Origin: Methanomicrobia archaeon JdFR-19
Lineage (GTDB): Archaea; Halobacteriota; Methanosarcinia; DSM-18856; Methermicoccaceae
Direction of reading: 5' to 3'
DNA length: 64,000 nucleotides
NCBI GenBank assembly: GCA_002010075.1
Contig: MTMG01000018.1
Span: 1 to 64,000, forward strand
Part shown: in pieces, positions 1 through 64,000 of the stretch
Layout: each line of letters begins with the position of its first letter
Numbering within the stretch: position 1 is the first letter of the stretch
Made by a program: the position numbers and the translations under genes
Notes under the pieces: generated by a model
Told to the model about the DNA's origin: nothing
Seen by the model: the letters and a program-made list of their open reading frames with translations, nothing else
Database searches by the model: none

Positions 1-83
1 AAGCTCCAGGATTTGAGGCACTCTTCGCAATTGCTGGACTGCTTGCAGTGTTCTACCTGATCGGAAGAATTGGAAGAAGATAA
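1..83 (+). CDS. C-terminal end of a PGF-CTERM surface protein (partial)
   Basis: The reading frame entering the window at base 3 encodes a Pro-Gly-Phe tripeptide, about 17 hydrophobic residues and a basic end (GRIGRR), then TAA at 81-83. This is the tripartite layout of the archaeal PGF-CTERM signal, which archaeosortase A cleaves and replaces with a lipid anchor on exported surface or S-layer glycoproteins. Only about 26 residues are visible, so the function of the mature protein cannot be judged. Confidence 0.75.
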   Translation, partial: APGFEALFAIAGLLAVFYLIGRIGRR

Positions 84-106
84 CTTCTTCCTTTCTTTTT
101 TTAATT
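84..106 (+). terminator. Pyrimidine/T-rich tract after the PGF-CTERM gene
   Basis: The stop codon is followed at once by a C/T-rich stretch with a run of six T. T-rich tracts of this kind are intrinsic termination signals for archaeal RNA polymerase. No stable hairpin is visible. Confidence 0.4.
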
Positions 107-236
107 TAATCCAAGACGCTACTCAGGTAATTCTGATTTTATTGTGTGGATAAGTGCATTGCAATAGGGCTTACGCAGGCAACCCCACTATCGAAAATGG
201 TACTTAAAATTTCCGCCTCACTTCATAAAGAAAAAC

Positions 237-246
237 ATATTTAAAG
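237..246 (+). promoter_or_regulatory. TATA box for the sodium:solute symporter
   Basis: An AT-rich element (ATATTTAAAG) preceded by an A-run that may act as BRE lies about 30-39 bases upstream of the symporter ATG. This predicts a short leader carrying the GGTG ribosome-binding site at 265-270. The rest of 107-236 shows no gene. Confidence 0.45.
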
Positions 247-275
247 TATAACTATATGGAGTAAGGGTGGTCTGA

Positions 276-2141
276 ATGGGATATGTGTTATTCATGGTAG
301 CTTTGACTCTTTATGTTGGTTTACTTGCCTTCATAGGCACATATTTCATGAAAAGACAAAGAAATATGTCTGACTTTTGGATTGCGGGGAGAGAAGTAGG
401 TTTTCTAAACGTTGGATTCTCAGCAGCAGCTTCATGGCTAACAGCAGGAGCCCTTTTCTTCGTGACGGGTTTATTTGTATTATTTGGCATAGGCTCTATA
501 TGGATATTCGTTGTTCCAAATGTGCTTGCTCTTATGATAATAGCCCTACTATCCAAACGAATAAAGAAATTACCAACAATTACACAACCAGAGCTACTTG
601 AAATGAGATACTCCCCCATTCTCAGAGCACCCATTGCGGTTTTCATAACAATCATGATGATTCTCTTTGCTGTTGCAGACTTCAAAGGATTTTCATACGT
701 TCTATCCGTATTCTATGGAATTCCGGAAATATACGGTGTACTGATAATAATGATTGCAGTTGCCCTTTACACGAGTCTGGGTGGTTTCAGAGCTGTTGTC
801 TGGACAGACATGATACAGTTTATATTTCTATCCATTGTTGCATTTGCGGTTGCGTACATGGCTCTAAATCTCACATCAGATGTGACGACTGTCCCTGCAT
901 CTGAGTGGTGGAATCCTCTGTTGGTGATGGGTTCTTCGGAAGGGGGTATCCTCATGGCTATCTTCACAATCCTAATACTCCAAATAGCATTGCTTCCGGG
1001 ATGGATAACAGAACAAGACCCTTGGCAGAAAGTATGGGCAGCAAGAGACTCCAAAACAGCAAGGAGAGGTATGTTGCTTGGTGCGCTTCTTATGGGCATC
1101 GTGTTTTTTGCGCTGTTTCTCACTGCGATTGGATTCAGAAACCATCTTCCCCTCCCACAAGATGTGCCTGCAAGCGAGCTTCTCTATCTCCAATTCATCC
1201 TTGAAAATTCGTCACCCCTAATGCTAACTATCTTTGCAATTGGATTTGCGGCAGCTTCAATGTCGTGTATAGATACATTTGCAACATCAGGAGCATCGTG
1301 TATATCGAGGGACATTTATCAGAGATTTATAAAACCAGATTCCCCCATGAGCAGAATGAGAATTGTAAACAGACTCGCAGTCATAATGATAATTGTCATC
1401 GCAGGAGTTATTTCGTTGAGGGTTGGTAGCATACTCGATGCCATCATAATGGGGACAGTTGTTGGTTCTGCATCTGTCTTTTTCCCATTGCTTGGTGGTA
1501 TGTTCTGGAAAGGGGCAACCAAGTGGGGCGGCTTCACTGGCATGGTTTTGGGAGGTACAACCCAAGTATCGCTCCTAATTCTTGAATCATTCATAGGTCC
1601 ACTTGATGCCATCTCATTACTGCTCCAAGAACATGGAGTTCTACTTTCGATGAGTATAAGCGGTCTTTCGTTCTTTGTTGTATCACTTGTTACATCTCCA
1701 TCTGCAAAAGAGCATCTTGCACCATTCTTTGAAGATGTGGCAGTTGAACTGGCATCATCTCTCAAGGGAGTCAAAGTTGACGAACGAATGGCACAATACC
1801 TCGCTATGCTCAAGGAGAGAAAACTTGGAAACAAAATATATCTCAGCTGTGAACTTACAGTTGACAGTCTCGACTGGGGGAAATTTGTAACAACTCTCAC
1901 AAGCAAGGAGGGGTGGATTGCCCCATCTGGCGAAGATACCGTGTATAGAGTTTCTGAGGAGGATTTGGTTAGTGGTGTTCAGGTCATCAGAGGAGAAGAA
2001 AATCAGGTATGGCTATCGAGTGAGCACATTATGACATCACCACACGACCCAAAGAGAGAGATGCTCGAAGCAATCTTGGAAGTCAAAGAGGTTCTTGCCT
2101 CTCTTGGGATGAGGGTGAGAGATCCGAGGAGGGAGGTCTAA
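276..2141 (+). CDS. Sodium:solute symporter family (SSS) transporter
   Basis: The 621-residue protein belongs to the SSS family (PutP/PanF-like), which couples Na+ influx to uptake of a small solute across the cytoplasmic membrane. Visible features are an N-terminal membrane segment, the family motif around residues 31-42 (MSDFWIAGREVG), and about 12-13 hydrophobic segments up to roughly residue 475. A soluble tail of some 140 residues follows that is not part of the core transporter and may be regulatory. The ATG at 276 has a GGTGGTCT ribosome-binding site just upstream. The gene stands alone and is convergent with tpiA. The substrate cannot be told from sequence. Confidence 0.85.
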   Translation: MGYVLFMVALTLYVGLLAFIGTYFMKRQRNMSDFWIAGREVGFLNVGFSAAASWLTAGALFFVTGLFVLFGIGSIWIFVVPNVLALMIIALLSKRIKKLPTITQPELLEMRYSPILRAPIAVFITIMMILFAVADFKGFSYVLSVFYGIPEIYGVLIIMIAVALYTSLGGFRAVVWTDMIQFIFLSIVAFAVAYMALNLTSDVTTVPASEWWNPLLVMGSSEGGILMAIFTILILQIALLPGWITEQDPWQKVWAARDSKTARRGMLLGALLMGIVFFALFLTAIGFRNHLPLPQDVPASELLYLQFILENSSPLMLTIFAIGFAAASMSCIDTFATSGASCISRDIYQRFIKPDSPMSRMRIVNRLAVIMIIVIAGVISLRVGSILDAIIMGTVVGSASVFFPLLGGMFWKGATKWGGFTGMVLGGTTQVSLLILESFIGPLDAISLLLQEHGVLLSMSISGLSFFVVSLVTSPSAKEHLAPFFEDVAVELASSLKGVKVDERMAQYLAMLKERKLGNKIYLSCELTVDSLDWGKFVTTLTSKEGWIAPSGEDTVYRVSEEDLVSGVQVIRGEENQVWLSSEHIMTSPHDPKREMLEAILEVKEVLASLGMRVRDPRREV

Positions 2142-2170
2142 AACAAGAGGGCGAAAAACAAAAAGAAAAT

Positions 2171-2229
2171 TTTATATACAATACTTATGTAAAGGGGGAC
2201 TGCCCCTCTCCCCCCATCCCCCTTCTTCT
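2171..2229 (+). other. TATA-like element followed by a G-run/C-run and polypyrimidine tract
   Basis: The convergent gap between the symporter and tpiA holds a good TATA-like box (TTTATATA, 2171-2178). After it come a short G5-ACTG-C4 hairpin (2194-2206) and a nearly pure C/T tract to 2229. The tract may terminate the symporter transcript. The TATA-like box has no coding gene downstream on this strand, so it could drive a small RNA or be chance. Confidence 0.3.
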
Positions 2230-2904
2230 TTAAAGCCATTTGACAAGACTCTCGAGAGCCTCTCTCTGATCTTTTGCCTTCACAATCCCAGACGCAAGTA
2301 AAATACCTTCTGCTCCAAGCTCTACTGCCCTTTTGAAGTCCTCACCAGTCGTGATGCCTGCTCCACACAATACGTTGACGTTGGGCGCTATCTCTTTTAC
2401 AGCTTTCACAGACCCCCTCACAACCTCGGGATTTGCCTTTGAAACCGCAACGCCTGTACCTATGAGTTCGGGAGGTTCAACCGCAACAAAATCAGGGAGG
2501 AGTGTTGCCGCAGCTTTTGTTGTAGGTATGTTGTTTGTACATACAACTGTCTTCAGCCCCACATCTCTTGCTCTCTCTATTGCTCTCTCTATATCTGCAA
2601 GTTTCATTCTTTTCTCAGAATGATTTAAGAGTGTGCCACATGCTCCTGCTTCTGCCACACACTCTGGAAGCACATATCCCGTATGACTGCCAACTTCGAT
2701 TGGATCTATGTGCTGAGCATAAACTGGGATGTCCACACTCGATGAAATTCTATAGATGTCAGGATGTTGTGGTGCAACAGCCATTTTAATTGAATATTCT
2801 TGTGATATTTGCTCACATATCCTCGCCAACGTAAGTGCTTTCTCACCCATTGCCTCCTTATAACACTTGAAATTGAGTATAACAATCATGTTATTTTCCC
2901 TCAT
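2230..2904 (-). CDS. tpiA: Triosephosphate isomerase
   Basis: Interconverts dihydroxyacetone phosphate and glyceraldehyde 3-phosphate in the cytoplasmic gluconeogenic/glycolytic pathway. At about 224 residues it is the short archaeal form. The N-terminal NFKCY carries the substrate-binding Lys, LLNHSEKR carries the catalytic His, and AVEPPELIGTG carries the catalytic Glu. GAGI and LLASGIV form the phosphate-binding loops at the C-terminus. The start at 2904 overlaps the upstream recJ-like stop as ATGA, suggesting coupling. An internal ATG at 2889 with GAGGG upstream is an equally plausible start. Confidence 0.93.
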   Translation of the reverse strand: MRENNMIVILNFKCYKEAMGEKALTLARICEQISQEYSIKMAVAPQHPDIYRISSSVDIPVYAQHIDPIEVGSHTGYVLPECVAEAGACGTLLNHSEKRMKLADIERAIERARDVGLKTVVCTNNIPTTKAAATLLPDFVAVEPPELIGTGVAVSKANPEVVRGSVKAVKEIAPNVNVLCGAGITTGEDFKRAVELGAEGILLASGIVKAKDQREALESLVKWL

Positions 2905-4190
2905 CTCATCTGTTCTCCAACTAATTTATTTGCTCTCTTTATAAACTCATGTTCCATTCCTTTTGGCAGAGTTGCACCTGCTGCAACGGAGTGTCCCCCT
3001 CCAATCCCCCCTAACTCGCTCGCAATACCACACACTTCTGAAAGGTTCAATCCTTTTGATACAAGATATGAATTCCCCCTCGCAGACACTCTAACCTCAT
3101 CATCTCTCACACTCAAAATGAAAAATGGTTTGTCTGGGGGCAAACAATATCTCGTTATTACACCTGCAACAGCACCTGTGAAATTGAGATTCTCAACTAT
3201 TGCATACCTCAAAAACATTTCCTCGTCCATGGCATCCAATACTCTCTCCAATCCTTCTTTCACCTTCCGCTCATAGCTCCTCAGTATTCTCAATCCCTCC
3301 TCAAGACAACTATCGTCTCCCATTGCCAACCCAATACCAACAGAGGGTTTTTCCATCTTTCCAGTTGCATCCAATATGGATGAAAGTAAATATGGGTCTC
3401 TCCCTCTCGATTTTACTACTTCTCCTATTACATACGAAACTGCCCTTGGATTGGGATTCTTTATTGCAACGAGTGCAATAACATTTGCAACCTTTCTCTC
3501 CAATCCCAACTCAGAGAGTTCAGATGGCTTCTTATCTGTAATCCCCATTTTCTCCAACACATCAAGTGCATCAGGAAGGTATGGTTCTATTGCACTCTCA
3601 AATATCTCTTTCAAAGGACGTTCTGGAAGAATTAATCCCATTTTTAATTCGAATACTTCCTTTAATACTCCTTCCTCAATTATTTTTCTGTTTGGCCCTT
3701 TAAAAGCCTGTTTGTCTCCTATCATCCCACTAACTGCAAGTTCAAGTAATACATCTCCCTCGACCATGTTCTTTACAACATGATAAACAACCCCAGAAGC
3801 ACACAGCTCAAATGCCCCATCCACTCCAACAAGATGTGGATTGACCATGAAAAAAGTTGAATGTGTGGTGGTAGGAAGATGATGGTCAAGCACGATCACG
3901 TTCTCAGGATTCACACCCATCTCTTCATAATCCTTGTCAGAAAATGTGCTTCCCATATCACAAAATACAAGAAGCTCATAGTCCCCTTTGTCTATAACAA
4001 CTTGTTTTGTGAGTCTCGGAATGACGGTCAAATGGAATGGAATACCGACCTTTGTCAGAGAAAAGGCGAGAAGGGCACCGGCAGACAGACCATCAGCATC
4101 GTTATGGGTGATTATGCGCACTCCTTCTGACTTGAGAATCTTTTCAGCAGCTTCTCTGGATAGCCTCTCTAAATCTTCAATCGGTGTCAT
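2901..4190 (-). CDS. RecJ-like DHH/DHHA1 single-strand exonuclease (archaeal)
   Basis: A DHH-superfamily phosphoesterase of 429 residues. Metal-binding motifs are HNDADG (about 29-34), the FCDMG aspartate (about 78) and DHH (102-104). A C-terminal DHHA1 domain ends with GGIGGGH near residue 400. Archaeal relatives are RecJ-like/GAN nucleases acting on single-stranded DNA or RNA in replication and repair. It follows rpsO, a neighbourhood seen in many archaea. The ATG at 4190 overlaps the rpsO TGA (ATGA). Longer frames reach 4232 but would start inside rpsO. Confidence 0.88.
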
Positions 4191-4645
4191 CTTCTCAACA
4201 TGAGTTCTGCAGTCTCGGGTGAATACTTCCAATCTTCAGGTAGTACATGAGTGCGTTTGTAATATTTCACAAGTCTCCTTATCTTCGACTCAGTTAGTTG
4301 GAGTATCCTTTTGTTGTGGATATCCTTCTTGTTTCTTTCAAGATGTTTTCTTAGTCTGATTGTTTTGAGCATAAGGTTCCTTAGGTCTTCTGGTATTGAT
4401 GGGGCAAGCCCCTCTTCTCTCAGAATATCTGTTATCTTTTTACCACAAAATAGCTTTACGAGAGGTATTCCATACTGATCCCTCAATATAATACCTATTT
4501 CACTTGTGGATTTTCCTTCCTTTGCAAGACTTACAACAAGCTTTCTAACCTCCTCTGGGCTATAACTCACCCACGCAGGTGGTTCTTTTCTTGCAGGCCT
4601 TACTGACCCTGACTTTCCTTTCCTTCTTGCGTACATCCTCGCCAT
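4187..4645 (-). CDS. rpsO: 30S ribosomal protein S15
   Basis: Small-subunit protein of the archaeal/eukaryotic S15 (S13e) type, 152 residues. It begins [14 protein letters not shown], the family's conserved N-terminus, and contains the S15 core ([16 protein letters not shown] ending in [10 protein letters not shown]). The start at 4645 was chosen over a GTG 12 bases upstream because GGTGAGTG lies just before it as a ribosome-binding site. It heads the operon rpsO, recJ-like, tpiA. Confidence 0.95.
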
Positions 4646-4680
4646 ATCACTCACCACACCCTCACAAACTCGCCAACCTA

Positions 4681-4690
4681 ATATATTTAC
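4681..4690 (-). promoter_or_regulatory. TATA box for the rpsO operon
   Basis: On the minus strand GTAAATATAT lies about 40 bases upstream of the rpsO ATG. It predicts transcription start near 4655-4660, just ahead of the GGTG ribosome-binding site. Confidence 0.4.
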
Positions 4691-4752
4691 TTATGCCTTA
4701 AAAAGGTTAATAAAAACAAAAGATAAAAAGTAGAGGCTTACAACTTAATAGG

Positions 4753-4824
4753 GGGCTCGTAGCTCAGAGGTAGAGCGCTACCTTCGCAAGGTAGAGGCCA
4801 CGGGTTCGAATCCCGTCGAGTCCA
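4753..4824 (+). tRNA. tRNA-Ala (CGC)
   Basis: The cloverleaf closes fully: acceptor GGGCTCG/CGAGTCC, D-arm GCTC/GAGC, anticodon stem CTACC/GGTAG with loop TTCGCAA, T-arm ACGGG/CCCGT around TTCGAAT, discriminator A. CCA is not encoded. The discriminator A is also the first base of an ATG in frame with the following glycosyltransferase. Confidence 0.95.
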
Positions 4825-4829
4825 TGTTC

Positions 4830-5972
4830 ATGGAAACACTCACATTTCTAATGACAAGCACATTCTATCCTCCACTGCATATAGGTGGGGATGCGGTCTT
4901 TGTTAGGAATCTTGCCACCTTGCTTTCTGAAAAAGGACATGAAATTCATGTCATCTTCTCCCCAGGGGCATATCAATTGAAGAGGGGGACGGATAGTCTG
5001 AATAATGATGTTGCCCCCTCAGATGTATTTCTCCATCCACTCCACAAAAGCATAATTCCCCCCATCTGGGCATACATAACCGGAAAAACAAGGGGAATAT
5101 CCAAAATTGAGAAAATTGTCAGAGAGGTAAAACCAGATGTTATCCATCATCACAACATCTCTCTTATTGGAGCTGATGTTTTGAAACTGACACCCGAAAT
5201 ATGCTCTCTCTATACTGCTCACGACTTCTGGCTTATATGTCCACTGAATGACTGGAGATGTTCTAATATATGCTCACCCCTTAAATGCTTGCTATGTTCT
5301 ATCAAAAGAAAGAGACCTCCACAGATATGGAGATTTAAAAGAATATACAAAAAAATGGATAATATGGCCATTATATCTCCTTCAATGTTTTACAAAAATA
5401 TTTTTTCAAGATATGGAATACATTCTGTGTATCTGCCAAACTTCGTTCTGCCCGAGATGCGTGCTCAAAGATGGGAGCGTTCTCTAATTTATGTGGGAAT
5501 ACTTGAACCACATAAAGGAATAAAAGAAGTTGCCGAATTCTTTTCTGAGAACGCGCCTGATGGGTGGAAACTAAAGATAGTAGGAAATGGCTCTCTCTCA
5601 CCCTATCTCGCATCTCTCAAAGGAGTTGAATACCTTGGTTATCTTGATAGAGATGCTCTGAGGATGGAAAGAGCAAAATCTGCGTTTACAATCCTCCTTT
5701 CAAAATGGAATGAAAATTGTCCTCTCAGCATCCTCGAAGGTTTCTCTCAGGGCATTCCTGCCATTGTCTCACATAGAGGGGGGCTTCCTGAACTTGTAGC
5801 AGATGGCTCTGGAATTGCTTTGAAGAAATTGGAGGAATTGAAGATGCTTGAGAACTTGGATGAAGAAAATATAAAAAAGATGAGGGAAAAGGCATATTGT
5901 GCTTGGAGGGATAAATTTTCGCCAGATGTCCATTATGATAACTACATGAAAATCATAAACAGTTATAAATAA
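4830..5972 (+). CDS. GT4-type glycosyltransferase
   Basis: A GT-B fold enzyme of about 380 residues that should transfer a sugar from a nucleotide- or lipid-linked donor, probably for surface glycans. The N-terminal domain begins with TFLMTSTFYPP and a GG loop. The C-terminal domain has the GT4 pattern YVGILEPHKG, then WNENCPLSILEGFSQGIP with the donor-binding glutamate. A cysteine-rich insert (CPLNDWRC, CSPLKCLLC, about 138-158) may bind metal. The start at 4830 keeps the first beta strand. An ATG at 4824 overlaps the tRNA by one base, and no ribosome-binding site is visible, so the mRNA may arise by processing from the tRNA transcript. Confidence 0.82.
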   Translation: METLTFLMTSTFYPPLHIGGDAVFVRNLATLLSEKGHEIHVIFSPGAYQLKRGTDSLNNDVAPSDVFLHPLHKSIIPPIWAYITGKTRGISKIEKIVREVKPDVIHHHNISLIGADVLKLTPEICSLYTAHDFWLICPLNDWRCSNICSPLKCLLCSIKRKRPPQIWRFKRIYKKMDNMAIISPSMFYKNIFSRYGIHSVYLPNFVLPEMRAQRWERSLIYVGILEPHKGIKEVAEFFSENAPDGWKLKIVGNGSLSPYLASLKGVEYLGYLDRDALRMERAKSAFTILLSKWNENCPLSILEGFSQGIPAIVSHRGGLPELVADGSGIALKKLEELKMLENLDEENIKKMREKAYCAWRDKFSPDVHYDNYMKIINSYK

Positions 5973-5996
5973 AGGGATGAGAATCGGTTGAGGGAT

Positions 5997-7727
5997 ATGG
6001 CAGACCTTTATGAGAAAGTGATGGATGTTGCAAAAAGACGGGGATTCTTGTGGCCTTCGTTTGAGATATATGGAGGTAGTGCTGGTTTCTATGACTATGG
6101 CCCCCTTGGAACTGGTATGAAACGGAGACTCGAATCTTTTTGGAGAAGGATTTACTGCATTGAAGAGGGTTTCCACGAAATAGAAACAACATTGATTGGT
6201 ATAGAAAGTGTATTCGATGCCTCTGGACATCTAAAATGCTTTACAGACCCCATAGTTGTGTGCAAAAAATGTGGGGAGGCGTTCAGAGCTGATCATTTGC
6301 TTGACGGTGTGAGGGACATATCTATACCTGAAATCGATAAACTCGTAAAAAGCTCGGGTGTTGTATGTCCAGCCTGTGGTGGCGAGCTTGGGGATGTTGA
6401 AGAGTACAACCTGATGTTTTCTACCCACATAGGACCGGGCTCAAAGAGACGAGGATATCTTAGACCAGAAACAGCCCAAGGAATATTTACAAACTTCGAA
6501 AGACTCTTGAGATTTTATGGTGGAAAGTTACCATTTGGGATTGTTCAGATTGGAAAGGCCTTTAGAAATGAAATATCCCCAAGACAAGGAGTTATACGAT
6601 TGAGAGAATTTACACAAGCTGAGCTTGAGCTTTTTGTTCATCCTAACGACAAAAAACACCCCAACTTTGATAGATTCTCGTCCAAAAGAATACCACTCCT
6701 CCCTGCACCAAATCAGATAAAGGGGGAAGATGCAGTTGAAATGAAGCTGAAAGATGCAGTTGAAAATGGTATTATAGCACACGAAGTTCTCGGTTATCAC
6801 ATTGCTCTCTGTTGGGATTTTCTTATTAGGGCAGGATTAGACCCGAAGAAACTGAGATTTCGTCAGCATCTTCCAGAAGAAATGGCACACTATGCAGCAG
6901 ACTGTTGGGATGCAGAAGCCCTCACAGAAAGATTTGGATGGATAGAACTCGTAGGGATAGCAGACAGAACAGATTACGATATAAAAGCTCATGCATTGAA
7001 AAGTGGAAAGGAACTCAAGGTTTTCTGTGAGTACAAAAAACCAAAGAAAAAGACCATTGTGGATGTAAGAGTTGATATGGGTAAGCTTGGACCTCTATTC
7101 AAAGAAGAATCATCGAAAGTCGCTGATGCGATAAAAAAACTTCCAAAAGAAGAGCTTGAAAAGGACAAAATAAAGGTCGAAGTAGATGGAAAGACTTTTG
7201 AGGTTGATGGCGGGGTGGTGGAGGTTGTGCAGAGAGAAATCGAAGTAAAAGGTGAGAAGGTGACGCCCCATGTTGTTGAACCTTCATTCGGAATAGACCG
7301 CATTATGTACACTCTACTGGAACATTCCTACTATGAAGACTTTGTCGAGGGAGAGATAAGAAAAGTGCTTAAACTTAGACCTAAACTTGCTCCAATTCCC
7401 ATTGCAGTTCTGCCTTTGATGTCTAAACCCGAACTCATAGATCCTGCTAAGAAAATAGTCCATGAAATCAGGAAAAGCGGTTTCATGTGTGAATATGACG
7501 AAAGAGGATTCATAGGAAAGAGATACAGGAGATTCGATGAGATTGGGACGCCGTATTGCATAACAACCGATTATCAAACCCTTGAAGATGATACTGTTAC
7601 TATCAGAGACAGAGACACAATGAGACAAGTAAGAGTGCCTATGAAAGAGATTAATAAGGTTGTGCATAATCTCATCCTCGAGACTTGGAACTTCGAAAAA
7701 ATGAGAGAGCGATACATTAATATTTGA
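5997..7727 (+). CDS. glyS: Glycyl-tRNA synthetase (archaeal/eukaryotic dimeric type)
   Basis: Class II aminoacyl-tRNA synthetase of 576 residues charging tRNA-Gly. Motif 2 appears as FRNEISPRQGVIRLREF near residues 188-204 and motif 3 as SFGIDRIMYTLLEHSY near 430. An inserted zinc-like site has CKKC near 88 and CPACGG further on. The C-terminal anticodon-binding domain begins around APIPIAVLPL. The ATG at 5997 follows GAGGGAT. A TTG at 5988 is the alternative start. A tRNA-Met gene follows directly. Confidence 0.95.
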   Translation: MADLYEKVMDVAKRRGFLWPSFEIYGGSAGFYDYGPLGTGMKRRLESFWRRIYCIEEGFHEIETTLIGIESVFDASGHLKCFTDPIVVCKKCGEAFRADHLLDGVRDISIPEIDKLVKSSGVVCPACGGELGDVEEYNLMFSTHIGPGSKRRGYLRPETAQGIFTNFERLLRFYGGKLPFGIVQIGKAFRNEISPRQGVIRLREFTQAELELFVHPNDKKHPNFDRFSSKRIPLLPAPNQIKGEDAVEMKLKDAVENGIIAHEVLGYHIALCWDFLIRAGLDPKKLRFRQHLPEEMAHYAADCWDAEALTERFGWIELVGIADRTDYDIKAHALKSGKELKVFCEYKKPKKKTIVDVRVDMGKLGPLFKEESSKVADAIKKLPKEELEKDKIKVEVDGKTFEVDGGVVEVVQREIEVKGEKVTPHVVEPSFGIDRIMYTLLEHSYYEDFVEGEIRKVLKLRPKLAPIPIAVLPLMSKPELIDPAKKIVHEIRKSGFMCEYDERGFIGKRYRRFDEIGTPYCITTDYQTLEDDTVTIRDRDTMRQVRVPMKEINKVVHNLILETWNFEKMRERYINI

Positions 7728-7749
7728 CTAATATGAAAATCTTATTTGT

Positions 7750-7846
7750 GCCCGAGTGGCCTAGCTGGAGGGGCGCCAGACTCATAAGGGCAACATAAGG
7801 CGCCTGAGAAATCTGGAGGTCACGGGATCGTACCCCGTCTCGGGCA
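7750..7846 (+). tRNA. tRNA-Met (CAT), elongator, intron-containing
   Basis: Acceptor GCCCGAG/CTCGGGC, D-arm GCCT/GGGC, anticodon stem CCAGA/TCTGG, T-arm ACGGG/CCCGT, discriminator A. With bases 7787-7810 removed, the anticodon loop is the normal seven-base CTCATAA. The acceptor is unlike the archaeal initiator (AGCGGG, present at 46992), so this is the elongator. A T6 run just after the gene (7849-7854) probably terminates it. Confidence 0.92.
7787..7810 (+). other. 24-base tRNA intron at position 37/38 with bulge-helix-bulge
   Basis: Loop bases CTCA pair with intron bases TGAG to give the 4-bp central helix. The flanking three-base bulges are TAA (cut TA/A) and AAA (cut AA/A), the canonical substrate of the archaeal splicing endonuclease. 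Excision leaves exactly one A37 and one A38. Confidence 0.85.
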
Positions 7847-7874
7847 CTTTTTTAAACTCCCATAGACTTCTCAC

Positions 7875-8492
7875 TCAGTTCTCAGATTTTTTAACACCCG
7901 TAAATGCCCAGACACATGTTGCCACTCCAATAGCTTTTATGATGTCACCGGGTACGAAAGGTATGGCACCCTTTACAAGAAGCTCAAATAACGTGGGAGT
8001 CTCCCCAAACGAAGACAGCCACACATACAACTGAAGAAGCCCACACAAGTATATCAACAAGGTTGCACCTGTAAATATGATGATGGTTGGAACAAATCCT
8101 CTGTGTGAGTTCCACAAATTCCCAACCAACCATGCTGCAACAATAAAGCCTATCAGATACCCGCCTGTTGCACCTGTGAGATGGGCAATTCCACCCCCGA
8201 ATCCAGAGAACCATGGAAATCCGGCAGCACCAACCCCCACATACATCATCTGTGAGAATCCAGCCCAATGTCTCCCCATCAAAACGCCGGTGAGAAGGAC
8301 TGCAAATGTTTGAAGGGTAATGGGAACTGGTGTCCATGGAAGTGGTATTATGATTTGTGCACAGATACCGGTAAGAGTTGCAAACATGAAAGCAAGTACA
8401 AACTTATGCTGCCAAGAAAGTTCATTCCTCCATTCTGTATACCTGCTGAACCAAATAGACGTAATATTACATACCCCATTACCCAATCTCAT
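7875..8492 (-). CDS. bioY: BioY-type biotin transporter (ECF S component)
   Basis: A membrane protein of about 205 residues with roughly six hydrophobic segments. It carries the BioY signatures PLPWTPVPITLQTFAVLLTG and, near the C-terminus, FVPGDIIKA. BioY binds biotin and works with an energizing EcfA/EcfT module, which is not in this window. It may act alone or with a shared module elsewhere. A TATA-like element at about 8515-8523 places transcription start at the GTG/ATG pair 8495/8492, so the message is probably leaderless. Confidence 0.88.
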   Translation of the reverse strand: MRLGNGVCNITSIWFSRYTEWRNELSWQHKFVLAFMFATLTGICAQIIIPLPWTPVPITLQTFAVLLTGVLMGRHWAGFSQMMYVGVGAAGFPWFSGFGGGIAHLTGATGGYLIGFIVAAWLVGNLWNSHRGFVPTIIIFTGATLLIYLCGLLQLYVWLSSFGETPTLFELLVKGAIPFVPGDIIKAIGVATCVWAFTGVKKSEN

Positions 8493-8603
8493 CACCTAAA
8501 AACACAAAATCAATAACGTATAAATTAATTACGGATAAAAATAAATGGATAAAACGGGGGTAAAACCCCATCTCGCACATTTTCTAAAGACTCAAATAAG
8601 TTC

Positions 8604-9026
8604 TTAGACCCACTTTCCGTAGCCTTTGCCTCTCGTTTTTCCTTGGGAATATCTGTCTCTCCTTGGTCTGTCATGTAGCTGATCACTTACGTTTGGTTCA
8701 GTAGATACATCGATATCCAGATCTACTTTTCTCATTTTTCCATAGCGCCCGAGATTCAATCTCATGCTACCTCTCACAAGTGAGATATACGCATTTTCAA
8801 TCTCGAGAACGTCTCCCTCTTGCACTTGCTCGACCTGATCTTCCCAGAGAGTCATCAGCATAGATGCTGAGTCGTCTGCAATCGTTGCTTCTGCAAGATG
8901 CTTTGTTCCATATCTCGTTTCTATATCCTTTGGCTCACCCACATCGAGCACCTTCACAAGAAGGTTCACGTTGCGGGACTCAGGAGTCAAACTCCCAATT
9001 TTCACATTTTCAATTTCATCTACCAT
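8604..9026 (-). CDS. Single OB-fold ssDNA-binding protein (crenarchaeal SSB type)
   Basis: A 140-residue protein with one OB fold (about residues 10-105; strands around VNLLVKVLDVGEPKDI, HLAEATIADDSASMLMTLW and GDVLEIENAYISLVRGSMRLNLG). A disordered tail rich in Arg, Gly and Lys follows and ends GKGYGKWV. This matches the Sulfolobus-type SSB rather than multi-OB euryarchaeal RPA. It should bind single-stranded DNA, or RNA, in replication and repair. It is not obviously in an operon. Confidence 0.8.
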   Translation of the reverse strand: MVDEIENVKIGSLTPESRNVNLLVKVLDVGEPKDIETRYGTKHLAEATIADDSASMLMTLWEDQVEQVQEGDVLEIENAYISLVRGSMRLNLGRYGKMRKVDLDIDVSTEPNVSDQLHDRPRRDRYSQGKTRGKGYGKWV

Positions 9027-9151
9027 TTTCTCGCACGTCCAGTTAGTTTATCCCTCAACTCTTAGTTCTATCATATAAAAGAATATCGACAAAACTGTCA
9101 ACATGAACATCCATTACGATATATAATAAACTGCTAATAAGTAGTTAAAAA

Positions 9152-9910
9152 TCATTTTATAACCTTTATAATAGAAGAAATGGATTTTTCCACGTTTTTT
9201 GAGCTTTCGACAAGAGAACCAGTCACCAATATATGTGCACCTGCATCCCTGCAGAGCTTTGCATCTTCGGGACTCCTTATTCCCCCACCAACTACAACCA
9301 TTAGATTTGTTTCATTTCTAACGGCACTTATCATTGTCTCTGGCACTGGTTCTGAAGCCCCAGAACCTGCTTCAAGGTAGACAAACCTCATCCCAAGATA
9401 TTCCCCGGCAAGCGCATAGGCAACCGCAATTTCAGGTTTTGAACGAGGTATGAGTTTTGCATCTCCTACATACCCAACAGTGCCACCCGGCTCAATGACT
9501 AGATATGCCATTGGTATCGACTCAAGTCTTAAAGAGCGTACAAGAGGTGCTCCAATCATCTGATTCCCTATCACGTATGTGAGGTCTCGAGAATTAAGCA
9601 TACTCATGAAAAACACTGCGTCCGCATGCCGACTGAGGGTATGTACACCCGAAGGAAAAAGTATTATGGGCTTCTCCTCATGGTGTTTCTCAATTCCCCT
9701 TCTCATCGCAAGCACTGTCTCATCGATGATTGTACTGTCAACTCCGGTTGATCCTCCTACCATAAAACCATCAGTTCCTGCCTTAACTGCCTCACTCACA
9801 AGCTTTTCGGCATCTTTGGGCATCTGCCTTGCAGGGTCTATGAGAGTGAGGTGCGCAACCCCATCAGCATCCACAATCTCTTTAAGGAGCTCTTCTACCT
9901 TTACCCTCAT
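9152..9910 (-). CDS. Geranylgeranylglyceryl phosphate synthase
   Basis: Forms the first ether bond of archaeal membrane lipids from sn-glycerol-1-phosphate and geranylgeranyl diphosphate. The 252-residue TIM barrel begins HLTLIDPAR and has VGGSTGVD. It has YLEAGSGA and VVVGGGIRSPEDA as phosphate- and substrate-binding loops, and ends ILVTGSLVE. It lies 13 bases downstream of rpl40e and is probably co-transcribed with it. With hmgA and the tetraether-synthase-like gene it makes three isoprenoid-lipid genes in the window. Confidence 0.93.
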   Translation of the reverse strand: MRVKVEELLKEIVDADGVAHLTLIDPARQMPKDAEKLVSEAVKAGTDGFMVGGSTGVDSTIIDETVLAMRRGIEKHHEEKPIILFPSGVHTLSRHADAVFFMSMLNSRDLTYVIGNQMIGAPLVRSLRLESIPMAYLVIEPGGTVGYVGDAKLIPRSKPEIAVAYALAGEYLGMRFVYLEAGSGASEPVPETMISAVRNETNLMVVVGGGIRSPEDAKLCRDAGAHILVTGSLVESSKNVEKSISSIIKVIK

Positions 9911-9923
9911 ACTTTCATTACCT

Positions 9924-10070
9924 TCATTTCTTCTTCTCTCGTGATTTCATTCTCAGCCCTTTATATCCGCACTTTCTACACTTTGTCGCCTTTATAGGAT
10001 TGCGAGCGTTGCAACGCATGCATATCTTGACGTTAAACAGTCTCTCTTCTGCCTCAGGAAATCTTGCCAT
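9924..10070 (-). CDS. rpl40e: 50S ribosomal protein L40e
   Basis: A 48-residue zinc-ribbon ribosomal protein. [20 protein letters not shown] is the family's N-terminus, and the four zinc ligands are CMRC and CRKC. A highly basic tail (MKSREKKK) contacts rRNA. The ATG at 10070 was chosen because the family starts MARFPEA; upstream in-frame codons would add 13 unrelated residues. A TATA-like box about 30 bases upstream fits a short leader. Confidence 0.93.
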
Positions 10071-10149
10071 AAAATTACCCCATGGCATTATCTGATTTAA
10101 AACTTTCACTTCAGCAACTTATTTAACCGATATAACAAATCTGTGAGTG

Positions 10150-10677
10150 ATGAAGAGAGCTGTGTTGATTGGGATAATCATTGTGTTGATATTGGTAGTT
10201 GCAACTTTCACTTTTTGGCAGATGAGAGTTTCCGAAGTTAAACAGGGAAGTGAAGAGATTATCGATATTTATCCTGGTTTATCGGCTCGTATAGTCGAAG
10301 TTATGCTTGAAAATGAGAGTTATAAAGCAGGAGACACTGTAGTAGCATCGATGATTGTGGAGAACACAGGAAATGTGACAATAACCCAAGAACTCGTTCG
10401 GGTCGATGTATATGTTCTCAGTCTTAAATCAATTGCAGGTAGTGTACTACTGAAAACGCTGAGTGATCAAGAAAAGACAAGAAGTACGATGCTTGATTAC
10501 AATGTTATCATAAAGCCAGGTGAAAGAAAGACACTGAAGGCAAAGTTTAAGACTGTCGAAGAGATCGGCGGTGTGAAGCTTGCAGGGAAGTACAGAGTCA
10601 CAATAACACTATACATCTCACCAGATGATATTCCTAAGAGAGCACACTCGAAGGTAATAGAGCTTGAACTTGAATAA
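10150..10677 (+). CDS. Membrane-anchored Ig-like/CARDB-like domain protein, unknown function
   Basis: A 175-residue protein with an N-terminal signal anchor (about residues 4-24, VLIGIIIVLILVVATFTFW) and an extracellular beta-rich domain. Repeating patterns such as YKAGDTVVASMIVENTGNVT and VIIKPGERKTLKAKF resemble CARDB or other immunoglobulin-like archaeal surface modules. No catalytic motif is visible. The ATG at 10150 sits inside a GTGAGTG ribosome-binding context. It is upstream of fae-hps on the same strand, but that gene has its own TATA box. Confidence 0.6.
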   Translation: MKRAVLIGIIIVLILVVATFTFWQMRVSEVKQGSEEIIDIYPGLSARIVEVMLENESYKAGDTVVASMIVENTGNVTITQELVRVDVYVLSLKSIAGSVLLKTLSDQEKTRSTMLDYNVIIKPGERKTLKAKFKTVEEIGGVKLAGKYRVTITLYISPDDIPKRAHSKVIELELE

Positions 10678-10690
10678 TTCGATAACAAAA

Positions 10691-10699
10691 CTTTATATC
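10691..10699 (+). promoter_or_regulatory. TATA box for fae-hps
   Basis: CTTTATATC lies about 40 bases upstream of the fae-hps ATG. It predicts a start near 10720 and a short leader containing the GGTGG ribosome-binding site. Confidence 0.5.
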
Positions 10700-10734
10700 A
10701 TGCCCATTCATAACTCTGGATGGTGGTGGAGTTG

Positions 10735-11916
10735 ATGTATGTAGGGGAGGCTCTTGTAGGAGAGGGTTCGGAGGTTGCACATATAGATTTAGTAATAGGT
10801 GATAGAAATGGGCCGGTTGGGGAGGCATTTGTGAATAGTCTTTCATCACCCTCTATAGGGCATACACCATTGTTGGGTGTAATACGACCAAATCTGATGC
10901 CAAAACCACCCACACTGATAGTCCCAAAGGTTACTGTTAAAAACATGGATGATGCATCAAAAATCTTCGGTCCTGCTCAAACTGCAGTCTCCAAGGCTAT
11001 TGCAGATGCAGTTGAGGAGGGAATAATACCTAAGGATGAAGTTGAAAATCTTGTGGTTGTTGTGAGTGTGTTCATACATCCAGATGCAAAGGACTATGCC
11101 CGCATATTCAGATACAACTATGGAGCTACAAAATTAGCACTCAAGCGTGCAATGGAAGGATTTCCTGACATCGACACAGTTCTCGAAGAAAAGGATAGAG
11201 ATGTACATCCAATTATGGGATACAAGCTCATGACTCAATTGTTTGACCCGCCTTATCTCCAGATTGCGATTGATATACCAGAAATTGGAGTTGTCAAGAA
11301 AGTACTGAGAGAGGTACCTACGAGCGACCATGTGATATTTGAGGCTGGTACTCCTCTAATCAAAAAATATGGACTCAATGTTATAACCCTAATGAGAGAG
11401 GTTAGAAAGAATGCTTTCATAGTTGCTGACTTAAAGACTCTCGATACTGGGAACATAGAAGCAAGAATGGCTGCAGATGCGACAGCTGATGAAGTCGTTG
11501 TATCTGGACTTGCTCCGAAGAGTACAATAGAGAAAGCAATAATGGAAGCAAAGAAGACAGGAATATACTCGTGCATAGACATGCTCAACGTTGATGACCC
11601 AGTATCACTCTTAAAGAGCTTGAGTGTGAAGCCGGACGTTGTTGAGCTTCACAGAGCCATAGATGAGGAACAGGGAAGCGAACATAAGTGGGGGGACATT
11701 GAGAAGATAAAGAAGGTATCAGAAAATGCTCTCGTGGCTGTGGCTGGAGGCATAACTATTGACAACTTAAGGGAAGCAATAGAAAGTGGAGCAGATATCA
11801 TAATTGTTGGAAGAGCTATCACAAAGGCAGGAGATATTAGGGCGGTAGCTGAAGCTTTTCTCGATGTAATGAGAAAACCAGAGGTAGATCAGTTTAGGGT
11901 CAAGACAGATTTTTAA
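10735..11916 (+). CDS. fae-hps: Bifunctional formaldehyde-activating enzyme / 3-hexulose-6-phosphate synthase (Fae-Hps)
   Basis: A 393-residue fusion. The Fae domain (about 1-165; [20 protein letters not shown] with the catalytic His near 17) condenses formaldehyde with tetrahydromethanopterin. The Hps domain (about 175-390; [53 protein letters not shown]) interconverts hexulose 6-phosphate with ribulose 5-phosphate plus formaldehyde. In archaea lacking the pentose phosphate pathway the fusion makes ribulose 5-phosphate and traps the released formaldehyde. No phi isomerase is in the window. The start at 10735 follows GGTGGTGGAG; an upstream ATG at 10720 would add five unlikely residues. Confidence 0.93.
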
Positions 11917-12243
11917 TTACTCCTCAAGAATGCTCTTGACCCTCTTTATATGTTTTTCAATGAAGTCCTCTGCGCTGTCCAGTAATTCGAAAACACTTTC
12001 ATCAGCTACTTTGTAGTATACACTTGAGCCTTCTCTTCTCGATATAAGAAGTCCTTTCGACTTGAGATTCGAAAGATGCTGTGATAGATTTGACTGTTCA
12101 ATGCCCAAGAGAGGTATGAGTTCGCATACGCACATCTCATCTATTCCACTGGTATATGCATCTCTAAGCTCTTTTAAAATCCTAACTCTTGTCGGATGCC
12201 CTAAAACTTTAAACAACTGGGCAATCATTTCTTCTATCATCAT
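11917..12243 (-). CDS. ArsR/SmtB-family metal-responsive repressor
   Basis: A 108-residue winged-helix regulator. After an N-terminal helix comes DEMCVCELIPLLGIEQSNLSQHL: the CVC pair in the recognition-helix region matches the ELCVCDL metal-sensing box of ArsR/CadC-type repressors. RREGSSVYYKV forms the wing. Metal or metalloid binding should release it from DNA. No metal-resistance gene is adjacent, so its target is unclear. A TATA box (CTTTATATAA, near 12265-12275) about 30 bases upstream makes it leaderless. It ends base-to-base with the convergent fae-hps. Confidence 0.85.
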   Translation of the reverse strand: MMIEEMIAQLFKVLGHPTRVRILKELRDAYTSGIDEMCVCELIPLLGIEQSNLSQHLSNLKSKGLLISRREGSSVYYKVADESVFELLDSAEDFIEKHIKRVKSILEE

Positions 12244-12279
12244 TTCGTTCTTAATATTATTATATTATATAAAGATTTC

Positions 12280-13278
12280 TCATAAAAGTCTTAATTCTTT
12301 TACCCATATTCCCCTATCAACAACTCTCCCCACGACCTTTCCATCTTTGAGTATCTTCAAAGCCTTTTTCACTTCAGAAGGAGGGAGAACAATGACAAAC
12401 CCCATCCCCATGTTGAACGTCCTGTACATCTCAACATCATCCACACCACCAATCGTCTTTATCCACTCAAACAGAGGCGGTACTGGTAATGGCTCAGAGA
12501 ATTCAAAACCAAATTTACTCAGCCTGCTCAACTTTGTCAATCCACCTCCAGTGATGTGGGCAAGTCCATGAACATCACACCTTCTAACCACCCCCATAAC
12601 TTCAGAGTATATCCGAGTAGGTGTGAGAAGTATGTCTCCAATACTAAAATCAGGCATTGGTGGAAATGGGTCTTTGTATAACAATCCTTCATCCTCAATT
12701 AGCTTCCTCACGAGTGTATATCCATTCGAATGAAGTCCAGACGAAGGTATTCCAATCAGTACATCTCCAATTTCTATTCTCTCGCCTGTTATGATTCTGT
12801 CCTTCCTCACAATACCCACACACGTACCTGCCAAGTCAAACGGTTTAACAATTTCAGGTAATATTGCTGTCTCCCCTCCAACGACAGATATGCCTGCAAG
12901 TTCAGCCCCTCTACATAATCCCTTTCCAATTTCTTCAGCCTCCTCCTTCTCAAGCTCTCCAACCGCTAAGTAATCAACGAGGGCAAGAGGCTCTGCACCA
13001 ACACAGTAAATATCATTCACATTCATTGCTACACAGTCGATTCCAATTGTATCATACTTCTTCATCTCGTGAGCTATCAGAAGTTTTGAGCCTACTCCAT
13101 CTGTTGTTATTGCAAGAGCCCATTCGCCCATATCAATAAGTCCAGCATAATGCCCCTTTATATCCATGGCCCCCCCAAACCCCACTCTTCTGAAGGTTAG
13201 GGAGTTAGTAAGAGACTTGACAAGAGAATGCTCATACTCTATATCTACTCCTGCATCTGCATATGTTCTGGCCATCAT
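12280..13278 (-). CDS. purM: Phosphoribosylformylglycinamidine cyclo-ligase
   Basis: Catalyses ATP-dependent closure of FGAM to AIR in purine synthesis. The 332-residue protein has the PurM/HypE-fold motifs [43 protein letters not shown] and [18 protein letters not shown]. The start overlaps the leuC stop (ATGA), and GAGGGATGT precedes it. It is the last gene of the pcc1-serS-HTH-leuC-purM run. purS and purQ lie at 59.9-60.8 kb; purL is not in the window. Confidence 0.95.
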
Positions 13279-14528
13279 ACATCCCTCGGATCAGTGATTT
13301 CTCCATACAAGGCAGTTGCTGCTGCAGTATATGGAGAGCCAAGATACACAAGCGACTCTGGACTTCCCTCTCTGCCCTTGAAGTTTCTGTTCGAAGTTGC
13401 AAATCCAACCTCTCCATTTCCCAGCAGACCAAAAGAACCCCCCATGCATGGGCCACAACACGGGTACTCAACGATTGCGCCGGCATCCATAAGTATCTCA
13501 ATAATTCCATCTTTCAATGCCCTTGCATACTCCGTTCTGCTAGCGGGTATGACAATCAGCCGAACATCTCTTGCAACTTTTTCCCCTTCGAGAATTTCTG
13601 AAGCTTGTTTGAGGTCCTCATACCTTCCGTTCGTGCAAGAACCTATGAAGACTTGATCAACTTTCACTCCCTCAACTCTTTCCACAGAAACAACATTATC
13701 TACCCTGTGGGGACATGCAACCTGAGGTGATAACTCAGAAACATCATAAAAAATCTCCTCCTCGAATTCACAATCTTCATCACTCTTCCATTCTTCACCG
13801 AGTTCATATCCCTCAACTCTCTCTTTCAAATACGCTTCTGTTGTGTTGTCTGGCTCCATCAATCCTGCTTTCCCACCCATCTCTATTGCCATGTTTGTTA
13901 TCGTCATCCTCGCAGACATATCCATGCTTTCTATTGTCTCTCCAACGAATTCACATGCCTTATAAGTTGCAAAGTCTGCTCCAACATCCCCTATGATGTG
14001 GAGAATCACATCCTTAGATACAACTCTCTTTTTCAATCTTCCTGATATTTCAAATCTGATAGTAGATGGCACTTTGAACCAAAGTTTTCCAAGTGCAAGT
14101 GCACAACCCATATCTGTACTCCCAACTCCAGTCGAAAAGGCACCAAATGCTCCATATGTACATGTATGAGAGTCTGCACCTATTACGAGCATTCCGGGGA
14201 GTACATGCCCTTTCTCAGGAACGACTTGATGACAAATTCCCTCAAACACATCGTAGTTCAAAATTCCTTGCTCCTTTGCAAATTTTCTCAGAAGAATGTG
14301 ATTTTCTGCAGCTTTCAAAGAGTCTGCAGGAACCTGATGGTCATAAACTATCACAACCTTGGAGGGGTCCCACACCCAATCACCAACCCTCTTCATAGTC
14401 TCTACCGCCAATGGACCTGTGATGTCGTGTATCATTGCCAAATCTATGTTGGCAAGTACAAACTCTCCAGCTTCCACATTTCTACCAACAGCACGTGAAA
14501 ATATCTTCTCAGACAATGTTTTCCCCAT
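13275..14528 (-). CDS. leuC: 3-isopropylmalate dehydratase / homoaconitase large subunit
   Basis: A 4Fe-4S aconitase-family large subunit of 417 residues. Cluster cysteines are in GSCTNGR (about residue 300) and PCCGPCMGG (about 355). [15 protein letters not shown] and the C-terminal NRNFKGREG bind substrate. It isomerizes isopropylmalate (leucine) or homocitrate/homoaconitate (coenzyme B in methanogens). The specificity lies in the small subunit, which is not here, so LeuC and HacA cannot be separated. The ATG at 14528 has a strong GGAGGATG ribosome-binding site. Confidence 0.9.
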
Positions 14529-14542
14529 ATTACATCCTCCAC

Positions 14543-14941
14543 TCACAAAGTATCGATATCATTCCCACATACTACCGTCCACCACCATCGTGCCATATCA
14601 TACAGGTCTCTGCTGAATGCCCCTGATATTCTGTACTCTCCGTTCTTTAGTGTTATCATTCCTGCCCCAATCAGTTTTTTCCTCATCGCATAGAACGAAG
14701 AATGTGAAATGCCAAGTGTCTTGATGATTTCTTTCCATTCAGATGCTCTGAGCGGATTGCCATTTTCTTGTCTCTCTTTTACCAATGTGAGAAACTTCTT
14801 ACCTCTCTCAGCAGTCCTTCCATCCTGAAAAAGTCTTTCCATCAACGCACCATATGGGTCCTCTGACGATATCACACTAAATTTTCTATCTGAACGAATT
14901 ACAATTGTGGTGGCAGTTTTTGGAGCATCCTTTACTTTCAT
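14543..14941 (-). CDS. Predicted winged-helix DNA-binding protein, unknown target
   Basis: A 132-residue protein. Its C-terminal half has a helix-turn-helix/winged-helix pattern: [26 protein letters not shown] as recognition region, then a short wing and a Trp-rich helix (ARWWWTVV). The N-terminal 45 residues are not recognised. A strong GAGGTGAG ribosome-binding site precedes the ATG at 14941, and the gene lies between serS and leuC. It may regulate the operon, but nothing in the sequence shows this. Confidence 0.6.
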
Positions 14942-14950
14942 TGACTCACC

Positions 14951-16441
14951 TCACAAGAATTTTATTCCTTCTGGAAGGTTACCCACAATTTCAACAAATC
15001 TTTCAGGCCAATTTTCTGGATTGAATCCTTTCTGAGCAAGAAATGCACTCGCCCACCTCTCAAGTCCAACACCGGAACATCCACTCCACAACATATCTCC
15101 GGACTGAGACTTAACAGAGAATCCTTTAGGATATTTATCGCCATTCACACTGACATTTTGAAACTCAAGCCATCCGTTCTTGTATGGAAGATATGCCTCA
15201 TAGTCTGTTGTACCGACTCTTATATCCTCACTCAAACCAGCTAGTCCTTCCTGTGCCATGAACCACGGAGTTACCCACGCTTTTCTCCATTCCAATTCAA
15301 GTATATCCTCAAAGATGTGATGATATCTTTCATGCAGTTTGTTTGCCTCTTCTACCACCTGCTCTGGATACCCAATCCAGACTATTTCGATTCGGTGGAA
15401 CTCATCCACCCTTTCTATACCATGAATACCACCACTCTCATACCTATGTGATGTGCCTGACCTGTCAAACACTCTTATTGGCAATGAAGAATCTGCAATC
15501 GTCTCACCCTGTAAAAATACCCAAAATGGAGGACACTGGGCATAACACATACCCCCAATGGGTGGTTCAATTTTCTCTTTTATCAAGTCCACAGGAACGT
15601 CAAGCGTAACTTTGTAATAATCTATCACATCTTCCCAAAAATGTGGGTCTCTCGATTTTGGTGTGCATACATAATATATCTCAGGATACACACCCTTCGC
15701 ATGTCCTGAACGCTTCCAAACATCCCATGGAACAAGCTTTGGAAATACCATCTCAACATAGCCAAGGGGCTCGAGAATCTCATTTATCACGATTGTCTCA
15801 AAAGCTCTGAAGATTTTTGTTATCTGTGGCCCATATATCCACTGTCCTCTGCTTGCCCCATGTTTTATCCATCTCATTTTTAGGAGTTCTTGTGTTGGGT
15901 CTTTATTGAAATGAATTTTTTTCTTCCCACTCTGCCATATAAGTTCCCAGTTCTCTGCCTTCCCACCATACTCCTCCGCCTTCTTTTTCTCATCTATCAG
16001 TCGGACTATCCTATCTGGTATCTTTTTCTCAACATCTTGTTCAGTGAGGGTGAGCCATACCATAAAATAACCATCTTTCCACTCTGACTTCACTATAAAT
16101 GGGAGTTTTATGCTTATAGGTACATTTGATTCTGTTTTTATCCAGTATTCATTAAATTCAATCCCTCTTATACCTATTCTATGTCTTCCAAGAACTTTTG
16201 AGAGGTGTTTCCTCAATCTCAAAAACACATCATGCGCACGCAAATAGTTATCCGTCCTTACTTTTATATTCAGCTTGTCTCCCTCTACAGAGTAGGTCAT
16301 CTCTTTCACGCCTCTGCCATCAGGAATACCTCTTGACAAAATCTCACTCACCCCCACACTGAAGAACTCCTCCACAGCATCTTGAACCTCTGTTAGCTCC
16401 TTGCTTGCTTTAAAGAACCCATCCGCATAGAATTCAATCAT
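14951..16441 (-). CDS. serS: Seryl-tRNA synthetase, type 2 (methanogenic, zinc-dependent)
   Basis: A 496-residue class II synthetase charging tRNA-Ser, of the rare archaeal form found mainly in methanogens. Its N-terminal tRNA-binding domain is unrelated to the long coiled-coil of ordinary SerRS, and the catalytic core has a zinc site. Visible parts include GGMCYAQCPPFWVFLQGE with a zinc-ligand cysteine, FDRSGTSHRYESGGIHGIERVDEFHRIE (motif 2 region) and SGCSGVGLERWASAFLAQKG (motif 3). The ATG at 16441 has GAGGTG seven bases upstream and overlaps the pcc1 stop by eight bases. Confidence 0.93.
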   Translation of the reverse strand: MIEFYADGFFKASKELTEVQDAVEEFFSVGVSEILSRGIPDGRGVKEMTYSVEGDKLNIKVRTDNYLRAHDVFLRLRKHLSKVLGRHRIGIRGIEFNEYWIKTESNVPISIKLPFIVKSEWKDGYFMVWLTLTEQDVEKKIPDRIVRLIDEKKKAEEYGGKAENWELIWQSGKKKIHFNKDPTQELLKMRWIKHGASRGQWIYGPQITKIFRAFETIVINEILEPLGYVEMVFPKLVPWDVWKRSGHAKGVYPEIYYVCTPKSRDPHFWEDVIDYYKVTLDVPVDLIKEKIEPPIGGMCYAQCPPFWVFLQGETIADSSLPIRVFDRSGTSHRYESGGIHGIERVDEFHRIEIVWIGYPEQVVEEANKLHERYHHIFEDILELEWRKAWVTPWFMAQEGLAGLSEDIRVGTTDYEAYLPYKNGWLEFQNVSVNGDKYPKGFSVKSQSGDMLWSGCSGVGLERWASAFLAQKGFNPENWPERFVEIVGNLPEGIKFL

Positions 16442-16646
16442 GAACAACACCTCTCACTCTGAGAGCAACCTGAAGATTTGCAAGATAATCATCCAATGTG
16501 TTAAGCAGACTGCCAACCCCCTTACATTCTATGTACACAACGTTGATGAATGTTTTTATGTTGTCAGTATTATCTGGCTCAAGAGAACGTATCACCTCCC
16601 CAATCTCATGTTCAAATTCGAGTCTTGCACGGGCAATCTACTCCAT
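16434..16646 (-). CDS. pcc1: KEOPS complex subunit Pcc1 (in-frame TAG at codon 3)
   Basis: A 70-residue protein recognisable as Pcc1 from ARLEFEHEIGEVIRSLEPDN followed by a beta strand and the helix GSLLNTLDDYLANLQVA. Pcc1 is the dimerizing subunit of KEOPS, which makes t6A37 in ANN-decoding tRNAs. The frame reads ATG GAG TAG ATT GCC: the TAG at 16640-16638 is codon 3, and no standard start codon exists between it and the conserved core. If TAG is sense the gene is intact and normal in length. The ATG is 30 bases from a TATA element (leaderless), and the end overlaps serS. Confidence 0.82.
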
Positions 16647-16671
16647 CAACCTTCACCCATAACCTCAAAAC

Positions 16672-16680
16672 GATATAAAT
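16672..16680. promoter_or_regulatory. Shared TATA element between pcc1 and ilvD
   Basis: GATATAAAT reads as a TATA box in both directions. It is about 30 bases from the pcc1 ATG (minus) and 39-54 bases from the candidate ilvD starts (plus). Confidence 0.45.
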
Positions 16681-16729
16681 GTTGGGCAATATTAGAAAAC
16701 CACATAAACATTGAGTGCGAGTCGCTATC

Positions 16730-18394
16730 ATGAAATCAGATAATGTGAAGATGGGGGTTGAAAGAACACCACACAGAATGTTATTCCGGGCTTGCGGTCT
16801 TGTGGATGAGGAATTTGAAAGACCACTGGTTGGAATCGTAAATTCATGGAATGAACTTGTCCCGGGGCACATACACCTCGACAAACTTTCTGATGCAGTG
16901 AAGGCAGGAGTTAGAATGGGGGGTGGAACTCCATTAGAATTCAACACCATTGGAATATGTGATGGAATTGCAATGAACCATGAAGGGATGAGATACTCTC
17001 TTCCAAGCAGAGAAGTGATAAGAGACTCGATAGAGATTGTTGCAAGAGCATACCAGTTCGATGCTCTTGTGTTCATATGTTCATGTGATAAAATAGTTCC
17101 CGGACATTTGATGGCTATGGGTATCCTCAATGTTCCATCGATTGTTGTTACTGGTGGACCAATGCTACCTGGGTATGTAGGAGATACATACAGGGACCTT
17201 GTGCATGATGGATTCGAGGCAGTTGGTCTTTACCAAGAGAACAAGATATCGCTCGAAGAATTGAAAGAACTGGAATGCTATTCATGTGCTGGGGCGGGCT
17301 CATGCTCTGGAATGTTCACAGCAAACACAATGGCATGTCTTACAGAAGCCCTTGGATTGAGTCTCCCTGGATGTGCTACTGCCCATGCTGTTGATGCGAA
17401 AAAAGTTCACATCGCCAAGAAGTCTGGACTCATGGTGATGGAACTTCTGAGAAGAGGAATTACACCAAGAATGATCGCAACAAATGAAGCATTCGAGAAT
17501 GCTATAAGAGTTGACCTTGCTATAGGCGGCAGTACGAACACTGTTTTACATCTTCCGGCAATAGCTCACGATTTTGGGATTGAGTTACCCATAGAAAAAT
17601 TCGACGAACTCTCAAGAACAACCCCACATCTTGTCAGTCTCAGACCTGCCGGTGATAACTTCATGCTCGATTTTGAGAGGGCTGGAGGAGTACATGCCCT
17701 GATGAATAGGTTGAAACCCCTACTGAACACGCAGGCACTTACAGTAAGTGGCAGAACACTCGAGGATAATCTGAGGGAACATGTGGTTGTAAATCCACTG
17801 AAGAGCAAGGAAGTGATTGCGACACTCGATAATCCCATTCATCGAGAAGGGGGAATCGCAATCCTCAAAGGAAATTTAGCAGAAAATGGGGCAGTTGTCA
17901 AGCAAAGTGCAGTTGACCCAAAAATGATGGTACATGAAGGTTCTGCTCTCCCATTTAATTCTGAGGAGGATGCATATAAGGCTATTTTGGATGGTGAGGT
18001 GGGAAGAGGTGATGTTGTTGTTATCAGATACGAGGGGCCAAAGGGTGGACCGGGCATGAGGGAAATGCTATCCCCAACATCTGCAATAGCAGGAATGGGA
18101 CTGTCAGACTCTGTTGCTCTCATAACAGATGGCAGGTTCTCCGGAGGCACAAGAGGCCCTTGTGTCGGACATGTGAGTCCTGAGGCATGGGAAGGGGGAA
18201 CGATAGCATTTGTAGAGGAAGGAGACATCGTCCGTGTCGATATCCCATCTCGCTCCCTCACACTCAAAGTTTCTGAGGATGAAATTGCCGAAAGGAAGAA
18301 GAAATGGAGACGACCTGACAAAAAGTTGAGTGGTCTGCTTGCCAGATATTCTAAGAGTGTGAGATCTGCATCAGAAGGGGCGATTCTGGAGTAA
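16730..18394 (+). CDS. ilvD: Dihydroxy-acid dehydratase
   Basis: Iron-sulfur dehydratase of valine/isoleucine/leucine synthesis, about 554 residues. The family cysteines are in [12 protein letters not shown] and [21 protein letters not shown]. It also has [30 protein letters not shown], and the C-terminal [21 protein letters not shown] loop. The ATG at 16730 gives the usual N-terminus; a GTG at 16715 is closer to the TATA element. It is followed 15 bases later by the pmbA-like gene. Confidence 0.95.
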
Positions 18395-18409
18395 AATTGG
18401 AGTGGGAGA

Positions 18410-19747
18410 ATGGAAGATAAGGTGAGAGATACGCTTGACAGGGAAATCAACAAATTTAGGGGTGATGAGCTTGAACTTTATGGGATCATATCAAGAGGTC
18501 TCTCGCTCACTGTAAAAAAGGGAAGAATATCTGAACTCACAAGCTTCGAGGGGTTGGGTGTTGGGGCAAGAGTGTTTGAGCGAGGTGCAATGGGCTATGC
18601 CAGTACAAATGACCTCAATGAGATTGGTAATTGTGTATTGAAGGCATCAAAACATGCACGATTTGGTGAGAAAATTAAAGGATGGAATGGCTTGCCACCG
18701 AAAACATATGAAAAATCAGATGAAATACATAATATAGGGCGAATAAAGGTCTATGATAAAAAATTTGAAGAAATTGATAAAAGAGAGATTGTTGAACTTG
18801 GAAAAAATCTTATATCAGACTTTGAGGAAAGAAATGTATTACTTAGTTCTGGAAATCTGAGTTTTTCAATGTCTCTTGAGATGATTTACAACACCTCTGG
18901 GCTGAGACATGAAGAAGCATCAACAGAGATCTATGTAGGTGTGGAAGGGGTTGCAAAAGATGGTGGGAGTGTGGCATCAGCACAAGATTTTGAGTGTTCT
19001 CGCAAGTTTATGACGTCGCTTGACCCACTCTCCGAAAGAGTATGCAAAGTTGCTCTTGATTCATTGAACCCCATGAAAGTGGAGAAAGTTGAAGGAGTTG
19101 GATTGTTGAGTCCTCTTGCGCTCTATGAACTCCTTTCCTACACACTCATTCCCTCACTGAGTCTTGACATGGTTATCAAAGGACGTTCTGCGCTATCCAA
19201 CAAACTCGGCTCAACCATATCCTCAGAGTGCCTCACATTCGTAGATGATGGCACGTTGGACTGGGCGATGGGGAGCGGTATGAGGGATGGTGAGGGTACA
19301 CCTTCCAACCGAAAGTGTGTGATAGACAAAGGGGTATTGAAAACATTTCTCTCGGACTGTCACACAAGTGCAAAGGTTGAGGGAGAAAGTACTGGAAACT
19401 GCGTAAGACATAATTATCAATCACCGCCAGACATAGGGGTTAGAAACCTTGTTATCACGAGTAATGATAAAATCTCGATAGAAGAAGTTGACAGGGGTGT
19501 CCTTGTTACGAGTTTTATAGGCTCGCACACTTCCAACCCAGTGTCTGGAGATTTTTCTCTTGAAGTGAGGGGAGGATACATCATCGACAGAGGAGATATC
19601 ACAGGTGTGGCGAGGAAACTCATTGTGTTCGGAAATGTCTATGAGATTTTGAAGTCTGTTATTGGCTCGATGAATGATACGAGAATGGTTGGAGAAGTTA
19701 TAACACCAACTCTCGCATTTGATAACATGGTGTTTTTGGGAGAATAA
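18410..19747 (+). CDS. TldD/PmbA-family protein, TldE (PmbA)-like subunit
   Basis: A 445-residue member of the TldD/PmbA (U62) family, whose heterodimers degrade unfolded or modified peptides. I see family patterns such as SFEGLGVGARVF, a central dimerization region and the C-terminal GDFSLEVRGGYIIDRGDITGVARKLI. The HExxxH zinc motif of TldD is absent, so this is the non-catalytic TldE/PmbA-type partner. A TldD partner is not in the window. It lies close behind ilvD. Confidence 0.85.
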   Translation: MEDKVRDTLDREINKFRGDELELYGIISRGLSLTVKKGRISELTSFEGLGVGARVFERGAMGYASTNDLNEIGNCVLKASKHARFGEKIKGWNGLPPKTYEKSDEIHNIGRIKVYDKKFEEIDKREIVELGKNLISDFEERNVLLSSGNLSFSMSLEMIYNTSGLRHEEASTEIYVGVEGVAKDGGSVASAQDFECSRKFMTSLDPLSERVCKVALDSLNPMKVEKVEGVGLLSPLALYELLSYTLIPSLSLDMVIKGRSALSNKLGSTISSECLTFVDDGTLDWAMGSGMRDGEGTPSNRKCVIDKGVLKTFLSDCHTSAKVEGESTGNCVRHNYQSPPDIGVRNLVITSNDKISIEEVDRGVLVTSFIGSHTSNPVSGDFSLEVRGGYIIDRGDITGVARKLIVFGNVYEILKSVIGSMNDTRMVGEVITPTLAFDNMVFLGE

Positions 19748-19789
19748 GAGATAAAATTTAAAATAGCATTTGGTTAAAGTGAGTTTGTT

Positions 19790-19862
19790 GGGCTCGTGGT
19801 CTAGGGGTTATGACGCTACCCTTACAAGGTAGAGAACCCCGGTTCGAATCCGGGCGAGCCCA
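19790..19862 (+). tRNA. tRNA-Val (TAC)
   Basis: Acceptor GGGCTCG/CGAGCCC, anticodon stem CTACC/GGTAG with loop CTTACAA, T-arm CCCGG/CCGGG around TTCGAAT, discriminator A. CCA is not encoded. The next gene's ATG lies only two bases after the discriminator. Confidence 0.95.
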
Positions 19863-19864
19863 TC

Positions 19865-20275
19865 ATGTGTGATGAAGAACAGTACATTGCCCACTACATA
19901 AAGTCCCATTTCCAAGGGAAAGTTGTAGAGGTTGGGGTAGGTAAAAGAACTGGAGTCATGGATATGCTGAGAGAGATGGGAATGGAAGTGATTGGAGTTG
20001 ATGTGAATCCCATCCAAGGAGTTGTTTTCGATGACATATATAGACCAAACATTTCAATCTATTAGGGGGCTGAACTGGTTTATTCGATCAGACCACCCCC
20101 AGACATATGGTATAGCATAGCTCGAGTGTCTGCTACTGTGGGAGCTGAGCTAATAATTCGTCCTTTTTCGTTGGAGTACGTGGATCTCAGTGAATTTTAC
20201 GGAAAATAGAACGTTGTGAATTACGGGAGAGCAAGATTCATCCATTTTAAAGAGTCCAAAGTCTCAGGTATCTAA
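19865..20275 (+). CDS. UPF0146-family protein with two in-frame TAG codons
   Basis: A 136-residue Rossmann-like protein of unknown function. It has a methyltransferase-like VVEVGVGKRTGVMDML loop, GVDVNP and DDIYRPN. The frame then continues through TAG (20063-20065, codon 67) into GAELVYSIRPPPDIWYSIA and AELIIRPFSLEYVDL, both typical of the family. It passes a second TAG (20207-20209, codon 115) before TAA at 20273. Treating TAG as stop would cut the protein in the middle of its fold. It overlaps the convergent mscS by 12 bases. Confidence 0.82.
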
Positions 20276-21181
20276 TTTCGATGGTGTTGGCAAATCTTTT
20301 TTATATATTATAGTCCTGTAGGGGAATGGGATTTCAACACCCTCTGCATCGAACCTCTTCTTTATGGACTCTCGAAGGTCTGCAGCAGTTGCGTATGCCT
20401 GACTCCTATCATAAACCCAAAAGCCAAGTCTCATCACAACAGCGAAGTCTGCAAGTTCATGGACTCTCACTGCTGCTGCTTTTCTCTCACCATTTTCTGC
20501 GGTTGGGTCCACTTCTTTCGCTTTCATAACATTTGGATGTTTCTCAGCTTCCTCGAGCATAATCTTCCTCGCGAGGTCTATGTCTGAATCATAGCTAATC
20601 CCGATATCTAATACCCAGAATATCTTTGGATCTGCTATTGACCAGTTCTCCACAACCTCATCCGTAATCAGATAGTTCGGTATCACCAGCCTCTTATTTT
20701 CCCAAGTTCTCAAAACAGTGTAAAAGAGACTTATATCTTCTATTTGTCCATATTCATTTTTGAACGTGACATAATCGCCAACTCTGAACGGTTGAAATAC
20801 ACTGAGCATGACACCTGACAAAAGACCTCCAATAACTTTCTGAGCTGCAAGACCTATTACTATGCCCGCAAAACCAGCACTTGCCAGTAGAGCAACAGAT
20901 ATAGAACGTAATTGCGGGAAGAGAGATATGACTGCAATAATCCCCACTAAGTAAATAACAGCTGTAAAAAGTCTTTTCAGAAATGCATATTGAGTTGCAA
21001 ATCTCTTCTCATCTATTATATCAAATTTTTTTTCGATTATTCTTGAATATTGTCTGTCTAAAAATTTACTCACGAGTTTTGCAATAAAAGCTGTGATGAG
21101 GATTATAATCAAGCCGATGAAAAGTCTCCATACAACATCTCCGAACACTCCCCACATCTCTATATTCAAACTCATTGCCAT
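20264..21181 (-). CDS. MscS-family mechanosensitive channel
   Basis: A 305-residue small-conductance mechanosensitive channel that releases solutes on hypo-osmotic shock. Two to three hydrophobic N-terminal segments lead to the pore helix, with small residues in SVALLASAGFAGIVIGLAAQKVIGGLLSGVML. A cytoplasmic beta domain starts at FRVGDYVTFKNEYGQIEDISLFYTVLRTWENKRLVIPN, the MscS hallmark. GGAGGGAT precedes the ATG at 21181. Confidence 0.92.
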   Translation of the reverse strand: MAMSLNIEMWGVFGDVVWRLFIGLIIILITAFIAKLVSKFLDRQYSRIIEKKFDIIDEKRFATQYAFLKRLFTAVIYLVGIIAVISLFPQLRSISVALLASAGFAGIVIGLAAQKVIGGLLSGVMLSVFQPFRVGDYVTFKNEYGQIEDISLFYTVLRTWENKRLVIPNYLITDEVVENWSIADPKIFWVLDIGISYDSDIDLARKIMLEEAEKHPNVMKAKEVDPTAENGERKAAAVRVHELADFAVVMRLGFWVYDRSQAYATAADLRESIKKRFDAEGVEIPFPYRTIIYKKDLPTPSKLDT

Positions 21182-21224
21182 ATCCCTCCCACAAAGCCTG
21201 AGGTTTTAAATATTTTATGAAGGA

Positions 21225-21235
21225 TATTTTATAAG
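21225..21235 (+). promoter_or_regulatory. TATA box for the Lhr-type helicase
   Basis: TATTTTATAAG ends about 22 bases before the GTG at 21257, which would make that message leaderless. Confidence 0.4.
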
Positions 21236-21256
21236 AGATTATGCCTATTATTTTAT

Positions 21257-24046
21257 GTGAGACAGAAGACTGAAACTGTGTTTGGACTACTTTCTCCACG
21301 TATCCTAAAAGCACTATCTGAATTTGGATTCACACAGCCAACACTACCTCAGAAGCTGGCAATACCTGAGATACTGGAAGATAAAAACGTCTTAGTTGTA
21401 GCACCAACTGGAAGTGGAAAAACAGAAAGTGCAATGCTACCTATACTCACAAAGCTTGAAAGTGATACTACAGAGGGTATAAAAGCACTGTATATAACGC
21501 CCTTAAGGGCACTAAACCGAGACATGCTGGAGAGGATGAAAAGATGGAGTGAGATCACTGGGATAGATATACAAGTTAGACATGGCGATACCCCTTCATC
21601 GGTTAGAAGAAAACAGTCTGAGAAACCTCCAGATGTTTTGATAACAACACCTGAGACTCTTCAAATTCTATTCGTAGGGAAGAGACTCAGGAAACATCTG
21701 AAGAGTGTTAGATATGTGGTTATCGATGAGGTTCATGAGCTTGCATCCTCGAAAAGAGGTATTCAACTCTCGATAGCCCTCGAGAGACTTGTCGAGATGA
21801 GTGGGGAGTTCGTCAGAATTGGTCTCTCTGCAACTGTTGGAGATTTAGAAGAGATTGCCAAGTTTGTTGGTGGTGTTGACAGAGATGTGAAAATAATCAA
21901 CGCAACCCTCGAAAGTCCTATGGATATGAAGGTTATTTCGCCCCGTGTAAAGAAAGAGGACTATGAACTTGCAAAAAGAATATCAACATCTCCTGAAATG
22001 GCAGCATGTTTGAGGAAAATGGCAGAGATAATAGAATCGCATAAGTCAGTATTGATATTTGTTAATACGAGAGCTGCTGCAGAGGTTATAGGTTCGAGAC
22101 TAAAGCTTATGGGACTGCCAATAGAGGTCCACCACGGCTCTCTATCTAGAGAGGTGAGGGTTTCTGTTGAGGAAAAATTCAAGAAGGGGGAGTTGAAGGG
22201 GCTTGTATGCACATCTTCAATGGAACTTGGTATAGACATAGGTAGTGTTGACCATGTCATTCAGTACAACTCACCGAGAGAAGTTCAGAGAGCAATCCAA
22301 AGAGTGGGGCGCTCAGGACATTCTCTTGACAGAGTATCTGACGGAACTATGATTGCTATGGGATTTGATGACATACTTGAATGTTGTGTGATTGCAAGAA
22401 TGGCACTAACGGGCACCATAGAATCGTTCAAAGTTAGAAAGAATGCAAAGGATGTTCTGGCAAATCAGCTCTGTGCATATGTTATGGAAGGGGAACAAGA
22501 CTTGTACAAATTCTACAACATAGTCAAAAGAGCCTATCCGTACAGAGACCTCAGCTTTGAAGAGCTTTCTGAGGTTGCTGTTGAGCTTGAAGAGGCTGGG
22601 CTTATAAGAAGGATGAATGGATATGTGAGAAAGAGAAGAAGAGCAACATCGTACTTCTACGATAATATCTCAATGATACCCGATGAGAAGAAATACGAAG
22701 TCCGGGATATAGTAAGTGATTCCATTATTGGGACACTTGATGAGGCTTTTGTTGTGAATACTGGGACACCAGGAACGACATTCATTACAAAAGGTGAGAT
22801 GTGGAGGATTGTAGAAGTGGATGTGGAGCATCACAGAATCCTCGTAGAGCCTGTTGTTGTAGAGGGAGAGGTTCCAAACTGGGTTGGTGAGGAGATTCCG
22901 GTTCCGTTTGAAGTTGCCCAAGAAGTTGGTATTCTCAGAAGAATCATATTCAACAAGACTATGAGAATCGATGATATTGCAGAAATGTACCACACCGACC
23001 GTCAGACACTTAGCAAGGTATTTGGCATAATAAAGAAGCATAAAGGTGAAGTTCCAGATGAGATGACAGTCGTTGTTGAGGAACACAGAGATGAAAGCTC
23101 TATAGTCATCAATGCCTGCTTTGGACATAAAGTCAATGAGACCCTCGGCAGGTTCATAGTTGCCCTCCTATCCTACAGAGCTGGCTCGAGCATTGGAATG
23201 GAAATTGACCCATACAGAATAAAGCTAAAAGTCCCATGGGGATTGAGGGCGGGGGATGTAATTTCCCTGTTGAAAGAAAGTGTGCCAGGACATATTGAAG
23301 CAGTCATAGACCTCTCTCTTAAAGGAACGAACCTCTTCAGATGGAAGTTTGTCAATGTTGCAAAGAGATTTGGCATAATATCCAAGGATGTTGATTGGAG
23401 CAAGGTCAATTTGAGGAGGTTGCTGGATGTTTATCAGGGAACGTTTGTGTATAGGGAAACGATAGATGAGATACTGTACGAGCGTATGGACGTTGAGAGA
23501 ACCAAGTTAGTTCTTGACATGATACGAAGGGGCGAGATGAAAGTTGTGGAGGGGGAGGCAAGTGTTATTGGTAAAGCTGGCTTCTCATCCGCAAGAGACT
23601 TGTTGATAAACGAAAGGGGAGAGGCAAGTGTTCTTGAAGCATTCAAAGAGAGACTTAATAGAGAACAGGTGGTACTGTTTTGTGTTGCATGCAAGAATTA
23701 CAAACAAAAGATAGAGGTTTCAAGAGTTCCAGAACAGCCCAGATGTCCTGTTTGTGGGTCGATGATGTTAGCAGCTCTGAAACCCTGGGAAGAGGAGCAT
23801 GTGGAGTTTGTGAAAAAGCATGGTTTGAGGGGAAAAGAAAAAAAGAAGGTGGAGAGGATTTTCCGCAATGCGAATATAGTGATGTCGTTTGGAAAAAGAG
23901 CTGTTATAGCACTTGCTGCGAGGGGGGTTGGGCCAGAAACTGCTGTCAGAATTCTGAACAAACTAAGGGAGAAAGAGAGTGATTTCTACCGAGATATTCT
24001 GGAGGCTGAAAGAGAATATGCAAGGACAAAGAGATTCTGGGATTGA
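21257..24046 (+). CDS. Lhr-type superfamily 2 ATP-dependent helicase
   Basis: A 929-residue helicase. RecA1 has the Q-motif region FTQPTLPQKLAIP, Walker A APTGSGKTES, TPLRALNRDM, DEVHEL and LSATVG. RecA2 has HGSLSREVR, ATP-dependent SSMELGIDIG and QRVGRSGHS. The following winged-helix and Lhr-core domains and a C-terminal four-cysteine zinc site (CVAC, CPVCG, about 813-835) agree with archaeal Lhr2-type enzymes, which unwind DNA/RNA hybrids and branched DNA. The GTG at 21257 suits a leaderless mRNA. The end is followed by the ncsA/ttuA-like gene. Confidence 0.87.
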   Translation: MRQKTETVFGLLSPRILKALSEFGFTQPTLPQKLAIPEILEDKNVLVVAPTGSGKTESAMLPILTKLESDTTEGIKALYITPLRALNRDMLERMKRWSEITGIDIQVRHGDTPSSVRRKQSEKPPDVLITTPETLQILFVGKRLRKHLKSVRYVVIDEVHELASSKRGIQLSIALERLVEMSGEFVRIGLSATVGDLEEIAKFVGGVDRDVKIINATLESPMDMKVISPRVKKEDYELAKRISTSPEMAACLRKMAEIIESHKSVLIFVNTRAAAEVIGSRLKLMGLPIEVHHGSLSREVRVSVEEKFKKGELKGLVCTSSMELGIDIGSVDHVIQYNSPREVQRAIQRVGRSGHSLDRVSDGTMIAMGFDDILECCVIARMALTGTIESFKVRKNAKDVLANQLCAYVMEGEQDLYKFYNIVKRAYPYRDLSFEELSEVAVELEEAGLIRRMNGYVRKRRRATSYFYDNISMIPDEKKYEVRDIVSDSIIGTLDEAFVVNTGTPGTTFITKGEMWRIVEVDVEHHRILVEPVVVEGEVPNWVGEEIPVPFEVAQEVGILRRIIFNKTMRIDDIAEMYHTDRQTLSKVFGIIKKHKGEVPDEMTVVVEEHRDESSIVINACFGHKVNETLGRFIVALLSYRAGSSIGMEIDPYRIKLKVPWGLRAGDVISLLKESVPGHIEAVIDLSLKGTNLFRWKFVNVAKRFGIISKDVDWSKVNLRRLLDVYQGTFVYRETIDEILYERMDVERTKLVLDMIRRGEMKVVEGEASVIGKAGFSSARDLLINERGEASVLEAFKERLNREQVVLFCVACKNYKQKIEVSRVPEQPRCPVCGSMMLAALKPWEEEHVEFVKKHGLRGKEKKKVERIFRNANIVMSFGKRAVIALAARGVGPETAVRILNKLREKESDFYRDILEAEREYARTKRFWD

Positions 24047-24053
24047 ACCAGAT

Positions 24054-24995
24054 ATGGAAGTTCCACCATGCACGAAATGTGGTTCGCCATCGATAATATT
24101 CCAACGTTATTCAGGTCTTCATCTGTGTAAGAAACATTTCATCGAGGATGTTGAGAGGAAAGTGAAGAGGAGAATAAGAAAAAAAAGAATGATTGAGCAA
24201 GGGGATAAGATAGCAATTGCTTTGAGTGGAGGTAAGGACAGTTCTGCACTTTTAATACTTTTTAAAAAAATAATAAAAATGAGAAAAGACGTTGAACTTG
24301 TTGCTATTTCAGTCGACGAGGGTATCGCAGAATATCGACCAAAAACACTTGAAAAGGCGAAATCCTTGGCAGACAAACTAAATGTACCGCACATCATAAG
24401 AAGTTTCGAGGATGTGTATGGAAACTCTCTTGATGAGTTGGTGGAAAAGGCGGAAAAGAGATACGGATGGATGAGGGGGTGCAGTCTATGTGGGGTCTTG
24501 AGAAAAAGACTACTCAATAACATTTCGAGGGAGATTGGTGCAACGAAGTTAGCTGTGGGTCATAATCTAGATGATGAGGCACAGACAATACTGATGAACT
24601 ACCTGAGAGGAGATGTCGAGAGACTGCTGAGATTATCTCCAAGAAAAGAAAGGGAGGAATTTATACCAAGAATAAAGCCTCTTGTAGAGGTTCCTGAAAA
24701 GGAGGTTGCCCTTTATTCTCTTTTGCATGGTGTTGAAATCGAACATGAAGAATGTCCATATGCAAGCGAGTCATATAGATTCGATGTCAGAGACTTTCTC
24801 AATTATTTTGAGATGGGGCATCCCGGAACAAAATACTCACTTCTAAGAGGATATGAAAAATTGATTGATATGATTGGTGTGATGGATACCTTGCCAAAGG
24901 AATTCTTCGAGCTATCTTCATGCGTAAGGTGTGGTGAACCAACCAGCGGAAAAATGTGCAAGGTGTGTGAATTCCTCGAGAAGCTTGGAACTTGA
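24054..24995 (+). CDS. tRNA thiolation ATPase, NcsA/TtuA (Ctu1) family
   Basis: A PP-loop enzyme of about 313 residues that adenylates a tRNA uridine and inserts sulfur (s2U34 or s2T54). N-terminal zinc site CTKCGSPS, then CKKH. The ATP loop is ALSGGKDSSALL. Central cysteines in RGCSLCGVLRK may ligate the Fe-S cluster, with HNLDDEAQTILMNYLRGD after them. A C-terminal zinc site has CVRCGEPTSGKMCKVC. A ThiS/SAMP-like sulfur carrier at 59.7 kb could supply sulfur. The start at 24054 is just after the helicase stop; ATG 24018 would overlap it. Confidence 0.87.
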   Translation: MEVPPCTKCGSPSIIFQRYSGLHLCKKHFIEDVERKVKRRIRKKRMIEQGDKIAIALSGGKDSSALLILFKKIIKMRKDVELVAISVDEGIAEYRPKTLEKAKSLADKLNVPHIIRSFEDVYGNSLDELVEKAEKRYGWMRGCSLCGVLRKRLLNNISREIGATKLAVGHNLDDEAQTILMNYLRGDVERLLRLSPRKEREEFIPRIKPLVEVPEKEVALYSLLHGVEIEHEECPYASESYRFDVRDFLNYFEMGHPGTKYSLLRGYEKLIDMIGVMDTLPKEFFELSSCVRCGEPTSGKMCKVCEFLEKLGT

Positions 24996-25041
24996 GGGGC
25001 AACTTGGGCAATTATGAAAAAGAGCGCGATTTCTGTCGTAT

Positions 25042-25398
25042 TTATTTACTTTCAGTTATATTTTCAGGGACATATATCACCCGCCCATCCTCGAGCCTAT
25101 AAGCCACCCCCATCTTCACACCTTGCCCCCCTCCAAGTTTATCTGTCATGTTCAGCACTTTTATTTCATTCCCCTCTTTGATGATTATCTGCATATCTGA
25201 TGAGCCCGGATTCTTAACAATCGTTATATCTTGGTCTTGAAGAACTAACTCAGGCAGATTGTAGAAGAGTACTATTGCCACAAGCAAAGCAACCGCAAAC
25301 ACCATTGCCACATCGAAAAGATTTGCAACTCCCTCCATGGGTGTTATATCCTCATCACCCAATCTGAGCTTTCTTCTCCTGCCATTTTTCCTTCTCAT
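25042..25398 (-). CDS. DUF2149 protein, ExbD-like membrane partner
   Basis: A 118-residue protein with a basic N-terminus, one membrane segment (about 28-48, LFDVAMVFAVALLVAIVLFY) and a short extracytoplasmic domain. The shape (cytoplasmic tail, one TM helix with an Asp, periplasm-like domain) resembles ExbD/TolR. It is encoded last in a three-gene set with a MotA/TolQ/ExbB homologue and DUF2162, overlapping the ExbB-like gene by 44 bases. A proton-driven energizing complex is inferred. Confidence 0.75.
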   Translation of the reverse strand: MRRKNGRRRKLRLGDEDITPMEGVANLFDVAMVFAVALLVAIVLFYNLPELVLQDQDITIVKNPGSSDMQIIIKEGNEIKVLNMTDKLGGGQGVKMGVAYRLEDGRVIYVPENITESK

Positions 25399-26029
25399 GA
25401 ATTACCTCCTCGAAGATTCTTAAAATGTAGTCGATATCACTGAGATCTTGAGCATACCATCTCCCCCTGATAACAGTTATCGCATAAAGAATCACGGCAA
25501 TTGAGAGACCAAGAACTGTTGTCGAAAAAGCCATTATGAGGTTGTTTACCATTTGCTCTACATTCCCGCTCAGAAGCCCAGAGAGAGCGGGACCCATTGG
25601 AATAAGGGTTCCCATTAATCCCAGCATCGGACCAATTTTTGCTCCTATCTTGGTTTTCTCTATTGACTTTGACATTTTTATCTCATAATCCTCATACAAT
25701 TTATCTAATTTAAGATTTAGTGTATTTTTCTCAATTGCATCAGACAAATCAATCAAAAATTTTTTAAGCATTTGATTTCCCTTCATATTTTTAAGTAGAT
25801 TAACTGCATCATTTACATCCCCATTGCCAAACATTTCGGCAGACTTTATTGCCACCCTTTCAATCTCATCTGGGTTTCTATATCGGGTTGTCCATTCAGA
25901 TAGAAACATGCCAAAATTGAGCAATGACCAAGAGAGAATTCCAATCAGCATGAATATAACTGGATAAAGGAGAGAGGTCGAAATGATATATAAAATGGAC
26001 AGAACAGACGTAAACATACTCATCAACAT
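25355..26029 (-). CDS. MotA/TolQ/ExbB-family proton channel protein
   Basis: A 224-residue membrane protein. It has an N-terminal TM helix (about 10-38), a cytoplasmic helical region, and the family's TM pair from IGAKIGPMLGLMGTLIPMGPALSGLL to AFSTTVLGLSIAVILYAIT. Family members form proton channels that drive a partner across the membrane. It sits between DUF2162 and DUF2149 with overlaps on both sides (7 and 44 bases), so the three are one translational unit. Confidence 0.85.
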   Translation of the reverse strand: MLMSMFTSVLSILYIISTSLLYPVIFMLIGILSWSLLNFGMFLSEWTTRYRNPDEIERVAIKSAEMFGNGDVNDAVNLLKNMKGNQMLKKFLIDLSDAIEKNTLNLKLDKLYEDYEIKMSKSIEKTKIGAKIGPMLGLMGTLIPMGPALSGLLSGNVEQMVNNLIMAFSTTVLGLSIAVILYAITVIRGRWYAQDLSDIDYILRIFEEVIHEKEKWQEKKAQIG

Positions 26030-26712
26030 ACCCCCCTGAACCTCGACAGCAAGAACCCTACCAATACGATACCACTCAACATACTAAACGAGACTACAAC
26101 ATTGCCTACGTCCATACTGCCTGTTTCAATTAATACTCCTCTGGACTGTATATATGCGGGAATCAGTAGTGCTGCCAAAATGTAAAACATTCCAAGGAAT
26201 AACATTACATTACCCAAAAAGTATGGACCTTTTCTTGTCAATGAGTTTACCTTCCTCGCCAACAGTACGGTGGTAGTTATGGTTAAGATAAATGTGATGC
26301 CAACAGCAAAACCAACTTGTAGAGGGGTTGTATCTGTCATGTGTATGAGGATTGAGCATGCAAAAAAGGTGGCAGCCATGCATACTGGACAGGGGATTGA
26401 AAGTAAGAGGAAAGATTTCCTCGAGACGTCTCGCCCCTTCCAGAACTCTCTGGCAGTATAAAGCCCGCCAATAACAAGCATTATCGCAAGTAGTGTATGC
26501 AAAAAAAGTCCCATGGACAACAAAGAGCGTGTTGCACTAATAGGTATCATATCTGAAAGAATGCTGAATACCATGGACAGTATCAAATAGGCTGTGGAAA
26601 TCATCACAATTTCCTCTTTTTTTAGTGAGGTGAGGCCACAGCCAAGTCCACTCTTAACACCAAATAGTGCTATGCCGATAAGAACTGCTAGTGTAAGTGG
26701 TAAGGAGTCCAT
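26023..26712 (-). CDS. DUF2162 polytopic membrane protein (putative transporter)
   Basis: A protein of about 229 residues with some seven hydrophobic segments. It carries a conserved Gly/Cys-containing loop in the first helix (GIALFGVKSGLGCGL) and a PCPVCMAATFFACS motif whose cysteines may bind metal or be redox-active. DUF2162 proteins occur with ExbB-like and DUF2149 proteins mostly in methanogen-related archaea, sometimes near cobalt or nickel genes. No such gene is adjacent here. The ATG at 26712 was preferred to a TTG 12 bases upstream. Confidence 0.72.
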   Translation of the reverse strand: MDSLPLTLAVLIGIALFGVKSGLGCGLTSLKKEEIVMISTAYLILSMVFSILSDMIPISATRSLLSMGLFLHTLLAIMLVIGGLYTAREFWKGRDVSRKSFLLLSIPCPVCMAATFFACSILIHMTDTTPLQVGFAVGITFILTITTTVLLARKVNSLTRKGPYFLGNVMLFLGMFYILAALLIPAYIQSRGVLIETGSMDVGNVVVSFSMLSGIVLVGFLLSRFRGVC

Positions 26713-26813
26713 CGTATAAAACAAATTATTTTTAATATTTGAAACTTTTTTATTATGACATACTTTTATAAAAATTGTTATTAAAAGGTGATACTAATTC
26801 TAACAAAAATAAG

Positions 26814-26886
26814 AGCCTCGGGGGGGATTCGAACCCCCGACCTCTTCCTTACCAAGGAAGCGCTATGCCACCTTAGCCACCGAGGC
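26814..26886 (-). tRNA. tRNA-Thr (GGT)
   Basis: On the minus strand: acceptor GCCTCGG/CCGAGGC, anticodon stem CTTCC/GGAAG with loop TTGGTAA, T-arm GGGGG/CCCCC around TTCGAAT, discriminator T. CCA is not encoded. Confidence 0.95.
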
Positions 26887-26902
26887 AGATTATTAATATT
26901 TT

Positions 26903-28075
26903 TTAAAGTTTTTCAAACTTTCTCTTCAACATTTCATCAACCTGAGAGGCAACCTCTCTGAGCTTCGCAATTGTCTCATCCCTTCTCTTACCTTTCACAG
27001 TTATACTCATGAAGGGGTCGCCTTCATTGTATGTTTCACCCTCTTGTGGAACGTCTCTCACAACTCCTTTTTTCCACATCTCTTTGAGCTTTTCTGACAG
27101 AGAACTCGATATCCGAATGTTGACTGGTGAATAATATATGCCTCTCGCCCATACGGAGTTGTAAGAACATTCTGGGAGATGTAGATTATGAAAAGACTTC
27201 ATGTGCCAGTCAAATAGACTTATGTTGAGTGAGAGGTCAACTGTATCTATACTGCCCTGAAACCTTGGGTTCACCTCAATCACCCACCATTTCTCCTTTC
27301 CAACCACAATATCCACACCACATGAGCCGAGTAATCCCATACCGATGCACATCCTCTCAATGGTTGAGAGAACGGTCGTAGGTACACATTGTTCGAGAGG
27401 GGTTATGTTGCCGGAATACTCCATGTTATGTGCATGAAGAAAGTCAGTTCCTATGAGTTGTTCATTCAATGCAACAATCTTCGCCTCTTCCTTTGACACT
27501 ACGAGTGATACACTGGCATCTCGCCCTCCCACATACTCTTGAATTATGTAATCCACTTCATTCTTCTCAAACCTCTCGAGAGAGAGTGATAACTCATTAT
27601 CATTTCTCACTACAACAACATCCTTCCCCCCTGCTCCAACTCTCGGCTTTACAACAGCAGGATATTCCACATTTTCTTCTCTAAATTCTTTTGGGTGAGG
27701 TATATTCATTTTTTTGAGAGTTTTTTGGAGATTCTTTTTATCCACAATCTTTTCTGCATATTTATATGGTATATTGTAAGGCAGTTCAAAATTTGGTGTG
27801 TGATTCAATATACTGCTCTCAACTCCGAGCCATCCTCCCGCAACCATACACTCATATTCGCCTTTGTCCACCAGTTCCTGCCCAATCGTAAACGCATCTA
27901 ATGGACTTTGAACTCTTATGAGTTTATCTACCATTGAGCATAAGTCAAAATCAGCATAATGGTCTATTGCACCAACCCTATACCCTCCTCTGAGGGCAGA
28001 CTGAACTAATGGCCGTGATGGAGAGCCTATAATTAATATTCTTTCTGGCAAGTCAGATATCGGCATTCCAATCAC
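26903..28075 (-). CDS. ATP-grasp family ligase, substrate unknown
   Basis: A 390-residue ATP-grasp enzyme that should join a carboxylate to an amine or thiol using ATP. It has a pre-ATP-grasp Rossmann domain (ILIIGSPSRPLVQSALRGGYRVGAIDHY), then AVVKPRVGAGGKDVVVV and IIQEYVGGRDASVSLV for ATP binding, and WWVIEVNPRFQGSIDTV with the Mg ligands. Similar archaeal proteins take part in cofactor synthesis (for example tyramine-glutamate ligase), but I cannot assign this one. The GTG at 28075 directly abuts the TAA of the DUF362-like gene; ATG 28066 is the alternative. Confidence 0.75.
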   Translation of the reverse strand: MIGMPISDLPERILIIGSPSRPLVQSALRGGYRVGAIDHYADFDLCSMVDKLIRVQSPLDAFTIGQELVDKGEYECMVAGGWLGVESSILNHTPNFELPYNIPYKYAEKIVDKKNLQKTLKKMNIPHPKEFREENVEYPAVVKPRVGAGGKDVVVVRNDNELSLSLERFEKNEVDYIIQEYVGGRDASVSLVVSKEEAKIVALNEQLIGTDFLHAHNMEYSGNITPLEQCVPTTVLSTIERMCIGMGLLGSCGVDIVVGKEKWWVIEVNPRFQGSIDTVDLSLNISLFDWHMKSFHNLHLPECSYNSVWARGIYYSPVNIRISSSLSEKLKEMWKKGVVRDVPQEGETYNEGDPFMSITVKGKRRDETIAKLREVASQVDEMLKRKFEKL

Positions 28076-28894
28076 TTAGAGTCTCCTATACTCCTTTCTA
28101 AGCCTCTAAATATCTCCATCTATATCTATACTATACAAATCATAAGTTCCCAGACCTGCTTTATTCGCTATCTTGAGATAAAGAACTTCTTGAGGGTCTA
28201 TCCCCATGAGATATGCTCCAACCGCATCACAAGCAACTGGATTGTTGGATACGATAACAACTCTCGAAGGTACTGGATCACATGCAAGTTCATGAGTCTG
28301 CCCACCCACAACCCCCTCCACCACACACAACTTTGGCGTGAATGCTTTGTTCAGTTCTGCTATCTTCTCATGTATATCAGTATGCATGAAATTCTTAGGA
28401 ACTATCCCACCCATCATGTTCTTCATTGAAAGAGTTGCGACCGCAAGTGAGTGTACTTTCAGTTTTGCACATGATATTATTGTGTCATGTGTGAGGTAAC
28501 TTTTTGCAATCCTTATACCCCTCAACAGCTCTCCAATTTCAACATCAACATGTTCCTCTGAATTAAGGTCTACCAGCCGTATTCCTGTATTTTCAAGTGC
28601 ATCGACAAGACCGATCTTTTTGAACGTTTCCATCGTGTTATAGGTTGATATCCCCCCCTCACCAACCGTTATATCTTCTGGTTTGAATCCAGATTCCATG
28701 AGATAATCACACACAGCCCTAACAGACCATGGGTTGGTTGTTACACCACTTTCGGGAGGGTCATCACTAACATAATTCGGTTTTACAAGAATCTTTGAAG
28801 ACAAGTTAAAACAGCTGACTCCCGGTAGTCTCTCAAGAGCTTTCATGGTACCCTCATACGGGTCATCAGACTCTGCAACCACAACCTTGTACAT
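28076..28894 (-). CDS. DUF362-family protein (TAG near the C-terminus)
   Basis: A DUF362 protein with the family's ILVKPNYVSDDPPESGVTTNPW, VGEGG and AKLKVHSLAVATLSMKNMMGGIVP motifs; function unknown. The frame meets TAG at 28108-28106 (codon 263) and continues nine codons to TAA at 28078-28076. That TAA touches the GTG of the ATP-grasp gene and lies just behind GGAG, the natural end of a coupled gene. With TAG as sense the protein is 272 residues, otherwise 262. Confidence 0.78.
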
Positions 28895-28924
28895 GATTGT
28901 CATCTTATTTCACAGTGTATTTAA

Positions 28925-28997
28925 CGGGCTCGTCGGGAGTCGAACCCGAGTCTTGGGCTCCGGAGGCCCACGTGCTATCCGGCTATACCACGAGCCC
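28925..28997 (-). tRNA. tRNA-Arg (CCG)
   Basis: On the minus strand: acceptor GGGCTCG/CGAGCCC, anticodon stem TGGGC/GCCCA with loop CTCCGGA, T-arm TCGGG/CCCGA around TTCGACT, discriminator G. It begins on the base immediately after the stop codon of the radical SAM gene, implying release from a common transcript. Confidence 0.93.
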
Positions 28998-30482
28998 TCA
29001 TAAGGGGCGTGAATATCTTTTCTCAAACTCTTCCCTGTATAGAGTATTGTATGTACAGAATGGAACAACTTTACCATCTGGAAGTACATAATGTATCCCA
29101 CATCTGCATACCCTCTCAATATCGAAGTTGTACGCATCTTGGAAGTGCATAACTCCGAGGAAGACTGTGTTTCTGTGGAATTCGGCGGTTGATTCAAGAT
29201 CTCCGCGCGTTAGAACGTTATACAAAAGTTTATACGGATTCACACCCTCTGGAGCCTTTGAATTGTCCACAAATGTATGTAACTTTGCGAGGAGACCAAC
29301 AGCAGACTTTGCCTTTCCAATTCTCCCCTTCCTAACTTCCTCAATCTGTTCTTCAATATATTCAAACATCCCCTCAACATCAAAGAACTGTGTGATCGGA
29401 ATTATTCTGTCACCTTCCTTAAACAAATACGTCCCTGCACCACAGTGCGGATGGACTGTGAACTCCACATATTCTTCATTCTTCCAAGCCTCAATGAATC
29501 TTGACACCGGCACAACAAACGGAACTGGATAGAAATCATGACGAGTTATCTGACCATCAGTCTGCTCTTCAACCAACTTGAAAAAGTCTGGTATCGTGAT
29601 TCTCATATTGTGAAGTTCTTCAGCCTCAACTCTTCCTGCAAAAGATATTGGCTGGACGTTTATACACTTTACAACATCACTGTTCTCAAATGCAAAATCT
29701 ATCATTACTCCCATCTGGTCATCATTCACACCTTTTGCAAGCGTGGGAACAAGTACCACACTCTTCAATCCGCTCTTTCTCAGATTCTCTATAGCCCTGA
29801 GTTTTATTGGAAGTGCATTGAATCCTCTTGTTTTTATATATGAATCGGGGGTAAGACCATCAAACTGTAAATAAATTGTCTTCAACCCGGATTTCTTAAG
29901 TTCCATACAATAATCAACACTATTTGCCATCTTTATTCCGTTGGTTGCAACTTGTATCTGTGAAAATCCAAGCGATGAAGCAATTCTGAATATCTGGGGC
30001 AAGTCCTCTCTCACAGTTGGTTCACCGCCAGAGAACTGAACTGCTGGGCATGGAACTGGCCTCTCCTCTCTCAGTATTCTCAGCATCTTTTCTATCTCAC
30101 CCAACGAAGGTTCATAGAGTCTTCCAGAAACACTTGCATTTGCAAAGCATATCGGACATTTCATATTACAGCGATTTGTCACATCTATATTCGCAAGAAT
30201 CGTCGTAGTTTTATGGTTTGGACACAGACCGCAATCAAATGGACACCCCTTCAAACTATTCGTGTGTGGATTTTCTACTCCATTCCCATCGTGTGCGAAC
30301 TTCTCAAACTTCATGAAAAGTTCTGAATCTGACCAGTAGGTGTCCCTGAACATACCGTGCTCTGGGCATTGCTTTTCTATCATCACCCTTCCATTCTCTA
30401 ATAAAACTTCCGCCTCAACAATGTTAAGACATATGGGACAGAGAGACTTCGTAGTCTTAATCACACACTTTGCTTCCATCAA
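28998..30482 (-). CDS. tes: Radical SAM protein, tetraether lipid synthase (Tes)-like
   Basis: A 494-residue protein closely matching the layout of the family that makes biphytanyl tetraether lipids (GDGT) by joining isoprenoid tails. N-terminal metal-binding cysteines occur in LCPICLNIVEA and QCPEHGMFRDTYWSD, then GCPFDCGLCPNHKTTT. The SAM cluster motif CNMKCPICFANA and SGGEPTVRED follow. A C-terminal cluster or metal region includes CRCGIHYVLPDGKVVPFCTYN. Named from family pattern; a different radical SAM activity cannot be excluded. The end abuts tRNA-Arg. Confidence 0.82.
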   Translation of the reverse strand: MMEAKCVIKTTKSLCPICLNIVEAEVLLENGRVMIEKQCPEHGMFRDTYWSDSELFMKFEKFAHDGNGVENPHTNSLKGCPFDCGLCPNHKTTTILANIDVTNRCNMKCPICFANASVSGRLYEPSLGEIEKMLRILREERPVPCPAVQFSGGEPTVREDLPQIFRIASSLGFSQIQVATNGIKMANSVDYCMELKKSGLKTIYLQFDGLTPDSYIKTRGFNALPIKLRAIENLRKSGLKSVVLVPTLAKGVNDDQMGVMIDFAFENSDVVKCINVQPISFAGRVEAEELHNMRITIPDFFKLVEEQTDGQITRHDFYPVPFVVPVSRFIEAWKNEEYVEFTVHPHCGAGTYLFKEGDRIIPITQFFDVEGMFEYIEEQIEEVRKGRIGKAKSAVGLLAKLHTFVDNSKAPEGVNPYKLLYNVLTRGDLESTAEFHRNTVFLGVMHFQDAYNFDIERVCRCGIHYVLPDGKVVPFCTYNTLYREEFEKRYSRPL

Positions 30483-30594
30483 ATACCCTTCTTAACCTAT
30501 TTGTAGATAAATATGTCTATCTGATTGATATATCGATTCAAGTCCTAAACTATAACTAAATGAAATACAATCAAATACAATGTGAGAGGACAAT

Positions 30595-31164
30595 ATGGGA
30601 GGCATGGGTATGGACACCGTTGAAAGAGTCATAGAAAGAGTGAAAAAAATAGAGGGGGTCATGGATGCAAAGCCACTCAACGAAGATGACAGAAAAAAAG
30701 TGGCAGAGCTTGAGAAAGAAGCAGAATCCCACGGTGCTTGCAGGGGCATGATGAGATTTGTCAATGAAGGGGTTTGGGAGGTTCTGAAAAGGAAGAATGT
30801 AATAGTTGTCTTGGCTGATGATACACAAGGATTTAGACCACCACCTAAACCTTGGATTGTTATGTGTGATGAAAATAATTGTATAGTTGGAGAGTGGTTA
30901 CCACCCGAAAGGCGTGAAGAAATGAAAGGTAATCCAAACTGTATGTTCATCAGCGATGATTTTGTATTTTACAAAGACAAATACAAGATGGGGGACGTAT
31001 ATTTTTTGATGCCACCGATTCCATTTCCAGAAGTTGAAGAGGTAGAAAACGTAAAAGATGTCGTTTCTGGGAGTACGTCACCACCTGCAGACGAGTATCT
31101 GAAAAAGATTACTGGATACGAAGGTACAAACTACTGGACCATACTTGTCGGATGGAATGAATGA
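30595..31164 (+). CDS. Hypothetical protein
   Basis: A soluble protein of 189 residues I do not recognise. The N-terminal 45 residues are helical and charged. The centre has a hydrophobic strand then a Pro-rich turn (NVIVVLADDTQGFRPPPKPW) and scattered cysteines (SHGACRG, MCDENNC, GNPNC). No signal peptide or catalytic motif. It stands alone between divergent tes and convergent pelA; GAGAGGAC precedes the ATG. Confidence 0.65.
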   Translation: MGGMGMDTVERVIERVKKIEGVMDAKPLNEDDRKKVAELEKEAESHGACRGMMRFVNEGVWEVLKRKNVIVVLADDTQGFRPPPKPWIVMCDENNCIVGEWLPPERREEMKGNPNCMFISDDFVFYKDKYKMGDVYFLMPPIPFPEVEEVENVKDVVSGSTSPPADEYLKKITGYEGTNYWTILVGWNE

Positions 31165-31182
31165 TTACTGTATCTGAAATGT

Positions 31183-32211
31183 TTAAATCGAGAATCTTAG
31201 AAGGGCGGCAACCCCTCCTATATGCAAAAGTCTCTTTCCAGCTTCAAACTCAGATGAAAGTATAACAACTTCTCCTCCACTCCTCTCAACATCTGTAAGT
31301 AGGGAGTCTATGTCGGTACCTTTATCCCTTTCTTCCCTCAAGATTTCATCCACCACGAGTAAAGTCTCAACAGCACCATATTCCACAGCTTTTTTTACTT
31401 CATCAAAGCCATAAGCTACGGCCTCTCCTTTGGATATCCTTCTGAGAACCTCGTCTATAAGTTTTGTCTCTTTTGTCAGTCTGAAATCTTCGAAAACTCT
31501 CTGAAGTACGCCCCTCCTTATAACTTCTATAAAACCTGGCATTCCACACGATGAAGAGCCTTCGACCATGATTTTCTTTGACATTTCTGCATCCTTTAGA
31601 TGCTCCAAGAAATCCTTTTTCGTAAAGCCTGGTCCTGCAACAATCACAACATCAACGTCTTGGGTACAATCCTTTAATGCTCTATAGACTTCATTAAAAA
31701 ACTCTTCTCGTTCATCTCTCTCCCCCCTCTTCCCATAACTTCTTGTGATGGTGCAGATCTCCTCAACCCCAAATTCCATCACTGCTCCAATAGATGCATA
31801 ACCCTCTTCAATCGTTAGAATTATGACAGAAGGTCTTTTTGAAGATTTTTCTGCTTCTTTGAGCCTCTCCAACTGGTCTTTCTTCCATTCCTTTATTATA
31901 GATACCTCGGTCATTTTCTCTATGTTTATGGTATGGTGAGAGCCCACATCCACACCATGCTCTATCACTCCCGACACTCTTAATCTGTTTGAAAATCTGT
32001 GAAATTCTACCTTTTCAACCCTTATACCCAATCTTACAGCTTTCTTTTCAGGTTTGTCTGGTCTAATTTTGTCTGATGCAACTTCAACAGCCCTTTTTGT
32101 TGTTGCAAAAATGAGGTCTCCTCTCTCGATTATATATTTGAGATGCCATAAATCGTCGAGAGTTTCGGGAATTACACTAACCTCTCCATCTTTCATTCTT
32201 GTAATCTTCAT
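31183..32211 (-). CDS. pelA: Pelota, mRNA surveillance / ribosome rescue factor
   Basis: A 342-residue archaeal Pelota (Dom34). The N-terminal Sm-like domain includes EVSVIPETLDDLWHLKYIIERGDLIFA and LGIRVEKVEFHRFSNRLRVSGVI. The central domain has VIVAGPGFTKKDFLEHL, and the C-terminal eRF1-like domain has AVAYGFDEVKKAVEYGAVETLLVVDE. It lacks the GGQ of release factors and, with aEF1A/ABCE1, splits stalled ribosomes. It ends the ftsY cluster; the ATG at 32211 is six bases after ftsY. Confidence 0.93.
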   Translation of the reverse strand: MKITRMKDGEVSVIPETLDDLWHLKYIIERGDLIFATTKRAVEVASDKIRPDKPEKKAVRLGIRVEKVEFHRFSNRLRVSGVIEHGVDVGSHHTINIEKMTEVSIIKEWKKDQLERLKEAEKSSKRPSVIILTIEEGYASIGAVMEFGVEEICTITRSYGKRGERDEREEFFNEVYRALKDCTQDVDVVIVAGPGFTKKDFLEHLKDAEMSKKIMVEGSSSCGMPGFIEVIRRGVLQRVFEDFRLTKETKLIDEVLRRISKGEAVAYGFDEVKKAVEYGAVETLLVVDEILREERDKGTDIDSLLTDVERSGGEVVILSSEFEAGKRLLHIGGVAALLRFSI

Positions 32212-32216
32212 AATTC

Positions 32217-33149
32217 TCACTCAAATATTCTCTCTATTAGCCAGTCTGGGTCAAATTTGACAAGGTCATCGTATCCCTGTCCAACACCAAAAAACAAAAT
32301 AGGCTTTTTTGTCTCGTATGAGATCGATATGGCAGCCCCACCCTTTGTATCTGCATCAAGTTTTGTTAGAATGCTTCCATCAAAATTCGTAATCGAGAGA
32401 AACCTTTTGGCTCTTTCAACTGCATCATTTCCCGCTGTTGCATCGTCTACAAATATTGTGAGGTCGGGTGGTGCTACTTTACATATCTTTCTGAGCTGTT
32501 CCATGAGATTCACATTCGTGTGCATCCTACCTGCGGTGTCTGAAAGGACGGCATCTATGTTCCTTGCCTTTGCATATGCAAGTGCATCATACAACACAGC
32601 TGCAGGGTCCCCCCCTGGCCTGTGTTTTATCACCTTTACATTCAACCTTTTAGCATGCTCATCAAGTTGCTGAATTGCACCCGCCCTGTATGTATCTCCG
32701 GCAGCAAGAACAACCGAATAACCCTTTTTCATGAGATAGTTCGCCATCTTTGCAATCGTTGTTGTCTTTCCAGTTCCGTTCACACCAACAAACAGCAAAT
32801 GAACCGGTCGATCTTTTGTATCAAAGAGTTTATCAAAATCACTTCTCCCAAAGTCATCCCCACACACAAGTATATCTCTTATCGCATCTTTGAGAGAGTT
32901 CTCCACAATCTTTTCAACATCCTCTCCTATCTTCCTCCTCTTTCCCACAAGTTTTTGTCTCACCCGCTCACAAATAGCCTCGGCAACATCAACAGCAACA
33001 TCACTCTCAAGGAGTCCAATCTAAAGCTCAAACAACAACCCATCCAATTCCTTTTCAGAGAGTATAAGCTCACCATCGAGAAGAGCCTTTGCCTTTTCAG
33101 TAAGACTTGCAGATTGTTTTTTTAACTTCTCCTTGAGAAAACCAAACAT
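32217..33149 (-). CDS. ftsY: Signal recognition particle receptor FtsY (in-frame TAG at codon 43)
   Basis: The SRP receptor GTPase that docks ribosome-SRP complexes at the membrane. From ATG 33149 the frame reads MFGFLKEKLKK and continues through ELDGLLFEL to a TAG (33023-33021). It then goes straight into IGLLESDVAVDVAEAI, the conserved FtsY N domain. The G domain has GVNGTGKTTT, DTAGRMHTN and TKLDADTKGGAA. Total 310 residues. Stopping at TAG would leave 42 residues; starting after it would remove most of the essential N domain. The start lies five bases behind pfdA. Confidence 0.93.
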
Positions 33150-33154
33150 ACAAA

Positions 33155-33592
33155 TCACTTTGGAAGGTACTGATTCAGAACTCTTCCCAGTTCCTCAAGT
33201 TGTTGTGTGAGTTCTCTGAGCGTCTTGCTCCCCTCTTCGTATGCTTTTGTTATATTGTCTTTTCTCTTTTTCAAAAACTCCTTTGCATCATTTATATCTT
33301 TTTCAACACTGAGTCCAGAACCTATCGTCACCATTACCTTGTCTGTGTTGGTAATCTTTGCATCTACAAATGCTCCAGCACCCACTGACATCTTCACATC
33401 TGTTCCACCCTTCTCAATCTCCTCGATAGCCATTACAGCCCTTTCAATCTCTCCCATGCTCATCTTCAGTATCTCAAGCTGTTGAGCTACTGATTCGGCC
33501 TCAGCTTGCAGTCTCTGGTATCTCGCATACATCAGCCCGATTTCTTCGCGTGAAGGGGTCTCTCTCGATGATGCTCCTTCCATTTCCCCCAT
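33155..33592 (-). CDS. pfdA: Prefoldin alpha subunit
   Basis: A 145-residue hexameric chaperone subunit. Two long coiled-coil helices (about 14-55 and 97-145) flank a central beta hairpin (SVGAGAFVDAKITNTDKVMVTIGSGLSVEKD). It captures unfolded protein for the thermosome. It lies between rpl18a and ftsY in the standard archaeal order. Confidence 0.93.
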   Translation of the reverse strand: MGEMEGASSRETPSREEIGLMYARYQRLQAEAESVAQQLEILKMSMGEIERAVMAIEEIEKGGTDVKMSVGAGAFVDAKITNTDKVMVTIGSGLSVEKDINDAKEFLKKRKDNITKAYEEGSKTLRELTQQLEELGRVLNQYLPK

Positions 33593-33593
33593 T

Positions 33594-33782
33594 TTATGCC
33601 TCCTTGACTTCCAATATCCTTATCATATACCTTTTTAGCTTGTGATTGCTTCCGATTGTTGAAAACACTTTCTCAACGGCACTCCTCTCAGAATAGCTCT
33701 CAACAACCTTTGTAAATTTTTCCCATTTTATCCCTGCTTTGAATTCACCCTTAACTATGAATTTTTTCAGCTCTTTTTTCAT
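33594..33782 (-). CDS. rpl18a: 50S ribosomal protein L18a/LX
   Basis: A 62-residue ribosomal protein with the LX pattern KKFIVKGEFK followed by SERSAVEKVFSTIGSNHKLKR. The gene touches pfdA, and eIF6 is 32 bases upstream. Confidence 0.92.
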   Translation of the reverse strand: MKKELKKFIVKGEFKAGIKWEKFTKVVESYSERSAVEKVFSTIGSNHKLKRYMIRILEVKEA

Positions 33783-33814
33783 TGACTGTCCCTCCTACTA
33801 TACCTCACACCATC

Positions 33815-34492
33815 TCACACAAAACCTAATGCACTCTCTATTCTTCCTAACTCAAATCCAGTTGTATCTCTTCCCGCAAGATAACCTTTTGTGTTTGCAA
33901 TCAGTCCTGAGCCAACGAGTCCTGAGCCAAAATTCACAGTACCAACCTCAACTTTCACATTAAGTACCCTTTCAACTACTTCTATTTCTTTCTCGCTTAT
34001 TCTCGGATGTACCAAAACACCACGATTTGTTGCAACACCTGCCATTCCAACGTTTTTTAATCCTCCAATTGTTCCTCTTTCAACTGGAACTCCCAGTGCT
34101 TTTTCTACTTTCTCGATGTCTTTATCTGACAGTTCAGGATGAACAATGGCACCCATATCATTCGCCAGTATTATATTCCCGCAAGCGTTCATCTTTCCAA
34201 CTATCACCCCAACTCTTTTTTCAGTTCTTTTTAAAATCTCAATCTCCTCTGACTCACAATATCTTGATACAACGAAGCCGTTTGAGTTTCCCCTGACCAT
34301 AGAACCAACAACTATGCTCCCACAAATCGTAGTCCTTATAACCTCCACCTTCAAAGCTTTTTCAATCTTCAAAGCGGTTGATTTTGGAACAAACGGATAT
34401 ACCACAACATAATCCTCTGTGCATGAAGCAAACACACCTATGCTTGAGCTACCCTCAAGCTCAATCTTCTTTTCCTCAATTATTTCGCTCAA
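33815..34492 (-). CDS. eif6: Translation initiation factor 6
   Basis: A 225-residue anti-association factor that binds the large subunit and prevents premature 70S formation. Five pseudo-symmetric repeats are visible, for example SSSIGVFASCTEDYVVV, GNSNGFVVS, MNACGNIILANDMGAIVHPELS and GMAGVATNRGVLVHPRIS. It sits between L31e and L18a. Confidence 0.95.
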   Translation of the reverse strand: MSEIIEEKKIELEGSSSIGVFASCTEDYVVVYPFVPKSTALKIEKALKVEVIRTTICGSIVVGSMVRGNSNGFVVSRYCESEEIEILKRTEKRVGVIVGKMNACGNIILANDMGAIVHPELSDKDIEKVEKALGVPVERGTIGGLKNVGMAGVATNRGVLVHPRISEKEIEVVERVLNVKVEVGTVNFGSGLVGSGLIANTKGYLAGRDTTGFELGRIESALGFV

Positions 34493-34495
34493 CTT

Positions 34496-34753
34496 TCATT
34501 CACCTACAAGCTCAGCTTCGACTGTTCCATCCTCCAACTTCACAGCTCTAACACGTATTCTTGAAGGTGGCTTTTGTATTCCTCTTTCCCATATCTTCTC
34601 ATTGATGCTCTTATCAAGCTTTATCATCTCTGGGTCAGTTTTTGTATGTCTTGAAAGGAATATGTAAACCTCCTTTATTGCCCTATTCGCCCTTTTCCAT
34701 CGGGGGGCACGTTTCGCAGCTCTGAGCGGAATTGTGTATATCCTCTCTTCCAT
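34496..34753 (-). CDS. rpl31e: 50S ribosomal protein L31e
   Basis: An 85-residue protein with the L31e pattern [33 protein letters not shown] and [21 protein letters not shown]. It lies three bases upstream of eif6 and 11 bases downstream of rpl39e. Confidence 0.95.
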
Positions 34754-34764
34754 GAAGTCTCACC

Positions 34765-34917
34765 TCACTTTTTCAATGTTGTCCTTCTCCAATGCCTTCT
34801 CTTTGGATGTCTCACAAATCTTCTGTTCGTTTTTATGATGACCCAAACTGGCACTCTTGAATTCTGTTTGTTTCTTTTTGCGAGGAAAAGTTTTAGACCT
34901 TTTGTTTTCTTGCCCAT
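34765..34917 (-). CDS. rpl39e: 50S ribosomal protein L39e
   Basis: A 50-residue, very basic protein beginning [19 protein letters not shown] and ending [10 protein letters not shown]. It contains [12 protein letters not shown], the L39e signature that lines the exit tunnel. It is easily missed because of its size. Stop TGA; the next gene L31e follows 11 bases later. Confidence 0.95.
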
Positions 34918-34927
34918 ATCATACCTC

Positions 34928-35503
34928 CTATTTCATTGCCAATATCTTCGATTGGGTGTGTTTCCGTGGGAATATTTCTTCCGCCTTATTTCTTAACATT
35001 ATCCTAAGTTCCTCTTCATAATCAGCCTTATGCATTTCCTTACTCTCCCTCTCCTCAATTTCAAAGACCATATCAACTATCCTGTTCAAAGTCTTTCTAC
35101 CATAACCAAGCAACGGCCTTACATACTCTACTCCATGTCTGTCCTCGAGACTTTGAGTCTCGGAAAGAGAGAGCATTGGAACCCTATCATCTCTTCTCGT
35201 ACCATCTGCCACAATAGGAAACATGGTCGCAACTCTTTCAAGTGCCTGTCGATGCAAATGATTTATAGCTCTTCTTGGATTTCCGTCTGCGATACTCATC
35301 TCCACCGCTTCATCTAATATCTCTCTATCCATTTTAATCACTCTGTGGGGCAGTCCTATGACATTGGAAGCTTTCTCAGCCTCTTTCCAACCATCTCCTA
35401 CGCCAAACGTTATCGTTACAAGCTCAACATCAAACATCTATGAAAGCATAAGTGATGCGAGTGCGCTATCTTTACCTCCACTAAACAGTACGCATACAGT
35501 CAT
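34928..35503 (-). CDS. PP-loop superfamily ATPase (in-frame TAG at codon 22)
   Basis: A 191-residue adenylating enzyme of the asparagine-synthase/PP-loop type, regularly found between L39e and PDCD5 genes in archaea; substrate unknown. From ATG 35503 the frame starts [20 protein letters not shown], the ATP pyrophosphatase loop. It crosses TAG (35440-35438) and continues [17 protein letters not shown], the expected second strand. Without readthrough the ATP loop is separated from the rest of the enzyme. The pattern [15 protein letters not shown] lies downstream. Confidence 0.85.
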
Positions 35504-35504
35504 A

Positions 35505-35843
35505 TCACTTTCTTGCTATCTTTATGTCCTTTCTCTTGGATACGAGTCTTCCCAACATCGCTTTTAGCTTGGCATCAGTTATTTTCTCTCTTATTCTTCC
35601 GGTATTTGCAAGTGCAACAAGTTGATTCTCTATCTGCTCAACCAACTCTGGCCTTGTGAGTTTGAGGGTATTGAGTCTATCCCTTGCTTCGGATGTCAGT
35701 ATCATCCTAAGAACTGCTTGCTTCTGAGCTTCAACCTCCATTTTTATTCTTTCTCTCTCTGCTGCTTCCATCTGCTCCTTCATCATCATTTCTTGAAGTT
35801 CTGCAAGCCGTCTCTTCTTTATTTCATCAAGTTCCTCGTCCAT
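35505..35843 (-). CDS. PDCD5-related DNA-binding protein
   Basis: A 112-residue archaeal homologue of eukaryotic PDCD5 (TFAR19). A charged N-terminal helix (EELDEIKKRRLAELQ) precedes the three-helix core with MILTSEARDRLNTLKLTRPELVEQIENQLVALA and a basic tail. Family members bind double-stranded DNA. It lies between rps19e and the PP-loop gene, as in most archaea. Confidence 0.92.
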   Translation of the reverse strand: MDEELDEIKKRRLAELQEMMMKEQMEAAERERIKMEVEAQKQAVLRMILTSEARDRLNTLKLTRPELVEQIENQLVALANTGRIREKITDAKLKAMLGRLVSKRKDIKIARK

Positions 35844-35856
35844 AATTACCTCCCCC

Positions 35857-36312
35857 TCAGCAGTACTTTGAGAGCTCAGGTCTTTCCTTCACAAGCTCTT
35901 TCATAATTTCATATGCTATGTTATCTAAATAAGACTGTCCTTTGGGTGTGATTGCTCTTCCGCCCTCAACCTTTTTCACCAAGCCAGCCTTCTCAAACTG
36001 TTGGAGAGCTTCTCTTATAATCGAGCCGCTTCCTTTCGCAAAGCGTGGTGGAACTGTTCCCTTTCTTCTGTACCTGCCTCCATAATACGTCCTAAGTCTT
36101 GAAACTCCCACTGGACCATCTATGTATATTCTACGAAGTAAAGAAGCACACCTGATATACCACCAATCCGAGTCTGTGGGGGGAAGTTCCCTATGGACGC
36201 CAGCCTTGACAAAATCTATCCACTCTGGCTTTTCCACTATTCCTTCTTCCTTTAGTTTCTCTGCTGTTCTCTTGATCAGTCTATCCGCGGGAACATCATA
36301 AACAGTAACCAT
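35857..36312 (-). CDS. rps19e: 30S ribosomal protein S19e
   Basis: A 151-residue small-subunit protein with the S19e pattern VTVYDVPADRLI, DWWYIRCASLLRRIYIDGPVGVSRLRTYYGG and the C-terminal ITPKGQSYLD. The ATG at 36312 is preceded by AAGGGAT; a longer frame to 36360 would read across the promoter. First gene of the cluster to pelA. Confidence 0.95.
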   Translation of the reverse strand: MVTVYDVPADRLIKRTAEKLKEEGIVEKPEWIDFVKAGVHRELPPTDSDWWYIRCASLLRRIYIDGPVGVSRLRTYYGGRYRRKGTVPPRFAKGSGSIIREALQQFEKAGLVKKVEGGRAITPKGQSYLDNIAYEIMKELVKERPELSKYC

Positions 36313-36337
36313 ATTATCCCTTGAGCTTTCAAGGTAT

Positions 36338-36348
36338 TTTAATATAAA
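36338..36348 (-). promoter_or_regulatory. TATA box for the rps19e-ftsY-pelA cluster
   Basis: On the minus strand CTTTTATATTA lies about 30 bases upstream of the rps19e ATG, fitting a leader of about 10 bases. Confidence 0.5.
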
Positions 36349-36383
36349 AGGATTGTGCAATAATGACTGTAAGGTGATGATTG

Positions 36384-37352
36384 ATGCCTTCAGACATAAG
36401 TACTGAAAGAAAGATTATGGAGATTCTACAGATAATGAGAGAAAACGGGGGAGTGATTGGTTCAAGGACAATAGCTGACAAACTAAACGAGAGAGGCTAT
36501 TCGATCTCTGAGAGGGGTGTCCGCTATTATCTAAATCTCATGGATAAACTTGGATTAACCAAAAAAGTGGGACAAGTGGGGAGAGTTATAAGCGAGAAGG
36601 GACTGAAAGAGCTTGAAGAAGGTTTTGTTGTTTATAGAGTCGGATTTATATTCTCAAAAATCGAGGAGCTGATATACCACACGACCTTCGACACCATAAA
36701 CGAAAAAGGAGATGTAATTGCAAATATATCCTACATCGATAAAGACAGATTTGAAGAATTTGTTGAATTGATAAATAGTATCCCCGAATACGAATTTATC
36801 CCCACGAGGAGGGTTGCAATACTCGATGAAGATGACGTGTTTATTCCAGAAGGTAAAATGGGGATTGCTACGGTATGCAGTATGACATTTGATGGAGTGC
36901 TTGTGAAGAGAGGGATTCCTGTCAATGTAATGTATGGTGGAGTACTAAGGATTGTAAATAGAAGTCCCGCTGTCTTTGAAGAGCTGATGGGATACAGAGG
37001 AGTCTCCATGGACCCGATGGAAGTATTTCTTGCAAGGAAGCTGACATCGGTATCATCTGTCATCCAAGACGGGGAAGGACGTGTACTTGCCAACATTCGA
37101 GAGGTACCCTGCACAGCTTATGAAGAAGTGGTGGAAATCATTAAATCCATGAGAAAAGCTGGTATCACTGGAATTGCTGGTATCAGTGAGTGTGGAGAGC
37201 CGATTTTTGGTGTTTCAACTTCTCAAGCAAGGGTTTCTATTGTAGTCTATGCAGGTCTGAATCTCATGGCATTCGTTGAAGAGGCAGGTATAGATATCCA
37301 AGTGTTCCCTGTATCCATCATACTAAACATCAGCAGATTCAGGGAGCTGTGA
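36384..37352 (+). CDS. nrpR: NrpR-family transcriptional repressor
   Basis: A 322-residue protein with an N-terminal winged helix (about 5-65; GVIGSRTIADKLNERGYSISERGVRYYLNLMDKLGL) and one DUF128 effector domain. NrpR represses nitrogen-assimilation genes in methanogens until 2-oxoglutarate releases it. This copy has a single effector domain, so it may need a partner. The ATG at 36384 has a GGTGATGA ribosome-binding site. No nif or glnA gene is in the window. Confidence 0.85.
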   Translation: MPSDISTERKIMEILQIMRENGGVIGSRTIADKLNERGYSISERGVRYYLNLMDKLGLTKKVGQVGRVISEKGLKELEEGFVVYRVGFIFSKIEELIYHTTFDTINEKGDVIANISYIDKDRFEEFVELINSIPEYEFIPTRRVAILDEDDVFIPEGKMGIATVCSMTFDGVLVKRGIPVNVMYGGVLRIVNRSPAVFEELMGYRGVSMDPMEVFLARKLTSVSSVIQDGEGRVLANIREVPCTAYEEVVEIIKSMRKAGITGIAGISECGEPIFGVSTSQARVSIVVYAGLNLMAFVEEAGIDIQVFPVSIILNISRFREL

Positions 37353-37356
37353 GATA

Positions 37357-37827
37357 TTGAATGTTTCCCTAAAATTCAGAAACGCAACATTTCAAGATAG
37401 AGATGAGATAGTTGAGATGTTGAAAGAGATCGATGAGAAATTTTGTCCTCCCCTCTCATCAAGAGAAATAGGAATTGTAGAAAGGGTTGACCGTGTTCTC
37501 AAGAAAGAGAGTTCGGAATATATACTGTGTGAAGTCGATGGAAGAATGGCTGGCATCGTTGGTTATGATATACATGAGGGGTGGGCTTACATAAATCTAC
37601 TTGCTGTCAGACCTCAATACAGTGGCAGAGGAATAGGCCGCTCACTCCTCAAGACAGCTGAAAAAAGATTGGAAGAGAGAGGAGTAAAACGTGTGAAGGT
37701 ATGCACATGGTCAACCAATGAAAAGGCAATAATGTTATACAAGTCGCTGGGGTACTATGTAGAAGATATATTGGTTGGACATAGAGGTGAAGGTATAGAC
37801 ACACTCATATTTGTGAAGGCGCTGTGA
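37357..37827 (+). CDS. GNAT-family N-acetyltransferase
   Basis: A 156-residue acetyltransferase. The acetyl-CoA loop is LLAVRPQYSGRGIGRSLLKTAEKRLEERG, followed by STNEKAIMLYKSLGY. It resembles RimI-like protein or small-molecule acetyltransferases; the substrate is unknown. It starts with TTG four bases after the nrpR stop; the nearest ATG (37361) is out of frame. Confidence 0.8.
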   Translation: MNVSLKFRNATFQDRDEIVEMLKEIDEKFCPPLSSREIGIVERVDRVLKKESSEYILCEVDGRMAGIVGYDIHEGWAYINLLAVRPQYSGRGIGRSLLKTAEKRLEERGVKRVKVCTWSTNEKAIMLYKSLGYYVEDILVGHRGEGIDTLIFVKAL

Positions 37828-37836
37828 GGGTTTTAG

Positions 37837-38514
37837 TTGTGCAGAGAATGTGAAAGAAAGATTTCGCTGTATTTTGACAAGAAGCGTATGTTATCGATAC
37901 AGCATAAAGTTGCAAATATGGTTAGACTGGACAATTCTCCGGAAAAAATAAAGAAAGTCGGTGGTGTGGACTGTGCGTATGTAGGTGATTTGGTGGTTAG
38001 TGTGTGCATTATTTTGGACGTAGCCAGCTGGAAAGTTTTGGATACCTCGGTGGTCGTTGATGTGTGTGACTTTCCATACATCCCTTCGTTTCTCTCCTTT
38101 AGAGAGGGGCCAGCTTCTATCAGAGCGATAATGCATCTAAAAGAGAGAGCGGATCTGTTGCTTGTGAATGGTGTTGGTATTGCACATCCCAAAGGTGCAG
38201 GGTTTGCCTCACACATTGGAGTTGCTCTAGACATACCCACGATAGGTATAACAAAGAAGCCATTGTGCGGGGAAATTATAGAAACGGAGGGAACTGAAAG
38301 ACCCATCTTGTATGAGGAAAAAGTTGTGGGATATGCCATGAGAAACATTATAGTCACTCCAGGACATAACGTGAAAACAAATGATGTGCCTCGCCTCGTA
38401 TTAGGATTGATGAAAGAACATAAACTTCCAGAGCCTCTTTATCTATCTCATAAGCTTGCATCTGAATTGAAAGACATCATAAGAATTTTATATAGCAAAG
38501 ATTAGAGGGGTTGA
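37837..38514 (+). CDS. nfi: Endonuclease V (TAG three codons before TGA)
   Basis: Repairs deaminated bases by cutting near inosine. The 222-225-residue protein has catalytic motifs VGGVDCAYVGD, FPYIPSFLSFREGPA, LLVNGVGIAHPKGAGFASHIGV and IGITKKPLCG. It starts with TTG after GAGGG. The frame meets TAG at 38503-38505 and then AGG GGT TGA, so the natural end is either TAG or TGA at 38512-38514. The annotation uses TGA because TAG looks like sense elsewhere. Confidence 0.88.
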
Positions 38515-38522
38515 GTGTGAAA

Positions 38523-38924
38523 ATGGTTAAGGTACTGTTGATAGAAGATGACAAATCCTTTATCGAACTGTTCAGAGAGTTTCTTGATATGAAATACCCT
38601 CATGTTGAATTACGCCATGCAGGCAGTGTAAATGAAGGGATAAAGTTATACAAAGAGCTGTACAAAAATAAAAAGCCAGATATTGTTTTAATTGACTACA
38701 ATATTCCCGGTGGGGGTGGACTCGAGCTTCTTACGAAGATTAAAGAGATTGACCCTGATGCAAAGACATACATCCTCACAGCTCATGCAACACAAGAACA
38801 GACTAAAAAGAGTATAGAAGCAGGGGCTATCAAGGTGATAGAAAAGCAATACGAATTCTCGAAAACAGTTGATAGTGTTGTCAGATATTTGGGGGATGAG
38901 TCATGCAAATCAGAGAGCGAATGA
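38523..38924 (+). CDS. Response regulator, receiver domain only
   Basis: A 133-residue CheY-like receiver. Acidic pair EDD near residues 8-10, phospho-acceptor Asp in VLIDYNIPGGGGLELL, Thr in YILTAHA and Lys in VIEKQ. There is no output domain, so it acts by protein contact or as a phospho-relay. Its TGA overlaps the ATG of the histidine kinase (ATGA), so the two form a pair. Confidence 0.88.
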   Translation: MVKVLLIEDDKSFIELFREFLDMKYPHVELRHAGSVNEGIKLYKELYKNKKPDIVLIDYNIPGGGGLELLTKIKEIDPDAKTYILTAHATQEQTKKSIEAGAIKVIEKQYEFSKTVDSVVRYLGDESCKSESE

Positions 38925-40984
38925 GAGATTCGAAGTTCGTAGTTATTGTGATAAAAGGAGAGGAGATAATTGTTGATAGTGATGGAGAGATAACAGTCCA
39001 TGATCGCTCTTCTCTCATGTCCGCTCTTCCAGAGTTATTTGAAGGTAAGATAGGCGAGAGGAAAATTTTTGGAAAAGAATGGAAACAGATATGCGATGAT
39101 TTGATAGTTGGGTATTCAGGACTGATGAAACTACCACTCCCAGTTTTTCAGTCAATCCTTTCAGACATAGAAGAGGGGTTCTTCATAATAGACCTTTCGA
39201 CCGGCAATTAGTTGCTGAATCAACATATAGAAAAAACACTCAATATCAGAAGTGAGGAAGTAAACAAGAATCCAGAGATATTATTGGGCAAGGTAAACCG
39301 GGAAGACAGGGAAAAACTTCAGAAAGTTGTTCAGGATATCAGGGAAGGCAAGATGACCAAACTATATCATGAAGCGAAGCTGGTTGACGGAGATATAACA
39401 AAAGACATCGAGATAATATTGATTCCTATCGGAACTGACCGACCATTTGCAATCATAGGGATTGCAAGAGATATCACACATAAAAAGGAATGGGAAAAAG
39501 AGATAATAGAAAAATATGAAGGTTGGGAGATTGCATTCGATTCTGTTCCCGACCCAATAACAATACTCGATAAAAACTTTACAATCCTCCAAGCAAACAA
39601 ATCTGTATTTGACGTTTTACCAGATGTCAATGTTGTGGGAATGAAATGTTACGAGGTTTTCCACAATGCGGATAGCCCTCCAGATTTCTGTCCATGCATT
39701 AAAACCTTAGAAGATGGACAGACGCATTCTGTCGAAATGTATGAAGAGAGGCTTGGGGGCATATTCAACGTTATCACATCCCCCATAATAAAAGAAGGCA
39801 AGATAGTGGGAGCAGTACATATTCTGCACAATGTAAGTGAGCAGAAGGAGATGAATAGAAAACTCAGAGAGTCCGAGACAAGATACAGATATGTTTTCGA
39901 AAGATTGCCTCTCGCTTTTGTTGTATGGGACACAGAGACAAAGGTGATTGAATGGAACAAGACTGCTGAAAAATTGTTTGGCTGGAAAAGGGATGAAGTA
40001 GTTGGAAAAAGTTTTTTTGACCTCATAATACCTGAGGATGAAGAGGAGCTCGTCCAGAATGTTGTGGAGAACCTCCTCAAAGGAATGCAGAATATCTGTG
40101 AAAACAAAAATCTGACGAAAGATGGAAGAACAATCGTATGCAGGTGGCATAACACACCCATTTTCGGAGAGGATGGGAGAGTTATTTATGTACTTTCGAT
40201 GGGAGAAGACGTGACAGATAAGATAAGACTCGAAGAGAGGAAAAAAGAACTTGAGGAGCAATTGACAGAGGCGGAAAAGCTTGCTGCAATAGGAGAGTTT
40301 GCTGCTGGTGTGGCTCACGAGGTGAATAACCCTCTAACAGCAATCATAAACTATGCCGAACTTCTTCTTGATGATGCAGAGAAAGAAGAAGAGAAGGAAT
40401 ACTTGGATGGGATAATCAAAGAAGGGAAGAGAATCAGAGACATAGTCAGAAGACTCTTGTCTTTCTCAAGAAAAGAAAAACCAAAGCTGGAGAAGATTCA
40501 TCTTGATGAGGTTGTGGAGGAGACATTGAAACTCATGAAGTACGAACTCGGTAAGAGAAAAATATGTGTTGAAAAAGAATACAGAGCTATGCCATTTATA
40601 TATGCAGATAAGAACATGATGAAACAGGTTTTTCTCAACCTTTTCACAAATTCGATTCATGCCCTTGATAAAAAACAAAGTTCTGAAAAACTCATAAAAA
40701 TAGCAATGGATACAACAAAGGAAAAGGAATATCTAAGAATAACGTTTGAAGACAACGGAATCGGTATAAAGAAAGAACATTTGAATAGGATTTTCGACCC
40801 ATTCTTCACAACAAAACGTATGGGAACGGGTCTTGGACTGTCTCTTGTGCATGGAATTGTGAAATCACATGGAGGAGTCATTAGGGTTGAGAGTGAGGAA
40901 GGTGTTTACACAAGATTCAAAATACTACTCCCTATTGTGCCTCCATTCGAAACTCGGGAGAATGTTTATAAATTCATAGTTTGA
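38921..40984 (+). CDS. PAS-domain sensor histidine kinase (in-frame TAG at codon 97)
   Basis: Read through TAG at 39209-39211 this is one 687-residue kinase; read as stop it becomes two pieces. The piece before ends EEGFFIIDLSTGN, and the piece after begins LLNQHIEKTLNIRSEE, the two halves of one PAS domain. Further PAS domains follow around residues 200-320 and 325-440. Then come the phospho-His region AAGVAHEVNNPLTAI (His near 466) and the ATPase boxes NLFTNSIHAL, DNGIGI and GTGLGLSLV. No membrane segment is evident, so it senses cytoplasmic signals. Confidence 0.88.
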
Positions 40985-41658
40985 AGTTGGTTTTAATGGA
41001 GATTGCTTTAAACATACTGAGCAAGGACAAGATGGGGCTTCTGAGGGATGTTGCATCCATCGTATTCGAAGAAGGGGGGAATATCAAATATACCCAACAA
41101 TTCATCATTGAAAGAGGAAGGAATGTTGGGAAAGCCAATATATACATGGAAATTGAAGGTATCAAAAACGCTAAAGAGCTTGCCCAAAAAATTAGAGAGT
41201 TAGATGCTGTTGAAGATGTGACGTTGCATGACCCCTTCAACAAGATATTTGGTGGAAGAGTGATAGTGATCGGAGGGGGGGCACAGGTTGCACAAGTTGC
41301 TATGGGTGCTGTGAATGAGGCAGACAGACACAACATAAGAGGAGAGAGAATCAGCGTTGATACAATACCTCTCGTTGGCGAGGAGGAAATAGCAAAAGCG
41401 GTAAGTGCAGTATCAAGACTTCACAGAGCACAAGTACTTGTTCTTGCAGGGTCTTTGATGGGGGGGAGGATATCAGAGGAGGTCGATAAGCTACGGGAAG
41501 CTGGCATTCCTGTGATTTCCCTCAATATGGCTGGAAGCGTTCCAGAACATGCAGATCTTGTTGTTACAGATCCCATCCAAGCTGGAACTTTTGCTGTGAT
41601 GCACATAGCAAAGACTGCAAAGTTCAACATAGAAAAGGTAAGGGGCAAAAGGTTTTGA
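40981..41658 (+). CDS. ACT-domain protein, DUF5612 family
   Basis: A 225-residue protein. An N-terminal ACT domain (about 5-80; IALNILSKDKMGLLRDVASIVFEEGGNI) probably binds a small ligand such as an amino acid. A second domain begins GRVIVIGGGAQVAQVAMGAV with alternating strands and helices. Function unknown. The TTG start at 40981 overlaps the kinase stop (TTTGA); ATG 40996 is possible. Confidence 0.75.
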   Translation: MKLVLMEIALNILSKDKMGLLRDVASIVFEEGGNIKYTQQFIIERGRNVGKANIYMEIEGIKNAKELAQKIRELDAVEDVTLHDPFNKIFGGRVIVIGGGAQVAQVAMGAVNEADRHNIRGERISVDTIPLVGEEEIAKAVSAVSRLHRAQVLVLAGSLMGGRISEEVDKLREAGIPVISLNMAGSVPEHADLVVTDPIQAGTFAVMHIAKTAKFNIEKVRGKRF

Positions 41659-41662
41659 GAGG

Positions 41663-42442
41663 ATGAGGATAACGGGATACAATCCATTTGAATGTTCTTT
41701 GGTGGCAAATCCAGGCATGGTGAAGATAGAACTCAAAGGTGATTTTGAAATAAAGCTTGGAGAGAGAAGATGCGCTGGCAGATTTATAAATGGTAAATAC
41801 GTTGAGTGTGGAGAGAAGAAATATCCATACTGTGATAGGTGCAAGCCTTTTGAGCCTTGTGCTATATGTCGGGGCAAGTGTTTGAAGCAGAAAATGGACT
41901 GTACATCTCCCCATTCTATATACCTCGCACTTTTTAGTCCAAATCTACTCAAAGTAGGCGTTACAAGAACCGAAAGACTTGCATACAGACTGAGAGAGCA
42001 AGGAGCTGATGTCGGTGTAGAAATTGCGAAATGCGAGAATGGCATGGTGGCAAGACTGATAGAGTCAAGAATTTCAGAATTTGTTAGAGATAGAGTGAGT
42101 ACCAAAATGAAAATTAGGGGTCTTACACAGGAACCAGACATCAACGTGTTAGAGAGAGCCCTCATGACATTCGGTAGAATCGGAGATATTATGGAATTCA
42201 GTTACTTTGACAGAGACATCACCAATCAAGAAATTATCCCGTTGTCTCCAACAGAGTTCAGTATAATATCGGGCACTGGAATTGGATGCAAGGGGAGTAT
42301 ATTTGTTTTCGAGAGTTGCAGCACACTCTACGCACTTGACCTAAAAGAACTGATAGGGTTTGACTTGGTTGACGATGATAAGTCAAACAATGGGTCGTTG
42401 TATCTGCATAGCCACATACAATCTTCAATCAACTTATTCTGA
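41663..42442 (+). CDS. DUF2797 protein
   Basis: A 259-residue archaeal protein of the DUF2797 family. A cysteine-rich region (KYPYCDRCKPFEPCAICRGKC, about 53-73) suggests zinc binding. It is followed by SPHSIYLALFSPNLLKVGVTRTERLAYRLREQGA, a GIY-YIG-like pattern. Function not established. It overlaps the convergent larC by nine bases. Confidence 0.75.
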   Translation: MRITGYNPFECSLVANPGMVKIELKGDFEIKLGERRCAGRFINGKYVECGEKKYPYCDRCKPFEPCAICRGKCLKQKMDCTSPHSIYLALFSPNLLKVGVTRTERLAYRLREQGADVGVEIAKCENGMVARLIESRISEFVRDRVSTKMKIRGLTQEPDINVLERALMTFGRIGDIMEFSYFDRDITNQEIIPLSPTEFSIISGTGIGCKGSIFVFESCSTLYALDLKELIGFDLVDDDKSNNGSLYLHSHIQSSINLF

Positions 42443-43621
42443 GCTAAACAACCTCCATCCTGCATCCTCTATCGCTCTAATCACTCTCTTTATAGGTATT
42501 CCTCTTCTGTCAGATATCTCCTTTGCATCTTCATATTCTGCCTTTACAGACACTATTCTCCCGTCAAGTCCAAGTCCCAGCTTCACCCTTGAACTTTCCT
42601 TCACACCCCCCAGTTCGAACTGAACCTCCCTAATGTCTCTTTTAGCCACAGCCCTGTGGAGTGTGTTGTATATCCTCACCCCGAGAGATCCCCCCTCCTC
42701 GATAATGAGATTGGCAACCCTTTCTCCATCTCCTTCCCTGACAACGGCTTTTATTATCGTACCCATGCGCCCTTTCTTCATAAGTGCAGGAACAAATACA
42801 ACATCAAGAGTTTCTCTTTCCAGTTTTTCTCTAAGGCTCCCAAGCTCTTCCCCAGAGAGGTCATCTACATTTGCCTCAATCATTTCGACTCTCTCAGATG
42901 GGAATTGCAAAAGCTCAACAATTCTCGCTCTCAGAACATTCGGGACTGCAAGTTCTTTTGTTCCAGCACCATATCCAATGGAAATTGTTCTTACCGGTAC
43001 ATAACTATCACTCAGTGGTCTTGATAAGACGCCTACCAAAGCAGCCCCAGTTGGTGTAAGTAATTCCTCCATGACTGAACCATGAGTTGTTATGAGTTTG
43101 CACTCTCTTATTATTTCAAGTGTTGCTGGTGCTGGAACTGGGAGTGTACCATGTGATGTCTGCACCACTCCCTTTCCAGTTATGATGGGGGGTACGTAAT
43201 AAAGCGGAAGGTTTCCTAGCAAGTGCAAAGCAGTACAAACACCAATAACATCTGCTATGGCATCTTTCTGTCCAACCTCATGGAGATGGACAACATCCTC
43301 GTTATGGACAACATTCTCTGCCTTTGCAAGAGTAACAAATACTTCTTCAGCTATTTTCATTACTTCATCTGGCAAATCTGAGTCTCTGATAAGTTTTATT
43401 ATGTCTGAGAGTTTTGTCTTTTCTGTTTCTTCATAAGGTTCAACCAACATTCTAAGGGCGTTAATAAATCCTCTTTTACATCTTTCAAAAGATACTTTCA
43501 AACCACTAACATCTTCTATACGCTTTCTAACTTCATTCTCATCTGCTCCGACATCAATAAGTGCAGACAATAACATATCCCCACTAACGCCACTGAAAGG
43601 CTCGATGAGGATGCATCTCAT
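42434..43621 (-). CDS. larC: LarC-type nickel-pincer cofactor nickel insertase
   Basis: A 395-residue protein. FSGVSGDMLLSALIDVGAD marks the N-terminus; VVHNEDVVHLHEVGQKDAIADVIG is the His-rich metal region; TPTGAALVGVL and EANVDDLSGEELG follow. In bacteria LarC inserts nickel into the pincer cofactor of lactate racemase. Neither LarB nor LarE is in the window, so it may serve another LarA-type enzyme. The ATG at 43621 is 25 bases from a shared TATA element, thus leaderless. Confidence 0.88.
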   Translation of the reverse strand: MRCILIEPFSGVSGDMLLSALIDVGADENEVRKRIEDVSGLKVSFERCKRGFINALRMLVEPYEETEKTKLSDIIKLIRDSDLPDEVMKIAEEVFVTLAKAENVVHNEDVVHLHEVGQKDAIADVIGVCTALHLLGNLPLYYVPPIITGKGVVQTSHGTLPVPAPATLEIIRECKLITTHGSVMEELLTPTGAALVGVLSRPLSDSYVPVRTISIGYGAGTKELAVPNVLRARIVELLQFPSERVEMIEANVDDLSGEELGSLREKLERETLDVVFVPALMKKGRMGTIIKAVVREGDGERVANLIIEEGGSLGVRIYNTLHRAVAKRDIREVQFELGGVKESSRVKLGLGLDGRIVSVKAEYEDAKEISDRRGIPIKRVIRAIEDAGWRLFSSE

Positions 43622-43640
43622 AGGTTTAGGATAGATGGGC

Positions 43641-43652
43641 AATATTTATAAT
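43641..43652. promoter_or_regulatory. Shared palindromic TATA element between larC and the PHP gene
   Basis: AATATTTATAAT reads as a TATA box on both strands. It lies about 25 bases from the larC ATG (43621, minus) and 29 bases from the PHP ATG (43675, plus), so both messages would be leaderless. Confidence 0.55.
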
Positions 43653-43674
43653 GGTTGGGGAAGTTGCGACGATT

Positions 43675-44319
43675 ATGATAGACCTTCATACACACTCACT
43701 ATTGAGCGATGGGGAACTTCTCCCTGTTGAACTTGTGAGAAGAGCAGAGGCTATTGGTTGTGACGGAATCGCAATAACGGATCATGTGGATTTCTCCAAT
43801 GTAGAGTTCGTGATGAATAGTCTGAAAAAACTGGAGATTTTGAGGGGCGTCTGGGATATCACTGTGTTGTTTGGTGTAGAAATCACACATGTCCCTCCCC
43901 CAAAGCTGGGCAAAATCGTGGAACTTTCAAGAAAGCTTGGTGCTGAAGTTGTAATTGTCCATGGAGAGACAACTGTCGAGCCAGTTGAAAAAGGAACAAA
44001 CAAAGTGGCTTGTAAAACTGATGGCGTGGATATACTTGCACATCCCGGTCTCATATCCGAAGATGAGGCTCAGGATGCACTCGACAGAGGCATCATGTTG
44101 GAGTTGAGTGCAAGATGTGGGCATAACAGAACAAACGGGCATGTTGTAAGAACTGCTAAAGAAGTTGGTGCAGAGCTTGTTGTAAACACAGATGCCCACT
44201 CTCCTTCAGACCTAATAACACATCAAACTGCTCTTGAGATTGCAATGGGCTCGGGTCTTAGAGAAGACGAGGCTGAAAATATTTTAAAAAATGCGTATAA
44301 GTTTGTTGAGGGTGTCTGA
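43675..44319 (+). CDS. PHP-domain phosphoesterase
   Basis: A 214-residue metal-dependent phosphoesterase. Metal-binding motifs are DLHTHSLLSDGELLP, ITDHVDF, a conserved Glu in FGVEITHV, VIVHGET, ILAHPG and NTDAHSPSDL. PHP proteins of this size include histidinol-phosphatase-like enzymes, but the substrate is unknown. The ATG at 43675 starts the motif directly (MIDLHTHS) and fits the leaderless distance. It overlaps rio2 (TGAGTG). Confidence 0.85.
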   Translation: MIDLHTHSLLSDGELLPVELVRRAEAIGCDGIAITDHVDFSNVEFVMNSLKKLEILRGVWDITVLFGVEITHVPPPKLGKIVELSRKLGAEVVIVHGETTVEPVEKGTNKVACKTDGVDILAHPGLISEDEAQDALDRGIMLELSARCGHNRTNGHVVRTAKEVGAELVVNTDAHSPSDLITHQTALEIAMGSGLREDEAENILKNAYKFVEGV

Positions 44320-45186
44320 GTGCACGAACTGGCATCTCTTTACAAACAATTAAGTCCCATCGACTTCAGGATACTTGTTGGAATAGAGAACGAAATGAGA
44401 AGGCATAAGTGGGTACCTATTGAAAACCTCCAGATATACACAGGAAGCAGTATAGAGCGTTTAAGAAAGCGACTCGAATTTCTCAGAGGCATGAAGATAG
44501 TTCTATACACGAAAACACCATACGAGGGTTATCAACTCTACTACCGGGGATACGACCTCCTGGCTCTGCACACATTTGTAAAGAGAGGGACACTCGATGC
44601 CGTTGGGGGGCAGATTGGGTTTGGAAAAGAGTCCGATGTCTTTGTTGGACTTAAAAATGAAAACAGAGTTGTGATAAAGCTACATAGAGCAGGCATGACA
44701 TTCAAAAAGATAAAGAGAGACAGAAGATACCTTGCGGACAAAGAACACTTTTCTTGGGTGTATGCATCAAGACTTGCAGCACAACATGAATTTAAGGCTC
44801 TCAAGATTCTCTATCCTGAGGTTAGTGTACCAGAGCCAATAGATCAGAATAGGCATGCAATAGTTATGGGATTGTGTGAAGGTGTGACTTTGGTTGACTG
44901 CGTACTCAAAGACCCCGAATTCTTTTTTGATGAGATTATTGAGAATACAAAAAAAACATACGAACTCGGAGTTGTCCATGGAGATCTGAGTGAATACAAC
45001 ATACTGGTTTCCCCAGATGGTATTACCATCATAGACTGGCCCCAATGGGTTGGAAGAGAGGAAATAAATGCAGACGAGCTTCTCCTCCATGATCTTTCGA
45101 TGATATGTAAATATTTTAAAAAGAAGTACTCTATAAAAAAAGACCCTGTTTCTCTTTTGAACTATTTCAAAAGTTAGAGAGGATGA
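44320..45186 (+). CDS. rio2: Rio2 serine/threonine kinase (TAG three codons before TGA)
   Basis: A 285-288-residue atypical kinase used in maturation of the 30S subunit. N-terminal winged helix (LSPIDFRILVGIENEMRRHKWV), P-loop region IGFGKESDVFVG, ATP lysine in RVVIKLHRAG, catalytic VVHGDLSEYNILV and metal-binding IIDWPQW. It starts with GTG overlapping the PHP stop. The frame meets TAG at 45175-45177, followed by AGA GGA TGA. It overlaps the convergent M50 gene by about 20 bases. Confidence 0.92.
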
Positions 45187-45778
45187 AGAAAAGGGAAAGA
45201 GCAAGAGCAAAACTCACTGTCCAGACTTTAGGATTCAATCTAAAAACCTTCGCACCATCCAAAGGGCCAAATGGTATTAGATTAAAACCAGCAAGAATTG
45301 CATTTACATAAGCCCCATAGTAAGAGAGTGTGTATAAAATACCTAACTTCAAAAAAGTCAGAAAAACGAATCCGAGAGCTATGTTAGTGAGAATGCCAGC
45401 TATGGATATCTGAAGTATTGCCCTCCTTTTTTGAGAATGGGAGGCGTAAAGTGTATGGGGAGTCTCGTATATCATAACAGCACCTGGAGCTGCAAACAAA
45501 AAATGACCAAATGTGAGAATTGGAAGAGCAATAGTTAGTAGAAGCCCCATCCTGCTTGCTTGGTACTCTGCTATGTACCCATGTTTCAGTGCGACGAATC
45601 TGTGCGCCAACTCATGTAAAACAAAGCCAATACCCACACTTATCATACTTATTAACAAAATGGTTGGAGAAGGAGTTGGATACTGGAATACAAGAGAGAA
45701 AGAAAGCGTTAGTATTACAAAGGAAGCAATAAGTTGGAATATCTCTCTCTGAGAAAAGAGTCTTAATCCCTTCTTCAA
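45167..45778 (-). CDS. M50-family intramembrane metalloprotease
   Basis: A 203-residue multi-spanning zinc protease of the site-2-protease type. HELAH sits in a membrane segment (GIGFVLHELAHRFVALKHG) and NLIPFGPLDGAKVF provides the third zinc ligand. It should cleave membrane-bound regulators or signal peptides. The TTG at 45778 was chosen because it lies just after the rubredoxin stop with GGAGTGAGGAG upstream; longer frames would begin inside rubredoxin. Confidence 0.85.
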   Translation of the reverse strand: MKKGLRLFSQREIFQLIASFVILTLSFSLVFQYPTPSPTILLISMISVGIGFVLHELAHRFVALKHGYIAEYQASRMGLLLTIALPILTFGHFLFAAPGAVMIYETPHTLYASHSQKRRAILQISIAGILTNIALGFVFLTFLKLGILYTLSYYGAYVNAILAGFNLIPFGPLDGAKVFRLNPKVWTVSFALALSLFFILSNF

Positions 45779-45782
45779 CTCC

Positions 45783-45947
45783 TCACTCCTCCACGGGCTG
45801 GAACTCGTCCTTGCTTGCCCCACACTCCGGACATACCCAATCATCTGGAAGCTCCTCAAAAGGTGTTCCGGGTGGAATTCCGCTATCGGGGTCTCCTATC
45901 TCAGGATCATATACATATCCGCATATCATACATTCCCACTTTAACAA
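45783..45947 (-). CDS. Rubredoxin
   Basis: A 54-residue electron carrier with one Fe bound by four cysteines in [19 protein letters not shown] and [15 protein letters not shown]. It typically serves oxidative-stress or redox reactions in anaerobes. The TTG at 45947 has GGTGAT just upstream and gives the family's standard length. Confidence 0.93.
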
Positions 45948-45994
45948 CGTATCACCCACGCAACATTTGAGAAATGAGTTTATGATTTTTTCGC

Positions 45995-46885
45995 TTAAAT
46001 GATAGAAATTCCAGATATCACACAACCAACAACATATCCGATGAGTGTCCCAGATATGAGAAATGGAAGACCAGCATGAGCGCCCCCCATTCTAACGAGC
46101 ATTAACAAGATAAAGAGACCAATAAAAGAGCCTAAGATGGACAGAAATACTGGGGGACATAATATGTAAAGCATGCCCCCACACTTATACACACTTGCAG
46201 ACACAATGAGAGTTGAGGGCAGAATTACATCGCCAAGACCAATGTAGTAAGCTTCTCGCTTCCCATTCTTCCTAATTCTGTCCAACGAGAAGTCTCTCTT
46301 CTTTGGGGAGATAAAAATAACTGGTACTCTTATCTCAACAATGCTCTCCGCAAGAGATATCATGTGTTTTGTACGGTAAACTGAGATGTAATCATAGACT
46401 GTCAATATTATTAACAGGATTAAAATGGGGAGGGGAGAAAGAGAGACCCCTAGTATTGCACCAACTCCTGCTCCAAGAATAACTGCTGTAAAGTCAATGA
46501 CATACCACTCCGGATGATAATACAGCAAGAGAGTGAGAAATAAAGAGATGGAGAGGGATAGGATTAGAGACGAAAAGGACGAAAATATGTAGTAAAATGT
46601 AACAAAAATTATCAACAACAATGTAAACTGAATAACATATTTCAACCCCTTTTTGAACGTGAGCAAAATGAAGATGGTAAATACTACTATGAGTAGCATA
46701 TAATAAAAGGCATTCAAAGGATTATCAACATGCTCTTCTCCAAAAACATAATACCCACTCGATATCATATATGGAGAAAGAATCAGAGAAATTATTTCCA
46801 CACAGAATAAAAATAAAAATATATTGATTATCGCAAAGATCTCTCCTTTGTCAATTTTGTTAATTCCTGCAATACCACAGCTCAC
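45995..46885 (-). CDS. Presenilin-like (A22) intramembrane aspartyl protease
   Basis: A 296-residue protein with about nine hydrophobic segments. The two catalytic aspartates are in [16 protein letters not shown] and [11 protein letters not shown] (GxGD), and the C-terminal AGLPFLISG resembles the PAL motif. Archaeal presenilin homologues cleave membrane helices. It starts with GTG. It is near a second intramembrane protease (M50), separated by rubredoxin. Confidence 0.87.
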
Positions 46886-46991
46886 TAAATATCCCTCTGG
46901 CTTTTGTAATATTCAGAGATTAAAAGCTTTATCGGGAAGAGAGATTTTAAGAGAAAGTTTTATCTATCGCTTTCTTAAATAATATAACAGA

Positions 46992-47066
46992 AGCGGGGTG
47001 GGGTAGTCAGGAAATCCCGACGGGCTCATAACCCGTAGATCGATGGTTCGAATCCATCCCCCGCTA
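46992..47066 (+). tRNA. Initiator tRNA-Met (CAT)
   Basis: Acceptor AGCGGGG/CCCCGCT, D-arm GGG/CCC, anticodon stem with three consecutive G-C pairs (GGG/CCC) around CTCATAA, T-arm GATGG/CCATC around TTCGAAT, discriminator A. The AGCGGG start and the GGG/CCC stem mark the archaeal initiator. CCA is not encoded. Confidence 0.95.
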
Positions 47067-47085
47067 TGTGAGTTAATCTTTTGAC

Positions 47086-49431
47086 TCATCTTCTAATCTC
47101 TCTGAACCTTCTAACAAGAATCTCACCTACGAATATAAGCAGAGCAAGAATTAGAATGGGTGATTTTATTTGTTTGGTGGCTGTGGTTGTGATTATAGAG
47201 CTTTCTTGTATTCTTCTTGTGAGAATGCTTCTCATGTCGTCTGTTGTAAAAACTCCCCCTTGATAGTTTTTGAGTAGTCCTTCAATCTCATTGTTGAAGC
47301 CAACATCTCTGTACTCGATGTGGTAATTCACCGCAATAGGATAGTCACCCAAATAAAATATGCCCGTTGAAGTGGGTGTGAAAGTGGATGTGTAGGTGTT
47401 CTCACCAGTCCTTGTGAGCGATAAAAATGTACTATCGAGCATTAGTTTTGGAGGTGTTTTTGATATTATCGTTATTGATGTGCTTCTCCCAAGAAATGTA
47501 TCATCTGCAATTATGGCAACATCCCTTCCCTTCTGTGGATCCCCAATTGCCCAGTTAACAGTTGCAGATATGAGTTTTGAGTTGCCCTCGCTATATAACA
47601 CAGATGCCCATCCAACCCCATTATCCGTACTCAGAGATGCGACCCTTCCAAGCCCATAATGTCCCACCGTTAATATGGGCTTTCCATTAGCTGTGGCAAC
47701 AAGACGTTTAGAGCCAATCTTTGGTGTAACCTCATTGAAACCTGTTATTTCTCCACTCAGATTCACGTGAGCGGTTATGAAATGATTTGCATCAACAATC
47801 ATGAGCGGATATGTTGTAAATGGTTCGTATTCCTCTGGCTTAACCTCCTCACCAAATCTTATGTCTATCCCCCATCCCTCAGACACATAGTAGTACTCCC
47901 CGCCCACTTCTTCCATTAATTTCTCTGCATAATCTCCAATAGGCTGCACTGTTTTTACAACAACAAAATGCATCTTTGCATCCATCTTTTGAAGTTCCTT
48001 TGCCTGTTTGAGTGTTGGTTCATAAACACTCTCTATTGCCCCATCAGAGATTATGATGACGTGTTTACTTCCGGGTGCATTCTTTATGAAGTCTTGTGCA
48101 AGTTTTAATCCTTTGTTGAGTGAAGTTGCACTGCTCCCTCCAGCCTCAAGCCTTGTTATCTTGTCCACAAGAGCACCAAGATCAAGACCGCCACTCAATG
48201 ACTGCATACCATCAGTCAGTGGATGAGCATCAGTTCCAAATGCTATTACTCCTACATGGTCATATATGCCAAGCTGGAAAAGGATGTTTATGGCAAGAGC
48301 CTTCTCAGTATCAAGTATGTCATAAACCTTTGTACTTCCAGATACGTCTATCAAAATAACAACACTTCTCCCTCCTTTGTATGTACTTGGTTTTGACTCA
48401 ACTGGGAGGAGGCTCTCAAATTCAGAATCAAAGTACTCCCCAAAATTGTATGCCTTGTCTCCACCAACCACAACCAATCCTCCTCCCTCCGCAACGTACA
48501 TTCTCAAAACATTTATTTCATGAGATGTGAAGGCGTCAGCAGGTATGTTATCAAGAACAACTGTCAAGTATTCGTCTAAGGTGGGGGGAATCGAATCACT
48601 GATATCCACATCGTACAACGATTCAAGTAATGTTTTCAAAGGAGACTGTTGGGCAGATGTGATGAATAGGACTTTTGGCTTCTCAACAACATACACACTT
48701 TTGTAGAACACGTTGTTCTCGTCATGTATATCCTCCCCACTTGGAATGATTTCGGCTTTGATAATATGGGCACCAACATCGTCACTTCTGAATGAGACGT
48801 CAAATCTTTCTTCCTCTGTAATTTGATGGACGCTCCTCCTCATAATCTCGTTTCCATCCATACTGACAGCGAGGTCATAATCAGCTGGGGTCGTGGCAGA
48901 CCTCACAACCACTGTAAATACATTTTCATTCCCCACAACCACACTTTTCTCTCCCACAACCTCGACACTCAAGTCATTGTGCACAACAGCGCCTCTCACA
49001 AAATATACCCTTGTCCCCATCCTCGAGACGATTCTCACAGAATCTTCAAGAGTCGTTCCTTGATTGTTGTTTCCATCACTAACCAAGACAATGCTACTGT
49101 TTGCAGATGCATAGTTCAAGATTGTGTCTCCAAGCGATGTTCCATCGCCTTTCAAAGTCACAACTGTCGGTTTTCCAATAACACTCAAAAGCTGATAAGT
49201 TGCATGATGAATGTCTTCATCAAAAACACTCATGCTGTTCGTTCTATCGTCTATGAACAAAACTCCTGGACTCTCCCGTTTCTCAATAACCTGGACTGTT
49301 TCGAACGGGCTCGAAGCGGCTATTAAAATCAAAACAAGCACGAATACTCGTATGAGGAATGTCTTTCTGTTTTTTACACGCCTCAATAGAAATAATGAGA
49401 TTATTAACAAAGAGGGGATGCCAAAAATCAA
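47086..49431 (-). CDS. Large von Willebrand factor A (BatA/BatB-like) membrane protein
   Basis: A 781-residue protein. N-terminal membrane segments (to about residue 45), a first degenerate VWA-like region, an Ig-like/CARDB stretch, then a second VWA domain with MIDAS loop DVSGST near 359 and ISDGAIE, and a C-terminal membrane helix (SPILILALLIFVGEILV). It is the last gene of the MoxR operon. The start is uncertain: TTG 49431 is annotated, but a CTG at 49461 overlapping the upstream stop (CTGA) and directly behind GAGGGGTGAG would add ten residues that fit the family. Confidence 0.8.
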   Translation of the reverse strand: MIFGIPSLLIISLFLLRRVKNRKTFLIRVFVLVLILIAASSPFETVQVIEKRESPGVLFIDDRTNSMSVFDEDIHHATYQLLSVIGKPTVVTLKGDGTSLGDTILNYASANSSIVLVSDGNNNQGTTLEDSVRIVSRMGTRVYFVRGAVVHNDLSVEVVGEKSVVVGNENVFTVVVRSATTPADYDLAVSMDGNEIMRRSVHQITEEERFDVSFRSDDVGAHIIKAEIIPSGEDIHDENNVFYKSVYVVEKPKVLFITSAQQSPLKTLLESLYDVDISDSIPPTLDEYLTVVLDNIPADAFTSHEINVLRMYVAEGGGLVVVGGDKAYNFGEYFDSEFESLLPVESKPSTYKGGRSVVILIDVSGSTKVYDILDTEKALAINILFQLGIYDHVGVIAFGTDAHPLTDGMQSLSGGLDLGALVDKITRLEAGGSSATSLNKGLKLAQDFIKNAPGSKHVIIISDGAIESVYEPTLKQAKELQKMDAKMHFVVVKTVQPIGDYAEKLMEEVGGEYYYVSEGWGIDIRFGEEVKPEEYEPFTTYPLMIVDANHFITAHVNLSGEITGFNEVTPKIGSKRLVATANGKPILTVGHYGLGRVASLSTDNGVGWASVLYSEGNSKLISATVNWAIGDPQKGRDVAIIADDTFLGRSTSITIISKTPPKLMLDSTFLSLTRTGENTYTSTFTPTSTGIFYLGDYPIAVNYHIEYRDVGFNNEIEGLLKNYQGGVFTTDDMRSILTRRIQESSIITTTATKQIKSPILILALLIFVGEILVRRFREIRR

Positions 49432-49457
49432 TATCTGTGGGTATAAAAACGATACTA

Positions 49458-51290
49458 TCAGAGCTCACCCCTCCTTCTTAAAATGAACAACTCTCCCACA
49501 CATATAACCCCAAGAACCGCAAGGGCAATCCATGTCAAATCCATTCTATTCTCACTTCTTTCCAGAGTATATGTCGCACCACCGCCATACACACCAGGTT
49601 CCAAAGAACTTTTGAATCCTATATCGCTTTCAAGCGAGTCAAACATATTCACAGCATATGTTTTATCATCCACAGTGTATATCCCGACCTCGTCAAGGAG
49701 GAGGAGGTCTGTAATGACTTTTCCAGATGGTGTAATAACCTCCTTCATACTCCCAAGGGGCATCAGCATGCCGGCCTTCACATTGTAGGACTGTGCATCA
49801 CCAACGCCAGTTAACCAGTTTAGAAGCTGTAACCAGAATATTGGATACTCTGGCTTGCTCGGAAAATCATCCCATCCCCCCATATCACTCAGCCCCACAT
49901 AAACAACAACACCTCTCCCAAATTCCCAGTAAGAAATAACTGGATAACCCATCGAACTCTCAACAAGTGTTATCGAGCCTTCCTTGCCCATTGTTTCAAG
50001 TCCCTTAACCACAGATATCCCATTAAATGGTATTCCATCCACCACTTCGCTCTTCGAGACTACTGAAAGAATTGTTTCGTTGAAAGTTCCTTTGATTTCA
50101 ACGGGCAGTAGCTCCCCTATTGCCATATCGGACATCAAGCTTTCAGAACCGAGGACGACCAATTTTCCACCACTCTCAACGTACGCTTTCAACATCATTC
50201 CAAGCTCTTTTGATATCTTCGCTCCTTCATCTCCTACCACCACAACATCATACCCAGCAAGGCTTGGGATAGAAGACTGCCTCGTTATACTCTTAACATA
50301 GTTCTCTTTCATCACATCCATAGCAACGAGTGCAGGTGAAGTGCTATTTCCTATGAAGAGGATTTCTCTTGTACCTCGAGTGGGTATGTATATGTAAGCA
50401 ATGTTATCTGCTGAAAGAGAGTCCTTAACATTCAGTCTTATCACACTTGTCCCTGCAGACAGTTGTGTTGTAAGGAATTCACTCTCATCAGCTCCAAGAT
50501 TCAATGTTGTTTTTGTCTTTTTCCCACCGCTCTCCGCTTCAATCTCAACATTCCTTGGCTGATAATAACTTTTCACTTCGTAATGGAATATGTATCCTCC
50601 TTCACCGCTCTCAATCCACCCATCTACTATACCCACATTGTCAGTATTACCATTTCCCACAACCTCATCCACAACAACAGTATGACCGTTGCCTCTTGCC
50701 ATGCTTATTGCTCCGACTGGATTCTCTCCACGATAGTGTGAGAGGTCAGAAATCAAAACAATCGTACCTTCTCCCCGTGGTAATTTCTCAGAGGCGAGGA
50801 GTATGGCACTTGAGAGATCTGCAGAGGAGGCACCACATCTCAAACCTGACAAAACTTTCCTTGCCTCAGAGGGAGGGGCATCTTCGAGGGCGACCATCGG
50901 TCTGCTCTTTGCAACCACAATCGTATTCTTTGCACCCAGATAGCCTTCTGCCTTTTTTAACGCTTCTTCGAATCTGCCATCTGCCATCATGCTACCAGAT
51001 GCATCAATCACTATGGCAACATTTTGAGATGAGACTTGCTCACCGATAACAATGTAGGGCCCACTCAGTGCAAGTGCGAACAACAGAATTGCAATCAACT
51101 GGAGGGGGAGAAGGGTATCCTTTACGAGCTTTTTGAATATCCTTTCAAATCTTTTTGGGCGGTATGCCTCAAACAAAACAATTATCGAGGGCACTTCCAT
51201 TCTTACTTTTCTTGGTCTAAGAAGATAGGCAACTATAATTGGGATTGCTCCAAGCAAAGCAAGAAGTCCAAGTGGTTCTCCCAGAGGCAT
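49458..51290 (-). CDS. BatA-like protein with VWA domain
   Basis: A 610-residue membrane protein. The N-terminal BatA region (LGLLALLGAIPIIVAYLLRPRKVRMEVPSI) and a second helix (LQLIAILLFALALSGPYI) precede a VWA domain with MIDAS DASGSM near residue 96. There are a glutamine-amidotransferase-like segment (VVVVGDEGAKISKEL, KLVVLGSESL) and a C-terminal membrane helix. Such proteins work with MoxR ATPases and DUF58 proteins in cofactor insertion or surface protein maturation. Ten bases separate it from the DUF58 gene. Confidence 0.82.
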   Translation of the reverse strand: MPLGEPLGLLALLGAIPIIVAYLLRPRKVRMEVPSIIVLFEAYRPKRFERIFKKLVKDTLLPLQLIAILLFALALSGPYIVIGEQVSSQNVAIVIDASGSMMADGRFEEALKKAEGYLGAKNTIVVAKSRPMVALEDAPPSEARKVLSGLRCGASSADLSSAILLASEKLPRGEGTIVLISDLSHYRGENPVGAISMARGNGHTVVVDEVVGNGNTDNVGIVDGWIESGEGGYIFHYEVKSYYQPRNVEIEAESGGKKTKTTLNLGADESEFLTTQLSAGTSVIRLNVKDSLSADNIAYIYIPTRGTREILFIGNSTSPALVAMDVMKENYVKSITRQSSIPSLAGYDVVVVGDEGAKISKELGMMLKAYVESGGKLVVLGSESLMSDMAIGELLPVEIKGTFNETILSVVSKSEVVDGIPFNGISVVKGLETMGKEGSITLVESSMGYPVISYWEFGRGVVVYVGLSDMGGWDDFPSKPEYPIFWLQLLNWLTGVGDAQSYNVKAGMLMPLGSMKEVITPSGKVITDLLLLDEVGIYTVDDKTYAVNMFDSLESDIGFKSSLEPGVYGGGATYTLERSENRMDLTWIALAVLGVICVGELFILRRRGEL

Positions 51291-51300
51291 CCATACCCCC

Positions 51301-52161
51301 TCAATACCTACTCTTTTCGATTACTTCAAGCATTGATTCAAATACTGGCATATCTGTTCTGAAGCTAAAGAAGTCTGCTCCCACTTCCCTCGCAATCTTT
51401 TCAGTCTCTTCAATATGATTCTCCAACCTCCTTTTATACTCCTCAAGAAAGCTTGGGGTGGCATAAACCTCGATCTTATCCCCTGTTTCAGAATCTATGA
51501 ACTCCACGCTTCCATACACATCAAGCTCCCATTCGATATCAGACAAAACCTGTATCATAATGATCTCATGTCTCCCTATCCTCATCAAGGCTCTCCTTAC
51601 CTCTTCAGGTTTTACAAGAAAATCAGATATAAGAACAACAACAGACCTTGTTCTCAAAACATCTGTGAATTCCTCAATAGCCCTCAATAACTTTGTTTTC
51701 CCCTTTATCTCCATCCTTTCAAGCTCATCAACAATAGATACAATACTCGATAGACTCTTTCGTGGGGGATTAATTGCTATTCTTTCAGAAAATGTCGAGA
51801 AAGCGAATTTCTCACTATTTTTGACAACAAGATATGCTATCCCTGCCCCCAGCATAGCCCCATACTCGAATTTCGTGTATGGTCTTCCAAAGTCCATACT
51901 CCTCGAAGAGTCGAGCAATATGTGCGTAATGGCGCTCTTCTCTTCCTCAAACTCTCTGATGAATAATTTGTCTGTCCGTGCATAAACTTTCCAGTCTATT
52001 AATCTTATATCATCCCCTCTTGTATATTCTCTAAATCCCACGAGTTCTGTACCCTTTCCATATCTAACAGAGCGTCTCGTACCCTTATAAAGCGTACTCA
52101 CTCTCTTTCTCACCATGAACGTGAAACGATCAAGCTGGTCAAAGAAATCGATGTCTATCAT
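51301..52161 (-). CDS. DUF58-domain protein
   Basis: A 286-residue protein with the DUF58 signature GTELVGFREYTRGDDIRLIDWKVYARTDKLFIREFE. A degenerate VWA fold follows (LLDSSRSMDFG, VVLISDFL). No membrane helices. The ATG overlaps the stop of the MoxR gene (ATGA). DUF58 proteins are the standard partners of MoxR ATPases. Confidence 0.88.
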   Translation of the reverse strand: MIDIDFFDQLDRFTFMVRKRVSTLYKGTRRSVRYGKGTELVGFREYTRGDDIRLIDWKVYARTDKLFIREFEEEKSAITHILLDSSRSMDFGRPYTKFEYGAMLGAGIAYLVVKNSEKFAFSTFSERIAINPPRKSLSSIVSIVDELERMEIKGKTKLLRAIEEFTDVLRTRSVVVLISDFLVKPEEVRRALMRIGRHEIIMIQVLSDIEWELDVYGSVEFIDSETGDKIEVYATPSFLEEYKRRLENHIEETEKIAREVGADFFSFRTDMPVFESMLEVIEKSRY

Positions 52162-53111
52162 GATAACACGCTCGAGAGAAGTCTCCCGATTATCTCGTCC
52201 TGAACAATGCCTTTTCTCTCCGCTTCAAAACTCAAAATAATACGGTGTCGCAGAATTGGATAAGCCATCTTTTCTATATCCTCCGAAGAGACATAAGTTC
52301 TGCCATGCATGAGAGCTCTTGCCTTGGCTGTAAGTATCATTCCAATTGATGCTCTCGGAGAAGCACCATATGCTATTTCAGGTACCCCTTTTCTTGTTGA
52401 AATTACGAGTCTTATTACCTTATCCTTAAGCTCATCTGATATCGGCACCTCTCTCACGAGTTGTTGAAGGGCGAGTAATTCTTCCTTCGAAACAACCTTG
52501 TTAACAGATGGAGGTTTTCCCATTGCGTACTTGCCAATGATTCCCATCTCCTCCTCTGGAGTTGGATAGTCCATTAGGACTTTCAAAAGGAATCTATCTA
52601 ACTGAGCTTCTGGAAGTGGGAATGTCCCCTCCATCTCTATCGGATTCTGAGTAGCAAGCACAAAGAATGGTCTATCGAGCTTGAACGTCTGTTTTCCTAT
52701 ACTCACTTGTCTCTCCTGCATTGCTTCGAGCAACGCACTCTGGGTTTTCGGAGATGCTCTGTTGATTTCATCAGCAAGTACGATGTTTGCGAATATTGGT
52801 CCCTCCTCAAATCTGAACTCCTTTCTGCCATCTACTTCTTCTATGACATATGTTCCGGTAATATCCGACGGCATAAGGTCTGGTGTACATTGAATTCTTG
52901 AGAATTTTAAATCGAGGACTTTTGAAAGGGTTGATATCGTGAGAGTCTTCCCAAGACCAGGATTTCCCTCAACAAGGACATGTCCTTCACAAAGAATAGC
53001 TATGATTATCTGTTCAAGTGCCTCTTTCTGCCCAACTATGACCTTCTCAATCTCTTCAAACAGATTTCTGAATATCTTTCCTGACCTTTCATACACTTCC
53101 TCCAAATTCAT
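52158..53111 (-). CDS. MoxR-family AAA+ ATPase
   Basis: A 317-residue AAA+ ATPase. Walker A EGNPGLGKT, Walker B VLADEINRA, sensor FVLATQNPIEMEGTFPLPEAQLDRF and the C-terminal lid with YGASPRASIGMILTAKA. MoxR proteins act as chaperones that load metals or assemble complexes with VWA partners. The ATG overlaps the preceding stop (ATGA). Confidence 0.93.
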   Translation of the reverse strand: MNLEEVYERSGKIFRNLFEEIEKVIVGQKEALEQIIIAILCEGHVLVEGNPGLGKTLTISTLSKVLDLKFSRIQCTPDLMPSDITGTYVIEEVDGRKEFRFEEGPIFANIVLADEINRASPKTQSALLEAMQERQVSIGKQTFKLDRPFFVLATQNPIEMEGTFPLPEAQLDRFLLKVLMDYPTPEEEMGIIGKYAMGKPPSVNKVVSKEELLALQQLVREVPISDELKDKVIRLVISTRKGVPEIAYGASPRASIGMILTAKARALMHGRTYVSSEDIEKMAYPILRHRIILSFEAERKGIVQDEIIGRLLSSVLS

Positions 53112-53998
53112 TTAGACCCCTCACTTAATTTCTCAAAATATGATTTTATCAGATCACGATGTGTGGATGGCAACTCCTCAGAATAGCTCTCATAACCCTC
53201 AACTACCACTGGGTACGATGGGCTGGTTGTAAACTCTCTCTGCTCTGTTGCATTCACATCCCTCACCAAAACCTCACTACCAGCACCAGAATATATCACC
53301 AGTTGGATTGACCCCTCTTCTATTGTACCAATACTTGCCTCGCCAAATAACACATCTTCACTCCCTTCAAGAGACGAGCCTGCAACCTTTGTTTTCAACG
53401 TTGTGTACTTCTCAGGCTTTAGTTCTTCCATCGAGCTGAAACCCCCAACAGCGCCTGTGAGGTCTGCCAAAATTGGCTGAGAAACGTTCTCAATCGGAGT
53501 AATGCTAATTATCGAGATGGATACTATAATGAATACACTCACACACAACTTTCTTATGGAGACAAACTCGGAATAACGCACATTTCTCAAGCCAAGTGCC
53601 ACCTCATCAGATAATTTTCTGACTAAAAACCCTTCCTTCTCCCTGTTATCCCAAGCACACGATAATTTTTCTCTAAGAAAAGGATGATTTCTCTCGATAT
53701 TTTTTATTATTTCTTTCAGTGTATTCTTCGGACGATATTTCGAAAATAATTTCAATATCTCCGCTATCACAATCGATATCGAAAAAGTGTAGATTATTGA
53801 GTGCCATAATATAATCCCTCCAATCTCGACATATCCGCGGTCATACGAATGGAGTATTGAAGTAAGTCCAAAATGCACACATATCCAGAATATAAACAGA
53901 GACAATGAAAGAGTGCTAAGCAAATCTACATATGCTCTTGTTTTCTTGTACCATCTACAAAGTTTCGTGATTTCTGACACAAATAAATGCGTACTCAT
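53108..53998 (-). CDS. Unrecognised membrane protein of the MoxR operon
   Basis: A 296-residue protein with hydrophobic segments around 25-48, 60-84 and 150-170. The first two span as a hairpin, leaving a charged cytoplasmic loop (about 85-145). A C-terminal extracytoplasmic region carries a Gly/Ser-rich stretch and ends in a charged helix. I do not recognise the family. ATGA overlaps on both sides tie it translationally to MoxR and to the coiled-coil gene. Confidence 0.7.
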   Translation of the reverse strand: MSTHLFVSEITKLCRWYKKTRAYVDLLSTLSLSLFIFWICVHFGLTSILHSYDRGYVEIGGIILWHSIIYTFSISIVIAEILKLFSKYRPKNTLKEIIKNIERNHPFLREKLSCAWDNREKEGFLVRKLSDEVALGLRNVRYSEFVSIRKLCVSVFIIVSISIISITPIENVSQPILADLTGAVGGFSSMEELKPEKYTTLKTKVAGSSLEGSEDVLFGEASIGTIEEGSIQLVIYSGAGSEVLVRDVNATEQREFTTSPSYPVVVEGYESYSEELPSTHRDLIKSYFEKLSEGSK

Positions 53999-54276
53999 TT
54001 CCCAGTTGTCCCCTCCAGCTCCTTTATGTATTGCTCCTTCTCAACAAGTGCCTTTCTCAATTCCTCATTTTCAGACTCGAGTTCCTCAATCTTTGCAAGA
54101 GCTTCTGCATAATCATTGGATAGCTGATTATACTGATCTATGAGTTCCTGATTCTCTGCCTGATATCTCTGTCTGAGTTCAAGATAGGCATTCTCATTAT
54201 ACATCACAACTACTGCCAAGCTCACGCTCAAGACAACAACCAATATTAAGAGTATAGTATTTACATCACGCTTCAT
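53995..54276 (-). CDS. Membrane-anchored coiled-coil protein
   Basis: A 93-residue protein: short basic N-terminus, one membrane helix (about 8-27, ILLILVVVLSVSLAVVVMY), then a heptad-patterned coiled coil rich in Glu, Leu and Gln to the end. No family recognised. It appears to be the first gene of the MoxR-DUF58-VWA operon and could anchor or scaffold the complex. ATG 54276 was chosen over an upstream ATG at 54300 because it gives a normal signal-anchor. Confidence 0.65.
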   Translation of the reverse strand: MKRDVNTILLILVVVLSVSLAVVVMYNENAYLELRQRYQAENQELIDQYNQLSNDYAEALAKIEELESENEELRKALVEKEQYIKELEGTTGK

Positions 54277-54325
54277 CACAATGAAAAAAGAGTTAATCAA
54301 ACTATAAAAACCAAACCATGGAGAA

Positions 54326-54637
54326 TTAACCCTTGAGCACTATCTCGATATTCACATCTCTCGGAACTTGAATCCTCATCAACTGACGTAATGCCCTTTC
54401 ATCAGCATCCATATCTATCAAACGCTTATGAACCCTCATCTCCCAGTGGTCCCATGTCTCGCTTCCTTCACCATCGGGTGATTTTCTGCAAGGAACTACC
54501 AGCCTCTTGGTTGGAAGCGGAATGGGTCCAGATATGAATATGCCAGTCTTCTCTGCAATTTCCTTTATGCTATTGCAAATCTCATCAAGCTGTGCAGGAT
54601 TTGTCCCTGAAAGTTTTATCCTCGCTCTCTGTGGCAT
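54326..54637 (-). CDS. rpsJ: 30S ribosomal protein S10
   Basis: A 103-residue protein with the S10 pattern [59 protein letters not shown]. It follows tuf by 29 bases, the classical archaeal order. ATG 54637 gives the family's normal MPQRARI start. Confidence 0.96.
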
Positions 54638-54666
54638 GCTCTCCCTCAAAATATTAAGGAGAAGAA

Positions 54667-55938
54667 TTACTTCTTCTCCTTTATGTCTATAACCATTCCG
54701 GCAGCTATTGTTTGACCCATATCCCTTATGGCAAACCTCCCAAGTTGTGGTATTTCTTTAACTTTCTCAATTACAAGAGGTCTCGTGGGCTTTACCCTTA
54801 CAACGGCCGCATCACCCGTCTTTATGAAGTCTGGATTCTCTTCCTTGACCTGTCCGGTTCTTGGGTCAAGTTTCTTCTCTATTGCAAGGATTGTGCATGC
54901 CACCTGTGCTGTGTGGCAGTGGAACACTGGTGTGTATCCTACAGTTATGGCAGTTGGATGTTGTAGAACAACTATCTGTGCTGTGAATTCGTCAGCGACG
55001 GTTGGTGGGTTTTCAGGATGTCCGCATACATCTCCTCTGCGTATATCTTTCTTGCCAACACCTCTTACGTTGAAACCAATATTGTCACCTGGAATTGCTT
55101 CTGGTATCTCTTGATGATGCATCTCTATCGACTTTACTTCACCACCGATGCCGGGTGGCATGAAGACAACTTTGTCTCCTTTCTTGAGTTTACCTGTCTC
55201 TACTCTACCCACTGGGACAGTACCAACGCCCGAAATTGAATAGACATCTTGAACTGGGATTCTAAGTGGCAAGTCTATTGGTTTCTCTGGCTCCTTCAAT
55301 ATATCAAGTGCCTCGACAACTGTCGGACCATCGTACCAAGGCATTTTATCGCTTCTGTTCACTACATTGTCTCCTTCCCATGAAGAAGCTGGTATGAATG
55401 GTATCTCATCTACTTTGTATCCTACCATCCTCAACAAGTTGGCAACGTCCTTCTTCACTTCTTCGTATCTTTTCTGGTCATAATCTATGGTGTCCATCTT
55501 GTTGATGACAACAATGAGCTGATTGATTCCAAGCGTTCTTGCAAGGAATACATGTTCTTTTGTCTGAGCCATTACACCATCCTTAGCATCTACCACGAGT
55601 ATTGCTGCGTCTGCCTGTGAAGCGCCTGTTATCATGTTCTTCACGAAGTCCCTATGCCCCGGACAGTCGACGATTGTAAAGTAGTACTTGTCAGTCTCGA
55701 ACTTCTTATGTGCGATGTCGATGGTGATGCCTCGCTCTCTTTCCTCTTTCAACGAGTCCATGACCCATGCAAAAACGAAAGATTCCTTTCCCTTCGCCTT
55801 CGCCTCCTGTTTGAACTTCTCTATGATGTGTGGCGGCACAACACCTGTATCATAGAGTAGTCTCCCCACTAATGTTGACTTTCCGTGGTCTATGTGGCCA
55901 ATGATCGCCAAATTCATGTGTGGTTTCTCTGCTGGCAT
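54667..55938 (-). CDS. tuf: Elongation factor 1-alpha
   Basis: The 423-residue GTPase that brings aminoacyl-tRNA to the ribosome. G1 [10 protein letters not shown]3 DCPGHRD, G4 NKMD; domains 2 and 3 include [13 protein letters not shown] and the C-terminal [16 protein letters not shown] very strong ribosome-binding site (GGAGGATGTGA) precedes the ATG, fitting a highly expressed gene. In this organism it would also have to deliver any amber-decoding tRNA. Confidence 0.97.
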
Positions 55939-55988
55939 CTTTCACATCCTCCTTTATAGTCTGTTGCACACTAATGATGTATCTATTC

Positions 55989-57257
55989 TTAAAGGTTTCT
56001 CTCAATTTCACGGAGTATTTCTTTAGCCCTGTCTATCCTTATAACTCCCTCCTTTACCATGATTTCTGCAACCTTGTCAATGTTCTCGCCTTCTGCACCA
56101 GCCGCGATTGCGATATTTCTTGCGTGCAGTTCCATGTGTCCCCTCTGAATGCCTTCGGTCGCAAGAGCTCTCAAAGCTGCAAAATTCTGGGCAAGACCAA
56201 CAGCCGCAATAACCTCTCCAAATTCCTTCGCAGTTTTGACACCCAATATTTTCAGACTTATCTGTGCAATCGGATGTGTTCGTGTTGCACCTCCAACGAT
56301 TCCAACCGCAACGGGTAATTCAATGCTTCCAACGAGGTTGCCTTCCTTGTTTTTCTCCCAATGTGTGAGTGGACGATACCATCCATCTGAGGCAGCATAG
56401 GAGTGTGCCCCAGCCTCTATTGCTCGGGTGTCATTACCAGTTGCAAGCACAACAGCACTCACGCCATTCATAACTCCCTTATTGTGTGTTGCGGCTCTGT
56501 ATGGGTCAAAAAGTGCCATTGTATATGCATCGAGGATTCTATCAACAGCCTCTTCTCCCCCAATGACGTCTTTTCTGAAAACGGCAGTAGCTCTTGCAAG
56601 TCTTTTATCTGCAAGATTTGATATAATTCTGAGGACTGCTTTTCCACCGCTTATCTCTTCAAGCAGAGGTGCAACGCTCTCTGCCATTGTATTAACTGCA
56701 TTCGCACCCATTGCATCTCTACAATCGACGAGCAGATGCGTGATTACCATCCCCCCTCTTGGTGTGTCCAACACCCTCACCTCTATGTCTTTCACACCGC
56801 CACCAAAATTAACAAGCACGGGGTCCTTGCTGTTTGCTAGTTCGATTATTTCATCTTTTGCTTTCAATATGTCCATTTTCGCTCTAAATGGGTCAGGTAT
56901 GCCAACAAGTTGTATCTGTCCAATCATAACTGGATCGGTACTGCTTGTGATGAATCCTCCTCCCTCTCTTGCCATCTTTGCACCATTGCTTGCTGCAGCT
57001 ACAACTGAAGGTTCTTCAATCGCCATTGGAATCAGATAATCTCTGCCGTTGATTAGAAAGTTCACAGCAATGCCGAGTGGAAGCTCGGTTGTGCCAACAA
57101 CGTTTTCAATCATTCTATCTGCCACCTGTATATCAAGTGCACCGGTCTTTTTCAGCATTTCACATTCTTCGTCTGTTAATTCCGCAAATTCCCTAACAAA
57201 ATCCAATCTTTTTTCGATATCCATCTTGTAAAAGCCAGATACTCTGGATGTCTTCAT
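55989..57257 (-). CDS. hmgA: HMG-CoA reductase, class II type
   Basis: A 422-residue enzyme making mevalonate for isoprenoid lipids. [44 protein letters not shown] carries the catalytic Glu; [12 protein letters not shown] the Asp/nucleotide region; THNKGVMNG the Lys; [10 protein letters not shown] the C-terminal His. This pattern is that of class II (Pseudomonas, Archaeoglobus, Thermoplasma) rather than the class I enzyme of most archaea. The ATG at 57257 lies about 34 bases from a shared TATA element. Confidence 0.92.
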
Positions 57258-57285
57258 AACGACCACAATATTACTTCTCTCAAAG

Positions 57286-57295
57286 TCTATATAAG
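57286..57295. promoter_or_regulatory. Shared TATA element between hmgA and the cobZ-like gene
   Basis: TCTATATAAG reads as TATA on both strands and is almost exactly midway, about 34 bases from each ATG (57257 minus and 57325 plus). Confidence 0.55.
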
Positions 57296-57324
57296 TAGAT
57301 GTTGATGTTGATAGTGGTGTGGGA

Positions 57325-57783
57325 ATGGAAAAAGTATGGAGCATGTTAAAGAGATTCGGAGTAACAAAGGAAAACGTGATAGAGAGTGCTTTGATGTTGT
57401 ATGTTCCACATCCTGGTGTTGAGACAAAAGAAAGAGCGAAAAAGGTCTTTGAGAAGGAAATGGAACTGGCACTATCTGACTCAAATATAGCCGTTCTGAT
57501 ATATGCTGGTGCACTTCTGGAGGAAGCGGGTGAGAAAAGGAAACTACCTATTCCTCATGAATGGTACTCTGCTGACATGACATGCATGGTTGCAGATGAG
57601 GTTCTTGGAATTGCAATTGCACAATACATCGGAGGGACAAAGGGCGTATTTGAATATATGAGATTTGACAGACATAAACCAGGAATTCTGTCAAAGCTCG
57701 GTCCGTTTATGGATGATGTGATTGGGGGACTCATAGGTGGTGTGTCAGCGAATATGTACACAAGGGGGCAGAGAAATGGATAA
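57325..57783 (+). CDS. PgpA-fold phosphatase, alpha-ribazole phosphatase (CobZ)-like
   Basis: A 152-residue protein of the phosphatidylglycerophosphatase A fold. [13 protein letters not shown] and [44 protein letters not shown]-type motifs carry acidic residues, and it ends in a Gly-rich [12 protein letters not shown]. In Methanosarcina such a protein is CobZ, acting late in cobamide synthesis; a lipid phosphatase role is the alternative. Its TAA lies within the ATGGATAA overlap with the M24 gene. Confidence 0.7.
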
Positions 57784-58894
57784 GGCTGAAAAAATAAGAG
57801 ATGCAATGATGTCAATGGATGTCGATGCTCTCGTTATGGTGGGCGTGCCATCAAAGGATGCAAACATATACTATTCGACAGAATTTCTTTCCCACGATAC
57901 TGTATTTTACTTATGTACACACTCGTCAGAAAAACTGGCAGTACCAAATATGGAGCTTGAAAGAGCCATAAAAGAATCGAGAGTTGAAGATGTTGTATCC
58001 TTTTCAAAATCATCGTCTGTTTTATCCGAACTTGTCAAAGGACTGAATGAAGTTTGCATTCCGAGAGAGTTTCCCGTCTATCTTGCTGATAAACTAAGGA
58101 ATGAAGTTAATGTAAAGGTTGTGAAGAATCCCGTCCTCGCATCAAGAGAATGTAAAGGCGATAAGGAAATTGTCATGATGAAAGAGACCACGAAAATAGC
58201 AGAGGGAGCAATATCCCGTGCGATAGATATGATACACGAAAGTAAACCAACTGATGAGGGGCTTGTATTTGAAGGTACTCTTTTAACATCTGAATTTGTT
58301 AGAACTGAGATCGAAACCCATCTGCTCAAGAAAGGGTGTTTTTCAGACGGAACAATAGTCGCAGGTGGTAGAATATCTTCAATCCCCCACTGCACAGGAA
58401 GGGGAAGATTGTTTCCAGACGAGCCAATCATCATCGATGTATTCCCAATGAACAAGGATAACAGGTACTACTCAGACATCACAAGAAGTGTTGTCAAGTT
58501 ATGGAAAGGTGGAAAAAAGGTTGAGAGGATTGTCTCGATGTATAATGCTGTTTTGGATGCACAACATACTGCCCTATCGCTTGTCAAAGAAGGTGTAAAG
58601 TGTGAGGAGGTGTATGAATGTGTGAAGAGAAGATTAATCGAAAAGGGTTTTGATGCTCCTGAAAAGGGCTCGGAAGGATTTATCCATTCTGCTGGACATG
58701 GTGTTGGACTTGAAGTCCATGAGTCGCCTTCTATCGGGAAAAACAAAGATGTCCTGAAAGATGGCATGGTCATCACAATTGAGCCGGGTTTGTATTACCG
58801 TGATGTTGGGGGGGTGAGGATGGAAGACATCGTGGTTGTGAGAGAGAATGGATACGAACGGCTCTCAACACTATCAACACCTTTCCTCCTGTAA
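57776..58894 (+). CDS. M24-family aminopeptidase (Xaa-Pro type)
   Basis: A 372-residue two-metal peptidase with an N-terminal creatinase-like domain (about 1-130). The pita-bread domain has metal ligands in IIIDVFPMNKDNRYYSDITRS, HSAGHGVGLEVHESP, ITIEPGLYY and VRMEDIVVV. Most like Xaa-Pro aminopeptidases/dipeptidases. ATG 57776 overlaps the cobZ-like stop; the C-terminus overlaps the convergent trmY by 21 bases. Confidence 0.88.
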   Translation: MDKAEKIRDAMMSMDVDALVMVGVPSKDANIYYSTEFLSHDTVFYLCTHSSEKLAVPNMELERAIKESRVEDVVSFSKSSSVLSELVKGLNEVCIPREFPVYLADKLRNEVNVKVVKNPVLASRECKGDKEIVMMKETTKIAEGAISRAIDMIHESKPTDEGLVFEGTLLTSEFVRTEIETHLLKKGCFSDGTIVAGGRISSIPHCTGRGRLFPDEPIIIDVFPMNKDNRYYSDITRSVVKLWKGGKKVERIVSMYNAVLDAQHTALSLVKEGVKCEEVYECVKRRLIEKGFDAPEKGSEGFIHSAGHGVGLEVHESPSIGKNKDVLKDGMVITIEPGLYYRDVGGVRMEDIVVVRENGYERLSTLSTPFLL

Positions 58895-59485
58895 CCTATC
58901 GAGCTCATTCAATACTATCACTATACACTGGTCTGCATGAAGAGACAAAGGACTTACTGATACACATTCGGTACATTTCTTTCTAACAAGGTTCTTTTGA
59001 GGACTTGTGAGACCTAAATGGTCACCAAGTACAAAACTGATATCTCCTTTCAGTTCAACATTCCTAATATCCTTCCCACCCTCATCTAAAAGAAATATTT
59101 CCCCCTTTTCTGATAAATCATCAAGGATTTCATCCAAAGTTAGTCTGGATACAAATACGCCAGGTGTTGATGTTATCCAGCTTCTTGATACTTTCAGTGA
59201 AAGTGCTTTTTTTATGAGTGAAGCTGTACTTCTTTCATCAGGACTCAAGTACTTCATATGGTCTCCCTTGAACAACAATGTTTTTGGTGGATCTGGCTCA
59301 CCCAGCATGTGAATGTAGAGTGATATGTTATTCCTGATACCATGAGACAACAGAAGGGAGGAGGTTACACATCTGCATGCAACATCCATCCTCCCCGCAC
59401 CTGGAAGGTCATTTAGTGAAAAATCACCGCTCGTTCGCATGCTATTTCCGACCAATAAGAAATTACAACGCCATACGCACATCAA
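58874..59485 (-). CDS. trmY: tRNA (pseudouridine(54)-N1)-methyltransferase
   Basis: A 203-residue SPOUT-class enzyme making m1Psi at tRNA position 54. The pattern TSGDFSLNDLPGAGRMDVACRCV, NISLYIHMLGEPDPPKTLLFKGDHMKYLSPDERSTASLI and the knot region DISFVLGDHLGLT are diagnostic. The first residues (WRCNFLLVGN) are the expected first strand, so the start is 59485 or the next codon at 59482. Confidence 0.92.
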   Translation of the reverse strand: MMCVWRCNFLLVGNSMRTSGDFSLNDLPGAGRMDVACRCVTSSLLLSHGIRNNISLYIHMLGEPDPPKTLLFKGDHMKYLSPDERSTASLIKKALSLKVSRSWITSTPGVFVSRLTLDEILDDLSEKGEIFLLDEGGKDIRNVELKGDISFVLGDHLGLTSPQKNLVRKKCTECVSVSPLSLHADQCIVIVLNELDRLQEERC

Positions 59486-59521
59486 AAAGATATTTCAATA
59501 TGTAGTAGATTATACTTTCTC

Positions 59522-59659
59522 ATGCCAAAATCCAAGAGAAGAGAACTTGAGAGGAAAGGAGAGAACAAACTCAAAGGACTTGAGAAAAAGCTGATAGAAG
59601 AGAGTTTGGAAGGGATAGATGAAGAATTAGAGGAAATGGAGGAGGAAGAGATAATTTGA
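59522..59659 (+). CDS. Small charged protein, unknown
   Basis: A 45-residue open frame beginning MPKSKRRELERKGENKLKG and turning strongly acidic (LEEMEEEEII) at the C-terminus; helical throughout. No family recognised. It is probably real because its stop overlaps the start of the ThiS/SAMP-like gene (TTGA), and its own sequence supplies that gene's GGAGGAGG ribosome-binding site. Confidence 0.6.
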   Translation: MPKSKRRELERKGENKLKGLEKKLIEESLEGIDEELEEMEEEEII

Positions 59660-59862
59660 AGACAAGGTTGAAAGTGATAATGCCAGATGGTGAGACATTT
59701 GAATTAAAAACAGATGATTTTTCAAGCTATGAGGAGGTTCTTTAGAGTTTAAAGATAAACCCGGAGACCCATCTGATAATCAAAAATGGTAAAGCTGTTC
59801 CCACAGATGCAAAACCTACGAGTGGTGAGTTGAAAATATTGCGGGTTGTTTCTGGAGGTTAA
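59656..59862 (+). CDS. ThiS/MoaD/SAMP-like ubiquitin-fold protein with C-terminal Gly-Gly (in-frame TAG at codon 30)
   Basis: A 68-residue beta-grasp protein: LKVIMPDGETFELKTDDFSSYEEVL, then TAG (59743-59745). It continues SLKINPETHLIIKNGKAVP, ELKILRVVSGG and TAA. The ending in Gly-Gly is the thiocarboxylate/conjugation tail of sulfur carriers and SAMP modifiers. TAG falls in the helix between strands 2 and 3, so the fold is complete only if it is read through. TTG start with GGAGGAGG upstream. Confidence 0.82.
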
Positions 59863-59875
59863 TTCTTTGGTTTCC

Positions 59876-60568
59876 TCATTTTTTTATGAACTCTATTATC
59901 CCCTCTATCATTCTCCTCCCGTCCTCAGACCCTAACAAACTATTGCATGCTCTTTCTGGATGAGGCATGAGTCCCATTACATTCTTACTCTCATTCAGTA
60001 TACCGGCAATGTTCTCTACCGAACCATTTGGATTTGCTGATGCGTTCGGCTCTCCATTCTCATCCACATATCTAAGGGCGATAAGATTTGATGCATTCAA
60101 CCTTTCCAATCCCTCTTTGGTGTGGTAATATCTTCCCTCTTTATGAGCAATAGGTATGCGGATAAGTTCACCCACATCGAATTTGGATGTAAAAGGAGAC
60201 TCGTTCTCCTCAACTCTCAATGTACACCACTTGCATATGAACTTTGGATATTCGTTAATCATTAAAGCGCCCTCGAGGAGGAGTGATTCTGTGAGAACTT
60301 GAAAACCATTACATATTCCCAATATGGGCACGCCATCTTCAGCCATATCCCTCACAACATCCATTACAGGAGTTCTTGCAGCAATAGCACCAGCTCTTAG
60401 ATAATCTCCATACGAAAAACCACCCGGAATCACGACCGCATCACACATTCTCAGACTGCCAACATCCTTGTACCATATTATCTCTGCAGGACACCCCAAC
60501 TACTCAAACACAAATTTGACATCTCTATCACAATTTGTACCCCCAAAACTGATGACGCCCACCCTCAT
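59876..60568 (-). CDS. purQ: FGAM synthase glutaminase subunit PurQ (in-frame TAG at codon 23)
   Basis: The 230-residue glutaminase that supplies ammonia to PurL. From ATG 60568 the frame reads MRVGVISFGGTNCDRDV, crosses TAG at 60502-60500, and continues LGCPAEIIWYKDVGSL, the normal PurQ N-terminus. The nucleophile Cys is in ILGICNGFQVL and the His/Glu in MPHPERA. ATG overlaps the purS stop (ATGA). Beginning after the TAG would remove the first beta strand of the amidotransferase fold. Confidence 0.93.
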
Positions 60569-60816
60569 CCCTTCACCTCAAGTGTGTAGGAATAATCATG
60601 GATAATGGGATTTGATAACAATTTTCTGCACATCTCTTCAATCTTATTTTCTGCCTCTTCGTCATCCTCTGCTTCGAACAGAACATAATATTTTTTGGCA
60701 CTTGAAACCTCTTCAACTGAAAATCCAAGATTTCTAAGAGCTCTGGTTATCGTCATCCCTTCTGGGTCTCTCACACCTTTTTTCAACTTAATTGTAACAT
60801 CAGCCAAGTAACGCAT
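60565..60816 (-). CDS. purS: FGAM synthase subunit PurS
   Basis: An 83-residue small subunit bridging PurQ and PurL. RYLADVTIKLKKGVRDPEGMTITRALRNLGF and a C-terminal NPIIHDYSYTLEV are typical. ATG 60816 is preferred to a GTG at 60831 because PurS starts at this residue; GGTGGT lies upstream. It overlaps purQ by four bases. Confidence 0.92.
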   Translation of the reverse strand: MRYLADVTIKLKKGVRDPEGMTITRALRNLGFSVEEVSSAKKYYVLFEAEDDEEAENKIEEMCRKLLSNPIIHDYSYTLEVKG

Positions 60817-60874
60817 GAGTTCAGATACCACCTAAACAAATAAGTTTTTTTGTAATTGGATTAGAGTTGTTATC

Positions 60875-61888
60875 ATGGGAGTTGATTTGGGAGACTTATT
60901 TACGCCACATCAAATAAGGATGGACGAGTTATCAAAAAAAATTATAGCAATAGATGCCTACAACACCATTTATCAGTTTCTGAGCATTATAAGACAGAGG
61001 GATGGCACTCCTCTCATGGACTCAAGAGGAAGGATAACCTCTCATCTCTCTGGAGTACTCTACAGAACATCAAACTTCATGGAATATGGTATAAAGCCAG
61101 TTTATATATTCGATGGTGAACCACCCATCTTCAAAAAAGAGACAATTGAGGAGAGAGCAAGAAAAAGAGAGATGGCATATGAGCGGTGGATGGAAGCAAA
61201 AGAGCGGGGAGAGGAGACATTTGTGTATGCTCAAGCATCTGCAAAGGTGACTGATGAAATTGTGGAAGACGTAAAACATCTACTCGCCCTTATGGGAGTT
61301 CCGTACGTGATGGCACCTTCTGAAGGTGAGGCACAAGCTGCATATATGACGATAAAGGGAGATGCCCATTATGCAGCATCACAAGACTACGATTCACTTC
61401 TTTTCGGTGCAAAGAAAGCTATTAGAAATTTGGCAATAACTGGCAAGAGAAAACTCCCAAGAAAAAAAGTGTATGTTGAGGTAAAGCCAGAGGTAATTGA
61501 GCTGGAAAAAGAATTAAAACGACTTGAAATAACAAGAGAACAACTTATAGACATAGCAATACTTGTTGGAACTGACTATAATGAAGGAATAAAAGGTTTT
61601 GGTCCTAAAAAAGCCTATAACTTGATAAAGAAAGTGAGGAATTTGTATAAAGCTCTTGAAGAGATTGGATGTGAGGTCGAGAACGTCGATGAGATTAGAG
61701 AGTTTTTTATGCACCCACCAACAACCGATGATTATGCTCTCGAATGGAAGATACCTGAAAAAGATGGGATAATCGATTTTCTGTGTGGGGAAAGGGATTT
61801 CTCTGAAGAAAGGGTTGATGGAGCAGTTGAGAAGATGTTGATGGCACTCGAGAAGGATAAACAACAGACTCTCGACAGGTGGTTTTGA
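60875..61888 (+). CDS. fen: Flap endonuclease 1
   Basis: A 337-residue structure-specific nuclease removing Okazaki flaps. Active-site acidic residues lie in IAIDAYNTIYQFL, YIFDGEPP, APSEGEAQAAYM and ASQDYDSLLFG; then comes the H2TH motif LVGTDYNEGIKGFGPKKAY. The C-terminal PIP box QQTLDRWF binds PCNA. Its TGA overlaps the ATG of the cinA-like gene (TGATG). Confidence 0.96.
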   Translation: MGVDLGDLFTPHQIRMDELSKKIIAIDAYNTIYQFLSIIRQRDGTPLMDSRGRITSHLSGVLYRTSNFMEYGIKPVYIFDGEPPIFKKETIEERARKREMAYERWMEAKERGEETFVYAQASAKVTDEIVEDVKHLLALMGVPYVMAPSEGEAQAAYMTIKGDAHYAASQDYDSLLFGAKKAIRNLAITGKRKLPRKKVYVEVKPEVIELEKELKRLEITREQLIDIAILVGTDYNEGIKGFGPKKAYNLIKKVRNLYKALEEIGCEVENVDEIREFFMHPPTTDDYALEWKIPEKDGIIDFLCGERDFSEERVDGAVEKMLMALEKDKQQTLDRWF

Positions 61889-62583
61889 TGAAGACTTAGA
61901 TTATCTCGATAGGTGATGAGTTATTAAGAGGGGATACTCTCAACACAAATGCATCTTGGATTGCAAAAAAACTCTCTGAAAGAGGTATGGACATCGGTAA
62001 GATGCTGGTAATTCCAGATGATGTTGATGAGATATCTTCTTCGATAAGAGAATCAGACGAGGAGATAATAATCATCACGGGTGGGCTTGGCCCAACGCCA
62101 GATGATATGACAAGAGAAGGAGTTGCTGATGCTTTTGGTGATGTCTTGGTCATGAGAGAGGACCTTCTCGATGAGATGAGAGAGGTGCATGAGGTAACTA
62201 AAGACGCAGAAGTTATGGCTCAGCTACCCTCAAAGGCAGTGCCACTCAAAAATCCGGTTGGTTCAGCACCTGGATTTGTTATAGATGATAGAAACAAAGT
62301 GGTCTTTGTTCTTCCAGGAGTCCCAGAAGAGATGAGAGCAATGTTCGGTGATGTTTTGAGACACCTTGAGAAATTTGGTGAAAAAAAACATTATGTTGCG
62401 TACATTGAGACAACAAAACCAGAGGCGTCGATAGCATCAGAACTAAACGAATTCGTTAGAAGATTTCCATCTGTGAAGCTTGGTTCTTACCCGAAGGGGG
62501 AGTAGGTGTATATAAGGTTATCATCTCGAGATAAGAGCGAGTTGGAGAAAGCGGTAGAATGGCTCAAGAAACAAATAGAGTGA
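61888..62583 (+). CDS. CinA/MoaB-like molybdopterin-binding-fold protein with two in-frame TAG codons
   Basis: A 231-residue protein of the CinA N-terminal (MoCF) family. The frame reads ATG AAG ACT TAG ATT ATC: codon 4 is TAG (61897-61899), directly followed by IISIGDELLRGDTLNTNASWIAKKL. ITGGLGPTPDDMTREGVADAF and VLPGVPEEMRAMF are family hallmarks. A second TAG (62503-62505, codon 206) lies inside LGSYPKGE-TAG-VYIRLSSRDKSELE, again family-like, before TGA at 62581. The start overlaps fen (TGATG). Function of archaeal members is unclear. Confidence 0.87.
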
Positions 62584-62599
62584 TATAATAGAGTGATAT
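62574..62599 (+). repeat. 13-base tandem duplication
   Basis: AATAGAGTGATAT occurs twice head to tail. The first copy contains the cinA-like stop codon; the second lies in the gap before the glycosyltransferase ATG. It probably arose by a small slippage or duplication event. Confidence 0.85.
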
Positions 62600-62601
62600 G
62601 A

Positions 62602-63804
62602 ATGAGGGTTGGAATACTTGCACCAGAATTTGTTCCAGTTTGGGGGGGTGTAGGCTCTCATATACTTGATTTGGTCTCACACCTACCTGATGATGTAGAG
62701 GTATGTGTGATAACGGTCAGAAGAAGAATTCCGGGAACATCAGAATACATGGACAAAAAGGAGATTATCAACGAGGTTGGAAGGGATATAGACTTGGTGG
62801 AGCTTGCAACAGCAAAAGAGACATTTTTGTACAATGCAAAGTTTCAGTTCAATTGTTTTAGAGAGGTACCGTCTATCATAAAAGAGAAGAAAATAGATAT
62901 TCTGCATTCCCATTTTCCTCACATGTCTGACCTTCTTCTAAAATACACAAAGTTTAACCATCCTTCAATCACAACTGTTCATACGACCATTGGGGGGCAG
63001 GTTGAGGCTACTCGCTCGTCTGGTCTGAATTTTTCCGAACTCGAGCATTCAGAGAGAATGACGTTGATTTTGTCCCCTTTCCTGAAAATTGTTGAGAGAA
63101 GTTATATCAAACGAACAAAGAACTTCATAGCTGTGTCAAAGTGGATTGGGAATATTCTCAAACTTCACTATCGCGTAGATGGAGAGATATACGTGGTGCC
63201 GAATGGGGTCGACCCAAATGTTTTTGCTCCAAGAAATACACAAAAAAGCAGTGATTTACCAGTCGTATTATTCACGGGGAGGCTAATATCTGCGAAAGGT
63301 ATTCAGTATCTAATAGATGCAATGGAAAAAGTTATTTCAGAAGTAAAGACTCGTTTTGTTTTTGTTGGAGGTGGTGATCCAACCCCATACATTAAAAGAA
63401 TCGAGAGAAAGGGAATTTCTCGCAAATATTATGATTTTTTAGGATATATAAAGGAAAGAAGTCAGTTGATATCTGTGTATAATATGGCAGATGTATATGT
63501 TGCTCCAACGCTCTATGAGAATCTGCCCATAAGGATTTTGGAAGCTATGGCTTGTGAAAAACCTGTGATAGCAACAAGTGTGTGTGCAATTCCTGAAGTG
63601 ATTAAACATGGAGATAATGGATGGTTGATTCCCCCCGCAGATACAAAATCTCTTGAAGACGCTCTGATAACTCTCCTAAAAGATGAAGACCTTAGAAGGA
63701 AGCTCGGAAAAAGAGCAAGGAAAACGGTTGTTGAAAATTTCAACTGGAAAAAAATAGCAAGAGATACTGTCAACGTTTATGAAAGAGTTCTAAAAAACTT
63801 TTAA
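62602..63804 (+). CDS. GT4-type glycosyltransferase
   Basis: A 400-residue GT-B glycosyltransferase. N-terminal RVGILAPEFVPVWGGVGSHI acceptor domain; donor domain with VPNGVDPNVFAP, VLFTGRLISAKGIQYLIDAM, VYVAPTLYENLPIRILEAMACEKPVIAT with the donor-binding Glu, and NGWLIPPAD. It should add hexoses to glycans or lipids. It is a different lineage from the transferase at 4.8 kb, lacking the Cys-rich insert. Confidence 0.9.
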   Translation: MRVGILAPEFVPVWGGVGSHILDLVSHLPDDVEVCVITVRRRIPGTSEYMDKKEIINEVGRDIDLVELATAKETFLYNAKFQFNCFREVPSIIKEKKIDILHSHFPHMSDLLLKYTKFNHPSITTVHTTIGGQVEATRSSGLNFSELEHSERMTLILSPFLKIVERSYIKRTKNFIAVSKWIGNILKLHYRVDGEIYVVPNGVDPNVFAPRNTQKSSDLPVVLFTGRLISAKGIQYLIDAMEKVISEVKTRFVFVGGGDPTPYIKRIERKGISRKYYDFLGYIKERSQLISVYNMADVYVAPTLYENLPIRILEAMACEKPVIATSVCAIPEVIKHGDNGWLIPPADTKSLEDALITLLKDEDLRRKLGKRARKTVVENFNWKKIARDTVNVYERVLKNF

Positions 63805-63855
63805 TCCATCAATTTAGGGAGAATAGATATAACAGATACAATACCAATCAAATTT

Positions 63856-64000
63856 ATGGGACATGAACACAAAGGCGAAAAGACGGAGCAACATAGTCAT
63901 CATCTGATGGTGGCTGATCTTAAAAAACGTTTCTGGATTTCCCTTGTGCTTACGATACCTATCTTACTCCTTTCTACCATGATTCAAGAGATATTAGGAA
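63856..64000 (+). CDS. Copper-transporting P-type ATPase, CopB-like, N-terminal part (partial)
   Basis: The frame starts MGHEHKGEKTEQHSHHLMVADLKKRFW and enters the first membrane helix (SLVLTIPILLLSTMIQEILG) before the window ends. A His-rich tail followed by a KKRFW-type helix and this TM1 sequence is characteristic of CopB-class P1B ATPases, which export copper. The catalytic part lies outside the window. No clear ribosome-binding site; a weak TATA-like stretch near 63827 would make it leaderless. Confidence 0.75.
   Translation, partial: MGHEHKGEKTEQHSHHLMVADLKKRFWISLVLTIPILLLSTMIQEILG

Follow-up and report, generated by a model that had tools for sequence, protein, structure and literature searches.

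Why do conserved genes in this stretch of the archaeal genome JdFR-19 contain TAG codons in frame and still continue as recognisable members of their families? A sequence-only reading of the window, by which we mean the whole 64,000-nt stretch of DNA analysed, had listed ten such codons and proposed that TAG is a general sense codon here rather than one assigned in a few genes. The analysis below makes us highly confident that in this uncultured relative of methanogens TAG is a sense codon genome-wide and that it is decoded as pyrrolysine, the rare 22nd amino acid.

Results

All ten listed TAGs are present and in frame in the window, and most of them are crossed without interruption by family profiles once TAG is taken to encode a residue. 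The UPF0146 gene (19865..20275, plus strand; PF03686, E 4.2e-31, with a supporting homolog alignment) has TAG at codons 67 (20063-20065) and 115 (20207-20209), both inside the profile match at residues 7-127. In the gene for FtsY, the SRP receptor (32217..33149, minus strand; TIGR00064, 323.7 bits), codon 43 (33021-33023) is covered by the SRP54_N match at residues 21-86, and the region spanning it is 56% identical to a homolog. The same holds for PurQ, FGAM synthase I (59876..60568, minus strand), whose TAG at codon 23 (60500-60502) lies within a TIGR01737 match of 313 bits over residues 1-226, and for a SAMP2/ThiS-like protein (59674..59862, plus strand), with TAG at codon 24 (59743-59745) and a PF21965 match at residues 7-59 (E 2.2e-10). 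A PP-loop ATPase-like DUF7411 protein (34919..35503, minus strand) has its listed TAG at codon 22 (35438-35440) and matches PF24167 over residues 1-187 and NF011155 over 1-192, while a CinA/FAD-synthase-like gene (61879..62583, plus strand; PF00994, PF24102) has TAGs at codons 7 (61897-61899) and 209 (62503-62505), its NCBIfam matches beginning at residue 4 and FLAD1_M spanning residues 173-233. The claim that family sequence runs on past the TAG is thereby borne out by profiles for most sites. For a PAS/histidine kinase (38921..40984, plus strand) the argument comes from selection, since codon 97 (39209-39211) lies upstream of the recognised PAS, HisKA and HATPase_c domains. The proposed pcc1 gene (16434..16646, minus strand; TAG at codon 3, 16638-16640) is a coding-scored frame of 70 aa that has no match in Pfam and resembles Pcc1 by eye only.

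Four further TAGs in the window lie 2-9 codons ahead of TAA or TGA. They are found in genes for a DUF362 protein (28076..28903, minus strand, PF04015; codon 266, 28106-28108, 9 codons ahead of TAA), endonuclease V (37888..38514, plus strand, PF04493; codon 206, 38503-38505, 2 codons ahead of TGA) and a RIO2-type kinase (44320..45186, plus strand, PF01163 and PF09202; codon 286, 45175-45177, 2 codons ahead of TGA), and at codon 192 (34928-34930) of the PP-loop gene. Two other candidates, near the starts of the L18Ae and DUF2162 frames, were rejected: both lie upstream of the conserved domain and true start, the DUF2162 one partly inside a tRNA-Thr gene.

We compared these sites with a second species of the same genus, assembled independently and 94-95% identical. 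Eight of nine comparable coding TAGs of the window are kept in this sister species, including those of the histidine kinase, PurQ, DUF362, endonuclease V and RIO2 genes, both of the PP-loop gene and codon 7 of the CinA-like gene; the ninth, codon 209 of the latter, is CAG. Third-position substitutions predominate on either side of the TAGs, and in the histidine kinase synonymous changes predominate likewise, indicating purifying selection. The assembly is a draft, and one might suspect pseudogene lesions or sequencing and assembly errors; however, identical TAGs in a separate assembly, purifying selection around them and the restriction of the interruptions to TAG make this explanation so improbable that we give it practically no weight, in agreement with the sequence-only reading. 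That restriction was seen in a homolog scan, in which well-conserved genes are interrupted by TAG and not by TAA or TGA once ribosomal RNA frames and alignment edges are removed. Apparent interruptions by TAA or TGA were explained by rRNA reading frames, edges of alignments or weak hits, with two weak TAA/TGA clusters left over, at L045 5667-5823 and L057 18885-18921.

The phenomenon extends well beyond the window. In the 520 kb examined, which is 40% of a 1.29-Mb draft genome of 89.75% completeness, 91 of 558 predicted genes (about one in six) contain an in-frame TAG. They account for 118 TAGs, of which 76 lie over 20 codons away from either end; start codons are uncertain, so some first-codon TAGs are not real. 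The coding score is 0.21 after and 0.20 before the TAG, against a gene mean of 0.22. When interior sites flanked on either side by coding sequence are counted per code-11 gene end, the ratio is 44/52 for TAG, 39/327 for TGA and 29/158 for TAA, while the TAG ratio in control genomes is 4/14, 9/69, 1/36 and 4/38, the last two from other pyl-bearing archaea. These figures favour a general assignment over one limited to a few genes. Essential genes are affected, as had been proposed: besides FtsY and PurQ, the list includes LeuRS, GatA (TAG at codon 49), PurA, a YchF-type GTPase, Rad50, exosome Rrp42 and CofH.

The proposal that no gene ends at TAG stands with one qualification. No convincing TAG-terminated gene, and no conserved gene ending solely at TAG with unrelated sequence beyond it, was found in the stretches read, 40% of the genome; the TAG-stop candidates are opposite-strand artefacts or lie within about 20 codons of TAA or TGA. 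In a few genes a TAG does shortly precede the real stop, and in the last 21 codons before TAA or TGA this codon is about twice as frequent as expected (17 seen vs 8.7), which could mean that partial UAG termination persists. A variant of our explanation is therefore that UAG is ambiguous, with pyrrolysine insertion and termination by aRF1 competing at every UAG to give short and long products. Such competition has been proposed for Methanosarcina, and the enrichment matches the arrangement of back-up stops that goes with the model (PMC9499178). However, single-copy essential genes with an early TAG, such as FtsY (43), PurQ (23) and GatA (49), would lose much of their product in this way, and clear TAG-terminated genes are lacking from the stretches read. 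We regard the variant as possible but doubtful.

The release factor bears on the same question. There is a single aRF1, and it has an Asp-to-Ala change in the stop-reading YxCxxxF motif (human eRF1 position 128) that is absent from every other aRF1 examined. The factor retains the Tyr, Cys and Phe of this motif as well as NIKS, which fits ambiguous UAG, but the unique change in the reading motif speaks against it. A Gly57-to-Ser change was dropped as a candidate because it is present in other archaea. The Asp-to-Ala change may be a reason why UAG would fail to terminate; UAG termination is probably weak, and this change may contribute to that.

Which residue does TAG encode? The CTA-anticodon tRNA that the sequence-only reading had suggested looking for exists and is tRNA-Pyl (G000 C6:52999-53069), with a 5-base D-loop and a 6-bp anticodon stem. 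It was missed by a degenerate pattern and found by ARAGORN in the pylS neighbourhood. It is the sole CUA tRNA found by an RF00005 search and ARAGORN, although RF00005 misses tRNA-Pyl even at E<=10, so that odd-shaped CUA tRNAs could escape such a search. Among intron-containing tRNAs missed or misread by ARAGORN, reading by eye gave Ser(UGA), Ser(CGA) and Tyr(GUA), none with CUA. The suggested pylS, pylB, pylC and pylD are likewise all present: pylSn (TIGR03912, 94.3 bits, cut-off 51), pylSc (TIGR02367, 298 bits), pylB (417.6 bits), pylC (334.6 bits) and pylD (222.4 bits) all score above their cut-offs, and MtmB (C9:29153-30496, 750 bits) contains one in-frame TAG. PylS is not a single fused gene of the Methanosarcinaceae type; pylSn (stop at L043:9366) and pylSc (start at 9380) are adjacent but separate genes in different frames, and PylSc falls outside Methanosarcinaceae, with which it shares 37-40% identity, and groups with Actinomycetota (support 99/89). 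By its sequence, the synthetase is of a bacterial-like split type, unlike that of the related Methanosarcinaceae.

Homologs have varied residues opposite TAG, most of them polar or charged, and one TAG is CAG in the sister species, which would fit a standard amino acid such as Gln or Lys inserted through near-cognate decoding or a different suppressor tRNA. Against this, the sole CUA tRNA found is tRNA-Pyl with its dedicated synthetase adjacent, and the full biosynthetic set is present together with a TAG-containing MtmB. We consider a standard amino acid very unlikely, and pyrrolysine most likely occupies all of the sites.

Discussion

In the mechanism that we propose, PylB, PylC and PylD would synthesise pyrrolysine, the two-piece PylSc and PylSn would charge tRNA-Pyl (anticodon CUA) with it, and the residue would enter at in-frame UAG through ordinary elongation without a special signal, leaving TAA and TGA as the stops. 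Because UAG would no longer, or hardly, terminate, TAGs could build up by mutation at tolerant positions in many genes, and genes that formerly ended at TAG would now stop at a TAA or TGA shortly downstream. We further speculate, with considerable reservation, that the code change was independent, the bacterial-like split cassette having arrived by horizontal transfer and UAG then having been made sense by an alteration of the sole release factor that left it reading UAG poorly or not at all. If so, this would be, to our knowledge, the first archaeal reassignment accompanied by a release-factor change.

The release-factor substitution offers a direct and testable candidate account of how an archaeon may cease to terminate at UAG. 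Under translation table 11, roughly every sixth gene here is split or cut short by gene callers, so that a standard-code annotation of this lineage would be wrong in essential genes. A cell that requires pyrrolysine for its leucyl-tRNA synthetase could hardly lose pyrrolysine again. Its synthetase/tRNA pair might also serve in genetic-code engineering.

Kivenson et al. (Science, 2025) reportedly described 'Pyl code' archaea in which TAG means pyrrolysine genome-wide, with proteomics for some methanogens. The present genome resembles these in its genome-wide sense TAG, its TAA and TGA stops and its complete pyl set, and differs in its split bacterial-like synthetase and its unique change in the aRF1 YxCxxxF motif. 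In 'Ca. Methanomethylophilus alvus', TAG stops amount to 1.6% and pyrrolysine is predicted beyond methyltransferases, conserved proteins included (Borrel 2014, PMC4153887). Both features recall JdFR-19, but 16 such proteins there stand against 91 genes with TAG in the 40% of the genome read here, and the synthetase there lacks the PylSn present here. JdFR-19, described as a near relative of Methanosarcinaceae, has been placed with Ca. Hydrothermarchaeum profundi in a PylSn+PylSc class whose split pylSn and pylSc are close to bacterial ones (PMC9499178). The two genomes share the order pylT-pylSn-pylSc, yet in Hydrothermarchaeum TAG is a normal stop, used by 20% of genes, with 1 interior case. 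Methanosarcina-type archaea, of the same class as JdFR-19, also have an MtmB with an in-frame TAG, but their PylS is fused, their pyl genes usually form one cluster and TAG is a rare stop (4.2% in G003). The genome thus joins the already known 'Pyl code' archaea; its code change is known in kind from other methanogens, while the parts differ.

Results

The sequence-only reading had named ten TAG codons interrupting conserved genes of the window and proposed that TAG is sense there; all ten were found in the sequence, each in frame. Pfam and NCBIfam profiles span the TAG in UPF0146, FtsY, the PP-loop protein, SAMP2, PurQ and the CinA-like protein, bearing out that the frame continues past the codon. 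For two genes this held in part: the histidine kinase TAG is in frame but lies upstream of the recognised domains, with no profile across it, and the pcc1 TAG is in frame but the Pcc1 identity is plausible by eye only. The window spans positions 1-64000 of contig C5 in G000, the draft genome of this archaeon (1.29 Mb in 27 contigs, 89.75% complete). The closest comparison genome is a sister species of the same genus, to which the window shows 94-95% DNA identity, with nine coding TAGs comparable. The sister species keeps TAG at eight of these nine sites and has CAG at one. Before and after the TAGs alike, most substitutions hit the third base of a codon and most leave the amino acid unchanged, as in the 80 synonymous versus 32 non-synonymous codons after the histidine kinase TAG and the 21 versus 6 in the PP-loop gene. 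Because of this conservation and this pattern of change, sequencing error and gene decay are excluded as the source of the window TAGs.

When genes were called with TAG open in 520 kb of G000 (the window plus sampled stretches), 91 of 558 genes carried an in-frame TAG. There were 118 TAGs in total, and the 76 lying more than 20 codons from either gene end have a coding score per codon of 0.20 before the TAG and 0.21 after, with 0.22 for genes overall. Scaling by length suggests a genome-wide load of about 290 TAGs; this extrapolated figure takes in some that stem from misplaced start codons. We also compared, for each stop codon, gene ends under standard calling (code 11) with interior sites having coding on both sides when read as sense. 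TAG gave 52 ends and 44 interior sites, TGA 327 and 39, and TAA 158 and 29, the TGA and TAA interior counts reflecting background where adjacent genes share a frame. Interior sites to ends for TAG stood at 4/14 in a PylS-bearing genome of the same class, 9/69 in a same-class genome without PylS, 1/36 in Hydrothermarchaeum and 4/38 in a Bathyarchaeote. The gene fraction and the TAG counts in G000 support the earlier proposal that the assignment is general and not limited to a few genes.

TAG lies inside the genes for leucyl-tRNA synthetase, GatA, PurA, a YchF-type GTPase, exosome Rrp42, Pus10, CofH, 3-dehydroquinate synthase II, B12-dependent ribonucleotide reductase and methanogenesis marker 2, as well as FtsY and PurQ in the window, and Rad50 has three. 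A homolog-based scan placed 18 TAGs inside alignments, and the residues aligned with them are mixed (E, D, R, P, A, H, K, I, N), which would fit neutral TAG gain at tolerant sites. TAA or TGA interruptions in the scan were traced to alignment edges, rRNA reading frames or weak matches. Two weak matches crossed by TGA/TAA, in sampled stretches (L045:5667-5823 and L057:18885-18921), are probably decayed or spurious reading frames. The earlier observation that no gene clearly ends at TAG also stood in the stretches read: each candidate was either a frame opposite a real gene or had a TAA/TGA no more than about 20 codons away. Among the most TAG-rich genes seen is one adjoining pylSc (L043:10240-12090, minus strand, in the pyl locus stretch), encoding a predicted secreted protein of 616 aa with four in-frame TAGs; by eye, its C-terminus resembles a dockerin and its middle part a phosphoesterase.

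The pyrrolysine machinery that the sequence-only reading had proposed to look for is all present in G000. Contig C6 carries, in this order, tRNA-Pyl with anticodon CUA (C6:52999-53069; short D-loop, 6-bp anticodon stem), pylSn (TIGR03912, 94 bits against a cut-off of 51) and pylSc (TIGR02367, 298 bits against a cut-off of 178). Away from these on C6, pylB (418 bits) adjoins pylC (335 bits), and pylD (222 bits) is on C18, all three above curated cut-offs. No second CUA-anticodon tRNA was seen among the tRNAs found genome-wide in G000, the anticodons of three intron-bearing tRNAs being read by eye. One MtmB gene, at 750 bits, holds a single in-frame TAG; its two paralogs (C14:15182-16522 and C9:38669-39991) have none and possibly act on other substrates.

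Discussion

A candidate cause of weak termination at UAG lies in the sole full aRF1 of G000 (C4:108494-109708, minus strand; L139:1501-2715 in the stretch read). Its YxCxxxF motif reads YHCASEF, with Ala where Asp follows Cys in 29 of 29 other class members compared, in 15 of 15 readings of the motif in other Pyl archaea, and in human and Halobacterium-type proteins; among the sequences compared, the change is common to G000 and its sister species only. The same motif contributes to stop codon recognition in eRF1, where mutations within or near it can impair release at UAG more than at the other stops, with 7% of wild-type UAG release in F131A, 34% in Y125F and 35% in E55Q (PMC4698671). We found no literature data on changing exactly this Asp. 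The substitution could be mere drift, as about 30 other aRF1 positions of G000 also differ from the class; our hypothesis is that Asp-to-Ala would weaken UAG reading. The last 21 codons of genes hold 17 TAGs against 8.7 expected, an about twofold excess; in the window, the genes for the DUF362 protein, endonuclease V and RIO2 are examples. Such TAGs resemble old stop codons that a TAA or TGA close by now backs up, as has been described where Pyl-tRNA competes with aRF1 (PMC9499178). They are compatible with a completed reassignment that left relics and equally with some residual termination. A weak aRF1 match without TAG at window positions 31183-32220 (minus strand) is likely Pelota, and a ribosome rescue factor of this kind may matter in a recoded genome.

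In a PylSc tree of 88 sequences, taking in the 80 best matches and seven relatives, the protein of this lineage sits on a long branch with Actinomycetota (support 99/89) and outside the Methanosarcinaceae-like family present in its class. The order pylT-pylSn-pylSc is the same in Hydrothermarchaeum and an Actinomycete. Given the long branch and the limited sampling of the tree, we read this placement tentatively as horizontal transfer, which could have run in either direction. A review reports split synthetases close to bacterial ones in Hydrothermarchaeum and in archaeon JdFR-19, which it calls a close relative of Methanosarcinaceae, and sees in their likeness an argument for archaea-to-bacteria transfer (PMC9499178). 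G000 may be JdFR-19 or one of its kin. Hydrothermarchaeum and the Bathyarchaeote have the cassette, yet TAG is still the stop in 20% and 21% of their genes, so the split cassette alone does not change the code; the stretches L176 (Hydrothermarchaeum) and L197 (Bathyarchaeota) are useful contrast cases.

A genome-wide Pyl code was reportedly demonstrated by proteomics in a 2025 study. Together with the 2014 report of low TAG-stop use and pyrrolysine in conserved proteins of 'Ca. M. alvus' (PMC4153887), this means that the phenomenon is already known in kind. To these cases the present lineage adds one with another class of synthetase, a heavy burden of TAGs in essential genes, and an altered release factor through which the mechanism can be tested.

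Follow-up and report, generated by a model that had tools for sequence, protein, structure and literature searches.

The genome of Methanomicrobia archaeon JdFR-19, a deep-sea subsurface relative of methane-makers, contains a short gene of the UPF0146 family that is crossed by two in-frame TAG codons. Does this gene give a full-length protein, and if so, what is inserted at TAG? We analyzed the surrounding 64,000 nucleotides (contig MTMG01000018.1, positions 1 to 64,000; termed the window) together with the whole genome. The assembly comprises 1,288,683 bases in 27 contigs with a GC content of 43.2%, and the window's contig has 78,121 bases. The published genome is given as 1,289 kb, 27 contigs, and 43.2% (MTMG00000000; PMC5369317). 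Judged from the sequence, it is very likely that UAG is a pyrrolysine sense codon throughout the genome of the JdFR-19 lineage and that termination is by UAA and UGA only.

Two genomes were used for comparison. The sister MAG, Methanosarcinales archaeon B74_G9 (Guaymas), belongs to the same genus and was independently assembled from a site other than that of JdFR-19. TAG, TAA, and TGA were compared against G006, a relative at class level, of which 1.2 Mb supplied a set of genes without overlaps.

A UPF0146 gene with two in-frame TAG codons

The UPF0146 gene (PF03686; 19865-20275, + strand) starts with ATG, has 136 codons including the two TAGs, and ends at TAA. As the preliminary description of this locus had noted, both TAGs are in frame, at codon 67 (20063-20065, + strand) and codon 115 (20207-20209, + strand); both are predicted to encode pyrrolysine. 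It had also placed the stretches SIRPPPDIW and ELIIRPFSLEY between and after the TAGs. The position between them is correct, but neither stretch follows the second TAG.

The profile search proposed there for the 136-residue conceptual protein gave a clear UPF0146 match: PF03686 scores 107.9 bits against the read-through protein (cut-off 26, E = 4.2e-31, profile positions 4-126 of 129). Residues 1-66 reach 45 bits by themselves, and residues 68-114 reach 42.4 bits. Thus, homology flanks the first TAG on both sides, and the region past it does match the family, as had been expected. The last 21 residues, which are too short for such a search, gave no PF03686 match alone; the sequence 'NVVNYGRARFIHF' aligns with the stretch 'VNxGxARFYLF' of the family in relatives. 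A homologue with a solved structure, MTH_1000 (PDB 2k4m), was matched over residues 19-128 (E = 4.9e-20). It is a member of the same family and has R where the first TAG-encoded residue stands in JdFR-19.

Opposite codon 67, the residue in relatives is R (15), Q (7), or one of K, E, L, A, and C. Opposite codon 115, R is present in 28 of 29 relatives and K in 1 of 29, with a 2-residue indel adjoining the aligned column. Internal stops were absent from the UPF0146 genes of relatives (80 searched, 40 over the cut-off). The family search of the JdFR-19 genome flagged the UPF0146 match with '2 TAG' stops inside, and a scan of the genome contigs with the UPF0146 protein as query returned no match. 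In the sister MAG, which is incomplete, a UPF0146 gene was not found.

By the standards of this genome, a density of two TAGs per 136 codons is somewhat on the high side (Poisson P = 0.002, calculated for the UPF0146 gene only). Genes with at least two TAGs amount to 12 of 651 in JdFR-19, with 7 expected. The UPF0146 gene appears not to be broken and its two TAGs appear ordinary for JdFR-19, which seems to use all its TAGs for pyrrolysine, those of essential genes included. The protein probably carries Pyl67 and Pyl115, and these are probably neutral replacements that are tolerated and not functional.

Internal TAG codons in the JdFR-19 genome

All JdFR-19 ORFs were compared with the G006 genes while one stop codon at a time was read through. 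Reference and query sets were both non-overlapping, as antisense shadow ORFs otherwise inflate the counts for all three stops. Internal TAG flanked by homology before and after it was found 91 times in 77 genes, internal TAA 9 times, and internal TGA 20 times; from our reading of the matches, the TGA cases are mostly antisense or rRNA-region shadows. The UPF0146 gene, treated in the preliminary description as a special case, is in fact one of many TAG-containing genes. Among the others are those for alanyl-tRNA synthetase (AlaRS), GatA, a YchF-type GTPase, DHQ synthase II, AroA, PyrD, HisA, a thiamine-pathway kinase, and FtsY. No second copy of AlaRS, GatA, or AroA is present in the JdFR-19 genome, and the sole protein related to FtsY is 38% identical to it.

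FtsY, the SRP receptor (32217-33158, - strand; TIGR00064, E = 9e-97), is an independent TAG-containing core gene within the window; its codon 46 (33023-33021) is an in-frame TAG. On the same strand, it is followed by a gene for a Pelota-like relative of aRF1 (31183-32220). A short homologue of a reference ORF (59655-59859, + strand) has an in-frame TAG at 59743; this match is weak (E = 8e-9).

TAG as a terminator

The C-terminus was covered by the comparison in 420 JdFR-19 genes. In 386 of these, a terminal TAA or TGA falls no more than 10 residues from where the gene is expected to stop. A TAG comes within that distance in 10 of the 420 and is the closer candidate in 2, so that at most 2 genes (about 0.5%) could terminate at TAG. 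In G006, TAG ends 126 of 651 orthologues. Four apparent TAG ends at 58-63 kb of contig C3 were left out of this count; the region was taken for rRNA genes, judged from its shadow-like matches. In the window, a gene at 44320-45183 (+ strand) terminates at TGA and has a TAG 3 codons earlier; of the two, the TGA agrees better with the expected terminus.

The release factor aRF1 of JdFR-19 keeps its NIKS, YxCxxxF, and GGQ motifs. A changed aRF1 as the cause of TAG reading is rejected, since these motifs are unchanged, and some termination at UAG is possible because they are intact. They also fit a dual role of UAG, in which it is a true stop partly suppressed by tRNA-Pyl, so that little UPF0146 protein is made and truncated products are degraded. 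Competition between Pyl-tRNA and release factor is a published model (PMC9499178), and a partly suppressed stop is the usual description for Methanosarcina. Still, TAG accounts for 4-5% of stops in Methanosarcina and for 1.6% in Ca. M. alvus (PMC4153887), well above the share in JdFR-19, and inefficient decoding would be costly for the single-copy AlaRS and GatA genes, which contain TAG. A dual role is therefore unlikely. The doubt raised early on that occasional read-through could serve a gene with two ambers was well placed: TAG is a sense codon in at least 77 genes and almost never a stop, and the pyrrolysine system is complete.

The pyrrolysine system

tRNA-Pyl (CUA) is encoded at C6:52999-53069, followed by pylSn and pylSc, and is the sole CUA tRNA among the 44 tRNAs detected. 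PylS is split into PylSn (TIGR03912, 94 bits) and PylSc (TIGR02367, 298 bits), both over the cut-off. The adjacent pylB (418 bits) and pylC (335 bits) lie at C6:6197-8343 and pylD (222 bits) at C18:1439-2215, all three over their curated cut-offs. The sister MAG also has tRNA-Pyl and pylSc, the latter on contig C51 (QMVI01000051.1).

One TAG each is present in one of the three MtmB-family genes of JdFR-19 and in its single MttB gene. In the alignment, both TAGs share the canonical catalytic pyrrolysine column with pyrrolysine-using relatives of the Methanosarcinaceae type. The two MtmB-family genes without TAG are located at C14:15182-16522 and C9:38669-39991; TAG-less MtmB homologues occur in the sister MAG as well.

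Separate pylSn and pylSc genes in JdFR-19 have already been reported in a review of archaeal codes, whose relevant passages assign JdFR-19 and Ca. Hydrothermarchaeum profundi to the PylSn+PylSc class of archaeal PylRS (Guo 2022, per PMC9499178). Those passages on the class contain no mention of genome-wide TAG reassignment in JdFR-19.

Residues opposite TAG and conservation of TAG sites

Of 83 reference residues aligned with a TAG, 47 are R, K, E, Q, or M, with 20.1 expected (P = 3e-10). Hydrophobic residues and G or P are depleted at these sites (17 vs 42 expected). The sites look like tolerant positions occupied by a polar residue with a long side chain, which is consistent with pyrrolysine and no proof of it alone: the inserted residue cannot be read from substitution data by themselves, as TAG is often matched by R, by E, and by K alike. 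This predominance of R, E, and K in relatives would also suit a standard amino acid (e.g., Lys, Arg, Gln, or Glu) inserted by another tRNA or by mischarged tRNA-Pyl. We consider this very improbable given that tRNA-Pyl is the only CUA tRNA detected, that its cognate PylS and PylBCD are present, and that the MtmB and MttB TAGs stand at the catalytic pyrrolysine column.

In a PF01877 RNA-binding gene (L229:3884-4336; in JdFR-19, G000, on contig C6 at about 50550-51000; minus strand), codon 26 is TAG in JdFR-19 and likewise in the sister MAG. Past this TAG, the two genomes differ at 13 synonymous and 5 nonsynonymous codons of 125. A UPF0146 pseudogene, or sequencing or assembly errors, would be conceivable for a MAG and for a short gene with two stops, as is typical of decay, but can be dismissed as virtually ruled out by the genome-wide pattern (the same TAG excess across 77 genes, many of them core), by the TAG shared with the sister MAG, which was assembled independently and comes from elsewhere, and by the UPF0146 gene itself, which lacks frameshifts and internal TAA or TGA and has intact motifs on either side of TAG.

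A probable genome-wide pyrrolysine code

For the preferred explanation, in which UAG encodes pyrrolysine throughout the genome, we propose the following steps. PylB, PylC, and PylD would make pyrrolysine, and the two-subunit PylSn+PylSc enzyme would charge tRNA-Pyl (CUA) with it. The Pyl-tRNA would then decode UAG, presumably efficiently enough to outcompete a normal-looking aRF1. As aRF1 looks normal, we infer a purge of UAG terminators and a Pyl-tRNA that wins the competition instead of a changed release factor. Once genes no longer ended at UAG, in-frame TAGs that newly arose at tolerant, mostly polar positions could persist, and UPF0146 would have acquired two of these, giving a full protein with Pyl67 and Pyl115.

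Genome-wide pyrrolysine use of UAG in JdFR-19 is probably obligate. MCR alpha (PF02745) had no match in the JdFR-19 MAG, which is about 90-97% complete. With pyrrolysine-codon MtmB and MttB but no MCR alpha match, JdFR-19 is possibly a methylamine-using non-methanogen, or the MAG may have a gap here. We only tentatively suggest the wider proposal that the code is obligate in the sense that UAG never terminates and that the translation and secretion proteins AlaRS, GatA, and FtsY need pyrrolysine to be made, and that MCR was lost, with the code outliving methanogenesis.

Comparison with known systems

JdFR-19 has pylT, pylS, and pylBCD in common with Methanosarcinaceae and Methanomassiliicoccales (e.g., Ca. 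Methanomethylophilus alvus). It also resembles them in having TAG at the MtmB/MttB catalytic column, TAG in ordinary genes, and few TAG stops. Their PylS, in contrast, is fused or lacks PylSn, and JdFR-19 differs from them further in the extent of TAG use, with TAG stops in such a small share of the mapped genes and at least 77 internal-TAG genes, AlaRS and GatA included. For Ca. M. alvus, 16 extra Pyl proteins were predicted (PMC4153887).

In JdFR-19, near-complete conversion of a stop to a sense codon would extend to core translation genes, in an uncultivated lineage with a two-subunit PylRS. Kivenson and co-workers reportedly described in Science in 2025 an archaeal 'Pyl code' with pyrrolysine as the meaning of every TAG codon, supported by proteomics. 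JdFR-19, for which incorporation is predicted here from sequence, would be like these archaea in using UAG as a genome-wide sense codon for pyrrolysine and would be a further case of this known kind of code. What may be new is how far TAG use extends in JdFR-19, in combination with a PylS in two parts and an MCR alpha gene that seems to be missing. The lineage would be a natural case in which to study how pyrrolysine can spread neutrally after the loss of UAG stops, with an unchanged release factor. In practice, at least 77 JdFR-19 proteins, including UPF0146 and FtsY, would be cut short or divided under standard annotation.

The UPF0146 start codon directly abuts a tRNA-Val gene (19789-19864), so that a Shine-Dalgarno site would not fit between them. 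UPF0146 is likely to be transcribed either together with the tRNA or as a leaderless mRNA.

Follow-up and report, generated by a model that had tools for sequence, protein, structure and literature searches.

An in-frame TAG in the signal recognition particle receptor gene ftsY of Methanomicrobia archaeon JdFR-19 and the probable reading of TAG as pyrrolysine across its genome

In Methanomicrobia archaeon JdFR-19, UAG appears to be a rare, ordinary sense codon that is read as pyrrolysine (Pyl), and a full-length FtsY with a tolerated Pyl at residue 43 would be made from the TAG-containing ftsY gene; we put the probability of this reading at roughly 0.9. The window, meaning the whole stretch of DNA analysed (64,000 nucleotides), comes from contig C5 (78,121 bases) of an assembly of 1,288,683 bases in 27 contigs, with a GC content of 43.4% in the part sampled; the published JdFR-19 MAG has 1,289 kb in 27 scaffolds, an N50 of 78,121 and a GC content of 43.2% (PMC5369317). 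The ftsY region of the window contains the following features.

32217..33149, minus strand: ftsY (SRP receptor GTPase), 310 codons plus stop with TAG read as sense
33024..33149, minus strand: the 42 codons upstream of the ftsY TAG, in the same frame, with part of this stretch aligning to relatives of FtsY
32217..32963, minus strand: the standard-code ORF of the ftsY frame, which starts at a GTG (codon 63), is 248 aa long and lacks most of the N domain
31183..32220, minus strand: pelota (mRNA surveillance), TIGR00111 370.7 bits, in one operon with ftsY, whose stop it overlaps by 4 bases
33155..33592, minus strand: prefoldin alpha, TIGR00293 108 bits, directly upstream of ftsY in the operon

On the minus strand, the ftsY frame starts with the ATG at 33149, its stop ends at 32217, and it contains one in-frame TAG, codon 43 counted from that ATG (plus-strand coordinates 33021-33023). 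The reading around this codon is ...ELDGLLFEL-TAG-IGLLESDVAVDVAEA..., and with TAG as Pyl the peptide across codon 43 would be LLFEL[Pyl]IGLLESDVAVDVAEAICER. The read-through protein scored 323.7 bits against the equivalog model TIGR00064 (cut-off 260.7) and is ~55-64% identical to the FtsY proteins of Methanosarcinia. A Pfam search placed SRP54_N (PF02881) at residues 21-86 and the SRP54 GTPase domain (PF00448) at residues 117-309, which is the N plus G order of FtsY; SRP54_N spans the TAG, confirming the sequence-only reading, which had located this codon inside the N domain. The 42 codons before the TAG have a positive codon-usage score (11.9), indicating coding sequence, and the same-strand position between pelota and prefoldin alpha is as expected for a working, operon-borne ftsY.

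If TAG terminated here, either a shortened FtsY would be made from the GTG at 32963 (codon 63) or ftsY would be a pseudogene, and we consider both extremely unlikely. The standard-code caller does yield exactly the 248-aa ORF, the only one that this code gives in the frame, and aRF1 looks canonical, being encoded by a single gene with intact NIKS and YHCASEF motifs. However, a start at codon 63 would cost FtsY 62 residues and with them most of the conserved N domain, as had been anticipated from the sequence for any truncation at this codon, while the GTPase part of FtsY is intact and selection is the same on both sides of TAG genome-wide (see below). The second complete ftsY that had been named as possible counter-evidence was not found in a search of the whole assembly, in which the sole other match was SRP54, encoded in its own frame of 445 aa on contig C2; FtsY and SRP54 are thus each present in one copy. 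Given the intact aRF1, some termination at UAG may occur alongside Pyl decoding, and some truncated product may form.

The ftsY codon is one of many. In a sample of 461 kb of the 1,289-kb genome, called with TAG as sense, 74 of 462 genes contained a total of 96 in-frame TAG codons (0.70 per 1000 codons), and 52 of the 54 genes ended at TAG by standard calling ran on as longer genes. Conserved families span the codon in leucyl-tRNA synthetase (leuS), adenylosuccinate synthase (purA), B12-dependent ribonucleotide reductase (nrdJ) and PurQ, as well as in Elp3, TrpD, CofH, TYW1, Pus10 and 3-dehydroquinate synthase II. At this density, a gene of 310 codons has a ~20% chance of one TAG; a TAG in ftsY is therefore not rare for this genome, and FtsY does not stand out among the TAG-bearing genes, which make up 16% of the total. 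The other TAG-bearing genes in the window are listed here.

34919..35503, minus strand: DUF7411 protein, two TAGs, codons 22 (35438-35440) and 192 (34928-34930), each also present in the sister species; PF24167 spans codon 22
59876..60568, minus strand: purQ, TAG at codon 23 (60500-60502), common to the sister; TIGR01737 residues 1-226, 313 bits
38921..40984, plus strand: PAS/sensor histidine kinase, TAG at codon 97 (39209-39211), common to the sister
61888..62583, plus strand: CinA/MoCF-type protein, TAG at codon 206 (62503-62505), CAG (Gln) in the sister; PF24102 (170-230) spans the TAG
44320..45186, plus strand: RIO2 kinase, TAG as codon 286 with 2 further codons before the stop, same in the sister; PF09202/PF01163
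37918..38514, plus strand: endonuclease V, TAG as codon 196 with 2 further codons before the stop, same in the sister; PF04493

Codon-usage scoring alone was dropped, as it did not clearly distinguish readthrough of TAG from fusions of adjacent genes in the TAA/TGA controls, and a comparison with a sister species was used in its place; an initial all-ORF version of that comparison was also dropped, antisense frames having dominated it. The sister (G001, 59% complete) belongs to the same genus and likewise has PylS and tRNA-Pyl. With query genes called with TAG as sense, 207 orthologues and 57,005 aligned codons were compared. TAG was common to both species at 33 of 43 comparable sites, and at the other 10 sites it was replaced in one of the two species by a sense codon (CAG at 4, GAG at 3, CTG at 2 and AAG at 1). 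In-frame TAA or TGA was absent from the well-aligned gene pairs among these orthologues and occurred in only one poorly aligned pair. The ratio of non-synonymous to synonymous changes within TAG genes was 0.45 before the TAG and 0.40 after it, compared with 0.33 in genes without TAG, and purifying selection after the TAG was thus observed in these other genes. Since calling the queries with TAG as sense biases this comparison, which is also why a figure of 43/45 was set aside, we ran an unbiased control in which genes were called by the standard code and followed past their stop into the sister alignment. The ratio after the stop codon was 0.81 for TAG, 6.76 for TAA and 3.02 for TGA, and other in-frame stops in the sister past this codon numbered 0, 21 and 11, respectively. 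Judged by these substitutions, the sequence after TAG evolves as coding sequence, whereas that after TAA or TGA does not. TAG as a genome-wide sense codon in JdFR-19 is therefore strongly supported, and so is the readthrough that had been proposed for ftsY.

A sequencing or assembly error in ftsY, with a true codon of GAG or CAG and Pyl confined to other genes, is very unlikely. TAG is one base away from the GAG and CAG codons of the relatives, and the site is unreplicated, with ftsY absent from the 59%-complete sister assembly. On the other hand, in-frame TAG is found genome-wide and most of the comparable sites are common to an independently assembled sister, and random errors would also yield in-frame TGA and TAA, of which the well-aligned genes have none.

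TAG stops appear to be absent or nearly so in JdFR-19 genes. Seven genes have just 1-3 codons between their last TAG and a TAA or TGA, and sense and stop are indistinguishable there by length alone. This arrangement looks like an old TAG stop backed by a newer stop, and the sister retains the short tails as far as the same final stop. Near-terminal TAGs conserved in this way are found in the window at 45175-45177, 38503-38505 and 34928-34930, and also at L149, L152 and L156.

The genome encodes complete machinery for pyrrolysine, which would be the residue inserted at TAG. A tRNA-Pyl with the anticodon CUA (L001:1000-1070), whose fold has an anticodon stem of 6 bp, is followed in a row by pylSn and pylSc (L001:1000-2226 for the three) on contig C6, away from pylBC and pylD. 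The two parts of PylRS are adjoining but separate genes, placing the enzyme in the split PylSn+PylSc class; PylSn scored 91.8 bits against TIGR03912 (cut-off 51.15) and PylSc 297.9 bits against TIGR02367. PylB (417.9 bits), PylC (335 bits) and PylD (218.3 bits) all exceeded their curated cut-offs, with pylB and pylC elsewhere on contig C6 and pylD on contig C18. The pyl genes themselves contain no in-frame TAG, which is not significant (expected 0.96, P(0)=0.38). TAG is present at codon 202 of mtmB and at codon 339 of mtbB, the latter in a frame starting at profile position 17; we take these codons to match the catalytic sites Pyl202 of MtmB and Pyl356 of MtbB. A review (PMC9499178, citing Guo et al. 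2022) gives JdFR-19, the genome analysed here, among the examples of this split class in archaea, in agreement with the gene arrangement found; its passage on the class does not take up genome-wide TAG use or FtsY.

Translation of TAG as Gln, Glu or Lys by a different suppressor or near-cognate tRNA would account for the exchange of TAG mainly with Gln and Glu codons between the two species. We regard it as highly improbable, given that a scan of ~460 kb, roughly a third of the genome, yielded tRNA-Pyl as the sole CUA tRNA, adjoining pylSn and pylSc, and that the whole Pyl pathway has been kept.

We also assessed residue 43 itself. Of 108 other sequences, 101 have Glu at the aligned position and 5 have Gln, with Gly and Arg occurring once each, in agreement with the sequence-only expectation of a polar or acidic residue, commonly Glu; the Arg-bearing sequence, the most distant and from a bacterial locus, is probably SRP54/Ffh rather than FtsY. 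The relatives' codons at this site were GAG (62), GAA (39), CAG (3) and CAA (2), and a single base separates TAG from GAG and from CAG. Because relatives have Glu or Gln there, the ftsY TAG most likely arose through a single base change in a GAG or CAG codon, and the same residues suggest that the site tolerates a residue other than Pyl. In an AlphaFold2 model based on a 27-sequence alignment (mean pLDDT 85.5, residue 43 modelled as Lys), residue 43 is predicted to lie mid-helix, within helix 32-48 and 3 residues ahead of the conserved LLESDV motif. The RNA after the ftsY TAG showed neither an unusually stable structure (z 0.14) nor a PYLIS-like hairpin.

We propose that pyrrolysine would be made by PylB, PylC and PylD and charged onto tRNA-Pyl(CUA) by the two-piece PylRS (PylSn + PylSc). 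An ancestral Glu (GAG) or Gln (CAG) at codon 43, a tolerant position in the N-domain helix, would have drifted to TAG by one substitution. The ribosome would insert Pyl there to give full-length FtsY with no need for a special recoding signal, and Pyl-tRNA would win a simple competition at UAG in a genome that seems to have nearly given up TAG as a stop. Decoding would be constitutive and efficient. The best reading of the FtsY Pyl is that it has no special role and is most likely tolerated rather than functional, the residue being presumably neutral.

A variant of this reading, not exclusive of Pyl, is a conditional switch in which Pyl is inserted at UAG only under induction of the pyl genes by methylamines, so that Pyl supply regulates FtsY and other proteins. 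Trimethylamine-dependent Pyl coding in Acetohalobium, as cited in PMC9723677, provides a precedent, and mtmB and mtbB are present in JdFR-19. Nevertheless, the variant is quite improbable, since TAG also occurs in leuS, purA, purQ and nrdJ and Pyl withdrawal should thus stop growth; the lack of a recoding structure after the ftsY TAG also counts against it. The leuS gene with the in-frame TAG lies at L144:4-1596, and making LeuRS would itself need Pyl decoding.

Constitutive decoding of TAG as Pyl would make the FtsY TAG a further case of two phenomena already known, neutral Pyl and archaea with all TAG read as Pyl. An archaeal 'Pyl code', in which all TAG codons are read as pyrrolysine genome-wide, has reportedly been described with proteomics by Kivenson et al. 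in Science in 2025. JdFR-19 resembles it in the genome-wide TAG of housekeeping genes, the full Pyl machinery and, apparently, gene ends at TAA or TGA; the evidence for sense TAG in JdFR-19 comes from its sequence. Pyl in Thg1 of Methanosarcina acetivorans is said to have arisen through neutral evolution, according to Heinemann et al. in 2009, a study listed among the references of PMC9723677. Like ftsY, the Thg1 gene is a housekeeping gene with a TAG and no catalytic need for Pyl; unlike Thg1, the JdFR-19 FtsY is one of dozens of such cases and is the SRP receptor. In the methylamine methyltransferases MtmB, MtbB and MttB, Pyl is catalytic. The codon and the machinery are the same as for FtsY, and JdFR-19 mtmB and mtbB have TAG at the expected site, but a catalytic role is not expected for the FtsY Pyl. 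The Sifarchaeia also have a complete Pyl system in a presumed non-methanogen; however, 21% of their genes end with UAG and in-frame UAG occurs in a single gene (PMC9723677), whereas in JdFR-19 TAG stops are apparently absent or nearly so and in-frame TAG is widespread.

If TAG is read as Pyl throughout, standard-code calling would truncate or split ~1 gene in 6 in JdFR-19, ftsY included, and the organism would depend on pyrrolysine for basic functions. It would then offer a clear natural case of essential proteins that contain Pyl like any other amino acid, in which the cost and tolerance of Pyl outside the methyltransferases could be measured directly. A further-reaching idea, tentative and on balance doubtful, is that this is a non-methanogenic archaeal genus for which Pyl is indispensable for life and the Pyl pathway essential apart from methylamine use, because the SRP receptor, LeuRS, ribonucleotide reductase and enzymes of nucleotide synthesis would all contain Pyl; the FtsY Pyl might even tune the SRP-receptor helix beside the LLESDV motif. 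The MCR alpha N-terminal domain was not found in the JdFR-19 assembly, nor was MCR gamma in either assembly of the genus (JdFR-19 and G001). This absence possibly reflects a non-methanogenic methylotroph that uses Pyl, or assembly gaps; the incomplete JdFR-19 MAG is also without HemBCD (PMC8351635). Despite the lack of these MCR hits, mtmB and mtbB were found, as was a gene for 'methanogenesis marker 2'. SRP54, the partner of FtsY, also differs between the two species: the sister gene (L127:1388-2695) has TAG at codon 98, for which JdFR-19 has CAG (Gln).

What the first reader, a model, noticed from the sequence alone, without database searches (positions are those of the whole stretch)
59743..59745. 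TAG in the ThiS/SAMP-like sulfur carrier
Only readthrough yields the complete beta-grasp fold and the functional Gly-Gly tail. If UAG is pyrrolysine, a ubiquitin-like modifier would itself carry a modified lysine at codon 30 in its helix.
Basis: partly seen in the sequence, partly recalled or inferred. Interest (0 to 1): 0.7.

Follow-up and report, generated by a model that had tools for sequence, protein, structure and literature searches.

The report
Pyrrolysine codon in archaeal ubiquitin-like SAMP2
In an archaeon that carries the whole pyrrolysine-decoding kit, the gene for a small ubiquitin-like sulfur carrier (SAMP2) has a TAG codon in its helix that must be read through, most likely as pyrrolysine, at a surface position where relatives carry almost any polar residue; it is probably one of many harmless TAGs in this genome.

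Summary
The TAG at 59743-59745 is real: it is codon 30 of a 68-codon gene (TTG start 59656, TAA 59860-59862). Read through, the product matches Pfam SAMP2 (42.4 bits, cut-off 27) and Haloferax SAMP2 structures, is modelled as a beta-grasp with the TAG residue in the helix, and ends in Gly-Gly. The first 29 residues alone match nothing. The genome holds tRNA-Pyl(CUA), split PylSn+PylSc, PylB, PylC and PylD, and MtmB with TAG at codon 202. TAG is also internal to family matches in FtsY, PurQ, MoaC, UPF0146, DUF7411 and a CinA/FAD-synthase-like protein; PurQ keeps its TAG in the sister species. So the gene is very probably read through, and pyrrolysine is by far the likeliest residue. Nothing suggests the residue matters: 97 relatives have mostly D, E, N or K there, and the measured TAG density gives a 68-codon gene a TAG about 5% of the time. 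Best reading: neutral drift to a pyrrolysine codon in a lineage where TAG is a rare sense codon, here making a Pyl-containing ubiquitin-like protein. Full-length product, the identity of residue 30 and conjugation are not shown.

The parts
59656..59862 (+). samp2 gene, 68 codons, TTG start overlapping the upstream stop (TTGA), TAA stop, product ends in Gly-Gly
   Evidence: Pfam SAMP2 42.4 bits; HvSAMP2 structures; beta-grasp model; alignment of 99 sequences
59743..59745 (+). In-frame TAG, codon 30, near the end of helix 25-31; read as pyrrolysine by inference
59746..59859 (+). C-terminal part made only by readthrough: conserved I34, N35, E37, V48, the last strands and the Gly-Gly; K60 aligns with Lys58 of HvSAMP2
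59522..59659 (+). 45-codon ORF upstream, conserved neighbour of samp2 (71 of 99 loci), overlapping samp2 by TTGA; no known family
   Evidence: no family
59876..60568 (-). purQ with in-frame TAG at codon 23 (60502-60500), kept in the sister species: internal control for TAG as sense

Best explanation
This is the SAMP2 gene of a pyrrolysine-decoding archaeon in the same class as Methanosarcina. Codon 30 has drifted to TAG. Pyl-tRNA(CUA), charged by a two-subunit PylSn+PylSc synthetase, inserts pyrrolysine there, and translation continues to the Gly-Gly tail, giving a working sulfur carrier and modifier that is activated by the one strong UbaA/MoeB-type E1 of the genome. The residue sits on a tolerant polar position of the helix, so it is most likely neutral; one substitution from AAG (Lys) or GAG (Glu) would make it. 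Shown by computation: frame, family, fold, conserved C-terminal half, complete Pyl machinery, many other in-frame TAGs. Inferred: that the residue is Pyl, that readthrough is efficient, that SAMP2 works as in Haloferax, and that the site is neutral.
For: SAMP2 match and fold only with readthrough. tRNA-Pyl CTA, PylSc, PylSn 94.1 bits, PylB 417.6 bits, PylC 335 bits, PylD 222.4 bits. MtmB with TAG at codon 202 and MtbB with one TAG. Seven TAGs of six window genes lie inside family matches: FtsY, UPF0146 (two), PurQ, DUF7411, CinA-like, SAMP2; MoaC elsewhere. Sister species keeps TAG in PurQ, CinA codon 7 and RIO2, and has CAG at CinA codon 209. Variable polar site in relatives. 12 genes with TAG against 13.7 expected by length.
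Against: No proteome or mass data. The NCBIfam SAMP2 equivalog scores 41 bits, under its cut-off of 70. The sister genome lacks this locus, so conservation of this TAG is untested. In M. acetivorans a TAG put into a reporter was read at only 20-30% (PMC2933860). Up to four window genes have a TAG 2-9 codons before another stop, which may be leftover TAG termination.
Confidence: 0.82

Rival explanations
1. Pyl30 is functional: it was selected, for example to shape E1 or target binding through its imine, to block a lysine acceptor site, or to make SAMP2 levels follow pyrrolysine supply and so couple methylamine metabolism to tRNA thiolation.
For: The residue is on the surface of a modifier whose relatives often carry Lys there (17 of 97); Pyl cannot accept a Gly-Gly on its acylated side-chain nitrogen (inference from chemistry).
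Against: D, E and N are commoner at the site than K. TAG numbers per gene fit chance. The precedent, Pyl in tRNA-His guanylyltransferase, was explained by neutral evolution (Heinemann 2009, title cited in PMC2933860).
Confidence: 0.06
2. TAG is a sense codon here but is read at this site as another amino acid, such as Gln, Lys or Trp, by near-cognate or suppressor tRNA.
For: TAG faces CAG (Gln) at CinA codon 209 in the sister species. The whole genome was not scanned for other tRNAs with anticodon CTA.
Against: A complete Pyl set with tRNA-Pyl CTA is present and MtmB has TAG at codon 202. One substitution explains TAG/CAG without shared meaning.
Confidence: 0.06
3. The TAG terminates: samp2 is a recent pseudogene, an assembly error, or a gene switched off except when Pyl is plentiful.
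For: TAG competes with release factor in Pyl archaea (PMC9499178, PMC2933860). A second beta-grasp protein (MoaD/SAMP1-like) exists on contig C8 and might substitute.
Against: The downstream half keeps the frame, the family residues and the Gly-Gly. Housekeeping genes carry the same kind of TAG, and TAGs recur in a separately assembled sister genome, which speaks against sequencing error.
Confidence: 0.06

Closest known systems
SAMP2 of Haloferax volcanii (PDB 4hrs, 2l32, 2lji)
   Same: Beta-grasp, gapless alignment over residues 11-68, Gly-Gly end, a lysine at the place of the chain-forming Lys58
   Different: Codon 30 is TAG; Haloferax has Arg28 there and no such recoding is known to me; conjugation not tested here
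Pyrrolysine in tRNA-His guanylyltransferase of Methanosarcina (Heinemann 2009, cited in PMC2933860)
   Same: Pyl codon in a protein unrelated to methylamine metabolism, explained by neutral evolution
   Different: Other protein; the paper itself is not held, so only its title and my memory were used
Archaea that read all TAG codons as pyrrolysine (Kivenson et al. 2025, from memory, not held)
   Same: TAG inside many housekeeping genes of a Pyl-encoding archaeon
   Different: Whether every TAG is sense here is open: four genes have a TAG just before another stop
Split PylSn+PylSc archaea such as Methanomicrobia archaeon JdFR-19 (PMC9499178)
   Same: PylRS encoded as two genes in a relative of Methanosarcinaceae, as here
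   Different: Whether this genome is JdFR-19 or a relative was not tested

Membership tests
SAMP2 | Match to the Pfam SAMP2 model above its gathering score | tested here: met
   PF21965 42.4 bits, cut-off 27, with Lys at codon 30
SAMP2 | NCBIfam SAMP2 equivalog cut-off | tested here: not met
   NF041919 41 bits, cut-off 70, although full length; so it is a SAMP2-family protein, not a proven functional equivalent
SAMP2 | Beta-grasp fold | tested here: met
   Model pLDDT 86.6; TtuB Z 10.3 over 61 residues at 1.4 A, ubiquitin about 8.7
SAMP2 | C-terminal Gly-Gly | tested here: met
   G67 G68 before TAA; only with readthrough
SAMP2 | E1-type activating enzyme in the genome | tested here: met
   ThiF family 244.2 bits at C1:65029; UbaA model 234.2 bits but under its equivalog cut-off of 450
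SAMP2 | Isopeptide conjugates and sulfur transfer | not testable with these tools
   Needs experiment
Pyrrolysine-encoding archaeon | tRNA-Pyl, PylS, PylB, PylC, PylD | tested here: met
Pyrrolysine-encoding archaeon | Methylamine methyltransferases with in-frame TAG | tested here: met
   MtmB codon 202; MtbB codon 342
All-TAG-as-Pyl genetic code | No gene ends at TAG | tested here: inconclusive
ThiS | Pfam ThiS gathering score | tested here: not met
   18.4 bits, cut-off 22.5

The most novel reading that the evidence does not exclude
A genetically encoded pyrrolysine in a ubiquitin-like modifier has a role: the level or reactivity of SAMP2 follows pyrrolysine supply, tying methylamine metabolism to tRNA thiolation and protein modification.
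Probability: 0.05. Interest if true: 0.85.

Novelty: new member of a known kind. Interest (0 to 1): 0.4.

Why it matters
If Pyl30 is confirmed, this would be a ubiquitin-like protein with a genetically encoded pyrrolysine; a search of the held papers found none that joins these subjects, though that library is partial. It is also a clean natural test of how far TAG drifts into housekeeping genes. The wider point is that a small, order-level lineage with a split PylRS uses TAG inside FtsY, PurQ, MoaC and SAMP2, so pyrrolysine supply would be a general need of the cell and not only of methylamine growth.

Tried and rejected
RNA element after the TAG (PYLIS-like): no unusual folding, z 0.46. Close relatives with the same TAG: the order holds two genomes, and the sister assembly lacks this locus. 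The single-protein scan of genome contigs found nothing; the alignment query gave 80 named loci. ThiS as family name: under its cut-off. A codon-score count of stops lying between two coding stretches gave TAG 4, TAA 3, TGA 2; four of the five TAA/TGA cases are the ends of called genes with a same-frame neighbour, so that count alone is weak and the family matches that span the TAGs carry the argument. FtsY was not found in the sister genome; the 38% match there also holds a TAG. In the structural list, Raf Ras-binding domains score about as high as TtuB, so fold alone shows beta-grasp and not function. A checkpoint note says eight TAGs of seven genes lie inside Pfam matches; on recount it is seven TAGs of six genes, because the histidine kinase TAG lies outside its listed domains.

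Full report
Observation. The TAG at 59743-59745 is in the frame of a short gene at 59656-59862 on the plus strand. The start is most likely the TTG at 59656, which overlaps the stop of a 45-codon ORF (59522-59659) in the sequence TTGA. Under table 11 only 29 residues remain, and these match nothing in Pfam. Read through, with lysine as a stand-in, the 68-residue product matches SAMP2 (PF21965) at 42.4 bits against a cut-off of 27, and ThiS only below its cut-off.

Family and fold. From residue 11 to the end the protein aligns without gaps to Haloferax SAMP2 in the PDB (4hrs, 2l32; E 2-3e-5). In that alignment the TAG codon corresponds to Arg28 of 2l32. Lys60 corresponds to Lys58, the residue that links SAMP2 chains in Haloferax (PMC4048286). 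An AlphaFold model from 39 sequences has mean pLDDT 86.6, strands 4-8, 14-18, 39-43 and 57-63, and a helix 25-31. It is a beta-grasp: TtuB Z 10.3 over 61 residues at 1.4 A, ubiquitin about Z 8.7 (Foldseek). Only the read-through product has the last two strands and the Gly-Gly.

Relatives. Eighteen usable loci from the same class and 80 named loci of Methanosarcinaceae, Methanothrix, Archaeoglobi and others were aligned with the window gene, 99 sequences in all, some of them the same species twice. At the TAG column 97 relatives are readable: D 28, E 18, N 17, K 17 and a few A, R, S, M, V, L and Q. No relative has a stop there, and 21 of them end samp2 with TAG, so they use TAG as an ordinary stop. 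I34, N35 and the final glycine, all after the TAG, are invariant. The site is a tolerant polar position between the conserved L29 and L32. Lys (AAG) or Glu (GAG) would reach TAG by one substitution (inference).

Neighbour gene. A similar 45-residue ORF lies on the same strand directly before samp2 in 71 of 99 loci, this one included. It has no Pfam or NCBIfam family. This shared gene pair supports orthology and an intact gene here.

Decoding. The same genome has tRNA-Pyl with anticodon CTA next to pylSn and pylSc, pylB and pylC side by side, pylD on another contig, and MtmB with TAG at codon 202. A split PylRS in a close relative of Methanosarcinaceae is described for JdFR-19 (PMC9499178). No tool named this genome, and its identity with JdFR-19 was not tested.

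TAG elsewhere. A simple coding-potential caller found 67 genes in the window, of which 12 hold 16 in-frame TAGs. Seven TAGs of six genes lie inside family matches: FtsY, PurQ, UPF0146 (two), DUF7411, the CinA-like gene and SAMP2. A histidine kinase has one before its recognised domains. MoaC and the dimethylamine methyltransferase MtbB on other contigs also have TAG inside the family match. The sister species, at about 95% DNA identity, keeps the TAG in PurQ, in CinA codon 7 and near the end of RIO2, and has CAG for CinA codon 209. TAG density is 0.8 per 1000 codons, against 18 per 1000 from base composition, so it is a rare sense codon. Genes with a TAG number 12 against 13.7 expected from gene lengths, and a 68-codon gene has about a 5% chance of one. 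SAMP2 looks like one draw among many.

Mechanism and doubt. Best reading: Pyl is inserted at codon 30 and the protein works as an ordinary SAMP2, activated by the UbaA/MoeB-like E1 on contig C1. Frame, family, fold and machinery are shown by computation. The identity of residue 30, the efficiency of readthrough and the function are inferred. In M. acetivorans a TAG placed in a reporter was read at 20-30% (PMC2933860), so some truncated product is likely unless termination at TAG is weak here. Four genes with a TAG 2-9 codons before another stop may be remnants of TAG termination.

Known or new. Pyl by neutral evolution outside methylamine enzymes has a precedent in tRNA-His guanylyltransferase (cited in PMC2933860), and archaea that read all TAG as Pyl have been reported (Kivenson et al. 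2025, from memory; not held). This case is a new member of that kind, striking mainly because the protein is ubiquitin-like.

Noticed in passing
59522-59659 (+): Small charged protein (MPKSKRRELERKG...) of no known family, conserved directly before samp2 in 71 of 99 archaeal loci: a candidate partner of SAMP2.
   Followed up: partly
34930 (-), 38503 (+), 45175 (+): Three genes show TAG, exactly two codons, then TGA, with a purine-rich AGGAGG/GAGGGG-like stretch between; possibly old TAG stops with a backup stop, or short Pyl tails. The one at 45175 is kept in the sister species.
   Followed up: partly
34919-35503 (-): DUF7411/PRK14561 PP-loop protein with weak likeness to the tRNA sulfurtransferase TtuA also carries an in-frame TAG at codon 22.
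   Followed up: no
L028:1501-2841 region and L029:1501-2823 region (contigs C14 and C9 of the same genome): Two MtmB-family proteins without a TAG, with Met or Phe at the place of the pyrrolysine of MtmB; they may use another substrate.
   Followed up: partly
L002:1000-2226: tRNA-Pyl, pylSn and pylSc lie together but far from pylBC, and pylD is on a third place: a dispersed Pyl cassette with split PylRS in a Methanosarcina-class archaeon.
   Followed up: partly
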